64,000 bases of DNA, taken from the NCBI GenBank assembly GCA_015179045.1, contig WHUZ01000004.1:1798001-1862000 (forward strand), read 5' to 3'. The translations under genes and the position numbers were made by a program. This DNA comes from Kalaharituber pfeilii (taxonomy: Eukaryota > Ascomycota > Pezizomycetes > Pezizales > Pezizaceae). The notes under the pieces are model-generated. The model did not search any database and was not told the DNA's origin. It was given only the letters and a program-made list of their open reading frames with translations. Positions 1-64,000 of the stretch are shown here, piece after piece (the stretch's first letter is position 1; each line of letters opens with the position of its first letter).

Positions 1-2300
1 CGGAGTTGGAGCGTTTTGATCCCGTTTCTAAGGTGCATGCAACAGGTCGTCCAATCGGAAAAGGTTGTGGGGAACCCGGAGATTAACCGCACATCTCCGT
101 CTTAAGAACAATATAAATGAGCCCACCTCAAGAACATTCTACCAGCTCTTAACCGGTCCATAGTTAAACAGACAAGCTTTTACATCATATGCAATAGACA
201 GTCGAGGTGAGTTCACCAGGCGTTTTTCGACCCTCTAGGTGCATCCCAACCGTCAAGAAAGGCGTGTTTCCTCAACTTATGTGTATGGGAAGATGCTACA
301 AGATAACAGTTCAGATGCTTAACTCTAGGCTTAGGACTTATCTACATAACCTGGCTAGGCTGGTATGTAATGCCTTCTCCTAAACGTGCCTATTTGAACA
401 TATCAAGCCCTGATATAATGCATATTCAACCCTTAAGTGGGGCCTATCACAACAAAGGATGATTAGCGCAATGATTTAGGTAGAGCAAGCATCGCGTCAG
501 CATAAAGTACCTTCTGAATACCGACTGAAGAGGTTCTTGTCGATAGGTATATCATGATTGAGGTCTCCTTCTGGATTGACATCGTGGCAATTCTCCGTTT
601 ATTGAAAATGACTGAGAGCACCAGGACATTCTCAACATTGAATGTAAGACAGGTAAAAGTGGTTGCTAACCGTTGCATATTCACCGTCTCTCTTTTAAGC
701 TATCTTCCTTGTCAGAGTCAAGGTGTTGGAAAATGATTGGGGTGGCCGATTCATCGAAAACTCGAACCTCCCGTGCCCCCTGTCCTGACGCCCCACCCTC
801 AACGACAGCCCCCACTGAGCGAGGGGCAATTTATCCTTAGATACTGTGCTATTACCGAAATATTCCATCGGCCCCCATATTGCCACTCAGGTATAGGAAA
901 AATTGGATAGCGTGATAGTTGAACTGCCAATACTCTATTGACAAGATAACGGTAGAATGCGCACCGCTTCGGATACAACATAGGTACGACCAATGAATCT
1001 GATTTGGGCTCCAGTGCTGATTGCAATTTCAATTGCGCAAATACAATAAGCAATAGCCTCCTCAACGAGCTCAATTGTGATCCATTACTCTCATTTGGGT
1101 TTCACTTGCGCTTGACGCAACATCCGCACTGGGTTAACTAAGTATTCTTGCTCATAGCCCCCACTTATACCCAGATCTTTAGGTGCAGCATGTTTGATGA
1201 ACACGAGCGTTGTATAACAGAGGCAAAACTGTGGCCGATCATTCATATGAAACCATCCCCGGAAACCATGAGCGGTAGCTCAGTTGGTCATTGATATTTT
1301 CCGGCTTCTGCTTTCTACTTTTAGTTAGAGCATAACCCCCTCGGCTCTCAGGAGAAATGACACTTCCCCGACCAGTAAACTACGGTTATCGTGTGACGTA
1401 TCTCCAATGAGACCACGTTAGGACGGATTCATGAGAGAATTCCTGAAGACAGCTGTCATAAGTATGATACCTATTTTCACATTGTTAGCTTTATATACTC
1501 TCAATCCATATATCCACGAACCTTTCCACTCTTGCATAAGCAATCGATGATATCAACATCAGTAATTGGTTCCGGCACCACGCCGCGACTACGAAAGACG
1601 CAATGCATGGATCAGTTATAATAATACCCCAGGAATAATCAAGCCTTTACGACAATGGGCAGATTGATCACAGCTAGAATCGTTTCCTCTACCAAAAGAA
1701 TTCCGGACAGACTAGCGTATTAGAGTTCTTGGCTTGCCTTGAATTGTTGTGTGAATATCTCGCAACTAAATGGTGTGTAATGCAACTTTAAGTTGAACGT
1801 TAAGATATCCAGACACCGATACTAGTGAGAGCCGTAAGCCTTCTCAGGGAATATCATACCTTTTTCTCTAAACATTATATCTGGTGCTACTTCATGTATT
1901 GCCTCACGGAGCTCGATTCAAAGGTAGTGAAACACTGCAGATGAGTCGTCAAGTAGCTGCTTCCGGGCGTCCAGTTGGTTTTTGAAGGTTATTAAGACGA
2001 CTGCATCTACTAGTAGATTGGGCGAGCCAGATGTCAACTTTCCCTTCTTCTATAATGTGGGGTGGATAACAGAGTTGATTTTTGAGATGCTTATAAAATA
2101 GCCGTTGACACCTATATCTTCGCTGAAGTTAAAAATACTGCTAAGAATCGATTGTAGTGGTGAATGAGCAGGTCTACAGAACCATTGATGCACAAGCTTT
2201 CCGTTGAACTTACATCGTTTAGGGTTTGTGAGAAAGCTTTTCTCGCACAGTTGATGAGTAGAGAGATTACCTGTGCTAGATTCAAGTTGTACAATGACAA
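1..2300. other. Gene-free AT-rich left edge
   Basis: No open frame here resembles a known protein, and the longest frames are short and without codon structure. The only structured signal is a tRNA-like D-arm at 1270-1335, listed separately. I see no LINE tail, terminal repeat or microsatellite. It is probably intergenic or old repeat DNA. Confidence 0.5.
1270..1335 (+). other. Split tRNA 5'-half-like sequence (A-box relic)
   Basis: GAGCGGTAGCTCAGTTGG at 1270-1287 is a typical tRNA acceptor strand plus D-arm/A-box. The natural continuation TTAGAGCATAA appears only at 1325-1335, after 37 unrelated bases. No matching anticodon stem and no B-box (GGTTCGAnnC) follows. It is therefore not a working tRNA gene. 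It may be a tRNA pseudogene or the head of an old tRNA-derived SINE. Confidence 0.35.
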
Positions 2301-3711
2301 AAGTGGCTATTCCAGCCAGGCTTAGGTGTTGACTTTCTCAGGTGTACAGGTGCTAACGTGGGGGGTATCATTGAAGATGGCGTGACTGTGGGGGGGGGAG
2401 GGGGGTGAATGATGGAGCGGACGGGTGTGGAAGCGTGGAGATACATCGCCAGCCTTGGGCTGGGTGTATATGCTTCCCAATGCGGTTATTGAGCCGTCCT
2501 CTCCTGCCAAGTGAGTGGCACAGGCTCCTGAGGTGACGGCGGAGGACTGGGTATTACGTGAGCCCCAGCATCATACATTTACGAGTAATTCCCGTGGCCT
2601 GTTCTGTTCACATCGCCCCCATCGCCACTTCGAACCACAAAACGAGAACGCGAGAGCCTCTAGTCGATTATCTCAGCGTGTGGTCCGCTGCTACAGACAG
2701 GCTCAGGAATATGTCTGGGAACGGGGCTGGCCATGGGATATCCCACTGTAAGTTGCGCGAGCTATTATTACCTCTTCCGCAGTCGCCCACCAGGCTAAGC
2801 CACCGAACATTCCCACCGGCAGAGCAGGCCCTTGTCAACTGATCGTCGGCCGTTTTTCCGGCGAATGCCCGTAGTTGCCTTAGCAGTGGCATTACGTATG
2901 ATGAATGCTTCGGCATCATGGGTGCGTGTTCCGGTGCTCATTAGGCATTCCAAGCCCCTTTCATGTCAGAAGACTGTTGCGACAGGGGACTGGCACCTGC
3001 ATCATTGCTCCATCACGCCCACACACAATCCGCCCCCTCAGATGCCGCTGAGAGAAACCCCCAAAAAATCAGGTGCGTCTACTAATACCTCGGGATGACG
3101 ATGCAGCCCAGCTCGAAATCTCCCAGCTTTCAAACGCATCCGCCTTTTGGCGCGGGCCCTCCCCTCTTTCTGCCCCGAATATCCCTGTCCCACCCAGATA
3201 TCGCAGTCGCAAATTTCCCCAGGCTGCGACAACCCAATAGTTTCACTTCTATTTCTTATCTCTCCCACTCCCGTAAAAAAAAAATAACAAATGCTGGTGC
3301 TGCTTCGATCCTCGGCTCGGTCTCCATGTTGGGTTACGGGTTAACGCTGCTGCCCTGGTGGCACAATATGTGTACCTTTCTTCCAAGTTCCGCGTTCCTT
3401 CTCGCTCACGTCGCAACCTCAACTCTAGGACATCTCCACCGTTGCTCCCCACCACTCAGTTGCAGCATAACTCAATCGTAACGTTCCACAATCGAGTTAT
3501 CCTAATTTCCGCAGAAACATCCGAAAGCTTAGAATCTGGGGGGCGATCTTAGACCTCAGGGGTAGTCGCTAGAGTAGGCGCCACATACAGTGAGCTTAAT
3601 CTTTCAACTAAACTGAAGGGGCAAAAAAGTAGCAGAGAATTGAAAATAGAAAAGAAGTTTGCCGAGCCAGGGAGGTGCGAGGAGTGAAACTAGGACGCAA
3701 AGCAGTGAGAG
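2301..3711 (+). promoter_or_regulatory. Upstream region of the PAF-acetylhydrolase-like gene
   Basis: There is a G-rich run at 2390-2407. From about 3150 to 3480 the plus strand is strongly pyrimidine-rich, a common feature of filamentous-fungal core promoters. No separate coding gene was recognised. The ATG at 3712 follows a purine-rich leader (about 3635-3711). Confidence 0.4.
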
Positions 3712-5691
3712 ATGCCGAATTGGTTTCCGAGAGTCGTACCTGCTTTCCCACCGCTCGCGGGACCGTATCCAGTCGGCACCGTCGAAATTGAGATTCCAGT
3801 ATCAAGCTTGGTTGACGGCGTCGGCGAGGATGACGGTTTCAAGGTGAAAGTAGAAGGGAAGGAAGGGAGCATCGAAACGATATTGTTTCGGGTGTTTTAC
3901 CCAGCGACGGGAGAGTACGTGCGCGCAAGCGATACCACTACCACTTCTAACATAGATGATTGGAACCATGACACTCATGATGCAAAAAAATTTGGGTGGA
4001 AACAATACATACAGAACATTCTTGGTTGGGGAAGTAGGACGTCGCATCACCGTAGGCAGCCTACGAAGCCAGTGTATTGGCTCCCGGAACAGTACCAGCA
4101 GGAATTCCTGAAGGGTTACCTTCGGTTCGGGGGAATCTCCAGAGAATGGCTTGTGGACTGGATAGGGTATGTACAACTTCTACTCACTACAACTATGGTA
4201 CAATGATCAGCTAACTATCCTGCCTTTTTCAACAGCCGCTTTCCCCAAGTCCTCTACCACGTCACCATCCCCGCAGTTGCAAATTCCCCACTCCACAGCC
4301 CTACCAACTCCCGCTTCCCAACAATGGTCTTCTCCCACGGCCTCGGCGGCAGCCGCCTTGCATACTCGCAAATGTGCTCTTCCATAGCCAGCTACGGCGT
4401 CGTCGTCTTTGCCCTCGAACACCGTGATGGTTCTGGCCCGGTCTCCATTATCCGGAAGCGCATGCCGAACGGACAGAGGAAGTTTAAGACGCAGTCTGTG
4501 CATTATGTCACGATTCCGCATCAGCTGACCAAGCAGATGTCGGATGGGAGGGACTTTCAGCTGTCGACAAGGTGCACGGAATTGGTGTTGCTGTATAAGG
4601 TGATAACGTGGTTGAACAAGGGAATAGTTCCGAAGGGGTCGATATTTGGGCCGGATGGAGATGAGGTGACGGAGGCGGAGGAAGCAGCAATTGCATTGAG
4701 GATGTTTAAGGATAAGCTAGATGTTGATACCCCCGGGCGCGTGATCTGGGCGGGACATAGCTTTGGCGCTGCTACGATGGTGCAATTTATTAAGAATGTT
4801 TATTACTTTGGTTCCGAGGAAGGGCAATTCTCTCTCTTTACATGCTTAAAGGAGGAGGAGCTCTCGGGGTTGAGAAGGCAAATTACGAAGCAATCACCCT
4901 TACTGTTATTTGATTTGTGGAGTTTGAGTTTGTTGGGAAGTGGAAGGACTTATTGGATGTGGAAGAAACCACTACCGCAGGTACTGCCTCTGGACCAAGA
5001 AGAGGGTGCAAGAACGCCGGATGCGAAGAACGCTAGGGTTCTGGTGCTTATGTCACAGCAATTTTATGTCTGGAAAGAGAATATGTGGGCTGTGAAGTGG
5101 CTGTTGTCGCGGAATCCAGGGTTGCGGGATGGGGCGATTAAGGAGATCTTCAACTACGACGTGGAGACGGCAATGAAGATTGAGGTGGACGATATCGCAG
5201 TTGGAACTGGGGCCAAAACGTCAACTTCGACCCAGCCGCCACCGGAGGAAAAGGAAACAGAACAGGCTGGAGGGTATAGACCTCCGAAACTGTTCTACGC
5301 GAAGAAGTCCGCCCATCTGTCGCAGAGTGACTTCAACTTGCTTTTCCCAATCTTCTTCCGCCGCGAGGTTCCTGATCCAGGAAAAGTCTTTGCGTATAAC
5401 GTCCGGGCGGCAGTGCAGTGGTTAAGGGAGGCGGGATACCGAGATGAGGTTGCGCCGCACTCGCTATTTAGGGAGGAGGTGGACGATGATGAGATTTTTG
5501 AGATGGCAGAGGCGGAGGGTACGAAGGAAAAACACGAAGGGGAGCGAGTGTTGGACGGGTGGGTGAGGTTAGGGCTTCAGGAGGAAGTCATTAAGAAGGC
5601 TGCAGTGAAGAAGGCGGTCGAGGAGAGCATGGAAGCGGCAGGAGAGGCGGAGTTAGAGGGGAATGTGGAGGAGGGGGAATTGGGGAATTAG
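3712..5691 (+). CDS. Platelet-activating-factor acetylhydrolase-like esterase
   Basis: Two exons, 3712-4166 and 4236-5691, give 636 residues. The 69-bp intron has GTATGT, a CTAAC branch site at 4211-4215 and AACAG. The spliced frame is continuous and restores a conserved stretch ending in FSHGLGGSR (about residues 184-192), the oxyanion/lipase-like region of PAF-acetylhydrolase (PAF-AH_p_II) proteins. The nucleophile elbow GHSFGAA lies at about 325-331 with Ser327, and SAHLSQSDF with His512 fits the catalytic His. Family members hydrolyse the sn-2 acetyl or short oxidised acyl chain of phospholipids. I see no signal peptide, so a cytosolic or membrane-peripheral enzyme is likely. The C-terminal roughly 80 residues are Glu/Lys-rich and probably unstructured. 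The catalytic Asp was not assigned. It is convergent with the Rab4 gene downstream. Confidence 0.88.
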
Positions 5692-8042
<2,351 letters not shown>

Positions 8043-8240
8043 TGTCGATGCGACCGAGGGGGCCCGCTGGCGGGGCATCGCTGGGGCCGAGGTTGTTGGC
8101 GTTGCCGATGTAGTTGCAATCGAAACGTATCGGTACGATGTCTCAACGCCGTAAAGATGTATTTCGGAACCGTAATCGCAATCGTGTAAATCGTGTGCCG
8201 ATCCGTGCTTCTACTCCAATCCACTCTCTGTTCAAGCAGT

Positions 8241-8573
8241 ATGTGCTCTCGCAATCCCTATGCTCTCCTTATCCTCTTTTTTCTCCTCTTTCTCTCCGTT
8301 GACGTTGACGTTGTTTCTCCTCCTATCTCTTTCCCGCGGCACTCCGACGGTTCCCCCTCAAATCCCACAACTCCTGGCGCCGAACCTAACTCCTTCGAGC
8401 TCCCCGTCCCCTGTCCGTTTTATTCCTACCCCGCCAATAGTGGCTCCAACACAACCCGACAAGTCCAGCCCAATCTAGCGATTGTGGACCCCGGGCCTTT
8501 CTGGGCGATGCCGCCCAAACCGGATTCTGGACTTTTGGCCGAATCGATGGACCGAGTATTGCAAGTAGATTAA
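8241..8573 (+). CDS. Possible small secreted protein, antisense to the Rab4 upstream region
   Basis: This 110-codon frame starts MCSRNPYALLILFF and has a hydrophobic core of about 17 residues followed by a Pro/Ser-rich polar part. It resembles a signal peptide plus a short mature protein. No family is recognised. The DNA is pyrimidine-rich promoter-like sequence just upstream of the Rab4 start, which can produce such frames by chance. Doubtful. Confidence 0.15.
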   Translation: MCSRNPYALLILFFLLFLSVDVDVVSPPISFPRHSDGSPSNPTTPGAEPNSFELPVPCPFYSYPANSGSNTTRQVQPNLAIVDPGPFWAMPPKPDSGLLAESMDRVLQVD

Positions 8574-9617
8574 AGAGGTACGTAGTCGTCAATTACTCTA
8601 ACACCTGCTGTGCTGTGGGGTTGGAGTGTTTAAAGGACACCAAAATGGAGCCCTAGGGAAATCGAAGCCAGACCACGCACTGGGCCGTAAAAGGTCTAAC
8701 TTCTGCGGGATCGATGATGTGGTGGTTGTGGTTGTGGTTGTGGTGGTGGTTGTGGTGGTGGTGGCGTGCACTGGGGTGGGGGGAGAAAAAACGCCGGTTG
8801 GTAGCAAGAAGGCGATATCGAATAAGTCAGAAGGATTCAATCGCAAAAAATCTAATTCGTACCTATCGAAGAAGTAAAAGATAAAGGACAGAAACCGAGA
8901 AAATAAAATAAAAATTATCAACTATTCAGTATTATTATGATTAGCGGAACGCTAGGAACCCATAAGCGAGAAACTAACCCCTAACTTTAAACAAATGCAA
9001 AACAACCCATGCAGAGCGAACGTGTGGGAGAAAAAAAAAAAAAAAAATTTTTTCCAGGTCCATGCGCTGTCCGATTCGTCAGAAGGGGGTTTTGACGAAT
9101 TTGTAATGGTGCAGAGAACATGCCAGAGAGAAGCTACCTATTATGCTATTGGGCAATTTAAGCAGGAACTAATCAAACAGCGATTTGCATGGATGGACGT
9201 ATGTATGGGTATCGGTGGATCGCAATATCTTTTGCCCCTAGCGTTCCACATGTTGAAAATGAGAAAATATTTGATGTGGCTTTGAGTTAGGTTCTACGAT
9301 TTCGTGATCTCAGTCCCGTGATGCCATCACAAGGCACTTGGTACCTCTGTCTCCAGAATGAGGGTAACTGCTAATATTGGTACACAATATACCACAGTAA
9401 GAACTCAAGAATGAACCATAAACACTCTACAATTTGCTTTTATTGTCTTCCAACACAAGTACTCATATAAACACATGAACCATGCAACGGCAAGCGGAAA
9501 AATCCACAAAGCAAAAAAAAAAATGAAATGATACATTTTCCCAGCAATGACAGACAACAGTTCATACATAAAAGGTATACTACCATATCCTACACTATCC
9601 CCTTACCTCCTCAACCA
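8574..9617. other. Intergenic DNA with microsatellite and A/T tracts
   Basis: It holds the GTGGTT-type microsatellite at 8714-8768, an A17T6 tract near 9032-9054 and the 3' flank of the UTP17 gene. A 96-codon plus-strand frame at 8995-9285 has no recognisable domain and contains the poly-A as poly-Lys, so I do not call it a gene. Confidence 0.45.
8714..8768. repeat. GTGGTT/GTG microsatellite
   Basis: Imperfect repeats of GTGGTTGTGGTT, read as poly-Val on the plus strand and poly-Thr on the minus strand. Confidence 0.9.
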
Positions 9618-12600
9618 TCAATCAATCTCCATTCTCTCTCCCTTCTCCTCTTCTCCCATTTCAACATCCTCTTTCCTCAGTGGCGGCCTTGCATACAATT
9701 CAACCACCCTATCAAATACCTCCGCTAGATTAAGCATGTCGTACGTCTGTTGCCTAAGATTCGTTGCTCCACCTGCATCAAACGGCTGCGAGAATAGGAT
9801 GTTGGCGAGCTGGTCTGTGTAGATGTTGCGCTCGATTGATAATTCCACTTCATCCTCACCCTCCTCTGGTGCGGTGGTAGTAGTGGGAACTGGGGCGACG
9901 GAAGTGTAAAGAGAAGACAGACCCCCTTGCAGTTCGGCTTCGGAGGTGGCGGACAGGGCGGGCAGTGTGTAATCCGGCACTTGCACCGCGCCAGGCACAA
10001 TATACTTGCCCCGTGCGTGCATGTCGAGATACACATACCCCCCTAGCCTCGCCGCCACAACACTCTCTACTTCCGCGTCGCCAGCGATAGGGATATACGG
10101 CACCGTCTGTAGGGCTGTGATTCCCACGGAGGGAATCTTTGTGGAAAACAGCGGGACCGCAGGGCCAGAGGGATTGAAGACGAAGATGTGGGAGCTGTAC
10201 GACGGCGGGGGGTTGGGAGTGTAGATACTTGTGTGGGGGTTCTTGTGACGGGAGTTGATTGCGAGGGCGAAGGTCGGGGGTTTGTTTATCCCAGCTGATG
10301 GGGGGACGGTCTCATCCGTGGAGGTGGCAGAGGGAGAGAGGGAATAAGAGGTAGTACCAGCAGCGATGAATATGTCCTCGGGATCGATCGCCGCGTTCTC
10401 GAGATCGAATTGATCGTACTTTTTACCACCGAATACGAGTTGAGGGAGGGAAAGTTCCCATCGCACTCGGCCACGGACTAGGTCGAAGGATACCACTTTG
10501 CGAGTACTGACGATAATGAGATATCGATCAACGATCTTGACGCCAGCGACAGCGCCACCTTGGAACCCGCGGAGGGAATGGAATGTGAGCCCTGTGGCGG
10601 GATCGAGGATATATACCACGCTGTTACGTGTAGGGGATACAACACTGTGAGATTGTGAGGGCGAAACGAAAGGGCTTGAAGTCTCGCTCAAGGACACTGC
10701 GATCACACTTCCATCGCTGCTGATGGCGATGGAGCCGGCACTGGACGGGGCGATGCAGGTGCCTTTTGTAAACTGGATTACCTTTCTACATCCCCAATTC
10801 ACTTGGACTACGTCCTCGCCAGCCTTGACACCTCCCTTCAGAAGGTCTGAATGCTTAACCACTACCCCGCCCCGAGTCCGCACCTTAGCTTTCCATATCC
10901 TGACGCTGCCGTCGGCACCCAATGTCGCAAAGCCGGGGGTCTTAGTCCCAGGCAAAGCAACAATGTCCAGCACTTTAGCACCGCCATTGAAGGTGATGGT
11001 GGTGGGTGACGGGTGCGGGGAATCAACTCTCGTGACCAGTTCCCAGCTTGAGGTCCTCTCCTCGCGGCGCCAGAACTTCAGGTAGACTTCACCACCTGCG
11101 GACTGACCTAGTAAGGCCTGATTATACGAGTCGATGGTAGGAGGGTACCATTCGTCAAGGGTCGCTAGCCAGTCACCGGATTGGGAGATGGAGATGAGGC
11201 GAACAGTGGGCTCGAGAAGGGTGTTGCCTTGGGGACCGAGCTTGATGTCAGTTGCAATGGTACGTGCGAGGGCTTGTTTTGAAAGGGGGCGCTCGGCAAA
11301 GGTATCGTAGGTTTGGAGATATGGTCGAGGGTCCGCTGCGGCGGAGGTTGGAGTTAGAAGAAGAGACGATGTGGAGTGACTGGAGGTGGCGAGAAGAAGA
11401 TGGTTTGCACGGGTTGGGTGCACGGCACAGGGGACGCGAGGAAGTTTGAAGGTGTTAGTGTCTGCGGTGGGCTCGAGAGAGGATTGTAGAGAGTCAACAG
11501 TCTTGATGACGCTGGTGTCGGGCTGGTTGATATAGTAGGTTGGCAAAGAGAACGCTTGGATACCCGCAATGTGCGTTTTAGGTTTCAGCTCGGTGGTGGA
11601 GAGGACCATCAGGGAATTGTCAGAGAGGCGCACGGCATAGGAGGAGCCAGAGGGCGAGACGACGATATGTTCGATGGCGGAAGTCAGATGCGGGAGAAAT
11701 TGCTTATGGCCGGTGTCGATTTGCCAAATGACAAGGACCGTTTCGTCACCACCGGAGATGAGGTAGTTGCCTATGCGCAAAGTTAGCTAACTAAATTGTA
11801 TATGGTGAGGGGCACCACGGAAAAGTACCATCTTGTGACAATTTGACAGACCCGACGCAGGTTCTATGCCAATGCAGTCGCCGGACATCGCCAGGCTGGT
11901 CCCCGGTACTTTCTGGATTCAGTATGTTGTGCCATAAGTATATCGCTCCCTTGATATCTCCCACAGCAACGTAGCCCCAGATCCCCTTCCTTTCTTTCTC
12001 ATGTGCGTTCTTGGGCTTCTTTTGTTCTTCGAATTTTTTCACATCCAAACAGCTCAGCTCATGATCAAACGTAAAGTACCGCCACGCTCCCCATGGTGCC
12101 TTCTTCCCACTCCTCTGCTCGTGTGTCTCCTCAGCCTTGTTCCCGACCCAGACCATATTCCTGGATATAGCCACAATCACCCGCCCTTTATCTAGCACTT
12201 TAAATGCTGTCACCGTCCTAGACAGCTTATGAATAAGCCGCAGTCGCACTGCCGCTTTGCGCGATGTTTGTTCCGACCCCCCCTCCCCCTTAGTAACGAT
12301 ATCTAAAATTGCTCGGTAAAAGTCCCACCCTTGCCGCTTTAATTCCTTCCTAATCAGCTCTCCAGCAACGGCATTCATAGACCGTTCCTTCTTCTGCAAA
12401 GCCTTCTCTTCCTGTAGCCGTTTTTTCTCAGCCTTGCCAGATTTCCGCTTTTGAATAAGCTTATCCGTTGGGGTTGCAACGATGTAGACATTCCTCTGTT
12501 TCGGAGCCACTATTTCGGATTCCTCGTCGTCTTCGGTAGCTAGCCTCTCCTCCTCGTTATGGCAAATTTCCATCAACAAGATATGATGCTCCGTATTCCA

Positions 12601-13643
12601 TTTCTCGACCAGTTCCCCCTCTGCCCAATTCCATAAATAAATCCGTCCAGAGTACGTGGCGATAAAGACATTATTATTATCCAGAGGATCAATGCCATAA
12701 GATACGATACGCTTTTCCGACTCCGGCACCAAATCATCAGAACAATCTGGTATGTCAAACGTACGGTGTAGCAGCGACGTTTTGGTCGAGTACACACGGA
12801 GCGAATGTGGCAGCGCAACCATGATAAACCTATGAAAGCACAAATTAGCCCACTGGTCCAAATTACACAAAACCTTCTTTGGTTTACAAACTGTTCATTT
12901 CTCGTAAATATGGGCTCAATTGGTAGAAACTTGCCACCAATCGAGTGCGAGACCTTGTAATTTACCCTTGCAAACGGTATCAGCTCCCGTTCAGACATTT
13001 TCTTGTCCTTGCGCTTCTCCTTTTTCCTGTGCCTCTTTGAAAAAGTCGCAGGCACTAGCTCCCCGGACTGTTGCTGGTCATCAGATTCCTCCGCTTGTAA
13101 TTTCTTTGCTTTCTTTTTGGTGAAGGACTTGTCTTGAGGCTTTGACGTACTCCCCGTAGCCGCTGCTTCAGCATCAGGATTAGCCTTCGCTGTTTCGGAG
13201 AGATTCGATGCGTTTGCAGTGTCCTGTTCCTTTCTCTTTTCCTTCTTCTCCTTCTTCCTGCTCTCCTTCTTAGAAGTCCCCTCCTTGTCTCCATCTCCAA
13301 CTTCATCAATCTCCATTGCCATCTGCTCCTGCTCCATGTGCTCCTTGGTTTCTTCCTTTCGTCTTGTAGCGGTTGGCGTATCCTCTGCCTCAGCTTCCTT
13401 TTCCTTGCTCACATCTTTTCTCTTCATATGATCCTGAGCAGCCTCCCTCTGCAATTGCGTCGACGCGGGCGTCGCAAGCACAATCGACTCCTCAATTTCT
13501 TCGCCCTTCTCCTCCGCCGCCTTCTTCTTGGGTGTCTTCTTTCCCTTGGGAGGTGTCGACGTAACTTCCGCTGACTTTGACAGAGCCTTACGCCGCCGTG
13601 CCGTGGGCGTTGCAGGATCGGGTGTGTTCACTGAGGTAGGCAT
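9618..13643 (-). CDS. NAN1: U3 snoRNP / t-UTP WD-repeat protein UTP17 (NAN1, WDR75-like)
   Basis: Three minus-strand exons (13643-12892, 12829-11829, 11770-9618) encode 1301 residues with perfect phase; introns are 62 and 58 bp. UTP17 belongs to the t-UTP (UTP-A) complex, which links RNA polymerase I transcription to early 18S pre-rRNA processing in the nucleolus. Residues 1-250 are Lys/Glu-rich, low-complexity and nucleolar-like (KKKAKK, RKKEKRKDKK). WD-type sequence follows, including ALPHSLRVYSTKTSLL and the characteristic SGGDETVLVIWQ blade at the second splice junction. The C-terminus carries an acidic helix as in other UTP17 proteins. It is longer than yeast NAN1 (about 900), mainly from the N-terminal extension. 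The start at 13643 is the first Met that begins the conserved-type N-terminus; the frame stays open upstream, so an earlier start cannot be excluded. It shares a 464-bp divergent promoter with RPB10. Confidence 0.9.
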
Positions 13644-14107
13644 TGCGGGCAAGGTCCTTTTGCCCTCTGCCGGCTTTGTCTGCAACCCTGGCTCGGCCCA
13701 AATGAATCGTGAATCCGCTGTCCTTCTTGGGGGGTGCAGAGCGTTGTGACTGCAACAGGCCCAGCAGATAATTTGAGGTTCACACCTTTTTTTTTTTTGC
13801 AGGCGTGCTTGAGGCTCTGCAAGGAGAAGTTGACACTCTTGGCGTGCGACTAAAATCTTGGCACGCACTGACCCATGCTTAGTCACGGCTCGGGGACTGA
13901 ACACTAGTACGGTCTTGGCAGGAAAGCACTATCATAAGTGCACGCGAATTTCTTTTTTATTACTCGTTCTATCAGAGCTCTTACGATAGCAGCAGAGGCC
14001 ACCACCAGCCCCCCATCACCACTCCCCACTTCTCCACCATAGTTGCACGACTTCACCCCGTGCACTCTCCATATCTCCGTTCGACTTACATAGCGTAGAC
14101 TGTCAAA
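13644..14107. promoter_or_regulatory. Divergent promoter UTP17 / RPB10
   Basis: The 464 bp between the two start codons hold a poly-T/A tract at 13789-13799 and no other gene. Head-to-head placement of a ribosome-biogenesis gene and a polymerase subunit gene suggests shared growth-linked control; this is inference. I saw no clear TATA box. Confidence 0.5.
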
Positions 14108-14539
14108 ATGATCATCCCGGTTCGATGCTTCTCCTGCGGCAAAGTACCTTTCACTCCCCCCGGCTTCAGTCCGCCACCATCTTTCACCATCAGTATCATT
14201 CATAGCTAACCCTCAACGCAGGTAACAGGCGACCTCTGGGAACGCTACCTCAAGCTTCTTGAGGAAGGGATGACAGACGGGTAAGTTCCCTCTCACGACC
14301 CGCCTTCATGAGCGTCTTCTTGGGTAGAGACGAATTCTAACTCCTGGGTGCAGCGACGCAATGGACAAACTTGGCTGCAAGCGCTACTGCTGCAGAAGAA
14401 TGATCATGACGCACGTGGACTTAATTGAGAAGTTTCTTCGGTATGCTCCAAAGCTTTTCCTCCGCTCCTCGTCCTCCTCACTGCTAACGGCAAACAACGC
14501 AGATACAACCCCTTTGAGCGCAACCGCCAGCAAGCCTAA
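14108..14539 (+). CDS. RPB10: RNA polymerase I/II/III shared subunit RPABC5 (RPB10)
   Basis: Four exons, 14108-14143, 14222-14280, 14354-14440 and 14503-14539, join in phase to a 72-residue protein, the normal size for this family (about 65-75). The zinc-binding signature is complete: CFSCGK at 7-12 and CKRYCCRRM in the middle, then [15 protein letters not shown] at the C-terminus, a hallmark of RPB10. The protein is a structural zinc subunit common to all three nuclear RNA polymerases. Three introns (78, 73 and 62 bp) in so short a gene is intron-dense. The start follows MIIPVRCF, the invariant RPB10 N-terminus. It is divergent from UTP17 and convergent with NOC2. Confidence 0.96.
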
Positions 14540-15412
14540 ATCCGTCCTCACGCATTACTCCATAACCGCATCACACCCCGTATCCACATCCTACCTCTCA
14601 TCAACCTCCCCACTAATGACTCTCTACTGCGCCTAAACCATCAAACACCCGTCTAGTTCATCCTTATCGCCAAACACATAATCCCGCTACAAATCAATCC
14701 GCTCATGAGCCCTCATTTTAGCTACCCACCCCACCAAGGACGACGAAACACCTCATCTCTAGTTTTTCCATTACCCTCGAAGGCTAGAAAAGCTTGAAGA
14801 TTTGTTTTTTCCTGCTACAAAGTATCATTCTGTCTATCATTGCTTGCTGTGGGTGTATTTCCGCACGGCGGCGGCGGTACAGAAAATGGGCGTAATTTGC
14901 ATTTTTGAGCATACCAGATGTGTGTGGCTGTGTACATGTGGAGTGGGAAGAGAGAGCAGCGGAGTTTGTAGTTTTATGATTTTGTATTGAATTACTCTCC
15001 ATGTTACAAATTAAATCTTGATAATACTAGATCATATCACAGTAACGAAGCTTACTTTCCATATGATCCACACCATAGGCTACGAGGCCTAGATCAACAA
15101 CCTATAGCTAAGAAACCTTCAGGTTAATAGGAATCCCATCCTCCCATATGCCTTTGCACTCCGCAAAAAAACCTCAACGCCCACACAAACTACAACAATA
15201 ATATTAAGGCCCAAGAGTAACAATCAACTTTTTTTTTTTTTCCCTCTCCAATGTAACTATCTAGTGCCATAAATCAAAGAAAAATAAATTACCAGCAACA
15301 GAGAATGAAATCATAGAGAAGCATAATTTAACAATCAATGTATAAAACTTTAGAGTATCGTACATACATATCTACTTCCCCCCGACACCCCTCTTCCTTG
15401 TGCCCTTCGCGC
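14540..15412. other. Convergent intergenic region RPB10 / NOC2
   Basis: AT-rich 3' flanks of both genes. Contains a T-tract at 15230-15241 and AATAAA-like motifs near 15280-15290. A 62-codon frame at 14802-14990 has no recognisable domain. Nothing else is seen. Confidence 0.5.
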
Positions 15413-18201
15413 CTACTCACTCTCCTCCTCATCATCATATTCATCTTCATCTTCTTCGTCATCTTTAGTTTCTTCGCCGTCCTCATCCTCATCACTACCC
15501 TCTCCCATCTCCACGTCTTCATCCTCCTCCTCCTCCTCCTCAAAGCCTCCCTCACTCTCTTCCTCATCGTCCTTTTCCCTTCCCCTTCTCCTCCTCTCCC
15601 CCTCGTCCCTCACCGCCTCCTCCAACACCCTCCTCCTCTCCTCCCTCAACTTTCTCTGCCCCAACACATACGCCCCCAACGGCATCTTCTCGATCCCTTT
15701 GTCCCTCAAAAACGACCCGAAATCCACCCTCCCCACATTCGCGCCCCCCTCACCATCCAACAGCCCTGCCCCCCTCGGCCCTGCTCTCTTCGCCGGCGCG
15801 ACCTCCAACTCCGCGCCCCATTTTTCCCTCTCCTTCTCCACTACCTCCTTGTTTGCTTCCAGTTTGGAAACTAGCACTTTCACCCAGCTCATCGCTTTGC
15901 CATTCCCGTTTTCGTTCCGCTTGATGAAGCGTTTAAGACCGACTATGACTGGGGTCGCGAGCTCGGGGAATGCCACGCTGCGGCACCAGGTGCACAGGAA
16001 CTCACCCATGAGCTCGACAGCCTGCTCGATGACGAGCTCCTGGTACCTCCGCGTCCCCATCCAGCTCTTCGGCGCGCGGAGAGTCGTGTCGAGGTCCCAG
16101 GACCCACTGCTGGCCTTTGCTCCCTTCCCATCCGCACCAGAGCCCTTGCCGATCCGTCGCCGGACTTCCTTGCTGGAGAAGACTTCGAAGATGATGGGCG
16201 CGAGAGGGATGAATGTGTCGGTTGCGTTAGAGATGCGCAGGAGGGATTGAATGAGATGGAAGCGGAGCGGGAAGTATTGTGGTGTCGGGATAAGGCGGGC
16301 TGCGCCGAGAGTTACTTGTACGAGAGGGTAGATAAGTGGTTGATACGGGGAGTTGGGGCCGATCGCGCTGGTGGGAGGGGTGTCATGGGAGCAGAGAGTG
16401 GAGAGGGCACGAGACCAAAAGTCGAGAGAATGTATGTATTGCCAGTTGTAGACGGTTTTGTAGGAGTCCTATTCATTTCCCAAACTCAACATCAGTTTGT
16501 GAAATGAACAGGTGGGAAGGATCATTGAGGGGAAAACAAGCATACCTTTGTCTTATTCGTAATACTATTCCGCAAGTGCACCGCTAGCTGCCTGATGAAC
16601 CCAAACCCAAGCACATACCCTACCCTCTCCATCCCCTCGAGCGCCAACGTCTCTCCCGCCGTATTCTTCATCAAGTTGATCCCGCGTAGCGTATACGAGG
16701 TTGTGTTTCTACAACTCTTGACCAATCCGCCATAGAGCAACTTGAAACTCGCCTCCTTGATGCCGTCATCACCAATCACCATTGCCCGTCGCACCACCAA
16801 GAAGGCAGTGAGACGGACCGCCTCGTCGATAGGCGTTGGTAGAGACGAGGTGGAAGTGAAGGTCGACCATATTTCCACGACGGACTTGAGGAGGGATTTG
16901 AGTAGGGGGCGGAAGGGGAGGAGATATGGAAGGAGGGTAGTGGTGCTGTTCAGGTGGGTTTTTTAGGGTGGAGGGATCCGTAAGGGTGGGGAGCAGGTGG
17001 AGAAGGCTAGAGAAATGAGACTTGAGAAGGGGGGTGAGGACGGTGAACTTTTTGGAGTCAGTGGAGACGCGCCTATGGAAGGGGAGTTAGTAAGGGTGCG
17101 GTGCTAAGCGGTATAGAGGGGCGCTGGACGTACACTTTCCCGGAGGCGGACTCTTTGACGGGGAGGTGGTGGTTCAAAACGTCCGGAATGTGTTTGAGGC
17201 CGAGAAGCATAAGGTCGTTGTACACTACAAGACAAACTATTAGCTACACAGTTCCCACACTATATTTAACCTAAAGGAGAATACCGACCATCTGGGTTCG
17301 TAATCGAGTACTTGAAAATATGCGATTCATCCCTCTCGTCGCCCACATGCACCGCAGCCCTAAACGCCAATACCACCTTCCTGAGCGCCCTCAGGGACTT
17401 TTCCTCCACCAGCGCCTTTTTCCACTTTGCGACGTGCGCCTTGGTGACCTCCTCCGCTTTCAACCCCACGTCTTCCTCGTCTTCCTCACTCTCATCCTTA
17501 TCATCCTCACCCCCCTTCTTCGCATTCTTCGCCTTCTTTTTCTCCTTTACCACCTCCTCCTCAGACTCGTCTCCGCCAGACGACAGCTCGTCGATACCGA
17601 GAAGATCGTGATCAAAGTCCAGCAACTCGGCATCGTTCTCCTTCAGGTACTGGTAAAACTCCGGGTCCTTCTCTGCCAGGGCTGCAATGTCGTTTTTGTG
17701 TGCCGCAACCTCGTCTCCGTCGTCGCCTGAGGTGTCAGCTACGCCATTAGCCTCCGCAACGTCATCATCACCAATGCTACTAGCTTCTAATGCCTCATCC
17801 GCGTCCGTATCTTCATCCTCATCCTCGTCCGCACTCCTCTTCCTCTTCTTTCCCGCACCCGTCTCACTCCCCTTCTCCTTCTCCCCCTTCCCTTTTTTCC
17901 CCTTCTTCCCTTTCTCCATCTCCGGCACCTGAAACCCCCCCTCCAGAAACTCCTCCACACTCATCTCCTCGAACCCTTTGATCCCGACCTTATCCCCCCC
18001 CGCCGCCTTCACCTCCTTCACTCCGTCCTTCCCGTCTGCATCTCCCTCCTCGCCACCCTCCCTCGCACCCTTTCTCTTCTTCTTCCTCTTCTCATTCAAC
18101 GCATGTAACTGCTTCGCTTTCGCATTCGCCTTGCGCTGCTCAAGCGTGCGCCCGAGATGCTTCCTCTCGAACTTCTTCGTGGCCTTTTTTAGTCGGGACA
18201 T
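15413..18201 (-). CDS. NOC2: Nucleolar complex protein 2 (NOC2), frame broken by one base
   Basis: Exons on the minus strand: 18201-17289, 17224-17134, 17072-16546 and 16468-15413. NOC2 pairs with NOC1 and then NOC3 to carry pre-60S ribosomes from nucleolus to nucleoplasm. Evidence: basic N-terminus MSRLKKATKKFERKHLG, DPEFYQYLKENDAELLDF, LLGLKHIPDVLNHHLP across the first intron, PYLLPFRPLLKSLL, VVEIWST, and YIHSLDFWSRAL. The C-terminus is acidic Glu/Asp repeats. In exon 3 the frame changes by one base between TDPSTLK and PYLLPF; dropping one T from the T6 run at 16959-16964 joins both sides and restores phase across all introns, giving about 861 residues. So the gene carries either a sequencing error or a fresh frameshift. 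Convergent with RPB10, divergent from the Nudix gene. Confidence 0.9.
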
Positions 18202-18653
18202 TGCAAAAAGCGAAATTCAATTGCTAGACCAGACGCCCCTCGGATGTGCCTTTCTGCTGTGATCGGCCGACCTGTCGGGCTGCGGAGTAGAGCGGAATTG
18301 CTGGTGAGCTTGGTGGGGAGAGGGACAGCAAACCACAGCTCCCTCAATGGAGAATTGCACAAAAAAAAGCCCACAAAGCTTAGCACTTGCAAGTCTTGGC
18401 GCGCGGCTCGCCATCACGTGACGCTGCGCAGCCCAAAGAGGAAGCGGGAGCGGGAAGGAAGGGAAGAGAGCAGCCACCCACTTGGGGCTAGCAATGCCGG
18501 CTGGGCCCGTGCGCCCGCTCTTTGTCCCTCCCCGCCGCCCCCCATCCGCCCTCCGCCTCCTGCCCCTCATCACAATTATCACCATCATACCGCCCAGGAG
18601 ACCCCGACAGATACCCAATACCCCGTTTGCCCCATCTCCAAAGCCCCCCCCCA
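18202..18653. promoter_or_regulatory. Divergent promoter NOC2 / Nudix gene with a CACGTG box
   Basis: 452 bp between start codons. ATCACGTGAC, with the palindromic core CACGTG at 18415-18420, is a classic bHLH (Cbf1/Pho4-type) site. C-rich sequence follows to 18650. Which gene it serves is unknown. Confidence 0.55.
18415..18420. promoter_or_regulatory. CACGTG E-box
   Basis: Perfect palindromic E-box in the context ATCACGTGAC between two divergent genes. Family knowledge: bound by bHLH factors in fungi. Occupancy here is inference. Confidence 0.5.
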
Positions 18654-19727
18654 ATGGCACCGCAGGGCCCAATCCCAGAACCCAACGCAGCCTCTGACCA
18701 CACAATTGCTGCAGCTCCAGCTCCCATAGCCCCAGCTGAGCACCAGCTCAAGTCGACTGTCACCAATGATCGCGAGACACCCGCTGGTACCAACACAACA
18801 AACAAAGGAGCCTACGTTCACATCACAAAGCCCGAAAATTGTTTACTCTCGTGATCCCGGTCGACCTCGAAAAGGGCACCGTAGTGCTCGGCTACAAGAA
18901 ACGCGGCTTCGGCGTTGGCAAATGTAACGCCTCCCGTTCCCTCTCTCTGCTCCCCTTCTCCTCCCTCCCTTCTCCGTGAAACAATCCCTAATCTCCTCTT
19001 CTCTACTCCAACAGACAATGGCTACGGCGGCAAATTCGAACCCTCCGATCCCGACCTTCCCTCCTCCGCCTGCCGCGAACTCTCCGAAGAATCCACTCTC
19101 TCTATCTCACCCTCTTCCCTCCTCCCCATTGGCATCCTCTTCCTCGAGTCCATTGCCCCCCTGAGTCTTCCCTCCCCATTACCCCCGCCAGATCCCTCCT
19201 CAGTTGACTTGCAATGCTACCCAGCAACCAACAACGCCTTGCCCATTCTCGAAATTCACGTATACCTCGCCCCGCTCCACCTTTGCACCGGTACGCCCGT
19301 TGAAACAGACGAAATGCGTCCCAAGACTTTCTCGTACCTCTCTCACACACCGAATCACTCTACCCTCCTCCCCGCAGAGCCCCACTATCCACCAATTCCG
19401 TACTCTGAAATGTGGTCTGAAGCTTCCCACTGGCTTACACAACTCCTTTGCCGTCTTCCGCCCCCAATCTCTCCACCTCCCCAGATTGAAAAGATCTTGG
19501 CTCCTCCGTACAGCTTCCTCCATCACGTAATATTCATCGGGGATATTTCGCCCAATACGCACGAGTGGGACCCGTGGGAGAGGCTGTACAAGTCCCAATT
19601 GGTCACGCTGGAAAGTCAGGATTTGGGAGAATGGGATGAAGAGAAGAGAGGAATGTGGGTTGAGGAGAGGAGGAGCGAGCGATGGTGGCTTGGAGATGGG
19701 GGTAGGGTAGGAGTTTGGGGGGACTAA
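18654..19727 (+). CDS. MTH1/NUDT1-like Nudix hydrolase, one-base frame break
   Basis: Two exons, 18654-18923 and 19015-19727, separated by a 91-bp intron (GTAACG ... CAACAG). The first strand reads LFTLVIPVDLEKG, then GYKKRGFGVGK, matching the MTH1 start. Across the intron comes NGYGGK and the Nudix helix RELSEES (about 111-117), with Glu residues positioned for metal binding. Later TDEMRP and IPYSEMW match MTH1 ESDEMRP and IPFKDMW. The family cleaves oxidised purine nucleotides such as 8-oxo-dGTP to sanitise the nucleotide pool. The N-terminal 60-odd residues (from 18654) are in a different frame from LFTLV; adding one A to the A4 run at 18835-18838 joins them (about 327 residues). No in-frame Met exists in the other frame, so an error or recent frameshift is likely. 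The C-terminus is longer than animal MTH1 (156). Confidence 0.82.
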
Positions 19728-19939
19728 TGATAGGGGCAAGAAGTTGTATGATAGCACGGTAGTAGAGATCCTCATGACATTCGCATGTTCTCGTCATTAT
19801 ACATATATGGATGGATTATGGACCATAGACAACTATAGCATATATTGTATACCTCTTTCACTGCATTCTACCTTCTCGAATGTACAATCTCTAACTCTAA
19901 TCCCATTCTCACCTTCCCCCTTTGACAAACCTACACCCT

Positions 19940-22682
19940 CTACAAATGCCACACTACCCCCCTCCCTCTACCCCCCACCATCACCGCCTCAAGCACCATC
20001 TTCGCCCACCCTCCCCATTCTCCACAAAAACTAAACGTCCGCCCACCCAACGCCCCCGTGCTAACCCCGACCGTGCCCCACGCGCTCACCGTCTCAAACA
20101 CAATATTAAACACCGAGAACCCGACGGGATCCTTCTCGATACTGTGCGTCTCCAGCACCGTGATCACCCAGATGGCAATCAGGATCGGTGGGAGTGGGTG
20201 CGTCAGATGCGTGTAGAGGCGTTCGCGGAGCGATGATTCCCCTCTTCCCGCTGGCGTCCGAGGCGAAGAGGAGGAGCACAGTTGCGCGCATTTCTCCTCA
20301 TCCGAACCCGCATCATCCTCATCAATGTGTGGCTTTTCGTTCACATAGAGGGCCGGGGGATGATGGGTTTGGGCAGTGGACAACTGGGAATCCACGTTCC
20401 GCAGACTCATTACAAGAGGAAAGACGGAGATGTACATCATACCCACGTACAGGACCCGTAATCCCACTCTTGTTTCGGCCATCGGCACAATCTGGAATCC
20501 GCCGCTTCTGATGGCGAGAGATTGGAAAAGGCCGTCCATGATTCGTGGGCCAAGGGGGATATTTTCCACGATGGGGTTGCCAATCTGTATATTCATCCCA
20601 TGTGGCATCAGCTGAGCCCTTATATATCAAGTAAGATGCAAAGAGGTGAAGGGGGAAGGGAGGGAGGAGCATACGTTCAGTACTTCGAATGCAACCCAGT
20701 CAATTCCGTTCAATATCACGACCACGCACGCAAGCCACCACGTCTCTCGAGTTGAAAAGAGGTACGGATAGCAACGGCGGGGATGGTCGAGGAGGAACTT
20801 GAGCACCTGCTTCTTCGACTGCCAGAAGGGGTTATGTGTCGGGCAAAGCACATGGAGCACATAAATTATCATTCTCAGGAATATCGGGAAACTATCGCCC
20901 ACATTTCCAAATTGTCAGCTACTTCTGTATTAAAGCAGTCTACAGGGTACTTTTGTTCGCGTAGCGCGGGACGGGAGTGTAAGTGAGATAGGGACAGAAA
21001 GAGATAACTTCAGGGTAACATGGTACCTACCAGGTGTTGCCCGCCATGATCAACAAACACATCGTCAACACAACATACGAATCCTCCTGAAACGGCACCA
21101 TATTCAGATCCAGCAAACTCATTCCCGAATTGTTGAACGCCGACACCGCGTTGAACGCGCCCATCCACCATGGGTTAAGGCCATTCTCGAGCGGGAATTG
21201 GGGTTTATGCACAGAGATCCACCATCCGATTCCGAGGCTGCCTAGAAGCTGAAAGAGGAGGAAGTAGGCGAGGAGGATGTATGTAAGAAGGGTCTGGGCA
21301 CTGTATTCAAGATGGAGGGTGTCAAGGGTAGTAGAGTGAGGAATTGGTGCGGTGGCGGTCGCAAACATGGCGATGGGAAAAGGGGATGGGAGTGTGATGG
21401 GAGCGGAGGATTTAATTGCTGGAGAGTTGGATATAGAGTCAGCGTACACTGGACATTTGCAGTCAAAAGGCACTGTAATCGGGGTAACTTACGCAACTCA
21501 ATTCTCTTCTCCACCATCTCTAGCGGCGTCAGTGTATCCCCATTCGCCATCGGAGGGTGATCCCGCTCAAAAGCCTCCTCACTGTTCCTCATCGGCTCAA
21601 CCACAACCTCTAAACTTCTCCTCGATGCTGGATCCGCGACCGTCGTGCACTCCGAATTAAGCCTCTTGCCATTATCGATGTCCCCATCCGAATCCTCTCC
21701 TGACTGTTGCATCTGTTGTTGCATGAGGCACTCCTTCATCTCCTTCCTCAACCTCGCTCTCTTTATTTGTAGAATCCCTATCGAAACCCAAACAATGGAC
21801 CCAAGCATCAGGAGAACAAAGAGAATCCCCTGTTGAAGGCTGTTGAGAGCGGAAAGGTCCACCTGTACACAAAAAACTACTATAAGCTCTCAAGACCTGA
21901 TATACCAGGATAGTAAAGCAAATACAGAGAGAGCTGTACATACCGTGTTTAAACCCGTCAACGTCACCGCACTCACCGCCAAGAATAATGCATCGACGTA
22001 CTTTAGCCCCTTCCCACCTGGCCCATCCCCCCCGGGTGTCGATGTCCCCCTCCCCGTCTGCACCCCCCAAAGCAACCCCGACGCTACCAAGCTGAGCACG
22101 ATAAAGTACCCGTATTGGAATACCAATAACCGGTACCTCTTCACTGCTGCAGCTGGCCTCGATTTCCGCCTCCAGTTCTCTCCCAGAGCAAACAATCGTG
22201 TTGCCCGTGCCCTGACTCTCCCGCAGGATGCAGTGAGGGGGGAGAGGACATGGAGGCGGAAGCGGCGGAGTATGCTGCTGGTGGGTCGCTTTCCAGAGAG
22301 TGGCTCTGTTTGCGAGAGAAACGTTCCCAGTAATTAGCAATCTTTATTTCTCAAAAATTCCTTCAATTTGCAACCAGCACAAAAAATTTGGATGTGTATG
22401 TAATATGATCATAATGATACGTACCCACCATCCCATCGACACCCGAACGCCCTCCCTATACCAGCCTGCGCCCACCTGTAAATCCAAGACGAAGTCCTCG
22501 AAGCTAAGGGCCTGCCGCTGCTGTGGGCCTGTTTCGTTCAATGCCGCTGCCACCACGACACGCAGGCCCTTGGGTTCGAGGAGGTCAACGAAGGGGTGAA
22601 ACTTCAGGGACGCCGTTTTGATAAGTTTCAAGAAAGGGTTCCTTAGAATGGAAAAGGGTAAAATTGCTAGACGCAGAAGCAA
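19940..22682 (-). CDS. TRK-family potassium transporter
   Basis: Six minus-strand exons (22682-22425, 22303-21944, 21862-21493, 21418-21031, 20891-20675, 20584-19940) join with perfect phase to about 745 residues; introns run 74-139 bp. TRK proteins are plasma-membrane K+ uptake channels-like transporters with four M1-P-M2 units. Seen: YVDALFLAVSAVTLTGLNTV (first pore), AFNNSGMSLLDLNM (second pore), MAGNTCFPIFLRMIIYVL across an intron (third unit), RSGGFQIVPM followed by LYVGMMYISVFP, and SAWGTVGVSTG (fourth pore). A 100-residue cytosolic loop after M1-P-M2 unit 1 is Gln/Glu-rich. The 5' end is uncertain: the first exon's frame is closed by a TGA near 22740 with no ATG before TGGTGG at 22425, so a further upstream exon may exist. 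The frame begins with a hydrophobic stretch. Convergent with the Nudix gene, about 210 bp apart. Confidence 0.9.
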
Positions 22683-25588
22683 GAAGATGGGAAGGAGAAA
22701 GCAAATTGATGCAGAAAGGAACGCGTTGGCGTTTTCCCTTCAGTTAATGTAGGAATCAGATGAGATGTAATGTTTTATATTCCTCGGTAAGGTGGACAGA
22801 TAATGGCGCAACGGAAAGACAGAACAGTGAAGCTACGATATATCACTGCTTGGTTAACTGCAGCACCGGTAAACAGAATCAAGTCGGAATTGCAGCTGTA
22901 GTTTGTAGGTTCCTTTTTTATTTTTTTACCCCTTTGGTTTGGCAGCTCCCGCCTCATCGAGCTAATGCTAATCTTCACGGGCCGACGCGCGCTAGTGGTT
23001 CGCTAGCCGTTCGGACCCTTGAGCTTGGACTCAAGATTGATACGCTTTGGGCTCAAAGCAGGGGAGCGCAGCCGGCCTTGGCGATGAGGTTGGCTACTAC
23101 TGTAATGCGGTTTAGTGTCCAACGGGAAGCTGGAGGTTGGGCCAGGACATATCGCAGGAGAATTGAATTGGAACGAGAATTGGATCACGAAAACTGAAGT
23201 AATTCTCCGTTGCATTGTTGATCTTGAGATATACTTTATTATAGCATTGGACAAGGCGTGTTATCGTTGGGCGTGCATACTGTAATTGAAAGTGCTTCAT
23301 ATATACGCTTCACTCACTTCCTGGAAGTATGCATTACGCATCTGACCGCTATTGCAACATCCCCAACTTGAAATCTTCTCCGCCTTGCCTTAGTCTCGTA
23401 ACTCAGGGCCTTGCCTCCCGTGCCCAAATGTCACCGCTTCAGCATTCCCGGTGTCACGAGGAAAGCAAGTACTGTCGTGAAAAAAACATGTGCTCACAAC
23501 CTACCCTTTAGGTTATGACGTTAGGTGCGAACAAGCAACCTTATCATGACCAGTTAGGCTTAATATACTCCAAACAATCCAATATCCCTTCCGTCTTCCT
23601 CCCAACAATCAATCCCACTGCCTCCTCTGGCAATCCGCTCCCGGATTTCGCTTGTCATGTCCAAGAACGAGAACGCTCGTGACTCAACATGCGCGGTGAC
23701 CAGACACGCCCGCCCCCTCTCCCAGACTGGAAACCACGGAAGCCACATACATGCTAGCCTCGCCCCGCAGCATACATACCAACTATCATCCGTTCACAAA
23801 TATCCTGCAATACCCGCTCAGCTCTTCCACAAGTCTCCGCCCCGCACAACCCATTCTTCTCTACGCACGAACCCACACAGAACAACAAGACGCAACCCCG
23901 GGACACTTAATCAATCAATTCCATTCCAGCTTCCTCAAAGCTATACCCTAGTTAAAACCCCACCATTATAAACATCCCAAGTCACCTTCAGCCAAATCGC
24001 CTCATCAAATATTAGAACAAAACAAAACCTCTGAAAACTGAAAACACCATGAATACTACTAACTCAACCTTTCAGTTTTTTTTTTTTCTGGATATGTTAG
24101 CATGTATCTTACCTAGGTCCTATAACCTCTATTTTTGGTATTACTTACAAAACGGGAAGCTCCCCATTTCGGTAGCCAAGACAACACAGTCTGCTGTATA
24201 TGTATGTAACCTGTACTTATAACATGAAGATAGTTTATTCTCCCAGAGGCATGCCATTTTATGTTTTACCAAGTCCCCTCATTTATAAGGTCTATGTAAT
24301 CTCCAACGAATCCGTTTTATTGCCCACATGCAAGCTGAGGGGCTTGTGTATGGGTTAATAAAGATACACTTAACGTACCAGTCGAGATCAACACTGTACC
24401 AAAGGACCAGGTTGCCAAGAGTCTTGATTTTTCAAGAATCATTCATTTCTTATCGATAAAGCGTACCTGACAACTACCCCGCACAAGGTTGATATACAAG
24501 CAACGCAAATTCGTTTTGTAGAAACAGCGTAGCTTCCCCCTTGTCTTGAAAACTTTACTCTCAAGCAGCCACTCTGAAGACTGCATCACTAGTCCCCACT
24601 ACATGCCAAACATATATTCTCTCAAATGCACTCATGTTCAATTTCCACTCTCATCAACTTATTCAACGACCTATGTCCTAAACAACTATAACTATGGCCC
24701 TCTCAATATAGTGCCAACATCCTCAGTTTCATAAAATTCTCCGCCCCCAATTTATACTTGCCCAACGCTCAGGATTTGAAGAACATCATCGGCACTCCCT
24801 CTGCTTCATCATCCCTAGAAAAACACAAGTAACCAAAAGCTGACGACAGAAAGGAAAATCATACTAATAGAATATAGCATAGCGGAGCTGAAGACCTAGG
24901 ATGTGGAAGTCTCCCCACTTGTGATAGCTGCTTAGAACCTCGTAACAGTATGTTTATAGGACTTAAAAGAAAATGGAAAACAGCCATGGAAACAAAAAAA
25001 AAGAAAAAAAGGAAAAGACGAAGCGAGCGTATATAAACAGTCAAGCGAAGTAAAAATGAAAAAGAAAGAACGCCTATACCTTCCCAGAAACTCAAAGTTA
25101 AAAAAAAAAAAAAAAAAAAAAAACCTGCTGATTAGAAAAAGAAATTGCGCGACGGTGCGTAGCCAGTTATATGATATGGTATTAAACAAAAAGCAAGCGA
25201 GGAACAAAAAACATAAAGTAATAAAATAAGATATATGCTGCCTATTACTCCAGAAAAGGAGGCCATAAAAAATGAAGAAACCCTGTAGGAATTTGGTACT
25301 CCCAGTAGTTACAATCGTAATTCGTCAGAGAAACATTTCAAAATGGGACCCTAAAAAAAAGAAATAATTACAGTGACGTTTTATTAAATTTCTGCTGCAG
25401 CACTTCCCGTCATGTTGAAATTGACGGAAGGTAGAATAACTTTTGACGACTAGGAGAAGATTGCGACTAGGATTTCCCAAGTCCAGCAGCATGTTTCGCT
25501 GCGTCGTAGTGAGGGTCAGGCAAGTTGGATGGAAGCCTGCGAATTGAAAATTTGGCTTGTCGAGAATAAATGGAATAGCTTAAGACTG
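22683..25588. other. Gene-free interval between the TRK and methyltransferase genes
   Basis: About 2.9 kb without a recognisable gene. Contains the TRK 5' flank, mixed AT-rich DNA and long A-tracts (25099-25122). No hairpin-type LINE tail occurs here although poly-A is present. Short frames at 22760-23197 and 23657-23971 lack domains. Confidence 0.5.
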
Positions 25589-26818
25589 TTATGGGCGCCG
25601 CGCGATCCAGATATGACTATAACACCAAGTTTAGTATTCGTAACATCAGCCAAACGAAAGCGGACATTAGACTTACACGTTATTGAAGGCATGAATATGT
25701 TTATTCTGGAAGTCCTTGCGAACTGGGATGAGGAAGTTCTTCACCTCATCGGCTGTCCAACCCAGAACTCTTGTGAACGGTGCAATGGAAAGGCCTTCAA
25801 GGCCTTCAATCATGCCCAAACCAAACCACCTACCGCATTCCTTCAGGAAGGGGTCAGCGGGCCAAGGGTTGATTGGTACTTTTATAGTGACTTGCTGAAT
25901 ATCGACAAAACCGGCCTCCATCAACATCTCTCTTGTCCTTTTGGGATAGCGAAGGGATTTTCCGGTGCGCTCCGTAGCATCGATGAGGAATTGCTGCCAT
26001 TGATAGAGAGGCGATTTCAAGCTTAGCGTACCGTCGTCACTGTAGCTTTCAATGTCGATGTCAACATATTCGAACCAGCCGTACCCAGGTTTGAGGTGCC
26101 TAAGCAAAAAGTGTAAACTTAAAAGCCTAAATAACCAATTCACAGATCACTACTCACTCAAATGCTTTGCGAAACAGACTTTGCCAACTCGATACACTGC
26201 CACACCCAGATCGTAAATGTATGAGATCGAAAGAATCCTTTCCAAAGGCCCATGAACTCTCGAAGTCGCTGATAACAAATCGCACATTCTGTGGAATCCT
26301 GTTCATTGGTCAGTCTTAAGCATAATTTGGTTGGATGAAATAACCGCTCGCTAAGCGTACCATTTTGGTTGAATGAGCGAGAGGTCAACCCCTATTACTT
26401 CCGCATCTGGATATTTACTACCCAATCAAATCAGTAATGATCGTGGTGTATGCAAATTGGCAACAAACTCAGCCATATCCATTGCCCATATTCCAGTTCC
26501 TGTCCCCAAATCTAGTATTCTAGTCTGAGAATAATTGCGAGTGATCGGTGCGCGGTGAAGCTCGTCTCGCCTCATAACGAGGAACATCTTGTGGAACATG
26601 TCAAGTCGATCTTGCTCTGCCTGAGAATAATGTTAAAACACGTTACTTCCTTAGTCGGTTGTTTATGGAATACCTCATCGTTTGGATACATGTAGCTCCC
26701 GCTCCGAAATCCGTGGTAACGCCGACCATTTTCGTAATGATTCGTTGCTCTGGTGCCTGAATGTTAGGTGCTAGAAAAAAATATATGGGCATTCAAATAA
26801 ATCCACATACCCGTTCAT
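25589..26818 (-). CDS. LaeA-like SAM-dependent methyltransferase
   Basis: Seven minus-strand exons, 26818-26811, 26749-26674, 26620-26469, 26417-26361, 26298-26158, 26099-25677 and 25616-25589, join in phase to 294 residues. The first exon is only 8 nt. Motif [12 protein letters not shown], lies near residue 60; then [12 protein letters not shown] and [31 protein letters not shown], and a C-terminal HIWIARRP. This order ([15 protein letters not shown], then [10 protein letters not shown]) is that of fungal LaeA-like class I methyltransferases, several of which influence secondary metabolism. The substrate is unknown, and no biosynthetic cluster is visible beside it. It is the last gene before the transposon-rich side. 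All six introns use GT-AG, and CTAAC is seen in the first (61 bp). Confidence 0.9.
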
Positions 26819-27839
26819 TGTGACTTGTAAATGCTCTCCTCTGGTGCAGTTCGAGATACAGGAGCAGTGGAAATGAATGATATATAAGTGGTGCTGATTC
26901 AAGTAGTTACAACGCAATGGATAACAAGACACAAAAAGAAAAAAGAAAAACACAAGCTGAACAGCTGAGACCTCCAGAGTGTTCAAAGGCGAGCAGATGT
27001 GTGGGAGACAGGCAGGTTTAAACTAAAAGGACAGGCGGGCTGGAAAGAGGGATGATCAGAGGATCACTCAGAGAGATGGACAGGGGGGGAAATTTACATT
27101 TCCCAGCAGCAATTCGCTTTTGCCGCCAAACAAACTTACAGCAGCTTTGGGTTTGGGCGGGACGGAACCCGAACCACAGTGTTGGGTTCAGCAGAGACCA
27201 GGGACCCCTATGAGTTTTTTCTCTCATCCACTCATGACACAAATACCGGTGCAAGGGGGGCAATCGCTATCAAACCAAGAACATACACGCACCCTTCACG
27301 AAACGTATGATGGCTTCGATCAGGGGACATCATAGAGCCCCGTAAATTGCGTACTGTAGTAGGACTGCTGGAGCGCACACACTCAAATGTTTCAACAATT
27401 TCGTGGGGATTTCTCTGTGCATCCTGAGCTTTGCATTGGCTGTGTTTCCAGTTTTAGCGGAGTACACCAGTTACCGGGCATGCACATGCACGAGCCATAA
27501 CTGCCTTTGGGATAAGCAGAGTTTCCAACCTTGAGGCATTATGCATGGTAATGGGCCCGCTGTCTGGGATACAATTGAGCTGCATCTGGTGGATGCAAGC
27601 TGAGGCGGTTCCATATGGGAGGTTGGTACCCAGTATGAGTTAGGCTGAATAATGGCGAGAGCGGTGATCCTGGGCATGCACCCTTGCTGGGTCTGGCTAC
27701 CCCTCTTCTTCTTCTTCTTCTTCCCTTTTTTTTTTTTTTTTTTTACTTTCTTTTCTATTTTTTTATCTTTTCTCTCTCGCAAGTATGATACCTTACGGTA
27801 CCTTTGATCGAAACCATGAGCAATTTTATTAGCTAGCGA
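26819..27839. other. Methyltransferase upstream region, start of the gene-poor side
   Basis: Holds the promoter of the LaeA-like gene (A-rich tract 26932-26952) and then sequence without recognisable genes. A T-rich tract lies at 27706-27765. No coding gene seen. Confidence 0.45.
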
Positions 27840-27878
27840 CGGGGTGGGTGGGGGGTCCTTGGGACTGGGTCTCGAATT

Positions 27879-27909
27879 GGGGGAGGGGGAGGGGGAGGGG
27901 GAGGGGGAG
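27879..27909. repeat. GGGGGA microsatellite
   Basis: Five tandem copies of GGGGGA or close variants. Confidence 0.9.
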
Positions 27910-28696
27910 TGTTAACGCATTGGGCGTTGCGGAGACCAAATTGTCGGGCCCAGGGTTTGTGGGACGGGGATGTGTGTGGGTGTGCGATGCAATGAGTATG
28001 CGATGGGGCGTGGGCATATGGGTTGAGCAGTGCGCAATTGCAGCGGAGCGGGCGGCAGGGTGGGTCGCGCAAATGGGGGCTAGCGGCAGGGCCATTGACC
28101 GAAGGAGCCACTCAGCGGGGAACTCGATCCGGTCTGGGGGAAGGTGCTCTGTGAGAATATATTGTGTCGTCAGCGCAGCCCCAGGGTGCTCTGGAGCTGC
28201 GTGCTCCGTACCGTACGATACTGTACCTTGTGCGCCCACCGCGCCGGCGGGATGGGACCTGCGCAGCCGCGCCCTGTCTCAGGGTACTTTCGAGTACGAG
28301 CACCACAGTGTGCCGGCGCCGGCAGCCACCCCTCTACCGGCGCCATCCCTATGCTAACGCGAGCGCCGCGATCCTACATTGCTGGGTAGTCGGATCGCTG
28401 GGCACGTAGCAGTCTCTCGGCTGGCACAACAAGCGATGTCGGTGTACTGCGCAGGACTGAGAAACCTGCTCTGCAGTGCCGCCACAAGCATGAGGCCCAA
28501 TCAAGAGCTCGAGGCCACTGCCAACAGTAGAGGACAGCCAGCATCGGGCGCGTTCTACTGAGGGCGTTTCACCTCGCCCCCCTGTCCAGGCGGCATAGCT
28601 CGTGCCCGCAGTGTTATATGGCGCCTGCGAAGGGCAAGGGCGGCCTATTAAGTCATCGCGCTTGAATATCATAGTCGAGCCCGTTGAGCCCCTCCA

Positions 28697-28716
28697 CCCC
28701 CCCCCCCCCCCCCCCG
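28697..28716. repeat. C20 homopolymer
   Basis: Twenty consecutive C on the plus strand; potential i-motif/G-quadruplex sequence and a likely length-error site. Confidence 0.9.
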
Positions 28717-31213
28717 CAGGCCAATGCCGGCGGCACAGAACAAGCCTGCCGCACTCGTTGGTTCGCGCTCACAGCACCGATACCGACGCCTTGCACGGCC
28801 ACCATTGCCCACGATACGAGGCCCCCAACTTTGCGCCGCTTGTGTGGCCTTGGCATGCGCGAATGGCAGGCTAGTCCTTACTAGGCAGTACTTTACTCCG
28901 AGTTAGCCCCCCAAGCGTAGCAACGGGCCAGGGCTACAACAGGTAGGGGCCCCCCACGCCCGTTCCCCCCTGCCGACGCCCTCTGCCCATCGCCTCTCAT
29001 ATCTCACCCCGCCCAACCATCCGCTGTCTCAGCGTCACACCCATCCTCTGGGAGCGCAACGCTCATCGAATTGATGCAATATATGTCCACAGTATCACCC
29101 GAAGGGCAAAGCTGATCTCTGCGAGTTGTCACCCTCGGGCACTGGACAGATGACGCTCTGACCCGCGCTCTCTAAGGAAAGAAGACATCGTTGAAAAATG
29201 TGGTGATGGCCTGGCTTCCCCACATTGAAATTACTGGCTTGTTCTGAGTCCGCCGCTCTCCAATGAAGTGCTCTCGCTTTTCTTCGCACGACGTGGAGTA
29301 CTCTAGACTCTTCACGCCGTCAATCACACTTTATAATCTGCCCCACCTCTAACTGTAGAGTGTGCAGCATCGGATATTGCGCATCGGGATGCCATTCTAC
29401 CTACAAGTACACCGTCTTCAACGTTTCAGGCATAGGTGATACAGTCTATGTCTCATCAATTACTCTTCGCACTAGATTGACTTCATATAGTACTGTACTG
29501 CCAGATATGGTTCGATGCTCATTGCTAATGATGTGCGGCATCTCCTTCGGCATATTTGCTTATTGGCCAGGACTAGGTATCATCAACAGTATTGAGCTAC
29601 TTCCCCCAAATTCTGAAATTCACTTTTAATTTATTTTGCTTTGGACCACGCTCAGCTGATGTGCCTGCAGCTCTGCCTTACTTTCCTTCGAGCATCCAAG
29701 GACTGCCGGACCCAACTTGGAACTCACCTCCGAGATACCTGGTGTTTATTCATAGAATATTACCTACTCTACATTGGAGATCTAGGCTTGTTCATGCCCA
29801 CAAAATTTGCGATTAAAGTTCCCGTCTGTCGAGGAGTGACTGTACACAGCAGCCGTAATTCCGTCTGCATTATTTTAAGCGAATCATAGCAACCAAGGGC
29901 CCTTCCCATTTTAAAACGTGGGTAATTCGTGCCGACATAGCACTTATTGCCGGTGCCTGGTGCTTCCGTCAGACACGGCAATGTCGTCATCATAACCAGT
30001 GTACTCGTGGCCGTGCTTCTAAAACAGCCTCCTGGGGTTACCACCCTCTTATCTACTTATCATGCCTTCTGTTGTGAGACTCTGTACTGGTAAGCTCAAA
30101 GTCAATTTATTCACCATGAAGGGTTATGAAGAATTCATCCACATATCCTAAGCAAACAACTTGAGGCTGTCGTGATAGATTCTGATTGGTAAAATCAACT
30201 CCGTCGCCGTATAATTAATCACCAATCATGAGCTTTGAAAACGCCAAAAATTACTGCGTCAACTTAGCAACCACATGCTACAATTTCCCAGGCATGTGAG
30301 TACAGTGCAAACGCCATGCAGGCGAATTGTCACTAATCACAAGGCAGGGAAAGAGCCATGTGCCTGCAAGTGACAGCTATGAATGAATATTATTTTTGGC
30401 AGTTGCTGCGGTTGGACACAGTCACTTGCCGTGGTAGTAAGTAATAGCCATGATACGGCACCGCTTACAGCTCAGCATATATTGGCATTTGGAGAGACAG
30501 CATGACATATCCAGCTGGGTAACAAGTTGGTAACGCTGATGAAACGGATAGGGCTTGACCTGAACAATTTTTGAGTATACCCAATACCCTCGACCTGAAA
30601 CATACCGCCACATACTTACTGGCTTACCAAGCCCATGGGCCCTGGTCCCGATGTCCTGGTAACATTGTTTTAGGTGCACAACTTTGAAATGTTGGTTAAC
30701 AAATTGCTTTTTCTGTTGGCTTGCTTATCGTTGCCAGCTGTAAGACATCAACATTTCTGCTGGGATCCCATCTAGCTGGAACTCACCTACACATATTGTA
30801 CTGAGTGCATTGCATTGCATCGGCGATGATTCCAAAATCCGGAGTTCGTTACAAGCATGTTCTCAGAAACAAAACTCAAAGTTGTATTCATCAGTTCCAT
30901 TCTCTGTGGGAGTTACTGGTACACTAAGCCGCTAGAAATGCAAAGCAGCAGATAAGCTACGGAGTTGGAGCAGCCTGTTACTGCAAGGTGATGGCTGCTT
31001 AGACTTATACGTTTATAAGAAAATCAACAGACCATGCCACTACTACAGCAGCCTTTGCAGCCTCAAAATAAGATACCCATATATTATTTCAATTTCTGAA
31101 TACGAAGTTAGCCTCAGCAACGTCATCCGTGATATTGCCTTGTTCGGTATTGGACTTGCAGACAGGAGATATCCTCAACAGGATGGAGATAATGATTGCC
31201 TTCAATTACGTAC

Positions 31214-31249
31214 CATTCCGATTTATGGGGATATTCCGATTTATGGGGA
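31214..31249. repeat. 18-bp perfect tandem duplication
   Basis: ATTCCGATTTATGGGGAT occurs twice head to tail at 31214-31231 and 31232-31249. Confidence 0.9.
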
Positions 31250-33050
31250 TATACGGAAACGCAAACATAATCTTGTCATCACTTACCATCTATTTATGGC
31301 GCAATCATTTTATTCTAAAATGGGGACCCACTAAAACGATTTACGTTAAGTAGCTATCATTACCATATCCTGCATCGGTTATGAGGGGAAGTTCACACCT
31401 TGTCCGCCTCTGAGGGCTGAGAGCCTGCGATGTGAACTCTGTTAATCTATGCATTGATTGATTTTGTTCGTTCAGCCCTGGCCTGAGTCGAAACAAAAGA
31501 CCGGATCTACAAAGATCGAACAAACATTACCTAATAGTGGACAGTTGAATCAGCCTCGGCTTCAGTTGCACAATCGTATGAAGCGAAGGAAAATCATACT
31601 CTTTTCCGCTTCTGCAGCCTCGCGTTCACGCACTAGTGTCCTGCGCTCCATAATGAAGACTACTCAGATTAATTGTTTCAAACATTTCAGCTAGACTTTT
31701 CATGAAGTTCAAGCTCATCCTTTAGGCGTTCGTCACTCTCCACTACTGGGCGGATAATCTTGCGCATCTCAGGCACCATACATTGCTTGAGCGGTTTAAT
31801 TGACTTTCAATATATCTCTGAACATATACAGTATAGGTCTGGCATCATGAAATGTGGAGACTAATAGAGTAACTTCACTTGCACGCTACAGTGACGCTGT
31901 CTACTTCTACCCTTGCGCTAAAAGACGAACAGGGTGTATTGGGTACTTCAGAGCAGACTGGTTTTTATTTAGACAATCACTGACCGGTGACAGAAGTGCA
32001 ACGCATGTGACATGGCGCCCAATCTCTTCGGGTTCCCGATGGGGGATCCAGGGAGTTCGGTTACCTGGAATCGTTGTTAATTCAGGCTCCTGCAGCCTAG
32101 AAATTTCTCATAAATCACACCCTATATCAAAGGGGCAGACACACGTTAATTCTACATACCTGGTTGCTGGGTGTGTGAGCACCGGAAAAGTGAAGGAGAA
32201 ATGTGATTTATCGCATCTCAATGAATGATTCGTGGTACTTTTGAGTAAACCTCATTGGTCCGATTCTTGATTCCCTATGCTCCGGTGTGATTTGCTACTG
32301 ACATTAACTTAGGTAATTGACAGCTAATGTACTCAAGTCCTAGTACTGTGCATGATCACAGTGCCGTTGCGGCATGCAGGACGTACCGGTACCCCTGAGA
32401 TACAGATACATAAATACTCATTGGAGAGAGAAATTTTAAATCCATCTCTTACATGGCCTGGCGGTTCACATGTTGTGCTTTTACCTGCATTCAAGATTGT
32501 AAGTAGATCGACTCGTACAAGGGGTTTAATGAATGAAATGCATGTGTTCGCGGATTCCACATTAACCGTCTGCAACTGCCTATCAATAGATGAGTGGGCG
32601 GTACTCCACCTTGTACGTATGCACGGCATCGATGCATGCATGCTCTGGCTGCGGAGGCTACATACCTGCCATGCCCAACCAGACTATACCATGCCCTACT
32701 CCACTAATCGCAAATTTAGGGTTTGGACAACTGTATAGTATGTCATCATATCCGGTCCCGAGCCATCAACTGCTTAATTTATGCTTGTTTTTAGTAGAGA
32801 TGGGAGCAAGGTAGCCAAGCAGGGACACAAAATCGAACACCAAGTTGGTAACTGTAGGGTCGCTCGTGATATGGTGGGAGGCGCAATTTGGTTACCATGT
32901 TACTCACGGAATGGGCATGGAAATTTTCCTAGTCCTGGGATGAACTGCTGTATTCTCTGAGTTGTATTTGTTTGGGAAGCCAACGTATTTTGAGGCAGGT
33001 GGGGGTTCTTGCGGCATGGTTAAATTGAGCCTTATTATGGGAATGGGACG

Positions 33051-33074
33051 AGATGCAGATGCAGATGCAGATGC
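33051..33074. repeat. AGATGC hexamer repeat
   Basis: Four perfect tandem copies of AGATGC. Confidence 0.9.
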
Positions 33075-33822
33075 ACTGTATGAGCAAGGTATGATATGGG
33101 TCAACTCCTTCCTGAAGGGCTCAAGAATACTTTAAAGGTGCATGTGGCTTCGCATGCATTGAATTTTTTTTTCTTTTTCTTTTTCTTTCTTTCTTTTTTT
33201 TTTTCCTTCCATCTCAGCGAGTTGACATATAGAGCTATTTCTTTAATGAAAAATTGTTCATCTTTTTTTATATCGGTAACTGAACAATAACATTACCCAA
33301 TTATGAAATTCTAAAATGACAATCACGGGCGCTAGCCATATTTGATACGACTTGATACTGTAACCAAGAAGCTAAACGACACTTGTGGGGCGAAAAACGT
33401 GACACTAAACCTAGAACAAAAACGCGGAAGCCAATTTATTACCCGAAAGCCGGTCTCGAACCAGTCCGCGTTGGTTTGTTAATTAGACGTAGTAGTACAG
33501 TACGTACAAGGATTCTATCAAACTTCAACTAGACTAGAAAACTTCCCACTGAAGTTAAGCAGTAGCTAAAACTACTTCAAGTGCCTACATACCCCTAAAG
33601 TACCTACTTAGACTTTACATATGTACCTACTTAACCCACTACTGTATGTAAGAAAGTATGTAACTCTAGCCTCTAAGTGGACACTCTGACTGGGCCATTT
33701 TTGCAGGCTCGCAATTCTTTTCTTTCCTAGAGCGCACGCAGCACAGACCATATTTCCATGTGCATTCATGGAACGTGTTCTTTTTTTTTTTTTTTATTAT
33801 AATCTCGGCTTCGACGGGTAAA

Positions 33823-33853
33823 TGTGTGTGTGTGTGTGGGGGGGGGGGGGGGG
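33823..33853. repeat. GT dinucleotide repeat joined to a G16 run
   Basis: A GT repeat passes directly into about 16 consecutive G. Confidence 0.85.
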
Positions 33854-35838
33854 AGGATGTCGGATTACTTAGTTTTGTGTATGTTTTCTCGCCCTCCCTA
33901 GCGTATCCGCGGATAACTCTCTACTCTAGTTCGAAATCCCCCTTCGCCTGCGGATTGATTTTCTAGCTTCGAAGGGGTTTGAAATAAGTCTGAGACATAT
34001 GTATATTGAGTGATAGGTGTAGGACGCGTCGGTTTGCGGTTTAGTATGGGGGATGATACTCTAGTTTTTATTTCCTTGTCGTGGGGGTAGTTTAGATCTT
34101 TGAACAATCCGCGGCCGCCCGAGGGAATTTGAATAGGGCCGTCCGAAGGAGCGGGACGTAAGGCTCAGTAGCGAGCCCATGCTGGAGCTGTTCATATGTA
34201 GATTACGTTTTTTTAACTTGGAGATATATATTGGACATATCATTGATGTGGATTGTGCCATTCATCACAAACGCAAGAGTTATTGGGGGGGGGAGGGGCG
34301 AGTAACGTAGTTCGGGCTCCGCATATGTGCGTGGTGGATACTGTTACGGACGTGCTCTTGCTGCTTGATACTGCTCGCTTAACGTTGGTCTACCAGATTT
34401 TTTTCAAGAAATTGGGTCCCCTCGTGGATACTCGTTTATATAACAGCTTTGTGCCGGTCCCAATGGCACGCTTTTGTACTGTTCCTTGATACTTGATGTT
34501 CAATATCATGCTATGTTAGCCTGCCCTTTGGACAGTTATACATACTGACAGCTAATAGATCTCCTAGATACATACCACAATATACAGCCCTAGTACAATC
34601 TGCTTTGCAGAGCTTAAGTATTCAGTCGTGATTAAACTCTCCAATTTGCCAAACCACATGTAAACACTAGTACTTCTTCTAATTGGTGTTTCGTGCCGCG
34701 GCCCGCAGGCTACTAATTCGTTCGTGTTGTTTCTTCTCGAAAGCTAGTTAGTCTATAATATTCAGCGATTGGACTACCACCATCTTGCAGACTTAGATGG
34801 ACGATACTATATATGATACTAATTGTAGAACGCACGAAATTGAGGCAAACGTTTCAGTGCCTCCGCGGACTCACATGCACAATGCTCGCTAACTGATCGA
34901 GCCTTGCTTGCGCTTTTACACAAAATCCCACTGCCATGGAACCCCACTTGTGTCTATCCTATTTGAATCTGCAGTATATAGAGAGCATTCTCCCATGACA
35001 TTCCCAGGAGGGTACTAGTGCGAGGCTTATTCTTTTTCGTTTGTTCGATGACTTCACCATCATGCAGGATTTAGATTTGCTCAAGGTGTTGCCTATTTAA
35101 GCTGCTTCCCTTCGTAAGTACCTAATTGGCACGGCCCATCCCAGTTCCCGAGTACTCTGTACTCTACTGCTTGATTGTTCTCGTGCCTACACTCTGCTTG
35201 ATAGGCAGATTCGTTTTCTGACACATCCAGCCAGATTGATATTACCCGTAAAACCTGGCAGTAGTATATCTCATGATCTATTACGGGTGGAACAGGTAGC
35301 CTCGAACTACCGCAAGAGGTACACATAGCAAGTGCCCCACGAATAGTTGATGTTGATTCCATACATAGACGAAGATTCTCCGTCCATAGCCGAGCATAGC
35401 TTTTCTTCTGCCTGCCAGTAATGATTGAAACTAAGATACAGGCAATAGCCTTAAAAATTCTCGATTTTCTCTAGTAATCTACTTTGCATCCCTTCGATAG
35501 CTTGATAAATGCAGGTGATTGGCCAGACCCCGCACTTTGTTTCTCTTTTGACCAAGGTGATTTCCCCCATTTCGTGGATCTCATCCAAGCCCTTTGCTGA
35601 AAAATTTGATCACAAATATTATTTCCAAGGAGTTCTTTTTCCGCCTTAAAATAATGCTCGACAAGCGCAAGTATTCAAATCTTGACGATTAGGTAACGCT
35701 CCAATGAGTCCAATCTCGCCATAGCTTTGCTTATTGCAAGAAACAGCTATCGAAGTGGCAAGAACCAAGGTATGCAAGGACTTGGATTGGCCCTTGGAAG
35801 AAACCCCTCTCTGATAGCCAGCTGATGCCTAACATATG

Positions 35839-35908
35839 CCCTGCCATCGCGAACAGCTGCAAGCGGGGATACGTGATATAATTTAAAAAAAGAAAAAAAA
35901 AAAAAAGG
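35839..35908 (+). mobile_element. Type-B hairpin-tail micro-insertion
   Basis: About 50 bp beginning CCCTGCCATCGCGAAC, with GCGGGG closing the stem, then an A-rich tail. Flanked by AACATATG at 35831-35838 and 35912-35919 (extended flanks CCTAACATATG and CCAAACATATG differ by one base). Short target-site duplication plus poly-A marks retrotransposition. No coding capacity. Confidence 0.8.
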
Positions 35909-36881
35909 CCAAACATATGGAGAAAGACTGAATGTGTGTAAGGCGAGGTGCAATTTGACGAAAACAAATTATTTGGAGACACGGCTTTGTACGTTTCGAG
36001 CCTTCCTGATCTAGTTCTCAGCTTCCCCGCTCCTTCGAATGGTACGGACTACATGTAGTAACCCCGAAAGTTGTTATTTCCGCACCAAAGCCGAGTGTGC
36101 CAAGGCCGAATACGCCAAGGCCGGTGACTACAAACGAATTCAAATTTATGAATGAGAACGGTAGGCAGAAAATAGTCCAATATGAAGTTTCAAGTGTTCT
36201 GGTGCCCAGACTATGTCCAATATGAAGCAAGGCCGATTCATTACTAAATTTACAGGCTCAATGAAACTTGGTAGTAGTACTAGTATCATCAATGCTTGAT
36301 ATTAGCACAATCAACGGCCGTGGATTGCCGCGGATACACGTCCCATAGCCTAAAGTCCTCTTGTCCAGCTGTATCAGGGCAACTTGATTGGCATCGAGTT
36401 GAAAAGGGCTTGAGACATATACCAGCGAAGGTGGGGCGATAGAAAGTACGAGTATATCGCGATTGATTGGTCCACGAGAAGTTTTGATGGTGAATAGCGC
36501 GTACCCCGGCCATTGATTGGTTTTGGTATAGCTATTAGGAGGTAGGCAGATAATTGCACCAAATGAAAGATTCTGCTTGTCAGCAGAATTAGAGGGAAAC
36601 GGCAGATGTTACGATCGCAGGGTTCGGTACTTACAATTCAACATGACGCAAACTGGATGCCTTGCGAACTTGCATATGCATAATTGAGAAGAACTTACTT
36701 GTTTTCATACGTATGCCTTGACTATCTTAACATTTTGAATCTCACAAAAAGCTCCGTTAGGCACCTGCAACTCCATCGAGACACATCCGCGCGGCAGCGT
36801 TTCGGTGTAGGTACTTTTAATGATTGTCCTCAGAAAACTAGACATTCAAGATGGTGAGAGGGTGTACACGATGCAGAACTA

Positions 36882-36964
36882 GCTAGTTTTAGAAGTATTC
36901 GGACACCTGACTGATCAATACTATGCACATATTAGTCAGGCGTCCGAATACTTTTGAGACTGGC
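36882..36964. mobile_element. Tc1/mariner-type MITE, 83 bp
   Basis: Terminal inverted repeats of about 31 bp: the left starts GCTAGTTTTAGAAGTATTCG, and the right arm read from the other strand starts GCCAGTCTCAAAAGTATTCG. Both continue GACxCCTGACT. Flanked by TA at 36880-36881 and 36965-36966, the classic Tc1/mariner target duplication. The middle is only about 20 bp, so the element is little more than a hairpin and non-autonomous. Confidence 0.85.
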
Positions 36965-37264
36965 TACATAGTAAGATCCAGGGCCTCGGGCCAAGGCTGG
37001 GGTGGCGTCGATCAAAAGTGGGACCATATTATCAGGGTGATCCTTGTAATGGTAGACTGGAGCCCTGTGTTACGGTTTCTACGATGATGTAGTAAATATG
37101 AGGGTGTAACTTAGGACAACGCTTGATGCTTGACCTTCGAGAGGCCAGCTCTTGCTGGCCCTTCTTATAGCCAACCCTACGTGCCTTCTGTGTATTGTAA
37201 TTGCTATCAAATATCTATGCTAGCTTAACAGATCTCCGAAAGCTTCGGCAATCACATAACTCCA

Positions 37265-37326
37265 CCTCTCCATAGCCTCACAGGCGGCACGCGAGTAATG
37301 ATATATATATATATATAAAAAAAAAA
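37265..37326 (+). mobile_element. Type-A hairpin-tail micro-insertion
   Basis: A 62-bp insertion: CCTCTCCATAGCCTCAC, AGGCGGCACGCGAG, TAATGATAT, then an AT/A tract. Bounded by a perfect 15-bp duplication AATCACATAACTCCA at 37250-37264 and 37327-37341. The body is only the hairpin and its A-rich tail. Confidence 0.9.
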
Positions 37327-39097
37327 AATCACATAACTCCATCCGTAGCTATCTCCATAACTCCGGCCTTGACTGTTTCTCCGCAAACTCCGGTCCATGG
37401 CTGAGGCACTGTCTCACCGCTCTGACCATGCTGGCATTTCTTGTGATACACATCTGTGCCCAACCCATCTTTCATTGCCAGACTGTAGCTACCGGTTGAT
37501 CAGGCCGAATTGTCACTAGCAGCTTTACAGGTCAATATGGATGGATATCCCCTTCGTGGGTAGACCCTGACACCCTGTAGATATGCAGTATGTAGTCTCG
37601 TCCGGGAGTGTTATGGTAAAATGTTGCATTCTATATCCAGTTGTTGGTGCGAATTCGTTTTTGTAAGGATGCATGCTGGGGACAAGAAGGTTCGGCTAGA
37701 TGCTCTTGACTTTTCATTCGTTGATTGGACGCGTATGCTTATCGTTGCCTTAGACCGGGCCGGTCAAGTTATCAGGCTGTGGGTCACGGCTGGATATAAC
37801 ACTAGGATTGGAGTGCAAACTCTTTCCCGCACGGGCCGGTTTTTGTAACAGAAAGTCTGCGATGTGTGATAGATTGTATTCAGGTTCGGGATCAGACGTA
37901 TCTTCTCCACGGAATAGTGCTTATGGGAGAATTTTCTTCTAGGTTTCCAAACGTAACGGAAGTACTGTTCGGGTACGATTGTGCAGGAGTGGAGAGCTAG
38001 TATGTGCAATCGGTAAACAATCTTATACTTTAATTGGCCACTTGCCTACGCACAGAGGTGTTACCATCAGCTAGTTCCGCGGAATCATGAGTGTACGAAC
38101 GTTGCGGAGCTGACTTGGGTACATTCAGATAAATATACGACTTGTTCTACGTCATATTGTTTTGGTGGTAATTATTGCTTCGTGGACTCGGTGATTCGGT
38201 TGCGACATGGTGGCGGCTGGTCGGACGTGCTTAGAGGTGACAAAGCGGGCCGGGGCGCATTGTACTTCTCTACTGCAATCCCTGGGATAGGGAGCACCGG
38301 CAGATCGGGAATGTGGATGCGGGACCACGAACGATACCGATATTTCTGCTTTCGTTGATTTGAGGGACAGAAATAGTACTTATTTTTTGTAGGAGGTCAG
38401 TGAGGGCTTGGATGCGAGGTGCATGGAGAGAGCAAGGCTTTGGAATTGTTTGCTTTGGGCTTTGGAATGAGGAGGTGAGATTACATGTTTCGGTTCGGGG
38501 CTCCGCCGTTGTGGCAAGGGGTGAAGCCAAGGCGCGCATTTGACCGCATAGCATCATGGTCACAGTATGAGAACGCACAGTTAACGACAGCTCAAACATC
38601 ATGATCTAGTACGTTACAACTGATTTTTGAAGCAGCAAGTCACGATATATGGTAGAGATACTTATATCCAAAAGGAAGTGCGTATGATATGCGTAGCAGG
38701 ACACTGCATGTGACTGCCATGGGCCTTGGCATTGACTTGGCGTTTGACTTTGGCGTTTCTCTGGCTCTACCGTATAAGCTGGGATGTATCCCCTTGTTCT
38801 TCTATCTAGGAGGAGAAGGTGGAGGAGATAGCCTGTGCCAGGACATGCGGTAACTTCAATGTAAAACATATCTATCAGTTAGCTATTTGGGTAACGGGGT
38901 CTGCACTGTGAAAGATCTATTTTCCTCTTGGCTCTCTACTATACTGCAAAATGCACTACCTAGCATGGCCCTGATCCTAATGACCGGGACTACTGTACTA
39001 CTGCACTATGATGAGCCTGGTACTCGCACTGTAAGACGCCCACTGCTGCCTTCGATGGACCGGAGCAGTTGGAACTGGCGAAACGAGCGTACAGTCT

Positions 39098-40737
39098 AAC
39101 CTTGCTATTGCGGATGACCTCTAATTTGGAGAATCGTTTCCCATACAAATCGCCTTTGCTATACGGGACGTGCCGGACCGGATAGACAAGTACCCGTCTC
39201 CATACAAATTATGTTTGCTACACCGGACACGCTAACACTAATACATCTTAGACTACCCCACTTTACCACGTAGTTAAGGTTGTTTACCACTCTGCTGCCG
39301 TCACTTCTACCAACTACTGCTGCCATAAATGTATTAGCATATTAGAGAATTCCCCGCCAATCGGACGCCTGCTAGCAGGAGATTATATTGTAATAAAATA
39401 TCCATGGTTACTGCTGCCATCACTGCTGTTACCACTGCTGGCACTGCCGCTGCTCTGCTGGAAGACTGGAACCATGCTTGTAGAGTTTGAAGCTTTTGTT
39501 GTGTGAATTGATAGGCTTCTAGAGAAACAGTCAGAGTTGCATGTTTTGGCTCTAGTCGATGGCTGTGTATTGATGCTCCCCAAGAACTTTTAAGGCTCGA
39601 TGCTTTTCTAGATGTGAATAGACTTGGATTGAGTTAATGTTTGCTACGCTTGTTTAGTGGGTGCCTTCCCCTGAATTCAAGCCCCAGATTTGAACTGTTT
39701 TATTGTTTGGTAGAATGTTCGAAACAATTTTTTTGAACAAAATACTCACTTGAACATTACAAAAGCAATTAGTTAGAGTACACTACTGCTGAAGTACCAT
39801 AGTTTATAATAACTATACCATATAGAGGATATTTAAATTCATATTTGCATCATTTGCACCTAGTCCTGCTTGCATATGTAATATCCAGTAATGCATTCTT
39901 ATCCTCCAGTGGAAAATGGCTGAACTCCTCTACACTTTCGCTTTTTAGATACATTGGTACTTGACTGCTGTTTCTTAAGGCCTAGTGCTCTTGGAGCTTG
40001 AGAGCTCATGCTGTCTTTTGTAGTGGATTGACCCCTTGTTCACTGGCTTATAATTTCTGCATTTAAGGTGTAAATGTCGACATAACAAAAAGTTTTCTGG
40101 ATTTATTTACTTACTCACGTCCAAGTGCTTAGAGGAACTACCCCCTGCTTGCGGTGGAATGTATCCCGGTAAAATCTGGTTTGAATTTCACATAAATCCT
40201 TAGGAGAAGGCACTCATTTCCTACTCTAGTAATTTCTATACAAATTTTCGCCATCCCCCTTTTACAGCTGCCAAGCATTTTATTCTATTCCGGAACCTTG
40301 CTATACTGGATGAAAAGTGCCGGATTTTTAACTCGTCCGGTATAGCAAGGTAGGACTCTGCAACCAGATGCGAAAGCGTGGGTGCGAAGAGGAGAGAAGA
40401 GGAGTTATTGTTCATTGTTTTAACTACTAATACAGTACAGAAGGTCTATATACATATAATATCAATGAAGCTCCTCACGTGCCGTCTTGGACTTTCTGTG
40501 CCAAGTTTGCCCTTTGCATGTACTTACCCATTCTGTCGTCTTCCCCATAGCACTGGATATCGATATGATTCACAATCGATACTTGACATGCACATGGATC
40601 AATACATTCAGACCGGATACATTGATGTCTTAACAGGGGGCATGATACATATCTGTACATTAGGTGAATCTAGCAAGTTTTGCGAGAACATCTATGAGGC
40701 ACTGTAATTTAGCGTCGTTGCTATAGTAAGGTTACAG
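39098..40737. mobile_element. Possible pogo/Fot-like element ends, decayed
   Basis: TAACCTTGCTATTGCGGATG at 39098-39117 and, inverted, TAACCTTACTATAGCAACG at the right (ending about 40737) resemble the ends of the palindromic element at 40295-40351. The 1.64-kb interval is about the size of Fot1-type elements, but no transposase frame is recognised inside. Weak. Confidence 0.3.
40295..40351. mobile_element. 57-bp palindromic mini-element (pogo-like ends)
   Basis: Left arm ACCTTGCTATACTGGA at 40295-40310 and right arm, inverted, ACCTTGCTATACCGGA (40351-40336) differ at one base. The interior holds a second short palindrome part. Likely a tiny MITE or a collapsed element. Confidence 0.6.
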
Positions 40738-41463
40738 TACTGTCTGTGGCGCAAATCTAGCGACTCGTGTGTCGCAAAACCACCCATTTTTTCCCAAACT
40801 ACTCTGACTTTCGACCACGGCTTGTATTAATATTCTACAAGTTGGAAGTTATTAACTTAATCAATTTCATCTGCAATCTTAATGAGAGCTGTCTACGAAA
40901 GTACATAGCTCTATGAAAGCTTCTAAAGTATATGGGCAACACGACATGCTGATTTGCATGGATCCCGGCAGTGACCATAGCATTGAGGGTAGGTGGTGAG
41001 AGAGATCCCTCAGTGATATCTGAAAACCTTTGCTAAATCCCATTTTCAAAAGTGAGGCCAAGGCTAGCTGAGCCTCTTGGTGTACTTATCTCAAAAGATC
41101 TCACAAAATCGATTAGGAGGCAATAATTTGCGTTCAGTTGAAAAGGTTGAAAATGAGGGAACTTTAATGTAGTCCAACTGAGCTGTATAGGCGAAGGGAA
41201 TAGAACAAAAATAAGGCAACCGAAGATTCTTCTGAGCGACGCAACCAAGGTTCAGAAATAATGACAACAAGTTGTTGAGATGCAGACCATAAAAAAGAAA
41301 GATACAAAAGCAACTAAAAATGTCGAGGAGAAGAGAAGCGGGCGAACGTAACAGCACATGTCGTCGAGACTGCACATATCACATCGAGGAGACCGCGGAT
41401 CGGACGACCGGTATCATTTAGCCATGCCTTTTCAATCGAAATATGCTTTCATTGCGGCGAACT

Positions 41464-41534
41464 TTTATTTTTTTAATTTTTTTTTTTTGTCGTTCACATA
41501 ACCCCGCATACAAGCTACAAGCCTATGGCAGGAA
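41464..41534 (-). mobile_element. Type-B hairpin-tail micro-insertion
   Basis: On the minus strand it reads TTCCTGCCATAGGCTTG, TAGCTTGTATGCGGGG, TTATGTGAACGAC, then A-rich. Flanked by a perfect 13-bp duplication ATTGCGGCGAACT at 41451-41463 and 41535-41547. 71 bp including the tail. Confidence 0.9.
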
Positions 41535-41689
41535 ATTGCGGCGAACTGCTCGCAGGGTGCAGACGAAAGTTTTTGTTATCAAAGTGAGAATAGTGGGTTC
41601 CATGCCTTGAATAGCTGTGTGTGGGGAGAAGGTTTAACTACAGGTAGGAATCCATTTCACCCCTCGCCCCTCCCTTCAGAATTCACATT

Positions 41690-42060
41690 TCCCGACATAG
41701 CAATCTCTAGTCACCCGATATCCTCCCCTCACGATCCTCCCAACGGGGCATAGCACATGAATATTCACATGAACGGTACCAGACTGTAATGCTGACAATC
41801 CTCGTGTCTCTATTGACACGTGCGCAATCTGGCGCCACGTACAAATGAATTGTACGCTGCCTTCTCCAGCCTCCATGGCACTCCACCGTAAGGTGGTTCG
41901 AGTCAGGTACGTATCGACTTTTCCCCCGTCGCAGGTGCATGTTGCTCTATATGTCATCAACAACTTCACTGCTAACGTTGAAATAAACAGCATAAACAGA
42001 CCTGACCAGAAGGAGGGTTGGCTCGAACCCTAATAAGGTTCTAAGGCTCCCCCCTTCTAT
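41690..42060. repeat. Dispersed repeat R, copy 1
   Basis: About 370 bp repeated at 51063-51380 in the same orientation, sharing for example CACTCCACCGTAAGGTGGTT, CTTCACTGCTAACGTTG and AATAAACAGCATAAACAG. On the minus strand both copies end a short reading frame with IERLLxLAxEGG. Family unknown; possibly the 3' part of another retroelement. Confidence 0.75.
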
Positions 42061-42885
42061 CGCTAGATTTAGGAGCCGTTCGATCTGCTCCTTTTCCTTG
42101 GAGTCCACTTTCTCCCCAATTCGATGTGGTGCGTTTCTTCGGCTTCCACTAGTCTATATATCTAGATAATCGACCCTCGCCGCGGCCACGAGTACACCCG
42201 CAGCCGACCGGGGAATCGTTTCGGGGGCTGGAGGTATAGGATGTAGTGGAGGTGTTGTAGCTATAGCTACATTCCTTGTTTGAGGTATTTGATTTCTCCT
42301 GGGCTGAAAACGACTCCAGAAATTTATACAACTTGTTCACGACATTGTCGCTGCTTGCAGTTGGAGGGATATTTGTAACGGCATTCTCACTAGGATCGGC
42401 TGCAGTGATCAGATAACGGTGAGCGTGAGGAAAGGTCAATGATTGTTCTCGTGCCCAGACTCTATCTATGATGAGGATGATGATGTCTCTACAAGAAGTC
42501 TCGTGGAGAAAATTCCACTGCTTGTATATACAACGATGGGTCGTCCACTACTACAATCCAATATGGTAGGTGCCGACATGCCAAGTCCGCCTGTACCCAT
42601 ACGCAAATAATCCTGCCAAGGTTGCCTGCATTCATGTGTACAGCCGTCCTCATGGCAGACATAGTAGTAGTCAACAACCTGTCATCTTTGTAACCTCGTT
42701 TCATGCTTGCTTCGTTTACTTCATTTTAGATTTTGTCTCCTCTTTCGAGGCGTCTCCCTTATAGAAGTGCCTGATATGGGACTACGTAGATACTTCTATG
42801 CAGGAACAACGCTATATAGATCTTTGAGAGTTATAAGCCGATTCGTCAATATCCAATTGGTGCTTATCACTTCGGTAATCATAAT

Positions 42886-43631
42886 TTTTCTTTCTTTCTT
42901 TCTTTTTTATTTTTATCAATACTCGCGAGATTAAGGTACATAAGGGATAAAGATCAGAAAATATAACCAGACTAATACTCTGTGAACCAATAAGTAAGTG
43001 AATGTTCATCAGGACTAGACCCGTAATCATTGCGCCGCCCACGCCAACATCTCTCCCCCCTCCCCGCACCATCTGCACTCTGGGCTTCCTTCCATATCAT
43101 ATGTTTCCAGGCCTTCCCACGCTTCTCTGGTCATCTGTGCCGCTCTGCCTGGTGACAGTCGGCCTTCAGCCAAGTCTCTTAGCCCGAATGGCCACCTGAG
43201 AGTCTGTGACTATCAATAACTCCTCGTCTCCTTCTTCGAGTGCTCTTGCTACTGCTATCAGCTCTGCATCATTTACCGTGGCTCTGGCTCCGAGGTAGAA
43301 TGACTTGAAATCCTCCCGCCATAGTCCTGCCCCCGCTCTCCCCATCATTCTGCTCCCATCGGTGTATGCTGGTTTCCATCCCTCGTTTACCTCCCTTTCT
43401 ATCCTCCTCTCCCACTCGTGCCTCTCGGCTCCTTTGTCCAGTGTGTCGAGCACTGCCAGTGGTAGGGGGTCCTTCCAATCTAGGGATCAAAGATTGACTT
43501 GGACATCGCTCTCTTTCATCTTTTATCTGTTATCCGCTATCTTCTATTTGTGGCTTGATTATTTTTCTCCCTTATCTGCTATGTACGTAATATATCGCCA
43601 TAGCCCGTGGGGCGGCATGCGATTACTGATA

Positions 43632-43671
<40 letters not shown>

Positions 43672-44028
43672 TTTTCAGGGATTCAGTCAGGTATATCGTG
43701 TCCTCTTCCTCGCGGTTTACTGTACTCTGGAACCTTAGTGACCTGGCCTCAATCCGTACCTTTTCACCCTCTAGGAATGTCCCAAGTTTGCCAGGCCTTC
43801 CACCACATCCCTCTGTGTGCCCCGTGATCGTTCTCGCTATGGTGTACTGCCATTTCTCGAGCTCCCTCGTCTTCGTCTCTGCGTGGGCATTTCGACGATG
43901 GTCCATCCATGCCTAGCTCTCACACGTGGCTATTGTTCTTGCTATGCTGGTGTATAGTTGTCTCCTCTTGCCGGACCAAACCTCCCCAGTCTGGTTGCTA
44001 CCGCCAATGCTGCCTTTCCTAGCTTTAG
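42886..44028 (-). mobile_element. 5'-truncated LINE copy (ORF2 C-terminal half with RNase H)
   Basis: 1143 bp bounded by a perfect 14-bp duplication TCGGTAATCATAAT at 42872-42885 and 44029-44042. Minus-strand order: RT C-terminal region, LEKWQYTIARTITGH, RNase H with YTDGSRMMGRAGAG, ELIAVARALEEG and LLIVTDSQVAIR, then an internal deletion to ECRWCGE (zinc-knuckle-like, near 43055-43080). A 3' UTR of about 100 bp follows, then CTCGCGAG-TATTGATA and an A/G-rich tail. A second insertion (about 43481-43671) splits it. Tad-like LINEs carry RT plus RNase H. This copy is dead. Confidence 0.88.
43481..43671 (+). mobile_element. Type-A tail insertion with 3' UTR, ending in a T25-A15 tract
   Basis: Splits the RNase H region of the LINE copy at 42886-44028. 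It has about 110 bp of T-rich 3' UTR, then ATCGCCATAGCCCGTG, GGGCGGCATGCGAT and TACTGATAT. The following tract is 25 T (43632-43656) then 15 A (43657-43671). Possible short duplication AGGGAT on both sides; boundary approximate. Confidence 0.65.
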
Positions 44029-44070
44029 TCGGTAATCATAATGGTAGTTGTTGCAACGTTGGCCGGATGA

Positions 44071-44128
44071 TTTTTTTTTTTTTTTTTATATCAATACTCG
44101 CATGCCGCCTGTGAGGCTATGGCGAGGT
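44071..44128 (-). mobile_element. Type-A hairpin-tail micro-insertion
   Basis: 58 bp; minus strand ACCTCGCCATAGCCTCAC, AGGCGGCATGCGAG, TATTGATAT, A17. Perfect 13-bp duplication GTTGGCCGGATGA at 44058-44070 and 44129-44141. Confidence 0.92.
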
Positions 44129-44141
44129 GTTGGCCGGATGA

Positions 44142-46534
44142 ACGACGATTTTACAGCTGCTGTTTGCATACAATAGTCACCCGGGCGGCTGCGATATATA
44201 TCGCATTTGAGTCGTGCCTAGCGTCTTGGTCACGTGCTGGTATGAGTGCAAAATTAAAGCTATGCATATCAACTGGCGTGAGACCGATATACACAATTAG
44301 TCTCATTACACAATATACTAACCCAACGTTGTCATACTCTTATTCGACGCTACTCAACGTCAATGAGCAGTCTCGAAAAAATGAGACTACAACACTAGCT
44401 GGCATGTATATCATCGATGCCTGCTGGTTTTTACTGAGGCAGTATCAGCAACAAAACACTCAACAAAGAGAGCCAGGCATTGCCCCCTCGGCAACTCTAT
44501 GATAATCCCTGTTCCTGTTAGAAAACGTTCGCAAACATGTACCGGGTGGTTATCATCCAGTCGACCTCGGTGACATTTCCAGAGATCGCTCTGTTATCGA
44601 CCGCAAGCAGGGCCACAGCAGCCTTTCCACTGTATAGCTATCTGGAGACTTACAGCAAGGGCGACTTGCTGCAATAAGATTTTGAGGGCTATTGTCCCTT
44701 CTTCACTAGATAGTCTATTCCTTCAGCATTTGCAACTGCAGAATAAGTTGTTGACATGGATTGTATTAAGAATTGAACTTCTTCATGCCATTTTCTTCTT
44801 TTCTAACTCTACTAGATGAGTTTACCATCTATGGACCGAATAGCAAGCACTTACACAGTTACACTTCATAACCGAGGTATTGGGCCCCAGTCTTGACATC
44901 CTGTTAGACTACTGTGAAAATGAGCAGTTGCCTTTTGAAGTGTCAACTAAGGCGGTTGCTCAGCTTGCATCAAACTATCGCAGAGCTACACAATTGTGGA
45001 ATTGCATGGAGGTACTGTATTTCCACTCCTCCTCTACTGTCGCGGGGTATTCATCTGACTGGTACCTGCCTCCCACAGATCTTACGCCCGGCAATGTGGT
45101 CCTGTGCCTCCCAAGAGTTGTATCGTGGGACACAATCGAAAACGTCAATACTCATCTAGGCGAGCCAGTGCAGCAGCTCCTAGACGGAACTATTTTATAA
45201 CATTAGTCGGAGTGAAAAGATTTGGAGGGTAGTCCCCAGCTGCCGTTATATTTCTTCGAAGCAGCCCAATTCGATGCGTAAGTTGATATATCCCTGCACG
45301 GATTCCGGACGCTAACTTGCGTAGTACACTGATTTCGGTAAATCTTTCTTCTGGAATTTGTAGGCTGTTAATGAAATTTTGGGCATACTACTTTTATTTG
45401 CTGCACTGGAGATGCTATTCGAAGACAATCTCACACCAGCTTGCAATATATGGCCATGTCTTGATATGAAGGATCGCCTCCTGGTATGCTGAACGATCAA
45501 TTATGACCGACTGCCTGAATACTTGTGTGGGAAGTGGGAATAACGTGTACGATCATTGGAGGATGGGAGGCTACGATCGGGGCTGGATATATGGGCGGAT
45601 ATGCACCCAGGCATGGATCATTGACATGCCGCAACGGGAAATGAATAGAGACAACGTGATCGGCAAGTATCGCCGAAGCCACACCCACGCTGCCTTATAA
45701 CTTGGAAGTCGGTAGCTATCGGTGAAGCAGCGTAGGCGACGATAATGATTGCGGCTATCACAGAATCACAACACGAATCACGAAGTATGCGAGAGTATGA
45801 GAGACACACGAAGACTTGAACACTGCCTTACAGGAGAGTTCACCAGTAACGACTACTTGATACAGACGGGCGAGTGAAGGGATATATATAGACAAGAGAG
45901 TAAGTAGGTATGAACCTCGCATGAACATCCACGAGTTTCGTCATGACGACATAGATATACACTGTAGAACTCTGTAGTCGCTGTAGAGTTGTGACTGTCT
46001 GCTCCTGCTGCGGCTATTTGGCGCTGTCTCAGCAACTGGCGCTTCTAGAGCGCGTTGATAGCTTTCGGTAAGGTCGGTGATACTTGCGTCTCGGTCGTCA
46101 AGCACTGCTGTCGCTGTTCGTTTCCCGTCGCGGTATGACAATTTGCTAATGTGGGTTACAAAGAAATTGTTTACAGTAAGGCATGTCACGCCAAGACTGG
46201 AATATAACGAAGTGGTGGCTTTGGCGAGGATGATAGTGGCTATGGCGGAGCTCGAGCCAGGTGAACGAATAAAAAATGTATTGCGGTACTTACCGTCTAG
46301 GTGGACTTGTTAACTAGGCCATTGTCAGCTTCCTAACCATACAACACCGTGCATTTGAAATTGCGATGGGGACATTTGAAAAAAAGTACTGTTATTGCCT
46401 GTACTAGTATACTTTGGCGGGAACCGTAGTGGATTGAGGTAAGCATAGATTACTATATCGGAAGCTACCATACTGGTCTGGAGCAGGAAGCAGCCTGATT
46501 AACTGCGCGGCCTTGAGGAAAAAACGTAACGAAG
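44142..46534. other. Gene-free DNA between insertions
   Basis: No recognisable proteins or tails. Frames at 44880-45200 and 46077-46313 have no domain I can name. Probably decayed repeat or spacer. Confidence 0.4.
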
Positions 46535-46536
46535 TA

Positions 46537-46716
46537 CCGCATAATCTAGCGAGCAAGACTCCAGTCAGTAAAGGGGAAGCTTTGTGTAAGGCAGCTAATT
46601 CTATGTAGATGGAGGCAAGAGAGACACTTCTCTAGGTGGAATAGGGGATAGAAGAGATCGGAATTCGGGTTAACCCGGAAAGTCTGACTGGAAGTCTTGC
46701 TCGCCAGATTATGCGG
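46537..46716. mobile_element. MITE, 180 bp, TA target site
   Basis: Terminal inverted repeats of about 33 bp: left CCGCATAATCTAGCGAGC, right (inverted) CCGCATAATCTGGCGAGC, both continuing AAGACT and CCAGTCAG. TA lies on both sides (46535-46536 and 46717-46718), as in the Tc1/mariner/pogo superfamily. No coding capacity. Confidence 0.85.
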
Positions 46717-46718
46717 TA

Positions 46719-47502
46719 TTGCATATGGTGTCAGTGTCTAGGATGTACTTGCGTCGAAGACAACCAATTTTGAACGACTTAAATGCAGTAGTCACTTTTG
46801 CAGTTATAACAGTGTCAGTGTCAAGGCATTATCAGATCATGTCAGCTCAGGTGTATGATACCAACTGCGTTGTGTGTGATGGCCTGCATCCTGCTGTGCT
46901 GCAGAAGAAGCTACAAACGGATAATTGATTGACAATTTGGTCTTTAATAATCGACATTGTCTCATGTTTAGGCACGGCATAAGGTATTTTTATTTCGAAT
47001 TGTCTTGGACGACTAATCCAGGATCATTGGGGGGAGGGGCAGTCTCTACCTCTATGAAGCCCAACAGTTTTCACGAAGATGGCTTATCTCACAAATGAGA
47101 ATCTGTATCTCAAGTACAGTATTTTCTCTATGAAACGAAAAGAAACAGCATACGTTTACCGGTACCCGTCGTCGAGCTTCATGGCTGGGGAGACTCGCCA
47201 GGAAGCTTGAAACAATTTATGCTTGTGCTGCACTGACACTATCTTGGGAAGTTGGCGACCTCGTGATGGTCTGGGACTTTGGAGGAACCATATCGTTCTG
47301 TGATAAGGTAGAACTTGTATCCCCGTTAAAGAGAAAATCTTTTCAATGCAAGCAAACACGCACAGACTCCTGTTCAATGCCATCAATTTTTTTTATTTAG
47401 CAACAAAATGTCTGGTACAATGGTTCCGTAGACTATTCTAGTTAGAAAAGCGCGTCCACCCTAAATTGACGCGTTTTCAGTACTATCAATTGCAGCTAAT
47501 AG
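46719..47502. other. Gene-free spacer
   Basis: No recognisable gene. A 69-codon frame at 46719-46928 and a 76-codon minus frame at 47156-47386 lack domains. Confidence 0.4.
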
Positions 47503-47554
47503 TCCTGCCATAGGGGTTACGTGGTCAAAAAAAAAAATAAAATAAAATAAAAAA
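47503..47554 (+). mobile_element. Type-B micro-insertion lacking the hairpin loop
   Basis: Only TCCTGCCATAGGGGTTACG, TGGTC and an A-rich tail, 52 bp. Flanks TGCAGCTAATAG (47491-47502) and TGCAACTAATAG (47555-47566) are a 12-bp duplication with one mismatch. Compared with the copy at 41464-41534, the bases between CATAGG and GGGTTA are missing. Confidence 0.85.
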
Positions 47555-47654
47555 TGCAACTAATAGATTCTATCCCTTCTTAACTAACACTTCAAATGTA
47601 TAAAATATATATATTTCACCATTATCTTCTAATATAGACATCTCTTTCTCCATT

Positions 47655-48360
47655 TTCATGTATTTGATTTTTCAACTGCCCAAACCTCCACAGCTCCCCC
47701 AAAGATCAGGCCAGACCCTCCTACCCTACCCAGCGTTAAGAAGAGAGACCCACCTGCCTGTGCCAAAGGAAAGACCACCACCTCCAGGGTTACTTCTACT
47801 ACAAAGAGCAAGCCCCTTTTGCCAAATAAGCCAGAACTATGACCTGCGACTTCAGCAATAGTAGTTCATGGGATAGCAGTGACCAAGAGATTGGGGAATG
47901 TTCGGAAGTGGTTGGAGGCAGATAATGAACTGGGTACAAAATCGCTGGGGCTAGATGGCTGTTGAAGCAAGAGAGGGGGGAGGGAAAGATGGCTAGTTCT
48001 GTTGTTGTTTACCTAGAGGGGGCAGGTAGGACTAGTCAAATACTAGAGACTCTACGCATTGGAGGTAAAAAGTACGGATAGGATGCGTATGAGTGGGATA
48101 GGGGAAGGAAAGACAAAGGAAAGCAGGTGGGTAGGGCTGGGGAGAATACAATAGAGACTGATTAAGAACCCATTGTATGTATTATTGTGCTTGGTCCACT
48201 GTCTGTCTGTATTTGTTCATCTGCAGCCACAGTGAAGTCGTGTAGATAGATAATTCGCATGGGTGATCCGGCCTACAATCTGGTATCACAGACCTGCCTC
48301 CGGGTAATAAAGGGGTCCTGCCATAGGCTGAGAGCTTGTATGCGGGTCAACTGAGGGAAT
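47655..48360 (+). mobile_element. ORF1-only LINE-derived element, decayed, type-B tail
   Basis: The plus strand carries a broken LINE ORF1: AIVVHGIAVTKRLG, NVRKWLEADNELG, then VYLEGAGRT and YEWDRG. No ORF2 follows. Instead, about 190 bp later comes CCTGCCTCCGGG, TCCTGCCATAGGCTGAG and TGTATGCGGG (48328-48350), the type-B hairpin, with its poly-A lost. Same layout as 54302-55668. Confidence 0.75.
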
Positions 48361-50133
48361 TTATGTATTATTGTCTTTCTGGAATAAGATTCAGTCACAA
48401 CAATTCGACCAGGTAGGTTTATTCCAGACTAAGGTTTATTATAGTTACCATCACACTTAAGACAGTTAGTTGCTAAATTAAAAACATTGATGGCATTGAA
48501 CAGGAGTCTGTGCGTTTTTTGCTGGCATTGAAAAGGTTTTCTCCTTTGAATCACAATACAAGTCCAGTTAGCTGTAACACTATACCCTCGTGTAAGTCCT
48601 AAATTGTTTCAGAGCTTACTCTAGCGGATATAGCGAACTGTTGGTCATACGAATGGCCTGTCGACAAGGGATGCTCGTATAACGTTGCACACGAGACTAG
48701 GAATTCCAGCTTTACATGGGCTAATTGGGCGAAATATTGGTGGGGCTGGGATAGCCAATCGTAGTGAAGTTCAGCTTTACGCCATGTGTGGCGTGAAGCT
48801 TTGCCGTTTCGGGCGGTTTCCGAATAGGGAAGTCGACTTCAGTGCGAGTACATGCTTCTTTGACTCCTGCTTATCAGGGGTCTTGTGCTGAAATCGTCGA
48901 AGTGACTGTCATAGATGCTCTTCATCAATTTCCCCACCACATTCTGAAGGCGACCACTGACCACAGATTGTGTAAATAATGACGACACCACACAGAATCT
49001 TGCAGCGCTGTACCTAAATTGAAGGTTTGTCCCCTAGCTGACAATTGCGTGCACATGAAATTGGAGTTGCGAACTGGGAGAAATGTCTAGTGTGTGTCGG
49101 AATAAAGTCTTTCTATATGCTTACATTTTACAATCCGATTAGGATATATGTCGGACCCTAGGTTTGACGGTGGGCGGAAAGAAGACGGATTTGATTGCTG
49201 TAGTTCACAAGGTGAAAGTTTGGCTGCTTGCATTCTTCAATCAAGGATTTAGAGACATCTCCAGTGCGAAGTGTTGATTGGAACCTTCCAGGAGAAGTTG
49301 ACCTGTCTTACGAAGAAGGATTACAGTTTGCTTTTATGGAGGCGAGAGAGGAGGGAGGATAATGAGCTCAAGATCGTGTTAAACATTGCTATTTCAGGGT
49401 ATGCTGTATTTTGTATAGTGGGCGATATCTATGTTAGGCAGTGCGGCGTCATATCAATATCCTACTTGGGATAAAATAATACTTTGTACAGGTATTTGCA
49501 CTTGAGCTACTCGCTGGTTCGGAACCAGCGTTCATCCTTTCAGATCACTTTTGCATACTCTCTATTGAACCGGAGCTGACATTTGAGCCTCCGGATGCGT
49601 TTGGACCGCCATCACGGTCTTCTTAGAGAATAGAAGCCAAATAAGGAACTGGGTATATATGGTGTCTTCAAGCATCCCTCAAACTGCTCTTGCTGAGGAT
49701 GGCATACCGCAAAATTCAGTTAATATTTCGCCGGTATCGTCCTTTCAAATAGCTTAAATGGAAACAACACGGGGAATCAGGTTGTCGAATGGATGAAGCA
49801 GAACATTAAGTCTCAATAGCAATAGACGGACTACAGCTTCCAACAACAGTTCCCGCAACACAAATTTTGTCACCCATTCAAACCTTTAGCCCATTATCAG
49901 CCGTACCATCCAAGCCATTTACGCCAATAAACGCAACTGCAAAGAAATGAAAAGCAACAGCAGGAAAGGAAACGAAGAGCGTGAAGGGCAATGAAGAAAG
50001 CGGTCATAAGAAGCTGGATGTTGGTGAAAAAAGCCGAGAGAAGAAGGCTAGAGGGGTTGAACTCTTGAAGGCTCTGAATAATTCGTTGTCTTTGCCAGTA
50101 TTAGTCTCTGATACCCTTGCAACTTATCATTAT
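48361..50133. other. Gene-free spacer
   Basis: No recognisable gene, tail or terminal repeat. A near-perfect palindrome CGCTGGTTCGGAACCAGCG lies near 49511-49529. Confidence 0.4.
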
Positions 50134-50147
50134 AAGGAAGGGCAAAT

Positions 50148-50778
50148 TTTTTGTTTTTTTATATATCATTAATCGTGTGCCGTCTTTGGGGCTATGGTGA
50201 TGTTTAGTTACATGAAAACGTAAACAGGAAAAGGAAAGAAATAAACAGAAAAGGGTGACATTAGACAGAAAGGGTGACATTAGACAGAAAAGGGTGACAT
50301 TAGACAGAAAAGGGTGACATTAGACATAACTCCTGGCGTCGCGTCTAGCGCTCCATCCATTCCAACAATGATCTGATCGGTCCCCGGCATCTCCGTCCTG
50401 CCGTCTGATTTCCCTAACTTGTATTGCCAGTGTCTCAGTCCCTTGCCCCCCAAGAGGCCAGCCAGTGCCCCCACCCCGTGTCCCAGTCTTTGGAGTGGTC
50501 TGTAGGTCATGCCTAATCTGTTTCGTTCCTCCGACCTTCGGGCTCTAGCCTGTTGGCGTATGCCAGTTTCGGTCACCATCTCGTCTTGGTATTGTAAGAA
50601 GGTGCCTATCTTGGCCGCCTTGTCTGCTTCTGTGTTGCCTCGGATGCCTTTGTGTCCTTTCACCCACAGCACTGCCACATCGACGTCCCCTTTCGCCGCC
50701 CGTGCTTCCCAGGACTGCCTGACCGCTTGAGCTGCGCCTTCGTGGGTGGGCCTTCCTTCCGCGATCTTTTGCAGTTTC
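50148..50778 (-). mobile_element. 5'-truncated LINE copy (RNase H) with hairpin tail
   Basis: 631 bp bounded by a perfect 14-bp duplication AAGGAAGGGCAAAT at 50134-50147 and 50779-50792. The minus strand encodes the RNase H end: KIAEGRPTHEGAAQAV, then VLWVKGHKGIRGNTEADKAA (the His and Asp of RNase H), then MTYRPLQRLG. The 3' UTR contains four 20-bp repeats (50246-50327). The tail is a degenerate type-A hairpin (CACCATAGCCCC ... CACACGATTAATGATAT) and poly-A at 50146-50160. Confidence 0.9.
50246..50327. repeat. 20-bp tandem repeat, four copies, in LINE 3' UTR
   Basis: AGAAAAGGGTGACATTAGAC repeated four times, one copy one base short, between the ORF2 stop region and the hairpin tail. Confidence 0.88.
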
Positions 50779-50938
50779 AAGGAAGGGCAAATGAGGGTGG
50801 ACCATCATTCTGCACCTGTTAGAGCAGGTCTTGCGACAACTGAAATGAGACTGGAAGCAGAAATAACTACGCACCTTGAACGAATGGACTCAAACCGGGG
50901 AAGCAGTGCCTTGCCTCACCATTAATCAGGTGTCCCAA

Positions 50939-50994
50939 ACTCGCCATAGCCCTTAGGGCGGCATGCGAGTACTGATATAAAAAAAAATAAAAAA
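50939..50994 (+). mobile_element. Type-A hairpin-tail micro-insertion
   Basis: 56 bp: ACTCGCCATAGCCCTTA, GGGCGGCATGCGAG, TACTGATAT, A-rich. Perfect 11-bp duplication AGGTGTCCCAA at 50928-50938 and 50995-51005. The target resembles a Tc1/mariner end (GGTGTCCCAATACTTCTG at 50996-51013). Confidence 0.92.
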
Positions 50995-51062
50995 AGGTGT
51001 CCCAATACTTCTGAAATGACCAAGTACATAAAGAGCTGACTCTAACCGCAAGGTTTTGATTT

Positions 51063-51380
51063 TTAACGAGGGGGCTCAACAGTGATGCGCGCAATTGTTG
51101 TATTTGTTGTGAGACGATGGCTATCAGGTGCTACGTACAAATGGATTGTACGCAACCTTGGGCGGCCTCGGCGGCGGCGTTCCCGGCACTCCACCGTAAG
51201 GTGGTTGTTGTCCGGTACGTAACGATGTCGCTGCATGTGCCAGGTTGAGGCATGACATGTTGATCTATATGTCATCATTAACTTCACTGCTAACGTTGGA
51301 ATAAACAGCATAAACAGATTTCACCAGAAGGAGGGTTGGCTTGAACCCTAATAGGGCTCTAAGCCTCCCCCTTCTGTAGC
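51063..51380. repeat. Dispersed repeat R, copy 2
   Basis: Second copy of the repeat at 41690-42060, same orientation, with the same CACTCCACCGTAAGGTGGTT and AATAAACAGCATAAACAG blocks. The adjoining minus-strand frame ends IERLLHLATEGGGLEPY. Confidence 0.75.
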
Positions 51381-51661
51381 AAGATGGAGGAGTCTTTCGA
51401 TATGCCCCTTGTCCTCGGGGCATATCGTCCAGTCAAGATCACCGGAATAGTTGATTGTGGCCCCGGCCGGGTGGGGAGTTGTTGGGGAGGAGCTGTGGGG
51501 GCTGGTGGGGGACTGGTGGAGGGACCAGTTCAGAGCTCGTACGCTCATTGTTTTCTGGATTGAATAGGCTCCAGAACCTGATGGAGCCTGAGGAAGCCAT
51601 CTTTGATGAATGAGATGATTACTTGGACCTACGAGTAAGTCCAATGAATCCAACTTGATAT

Positions 51662-51692
<31 letters not shown>

Positions 51693-51877
51693 AGAATCCA
51701 ACAGGCCAGGCCAACCAGGTCATTTACGCAAATTAAAGCGATTTTAGAATTTAACCCAGGTAAATTAGATTTTGATAGTCCTGGATATTTCCACTATTAG
51801 TAATTGACAGTTGCGTATTAGGTATCATCATCGAAGAATTGAGTCCCGTCTGTTGTATTATCTGGAAGGTCCATCAT

Positions 51878-51961
51878 ATCTCGCCATAGTCCCCAGGGCG
51901 GAATGCGAGTAATGATATTAAAAAAAAAAAAAAATTAAAAAAATAAAAATAAAAAAAAAAA
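51878..51961 (+). mobile_element. Type-A hairpin-tail micro-insertion
   Basis: ATCTCGCCATAGTCCCC, AGGGCGGAATGCGAG, TAATGATAT and a long A-rich tail. Flanked by GTCCATCAT at 51869-51877 and 51962-51970. Confidence 0.88.
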
Positions 51962-54301
51962 GTCCATCATCTCTAAAATATTTCGTAGTATATATACTTG
52001 AATATAAAGTGTGATACATACTTGACGAAACTCGTAGACCGCTGCTGTTTAAAATTCTAGATATACGGGAGATTGTACTCATTTAAATACTCAAACAATC
52101 TAGTAAACGCTGGCCTCAATTCACCTGGATAGCTGTGGAGTGATTCATTTAATTGGCTTGAACCTGCCTGAATGGCTTGAACCTGCCTGAATGGCCTGGA
52201 CCGGCCTGAATGGCTGGTCTAGGCGGTTTCAGTCCAATGCAGATCACGGCCTGTTGGATTCATTGACCTTTGTTGCCTGAGTTACTATCCTGGCATATGT
52301 CCTAGCTGGGATAGGTATGGTGGCTTGCGTGGGTGTGATGGCTTGAGGAGGCATAGTCGCGGGCTGTGTATTCGAGGCGGGGTAGTTTGTGTGCGTTGCT
52401 TCCATGAGCCTCGTTCCATTTTGGCCCTGGACGTGGGTCGCGGCGAGGTCATTGTACCTGATGCAGTTTTTACTCCTTCAATATTGATACCTGACGCTGT
52501 AGTTTTGGCTGTAATCAGGTGTTGAACTGGAATGGTGCTATCGGTACTTGTTGCAGTGCTCGACCTGTGCCTTCTATCTGCGAGGCTTATGTTACTATAT
52601 GTGACTCCTTCCATCCTAGTATTTTCCCGTTGAATGGGTTCTAGATCCGGTGTGCTCTCTGGTGGAGAGTTAGCTATAGCTGTACTCGCTATCTTCTGTT
52701 GAGCCCACTTGCTATCCACTACCTTGATATTAGAGTGCTCAACTCCTTCCATCTTCTCCACTGATGCAAGTGTCTGCCTAGGTCCGAACTCCTTCACATC
52801 CTCTGCTATATTTGTAGAGAGTGCTGAGCTGGTAGAGAGTGGTTTGCTGGTAGAATGTGCTGGTGTATTCTCTTGACCCATCTCTTGACCCATCTCTGCA
52901 CTCACTTGGTGAAAACCACCTATCCTTACTATCTCGGCATTTATTTGGTGAAAACCCTCCTCTGTCTTCTTACCCATGTACTCCAGGTGTTCGTCTATAC
53001 CATGAAGGCGGCCTCCTACCTCTCCCAAAGCACCCTTCACTCCATTTAGTGCCCCTCTAATTCTTGTCCCCTATTCCTCAACCAGTCTCTCCCACAACAT
53101 ACTTTGGGCTTTCTCCAGTCTATCCAGAATCCTGTCTTCCATCTCCTGCTCTGCCTCCTTATTGCGTTCCTCTCTTCTCCACTCCCAGTATTTTTCTAAC
53201 ATTGCTCGTGCCCAGCATTTGAGGTCTTCATCCACTTGCCTCTCCTATCTCTCTAAACCATATCTCTTTTTCAGTCCTCCAAGGGTCTCTGCTGCAGAGG
53301 CTCCCATATATTTTGCTGTCTCCAGTTTAATCCTCCCCTGTACAAACTTCGTTTCCCAAGCTCTTGCCTATCTAGCTGCTGCCACGGCGGTTTCTTCATG
53401 TTTGCCTCGTATGTACTGTCATCTAGGTCTGGATTCTATGGCCTATCTGGTGTAGGTGATCTCGTCTATAAGCCTTAGATTCCTTGACTAGACTGGCTAC
53501 CATGCCTCCCTCTTCTACCATTATTGCATTCCATGTCCCAGTCCACTATTTTTTTTTTTTTTTTTTTAAATATCATTACTCGCATGCCACCCTATGGGCT
53601 ATGGCGAGATTAGTTATGTATGAGAATAACGAAAGAAAAGGAAAAAGGAAACGCTTTCCCCGTTACACTACTCTCTTCCCGCCCATTCCAGCATCGCCGC
53701 TAAAGCGTCTCTCTCCCCCTCCTTTGTCTCCGGGGGCTTTCCCACCGCCGCCTGCCCCCCGGGGCCATTTCTGGCTCCATACTCTGCACTCTTTCTATAT
53801 GTGTGTCGCTGTCTTCTCCCGTTCCCCGCACCATCGGCACTCAGGCTCTTGCCTTGTTGGTTCTGAATTTCCAGGCCCTGAGGCCTTTCTCCCCCACATT
53901 GTGGTACAACAAAATGTGGGTAACTTCTTACGCTCCGAAGTAATCGCCAGCGGAGAAGTCAAGTGTACTCGTAAAGGGAGTTTATCATAGGGTTGGGAGG
54001 TAACACTAGCGGATTGACTAGTGTAGTGGTACCCCGAGCATGCGCTTTGTTCCTCGCCCTGGCAGTTAGTACTGTAAGCACTGAATGTGAGTACTTTGTG
54101 CCTATGCCCAAGGCGACGCCTATAGAATGGTATCCCATAGAATGCAATTACGCCCAGCTTCATAGACTAGCGTCAGCCCAAACCTGCTTTTGAGCAGGGT
54201 CAGCCTCTTTGTTCTTTGTTCTTTCCGTATTCTCGTGCCCAGACTATTATTTTCGGCCTTCGCGGCCGGGGTCTTGCACCTCTTGACAGTATCCAGTGCC
54301 C

Positions 54302-55668
54302 TTTTTTTTTTTTTTTTTTTTATTTTCACATAACCCCGCTTGCAGCTGTTCGCCATGGCAGGGTCCCTGGACCGAGGTCCTTATGGCCCGGAGACAGGCA
54401 CCTAAAAACAAACAACAACTCACTATATACACCGACATTCAAAAGGGAATAGAGGAAATAAAACCCATGAGACAACCCGCTATGCCGTCAAGTCCATTTC
54501 CTCCACCTCCCTCCCCTTCCCCTTTCTGTCCACCTTTGAATTTCTATCCCAGTCATACAGGCACGAATCGTACCACTTGCCTGACAACCTTACCTTCGCT
54601 GGTGTTTGGCTATCCGATTCCACCTCCCCCTCCAGGTAGATGACAACCGAGCTAGCCTTCTTTCCCTCCCTCCTCTCTTTCTTCACCAACCATCTTGCCG
54701 CAACAATCTTTCCCATCCATGGGTTCGCATTCTCCATCCAATCTCTTACTTTCCCGAGTTTCTTTGTCACCGCAATTCCATGTACTACGATCGCACGACC
54801 GGATTGCGGGAGTGTCCTTTCCTTTGGGATTGGCTTCGGAGATGGTGCTGGAGATGGTTTCTTGGACATTTTCTGCTTGGGGGACTGGTACTCTGTCCCC
54901 CTTTCACTTTTTTGGACTGGAAAGCAGTGGACTTTGTTCGGCTTTTGGGTGGTGCCACTGGAGGTCGGTCAGAATTGTCCCCTTCCGGGGGTGTGCTTGG
55001 CGGGATGTTCTGGGAGACAACTGCTGCATATGACAGCTTTGGTGGTTTCTCCGGGTCAGTTTGTGATTCCCCTTCCTTTGAGGGTTTCCTCAGGTGCATA
55101 TTGTGTATTTCTGTGCATGCTTCCGTCTCCACCGCTAGTGCAAGAGCAGCAATGACGTGATGCACACTCCTGATTTCACACAGGAACCTGTCTGTTGGTT
55201 CAAAGTTTGGTCTTGTCTTCTGGTCTTTTATGCAAGCATGTATGTGTTCGATGACATCCCCCACGGCATCAAGCATATCGGACATATTGACTCCGCCGAG
55301 CCGATCTCCGATAGACTTGTACAGTGGGGCCTCGAGACGGGTACTCTTGGCCAGAGTTGTTTTGGCACCTACGGGCATGTTTTTTGGTGCTGGGCTGCCC
55401 AATGCCATGAATCTATTGGTCGCATCCATGGTGGGAATGCCAAGAAGTCAGGGATGGTGGTGTGCTGGCAACGGAGTAAGGAGCTGATAATTTCCTCAAA
55501 ACTTAACCCCCAAGGGGGAAACTTGAGGAGTTGGGTTTTTTGGAATAAAATTTAGATCTAAAGACTCAGCGCACTGAGAGCTTTCGATCTATGTAGGTTT
55601 CGCTGGGGGGGACGCTGTGGTTGCGGAGTGGCTTCCGAGCGCTCGTCCTGTCGAAGTGGTTGTCGCTG
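54302..55668 (-). mobile_element. Complete ORF1-only (HAL1-like) retroelement, type-B tail
   Basis: 1367 bp bounded by a perfect 14-bp duplication AGTATCCAGTGCCC at 54288-54301 and 55669-55682. Minus strand: a 239-bp 5' UTR; ORF1 from CACCATGG (start 55429) to 54480; about 120 bp of 3' UTR; hairpin tail CCCTGCCATGGCGAAC ... GCGGGGTTATGTGA; poly-A. No reverse transcriptase. Only one reading-frame break is seen, at a five-base C/G run. Retrotransposition must have used enzymes from elsewhere. Confidence 0.88.
54480..55429 (-). CDS. LINE ORF1-like protein, one-base frame break
   Basis: About 316 residues. It starts MDATNRFMALGSPAPKN, with a helical N-terminal half (DMLDAVGDVIEHIHACIKDQ, VIAALALAVETEA), then KLSYAAVVSQ, a common start of the RNA-binding part in LINE/gag-like ORF1 proteins. 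A Pro/Ser/Lys linker follows. The C-terminal domain has AIVVHGIAVTKKLGKVRDW, AARWLVKKERREGKK, SSVVIYLEGE and VRLSGKWYDSCLYDWDRN, shared with the copies at 47655-48360 and 57259-57926. The frame shifts once at the G5 run 54879-54883. ORF1 proteins bind their RNA for retrotransposition; here the function is inferred from neighbours and similarity between copies. Confidence 0.75.
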
Positions 55669-57258
55669 AGTATCCAGTGCCCGTCTGGGTACCAATGGGT
55701 GGTAATGTAGTGTATACGCTACGTGAGTATAATTCAGATTGAAGATTTGCTTCAAAAGCGGGGAGGAAACTAATAATCACGTGGTCACCTCCCAATCAGG
55801 TTTTCTGCTGAACATGCCAGGAATTGGTGATAAATGCATAAGGTGGTGTTGAGGGAACAGGAGATTCAAATGATACGGGGTACATTTGCACTCCACGTCA
55901 GGGCAGCCATTACTATGCACATTTGAGGTGTACATTCTTACTGACCTCACATAAAGTGGCGGGGAGTATACACAACTGCACATTTGATTGTCAAAGTTAC
56001 GCGTTGGCAGAGCGACTTACTCCCTGCTACTCCCCGCAGGAGGGTACATTTTACTGCCCGCCATAGTAATTTTGAACCATAGTGCCAGCAGCCCCCCTAG
56101 AGTGGCGCCAGCCTTCCCAATCGTTGGAGTGGTCTGTAGCTCAGACCCAGTCAGTTCCTTTCTTCTGCCCAAAGGGCTCTCGCCTCCACGCGCATTCCGG
56201 CCTCCGTGATCCACTCATTCTGGTACGGGAGGAGGACCCCAATTTGGCCGCCCTGTCTGCCTTCTCGTTGCCTTTCATGCCCTTGTATGCCTTGACTCAC
56301 ATCACTGCCACATCCAGCTCCCCCCTTCTGGTCCTATCTTCCCAGGCTGTCCAGACGGGTGTGCTGCTCCTTCAGAGGTTGGGCGGCCTTCAGAAATGGC
56401 TTTCAGCTTCTGGATGGCAACTCTGGAGTCTGTTATCAGCAGAATCTCCTCCTCCCCGGTTTTCAGTGCTTTTGCCATGGCAATTAGCTCAGCGTCGTTC
56501 ACCGTAGCTCTGGTCCCTAGGTAGATTGAGGTCGACTTGTCCTTGGCCTTCCCTAGACCTGCCCCCTATTCTTCCTGCGGTCCTGCTGCCATCGGTGTAG
56601 GTCACCTTCCATCCCTGCTCTTCCTCCTCTTCAATCTTTCTTTCCCATTCGCTTCTTCCTGCTTCAGTGTCCAGTGTGTCGAGGACCGCCAGCGGGATGG
56701 GGTCCTTCTATTCTAAAGAGCCTTTGAGGTATTGGGCGCCCTCCTCCCTCTGAAGTAGCTTCTCGTTTTGGAATCTCCATGGCCTGGCTTGGCCCGGGTT
56801 GCTTTGCTGGCTGTGAAGGAGTGAACCGATTCCAGGTTGGCTAGGCCCTCTACTTCGTCTCTTCGGATGCCCCAAGGAACTCCGTGATGGATTGCGCTAT
56901 TGTGTATTGCCACTTTTCGAGCCCTCTCAGCTTTTGTTCTGTCAGTGCGCCGTTGGTGTAGTTCCTCCATGCTCAACTCCCCCACGTAGTGATCGCTCTG
57001 GCTGTGCCTGTATATAGCTGTCTTCCCTTCTCTAGATCCAGCTAGCCTAGTCTGGAAGCCACCCCCAGGTGGCTTTGCCTAGGCTTAGGTGCTTCTGAAA
57101 ATGTGTGGTGAACTTCAGCTCCCAGTCTCTCTGTAAGCCTACCATCCTGTAGCTCAGTCCTGTGATACCGAAGATGATCATCTCCTTGTCTATCTCGAAT
57201 CCTTCTTGTTGAGCCTCCCTTTCTAGCCGGCGCTGGTGTGCTCTCAGTTCTCTCCTCA

Positions 57259-57926
57259 TGTTGACAGCACCCCTGTTGGCACCACCGCCCCACCAAGCTC
57301 ACCCACGGGACCCACACCAACCTCAGTCCCCGCGCCCACGCCAAAGAAGGGCCGGAACACCAGAACCTCTCACCCCTCTGGCGACACACCCTCCCGCCCC
57401 CCCGTCGGCTCCCCAACCCCCACCCCAGCCAGCCCCCCCGTTGCCACCACCTCAGATTTCGGCACCGTCGTTCACGGAATAGCCCTGCGGGAGGATCTAG
57501 GGAACGTCCGAAAATGGTTGGAGGCAGCGAACAGAGACTTGGGGAAGATTACCGGGATTCGATGGTTGAGAAAGAAGCAGACGCTCGTTGAAGAGGGGAA
57601 ACTGACAAGGTCAGCGGTGATATACTTGGAGAAACCGGCTGAAGCGGGGAGAGTGAGACTGGGAGGAAGATGGCTGAGATAAAGCCAATATGAGTGGGAC
57701 AGAGGACGGAGATAGGCAAACCATGTCACCTCTTGCCTGTAACACACGAACATACACGGGCAGCACTTTGGTTCTGGTTTTAAATTTGGGTTTGGATTGT
57801 ACTACCTACATCACCAACGAGAGTCGTGGGTCCCTACCGAGCGTTCATGACATGTTCTTTCTTTTCCTTTTGATTCTATCGCCATAGCCCTTGGGGCGGC
57901 ATGCGATTAATGATAATAAAAAAAAA
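57259..57926 (+). mobile_element. ORF1-only element with type-A tail, nested in RT
   Basis: 668 bp bounded by a perfect 13-bp duplication AGTTCTCTCCTCA at 57246-57258 and 57927-57939. The plus strand encodes the ORF1 C-terminal half (TVVHGIALREDLGNVRKW, GIRWLRKKQT, SAVIYLEKPAEAGRVRLG) up to a stop near 57682. About 200 bp of 3' UTR, the type-A hairpin (ATCGCCATAGCCCTTG, GGGCGGCATGCGAT) and poly-A follow. No ORF2. It splits the LINE RT exactly inside SLAQLRREL. Confidence 0.9.
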
Positions 57927-58959
57927 AGTTCTCTCCTCAGCTGTGCGAGGCTCTTGTTAGACAGGATGCTGTGAAAGTCGTCAACGTATGTATTAATGAA
58001 GGTTCTCTGGTTGGCGGTAGTGACCACTGGTTTATGGCTGTTAGGAAGAGTGCAGGTGACAATAATAATCCTTGAGGAGTTCTGTCTGTCATCATGGCTG
58101 TCGCGCGCCTCTTACGATCCCAGCTGAGTGTGAACCTTATAGGTTATAGAAAGCTGTCAATGAAGGCTGCGAGGTTCTCATCTTCTCCTTCAGCTAGTGC
58201 TACTATCTTCTTGCATCTTACGAAGTTGAATGCTAATCTGATATTGTCTCCGGCTAGGGCTACCTACTCTCCTCTGCCCATTCGGTTTCTGATCTCCTTT
58301 GGGGTTTGTTGCTTTAGGTCTTCTCCTCTATGTGGCCTACCTCCCAGCTAGCTCTCGTTGAACAGCTTGTTGTGTGCCTGTAGGATGTTCGCTACCACTT
58401 TCTGGCCCAGTTTGGCTATCATGTTGAGAAGGGTTATAAGTCTTCAGCTGCCGACCTCCATCCTATCCCTGCCCTTCTTGAGGATCATTACTGTTTCAGA
58501 GCCTCTTGTGAAGGAATAATCCCCATTTATATAGCCTACCACCCTCTCCCGGAGTCAGGTGATTGGCCGGCCATTGTAGGTCGTTGGCTGAGTCCTATTG
58601 GTTCCATCCTGAGGCCTCTTTGTCTCCTGCTGAGCTGAAACGTCCTATGGATCAGTGCAGTCCTGTCGGTCCACGTCCGTCTTGCTAGCCGTGGGTTCTG
58701 GTAAGGTGTGAGAGCCGTCGGGGTCAGTAGTGTCTGCTGTTGGGTCGTAGTGTGGTGAGGGCCGAGTTGAAGGTGCTTGAATCCGTCTGAAGTTGATGTT
58801 TTTGGGACTTTCTGTCACTGTCGTCGTCGTACCCCGAGTTTGAGCGCTGCCCTCGAGGCCGTCGGGCCGAGGGAGTTCTCCTGGTGTTGTCCGCTCCCTG
58901 GTAGCACGTCTGGTTGTCGAGAAAAGGCTTCGGTCACGTGATGCTCTCGTGGCCCGAGT

Positions 58960-59005
58960 TTTTTTTTTTTTTTTTTTTTTTATCAGTATTCGCGTGCCGC
59001 CCTAG
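58960..59005 (-). mobile_element. Truncated type-A tail micro-insertion with an empty-site paralogue
   Basis: Minus strand CCTAGGGCGGCACGCG, AATACTGATA and an A23 tail. A related sequence at 60205-60245 runs through the same place uninterrupted (CCCGAGAGGTTGTAGAG), so this insertion is only about 26 bp plus the tail. Confidence 0.7.
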
Positions 59006-59489
59006 GAGGTTGTAGAGGTGTGGCATGTCCCAGTCCACTTAGCCACAATACTCTCTTCTATTTGGTCCTTTGGGTGTCTCTTATCACCCCCTGACTTATC
59101 ACCTCCAGAAGCTCTTCTACACTCACCCGTCCTGCCTTTATGTCTCCTGCTATGACCTCTCTGACCTGCTCTACTACGAACTCTCATCCTAAATGCCCTT
59201 TTACCACTGCCATATCAATGGCATCATTCAGTCATTCCTTTTGTTCTCTGGTGACGACAGTGTGTGTAACAAGGTCATGGTAGTGGTGCAGTGTCCATTG
59301 CTAGTTTGCCTTGATAAATACCATATTGATATGCGATTGCCAGTCTCTGACTGCATAAAACTTCTCTCTATTGACTGTTGCTCCTACCTTCCTATCTTTC
59401 CCAGTCATATTTCTTGTAATTCTTCTCCTCCGGCTAGTAGCTCTCCCTGTCTCTCTCTCCATCGAGCTACCTCTTCCTCCGCCCATCCT

Positions 59490-59842
59490 TAGTTGTGTTG
59501 AGGTTCGCCGATCGGCTCGGACCGAATCGTGGCTGTGTATTGGTAGTATGGGTAGATGCGGAACCGTCCAGAAGGTTTTGAGGAGTGGGGTGACATGGAA
59601 AAGAATTGGAAGAGGACGACAGAGAATGGGGAGGAGTACGATGTTCTGGAGTATTTCTTTTCCGGAATCAAGTTCTAGAAGATAGGGGGCGGGGATAGTG
59701 GGGGGGACGGTGAGATGAGGTCATGTGTGTAGAGATTTTCTTTTAGCCTGTCTCCGGGCTATGATATGAGGGCTTGCCCAGGAACCCTGCCATGGCTTAG
59801 CGCTACAAGCGGGGTTACTTGATTTAAAAAAAAAAAAAAAAA
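59490..59842 (+). mobile_element. Element fragment ending in a type-B tail
   Basis: Plus strand: a frame of unknown type (EGFEEWGDMEKNWKR, EYDVLEYFF), then GCCTGTCTCCGGG, CCCTGCCATGGCTTAGC, TACAAGCGGGGTTAC and A17 (59826-59842). The 5' limit is unclear, and no duplication was found. Confidence 0.55.
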
Positions 59843-60300
59843 TGGGCAGTATACGTATCTGTAGCTGTCTGCCGATCTGGGTGCTACTGTGTATAAGTGG
59901 GTGTGTGGGTGTGTGGGCAGGTGGGTGTGGATGTTGTAATCAGCCAGACTAAGTGTAGTATGATCGACCTGTGCGGTGATCCTGTTCGAAAGTTGCGTCA
60001 ATCCCAGAATCCTGTTTGCGCTCCAACCTCCAACCAAAGAGTTGGGCACTCTGAACTGTTGAAGAGTTTGCGCAGAGAGTTGGCGGTTTTTCCCAGAAAT
60101 CCGTAAGTTGTGTCGCCATCCCCTGCAATTGTGTTCCGTCCTCCAAGCCGTCCGGAGAGGTACCTGTTGGTGATTTCCGCTTCTCCTGGTCGCCGAAATA
60201 TGCTCCGGTCACGTGATCTTGGTCGTGCTCCCGAGAGGTTGTAGAGTGTATGGTTTTGTATCATGTATATAAAGGCTCCATCTGGCCCTCATGTACATAG
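59843..60300 (-). repeat. LINE 5'-end-like or LTR-like repeat
   Basis: Shares CCGGTCACGTGAT ... CCGAG and AGGTTGTAGAG with 58930-59015, where the sequence forms the 5' end of the large LINE. A TATATAAA box at 60266-60273 points along the plus strand, which would also fit an LTR. Identity unresolved. Confidence 0.35.
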
Positions 60301-60964
60301 TTCTTTCTCTCTCCTTATCTATATTGTCCTGCATTCTCAATAGATCCGTACGGTTTGTGGCAAACCATATCGTCCTTGCTATTCTTGGCCCTGAGCACGC
60401 AGACACCGCGGGACAATGTTCTGCTGTGCATTGATGCTATCTGTTTCTCCCTACATTACTGTCGAGGCTGTGGGTTCTATGCCGGTTTTGTTTTTCTCCC
60501 TCCATTACTATTGGAGATCGGGGGTGAATATTTAGGATGTGGAATTTTATTCTACCTTTTCATTTTCCTTATTATATATACCTGAATATCTCTATCTCAG
60601 TATAACTCTTTACAATTCACCGGAGAGTATTCGCTCTGGGGTATTGATATTGCTGGCTGGCTGAAGGGGGGAGGGGAAGGGGAATTCGCGCTGGGGGGGG
60701 GGTCATACGGCTTTTAGATAGAAGGTCGTATCAATTTTTTATATTCAACTGAACCTCATCTTCATTATAGTGAGAATTTGTGCCACATTCCCACAGAGCC
60801 TGGCTCGGTGAAAATTGTGAAAATTGTGCGTAAGAGAGGCGCGGGAGCTAAATATGTAGGGAGTAGCAATACGTCATGAGCAGAAGCTTAACATTCCCCA
60901 CACCGAAATCCCATGTACTTACAATCTCAAGTACCCGCCAGTTTAACTCCGTGTAAGTTCTTTG

Positions 60965-61360
60965 CTTGTTTTTTGAGAGATACACCTCTCTCGCTTTGGA
61001 ATTAATGGCCCAGCTCAGTCAAGCTCTCCTCCGCTAATCATGTTATAGACGTAGCTCGTCGTAAACTCCCATGTGCCTACCAATTTTTTTTTTTTTTAAG
61101 AGGTACCCCCCTCTCTGGCTTGGGGATTCATCCCCAGGCTTCCTCCGCCGATCGTTATAGACCTAGTCCGTCTGAAGCGCTCATGTCCCCCACAGCCCCT
61201 GTATACCTACAAATACAATATACCATAGAATTTTGGCACAATGCTGCTAGAAAGTGCGCCCCGGAGAGTATTTTTATTTTGTGCTCGCTTTGGAATGAAT
61301 CGCCAAACTTAGCCAGGAATTCCCCACAGACCATATGATTGTAAGAAAGGTGTCACCTGT
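60965..61360. repeat. Three diverged tandem units of about 110-150 bp
   Basis: Units near 60970-61090, 61098-61205 and 61275-61360 share CTCTCxxGCTTTGGAAT-like, CTCCxCCGxTxATC, GTTATAGAC and CCATGTG/CTCATG blocks. Not attributed to a family. Confidence 0.5.
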
Positions 61361-62059
61361 ATATATAACATTTCCATGGGAATAAAGAAAATGATAAACT
61401 CCCATATAAAACAAAAAAGGCAAAAAAAAGTGCATGGGAGTAGTCAACTTACAAAGGAGTAATGTGCGTATTTTAAGGAAAGGGCAGCAATGCGAGGGGC
61501 TATTGAAATGCCCGAACGGCGGGACGGAGTAGTGAGGCAGGATGCGGAGGACGGAGAAGTTGCTGGAGGGACGTCAGAGTACCCGCTGGATGCTGCTGGC
61601 GCGGCGCTAGAGTAGTTGAGTAGTTGCTCGAGCGACTTCCAGAGTGGTGGTACGAGATGCTGCTGCAGTTGCTGGGTGAAGGGTGCAATTGGGAGGCGGT
61701 GGAGGGGGGTACAGTTGAGAGGTGGAGAGAGGGGCGCGAGAACGTGCTGTTGAAGGTGTCGTTGAAAGTGGGGGGGAAGGTGGAATGGAACATTATGTAA
61801 GAAGGTGGTTCAATAGGTGGGGTTTGCGAAATTATCGAACTGACCTATGCCTTGGCTGAAGTGGAATGCTGTCGTTTCTAGTGATGGGGGTGATAAGTGC
61901 CATAGAGGGGTATAGAATTGAGGCCCTGATTCGATTTTCACAAAGAACTGGGGAAGAGGGTATTCCAGCATCTTAAAAGTATATAAGATGGACTGTAATC
62001 CTCTGGTCCATATGATTCAATTCTAGTGCAACAAGGGCAACCAGTTTTTACTATTGGTA

Positions 62060-62061
62060 TT

Positions 62062-62092
<31 letters not shown>
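62060..62092. repeat. TTTA tetranucleotide microsatellite
   Basis: About eight perfect copies of TTTA. Confidence 0.95.
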
Positions 62093-63591
62093 GCTAGGAC
62101 GGGGATTCATAGAGAGGGCGTTAGTAGTGGAAGCGGCATATGTCTCACAACTGGGCGTAATCTGGCGTGAGATTGGTGTAGCGAACAGTCTCTGGCTGAG
62201 TGCCCGTTATACTACCTGTACACTTGATGACTAAAACTGTCTAGTCACTTAGCGGCAGGGCCAGACATGAGAAGCCCGGGATATAATCTTTATGAACAGA
62301 TACGCTACTTAACTGTGGCCTGAACATATATAAATATGCACGCCTCAGGCGTCGTCAGCGGTGGCTGACGAGCAAGAAGACGTTACCCTAAAACCCGGCG
62401 TTAACGTTAATTAGGGCGTACTTACCGGCAGCGCAGTATTATGTTTCTGCACACTCCATGATGCTAGGCTACTGTGGGAGAAAGTGGGGGTACAGTACCA
62501 AAAGGGGAAGTAGGATGATTACCGGTAGAGAGAAGAGGAGAAGAGACAAACGACTTGTAGTGGCTGTATCAACTACTGACCAAGCAATGTGACTGACATT
62601 TTTACCTATTGTTTGAACCGGAATCAATCCGAAATAAAATTGTACACTGTTAATTGAACCTTTTTTATCTATATAAAGTGTCAGGGCGACATATGCGACA
62701 TAGGCGCCTGAGAGGCTGCATAGCGTAGGCAGGCTACATATGCACGGCGATGCGGCGGAAGCTTCTAGCGCATATGCCAACAGAAGCTTCCAGCATGAGA
62801 AACTCAAGTATTTAAAGTCTCAGCATAGACCTGAGTGAGAGACCATCATCAATATACTCTACTCTCTCTCTAGGCTTCGTCCACTAGGCTTAAGCTTCGT
62901 CCTCTGGGCTCTGTCCTTACATAAAGATACTGCAACTACATTTGAAATTAAGTCACCATATGCAAGGCAGAAAGCCTATGCACCCCTGGTAAGCACAGGT
63001 TTACGCACAAGTAGTTCAAAAGTTCCACAGTTTAGCTTACCTTATTCACTCCATCATAGTGGGAATACAGCTTCTCATATTTCGAGAGGTAACCCAATAA
63101 AACATACATTTATCCATTGCTGCATCTAATTTGTCAAAGAAATCTGCATACTGCTTCCCAATCTGTTAAAATAATTAGAATCACAACGAAAACTAAGAGT
63201 AGAGAACTAGAGCAGGTACTCATAGTGTAAATTTACATCAATAAAGAAGTGGAATCCCCAATAATGAGAGAGAAATAATCTGGGTTGTACTAGTATTGAA
63301 TGATTATTATCAGGGGCATGTAAATAGTTGTCAGCAACCTGTAAAAAGCCTTTGACCTTGGCTGCATATTTCCGGGTTACACTGCTCTAGTTATGCTAGT
63401 TGTTAAGCTCTACTATCATATCCAATACGCTGTTCCTTGATGCACCCATAAATGCTTTTCACTGTGCATCAGTAAGTGCATTCTGCTATTCTAAAAGTTG
63501 TCCCCGACAAATTTGCCACCATCCGAAAGATTTAGAAGTGCCCTACATGGGACAACCAAATTGTTCCATGAGCTTGTTGGAAGCATAGCTT

Positions 63592-63671
63592 TTTTATTTT
63601 CTATATGGTTACTCGTATGCCGCCCTCGGGGGTACGACGAAATAATTACATAGGAGGTAAAAGCAAAAATA
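63592..63671 (-). mobile_element. Type-A tail insertion with 3' UTR remnant
   Basis: 80 bp; minus strand has about 30 bp of T-rich 3' UTR, then TTCGTCGTACCCCCGA, GGGCGGCATACGAG, TAACCATAT, A-rich. Perfect 13-bp duplication GGAAGCATAGCTT at 63579-63591 and 63672-63684. Confidence 0.9.
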
Positions 63672-64000
63672 GGAAGCATAGCTTGTGGAGACATTGAGTA
63701 TTTGCGAGATTGTACTGTAATCAGTACAACCATCCACTTTTGTAGAAGCACTATTATTTGGGGCGAGGTGCTGGGAAATGGAATGAGAATTAGAAGGGAC
63801 CGCATTTGGACCACTATAGGTATCGCCAATAAGAGGAGTAGTGGTACTAAACGATGGGGTGGTACTTCATGACCATCAATTTTCTAACTTAGTGAATTCA
63901 AGGAGACACCAGCATGACTTACGCAGTGCCCTGGGGAAAGCTGATAGTAGATGGGGACTGAAGGGAACTCGAGGTCGGCCCCATTGAAGAATCTGGAGGT

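Follow-up and report, generated by a model that had tools for sequence, protein, structure and literature searches.

We found micro-insertions that carry an A-tail, are flanked by target-site duplications (TSDs) and have as their body the 3′ hairpin with which much longer elements of this genome also terminate. Two such hairpins, A and B, were followed, and a genome-wide pattern search of the 78 Mb genome revealed 8,893 places for A and 3,269 for B. A Pezizaceae host is suggested by one protein, which shows 51% identity to Tirmania and Terfezia. An earlier note on this DNA had proposed that independent copies share a 5′ end and do not form the smear of LINE copies. A-run scans and TSD scoring supported this for both hairpins, with a sharp peak of 5′ ends at the hairpin foot.

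The window, that is, the whole 64-kb stretch of DNA that was analysed, contained four hairpin-only insertions of family A. They are located at 37265..37326 (+ strand; complete hairpin, then a TA-rich stretch and then an A tail; 15-bp TSD AATCACATAACTCCA at 37250-37264 and 37327-37341), 44071..44128 (− strand; 13-bp TSD at 44058-44070 and 44129-44141), 50939..50994 (+ strand; 11-bp TSD at 50928-50938 and 50995-51005) and 51878..51961 (+ strand; 9-bp TSD at 51869-51877 and 51962-51970). All four TSDs are perfect, and all four insertions were recognized both by reading the sequence and by script. A family B insertion with a variant hairpin, at 41464..41534 (− strand), was recognized in the same two ways and has a perfect 13-bp TSD at 41451-41463 and 41535-41547. 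Another family B insertion lies at 35839..35907 (+ strand), with a 12-bp TSD at 35827-35838 and 35908-35919 containing one mismatch; its hairpin came from the script, and its TSD was seen by eye, the script having reported none. At 47503..47554 (+ strand), a B-type insertion with an internal deletion in the hairpin was found by eye, and its 12-bp TSD at 47491-47502 and 47555-47566 also has one mismatch. The looser TSD finder that formed part of the window evidence gave 12.1 matches per set of 76 in the control, of which 0.4 were within 40 nt, so its far matches include chance ones.

These seven insertions had been described as having perfect duplications of 9-15 bp and as one hairpin plus an A-rich tail. 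Duplications were indeed present in all seven, but they were perfect in only five; likewise, the hairpin was complete in six, but 47503-47554 is without the hairpin middle. The reported absence of micro-elements from the gene-rich first 35 kb held: no A- or B-tailed insertion was detected in window positions 1-35000 by patterns with up to 3 mismatches or by the A-run scan. A lone B-pattern match in this part, at about 14.7 kb, had 3 mismatches and no tail and looks like chance. Outside the seven, the script also found a tail-only insertion at 51655..51693 (+ strand; 9-bp TSD at 51646-51654 and 51694-51702), which comprises only TTGATATT and an A-tail; its 5′ end falls on the 3′ side of hairpin A.

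Longer relatives of both families were present in the same window. An ORF1-like fragment, its motif identified by eye, ends with hairpin A (57877-57926) at 57259..57926 (+ strand; TSDs 57246-57258 and 57927-57939), and ORF1-like frames are combined with hairpin B at 54302..55668 (− strand; TSDs 54288-54301 and 55669-55682). A longer A-tailed element at 42886..44028 (− strand) has the 14-bp TSD TCGGTAATCATAAT on both sides according to the script and, by eye, a deletion in its hairpin. In addition, hairpin A is joined to LINE-like sequence upstream at 53553..53608 (− strand), and hairpin B to two more hairpins upstream at 59778..59842 (+ strand). Across the genome, hairpins A and B also terminate longer elements, some with RNase H and some with an ORF1-like frame upstream. 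A C-terminal RNase H is present in Tad1 LINEs. Here, this feature of a Tad1-clade partner was found in one A-tailed and one B-tailed element: two frames, one preceding an A tail (L020) and the other a B tail (L017), scored above the cut-off for PF00075 (RNase H). The micro-insertions thus have their 3′ sequence in common with a LINE that resides in this genome, the LINE being judged from RNase H frames.

The stems of both hairpins are conserved. Pairing was kept in 95.1% of cells for A and 93.8% for B, compared with 34-64% when the alignment was slid. In hairpin A, three of the nine pairs had changed on both sides (in 7, 2 and 6 of 66 cores), and hairpin B showed good pairing over 24 cores with zero two-sided changes. 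A conserved 3′ stem-loop of the kind carried by non-autonomous elements with the tail of a stringent-type LINE is therefore present.

The scan for A-runs was blind to the hairpin. Among 59 TSD-bearing insertions of up to 600 nt, 24 fell into the 40-59 nt bin, compared with 0.1 in a control with shuffled downstream flanks, and none fell into the 60-79 nt bin. All 24 contained a hairpin (14 A and 10 B). With a reach of 1,400 nt, and with hairpins called by eye where the script assigned no family, TSDs were found for 70 of 201 A-runs: 28 insertions started at the foot, 10 were shorter and 32 were longer. The 28 include one shortened hairpin (L013) and one divergent hairpin (L004-1706). The 10 short insertions measured 5-28 nt and stopped within hairpin A or on its 3′ side; that of 5 nt and one of those of 8 nt are doubtful. 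L011 was a 25-nt insertion in the ≤600-nt scan, and a longer match was chosen for it in the 1,400-nt scan.

Scoring of individual copies placed the boundary within a few nucleotides. For A, 5′ ends cluster within about 3-4 nt around the 5′ foot; for B, within about 2 nt. Among the 94 A copies scored, 61 had no TSD within 130 nt and were uninformative, eight ended inside the hairpin and four at +7 to +40; the boundary, though sharp, therefore has exceptions. Among 44 unique B copies, TSDs end −2 to +2 nt from the foot in 28, and exactly at +1 in 16. In five of the six B copies at +2, the base differs from the LINE's G (one, L003, is a nested copy). A few cases carry a caveat, and the scripted counts were left unaltered: in A, L005 is a doubtful foot copy, and by eye L076, scored as inside, belongs at the foot, as perhaps does L010, scored at +19; in B, L041-5914, counted as LINE-like, is a foot copy by eye, and L012+2982, counted as other, is cut by the end of the locus, the whole site being L069. 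For both hairpins, foot copies come from several lineages, including all three A sub-lineages (TAATGA, TATTGA and TACTGA).

In five longer copies, the start lies at the 5′ foot of another hairpin, farther upstream. For three of them, the B copies L040, L061 and L063, this is the foot of hairpin 3, and the start is 35-39 nt upstream of CCC. The other two (L002, whose TSD is just 9 bp, and L004) start 2-3 nt ahead of a CCCGC..GCGGG hairpin. L006 starts inside an upstream hairpin and not at its foot. Hairpin 2, a small one located between hairpins 1 and 3, was not seen to have any of the 44 unique B copies starting at its foot. We also considered whether an upstream hairpin causes the stop. This could fit B, but it is not general, as A copies are mostly pyrimidine-rich just upstream (by eye); folds predicted upstream of two A copies gave a stem in L004 and none in L002.

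Several known systems resemble these insertions in part. Stringent-type LINE/SINE pairs, such as UnaL2/UnaSINE1, SART1, ZfL2 and the fungal Mg-SINE/MgL and SINE2-1_BG/Tad1-24_BG, are likewise described in passages of PMC3747384 and PMC5135761 as having a 3′ stem-loop or 3′ tail common to autonomous and non-autonomous elements. However, the fungal SINEs of such pairs are tabulated there as tRNA-derived, whereas only a hairpin and a tail with the 5′ end at the foot are present here. The micro-insertions have TSDs and an A-rich or simple tail, as SINEs do. A 5′ head derived from a pol III gene, including the internal promoter, was not found in them; they begin at the foot, with no head left. Some parent elements, with an ORF1-like frame immediately upstream of the same 3′ hairpin, resemble the half-LINEs HAL1, in the description of PMC5322556, and HaTad1, named in a table of PMC3747384 ('Ha' presumably meaning 'half'), but the micro-insertions have no ORF. 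They share the 3′ end, A-tail and TSDs with 5′-truncated LINE copies, which according to the relevant passage of PMC3747384 are usually cut at varied positions and 100 to 1,000 bp in length, in contrast to the peak at about 41 nt here. In mammalian tailless retropseudogenes and 3′-truncated snRNA copies, as covered in parts of PMC5322556 and PMC4476161, the ends of retroposed fragments also follow RNA secondary structure, but in those cases the 3′ end is the one fixed, in single-stranded regions and probably through internal priming, with no A-tail. In the micro-insertions it is the 5′ end that is set, at hairpin feet, and an A-tail is present. Three weak Rfam matches in window positions 35000-64000 (mir-3613, mir-240 and sR44; E up to 5) were all far under the gathering scores and were rejected as a known RNA or ribozyme. 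The mir-3613 match (27 of 91 bits) overlaps a hairpin copy at 43592 and its tail. Hairpin-only insertions ending at a hairpin foot did not appear among the literature matches listed, as judged by title and the start of the abstract, with subscription papers mostly outside. Non-autonomous elements with a LINE tail are already known; it is the minimal, hairpin-bounded form that seems to be new.

We tentatively favour, at slightly under an even chance, an explanation in which the templates, probably trimmed transcripts, have their 5′ ends at hairpin feet and reverse transcription runs up to that end. The template would be a short RNA whose own start is the hairpin foot. Most likely, degradation or processing would shorten the element transcripts from their 5′ ends and be halted by the folded, probably protein-bound, hairpin. 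By analogy with stringent-type LINEs, the LINE enzyme would recognise the hairpin; it would then copy the hairpin and A-tail at the nick and run off the RNA end, sometimes with one extra base. Copies ending inside the hairpin may be reverse-transcriptase drop-offs en route, and the extra junction base could also come from a reverse-transcriptase stop.

Ordinary 5′ truncation of LINEs at random positions agrees with the spread 5′ ends of the longer copies, but the short class shows no such spread along the element, and a smear along the LINE 3′ UTR was looked for in TSD-bearing insertions and not seen. At the density of longer copies, about 0.16 ends would be expected in the 7-nt foot bin (computed from 30 longer ends, where the 1,400-nt scan lists 32), compared with the 28 seen. 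As the cause of the foot peak, random truncation is already refuted at these sample sizes, and we regard it as highly improbable. Another possibility is drop-off from a full-length RNA: the enzyme would grip the 3′ hairpin, loosen while copying it, leave at or inside it, and be processive once past the foot. Copies that stop within hairpin A or on its 3′ side (10/70 insertions; 8/94 A copies) and the origin of foot copies from all three A sub-lineages speak for this, yet the peaks are at 5′ feet, where the hairpin has already been copied, and also at upstream feet that need not be the enzyme's grip. Moreover, near-identical B hairpins differ strongly between lineages in how often LINE sequence lies upstream (21/27 for A-GTTA vs 6/49 for GTCA; Fisher p 1.5e-8). 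Because of this difference, short RNA templates fit better than drop-off on long LINE RNA, which we consider somewhat unlikely.

A true miniature SINE is another reading: some lineages, such as the GTCA type of B, would be short transcription units of their own, measuring about 41 nt, or about 77 nt in the three-hairpin form, and mobilised by the LINE. Among the 100 places listed of 1,027, G precedes CCC in 54/54 of the GTCA type, whereas A does so in 31/46 of the GTTA type. Of 15 GTCA copies examined, 12 have the TSD at the foot, two have it at the hairpin-3 foot, and the remaining one, L070, lacks an A-tail. Exact copies of the three-hairpin GTCA unit number 78, and only one of them has TTTGTTA upstream, a motif that occurs in several other B elements. 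Against this reading, a tRNA-type internal promoter cannot fit in 41 nt, no Rfam match in window positions 35000-64000 came near its gathering score, and hairpin-only B copies with A before CCC match LINE-attached relatives. The idea of GTCA as a hairpin-only lineage without longer relatives was weakened by two copies that carry two more hairpins. On balance, we think the miniature SINE unlikely. The G before CCC is also not explained as a copied cap, because the same lineage has it in longer copies (CAGGGGCCC, L061 and L063) and other B lineages begin with a templated A.

The earlier note had left the choice between a discrete transcript class and reverse-transcription stops at the foot. Both options still stand, but they are not equal: a stop caused by the fold would be expected where the enzyme first encounters the hairpin, on its 3′ side, and the main peaks are at the 5′ feet. 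Short templates fit better. A discrete transcript class is nevertheless too simple, because several lineages of both hairpins are involved, there are longer relatives, and in a minority of A copies the end lies inside or just beyond the hairpin. It is possible, if rather doubtful, that hairpin-only copies of some lineages form a class of retroposons that sustains itself. With its body of about 41 nt, this class would perhaps be the smallest known; it would spread through short RNAs 5′-ended at the foot, the left end being defined by RNA folding and not by a promoter.

To our knowledge, there is no settled view of what determines the 5′ end of a LINE-type insertion. Here, about 12,000 hairpin-tailed places occur in one genome, and 5′ ends are tied to the feet of RNA hairpins. 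Whether this boundary is set by the end of the template RNA or by the enzyme can be tested through RNA 5′-end mapping. Should the templates prove to be short hairpin RNAs, the minimum size for a mobile retroposon would fall to about 40 nt, and RNA decay would be a source of mobile elements.

The 5′ end at the hairpin that the earlier note had proposed as common to the micro-insertions was borne out by a scan of A-runs that took no account of hairpins. A-runs on both strands of 308,773 bases (207 runs, some loci overlapping) were tested for an exact upstream duplication of at least 9 bp. The sample was not a random one of the genome: 30 loci were picked by an exact match to the 3′ half of hairpin A and the other stretches by position, both criteria being blind to the 5′ end. 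Among the 59 insertions found within 600 nt, seven were 0-19 nt long, eight 20-39 nt, 24 were 40-59 nt, none 60-79 nt and three 80-99 nt, the remainder being scattered; a shuffled-flank control gave 0.45, 0.15, 0.10, 0.10 and 0.05 in the same bins. All of the 24 insertions in the 40-59 nt peak contained a hairpin, of family A in 14 and of family B in 10 (one divergent). When the scan was repeated with stricter de-duplication and a reach of 1,400 nt, 70 of 201 runs had a duplication, 38 insertions being at most 57 nt and 32 longer. Twenty-eight of the 38 began at the foot (base) of the hairpin, one with a shortened hairpin, and 10 were shorter. Two of the shorter ones are doubtful, namely a 5-nt insert lying in TA-rich sequence and an 8-nt one in stretch L017.

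The 5′ ends were most regular in family B. Among 44 unique copies, the duplication ended −2 to +2 nt from the foot in 28 (offset +1 in 16, +2 in six, 0 in four, −1 and −2 in one each), where the script accepted −3 to +6 as foot. Fifteen others were scored as having LINE-like upstream sequence, although one of these was a foot copy by eye, and one was of another kind. The 28:15 ratio does not represent the genome as a whole, because 13 of the 44 copies had been chosen for being of GTCA type and eight for being listed GTTA places. Three longer copies started 35, 38 and 39 nt upstream, which is the 5′ foot of the further hairpin 3; none of the 44 started at the small hairpin 2, which lies between hairpins 1 and 3. 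In family A, 61 of 94 unique copies had no duplication within 130 nt; 16 began at the foot, eight inside the hairpin, four at +7 to +40 and five at +41 to +130. A CCCGC..GCGGG hairpin lay upstream of 10 A copies; L002 and L004 started 2-3 nt ahead of it and L006 within its 3′ arm. The pattern is thus less clean in A than in B. In L004 (about 2351, plus strand), a longer A-tailed copy had landed in an older hairpin copy, so that its duplication lies within hairpin sequence.

Both hairpins are abundant in this genome of 78.03 Mb (360 contigs). The 3′ half of A was found at 8,893 places (at most 3 mismatches; one for the reversed-pattern control) and that of B at 3,269 (at most 1 mismatch; none in the control), counts that take in long elements. 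The whole B hairpin occurred at 2,146 places, and at 857 (pattern one base shorter at the 3′ end) it was preceded by the LINE-type bases CAGGGR. The hairpin-only share of B is at most the remaining 60%, an upper bound since copies with changed upstream bases also fall there.

RNase H (PF00075) was found in two frames upstream of A and B tails, and in other elements an ORF1-like protein with the motif VVHGIALRKDLG..., for which the three tested had no Pfam match. The tails are therefore shared by hairpin-only copies and by elements that are ORF1-like or carry RNase H. In the window, 57259-57926 and 54302-55668 are half-LINE-like: each has an ORF1-like frame, ends in a hairpin tail and shares its 3′ hairpin with relatives that carry RNase H. 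Pairing held in 95.1% of cells for A (66 distinct cores, two-sided changes at three pairs) and 93.8% for B (24 cores, no two-sided changes), compared with 34-64% in a sliding-partner control. An Rfam search of window 35000-64000 gave no hit approaching a gathering score; the hairpin copy at 43592 is overlapped by a weak hit to mir-3613.

The B sub-lineages differed upstream. Of the B copies, 1,027 have the GAACAGCT loop; in the 100 of these that were listed, the base before CCC was G in 54 of 54 GTCA copies, and A in 31 and G in 15 of the GTTA type. On contigs 1-12, CAGGGR preceded 21/27 A-GTTA copies, 3/13 G-GTTA copies with CTG and 6/49 GTCA copies (A-GTTA vs GTCA, P = 1.5e-8). Of 15 fetched GTCA copies, 12 had the duplication at the foot (two being sites also in L012) and two at the foot of hairpin 3; the GTCA copy L070 had no A-tail and lay between longer flanking repeats. 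The GTCA three-hairpin unit had 78 exact copies, and TTTGTTA, common to several other B elements, lay upstream of one of them with one mismatch allowed. This unit may have a parent with some other upstream sequence.

All seven insertions named in the earlier note are present in the window, but its perfect duplications hold for five (37265, 44071, 50939, 51878 and 41464); those at 35839 and 47503 have one mismatch, and the hairpin at 47503-47554 has lost its middle. A tail-only insertion at 51655-51693 has its own duplication. Other repeats are a tandem unit of ~20 nt (AAAAGGGTGACATTAGACAG) adjoining a hairpin A copy (50228-50329), a MITE-like hairpin at 36880-36966 (36-nt arms, 83% complementary, 15-nt loop), a dispersed repeat with CACTCCACCGTAAGGTGG at 41877-42053 and 51185-51371 (blocks of 41 and 116 nt, 88-91% identity), and 60-bp inverted repeats at 47354-48519 (92% complementary, spacing 1,046 nt), which resemble the termini of a DNA transposon or of a foldback element. 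The A and B pattern searches and the A-run scan found no hairpin-tailed insertion in window 1-35000, in agreement with the absence of micro-elements noted for the gene-rich part. An A-tailed 87-nt stretch there (about 15150-15241, minus strand) has a 10-bp repeat on each side and neither hairpin, and may be chance. A NAN1/UTP17-like protein (719 aa) from this part had its best named matches in Tirmania nivea and Terfezia claveryi (51% identity) and Peziza echinospora (43%), which marks the genome as that of a relative of these cup fungi. On contig 13, exact A matches were absent from 0.24-1.15 Mb among the matches listed, which suggests repeat-rich and gene-rich compartments.

A stop of reverse transcriptase (RT) at the hairpin might also produce short insertions. 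RT would run from the tail and reach the hairpin from its 3′ side, so a forced stop should fall there or in the loop. In the repeated scan, 10 of 70 insertions ended at such positions; however, the main peak is found at the 5′ foot, with further 5′ feet also in use. From the sequences, we infer an RNA that starts at the foot and is then copied to its end. A nuclease trimming 5′ to 3′ and halted by the folded or protein-bound hairpin would leave such an RNA, and RT would copy it through by run-off. Run-off would fit the tight position in B and the mostly untemplated bases in front (five of the six copies at +2). It is also possible that RT drops off once its grip on the hairpin is lost, or that short transcription units exist in some lineages.

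A 3′ stem-loop is common to stringent-type LINEs and their SINEs, and in fungi is also described for Tad1, according to PMC3747384 and PMC5135761. The literature searched, of which the coverage was partial, gave no report of hairpin-only insertions with their boundary at the foot of the hairpin. In mammalian fragments, RNA structure is known to set the ends on the 3′ side, as described in PMC5322556 and PMC4476161, whereas in the micro-insertions of this genome it is the 5′ end that lies at the hairpin foot.
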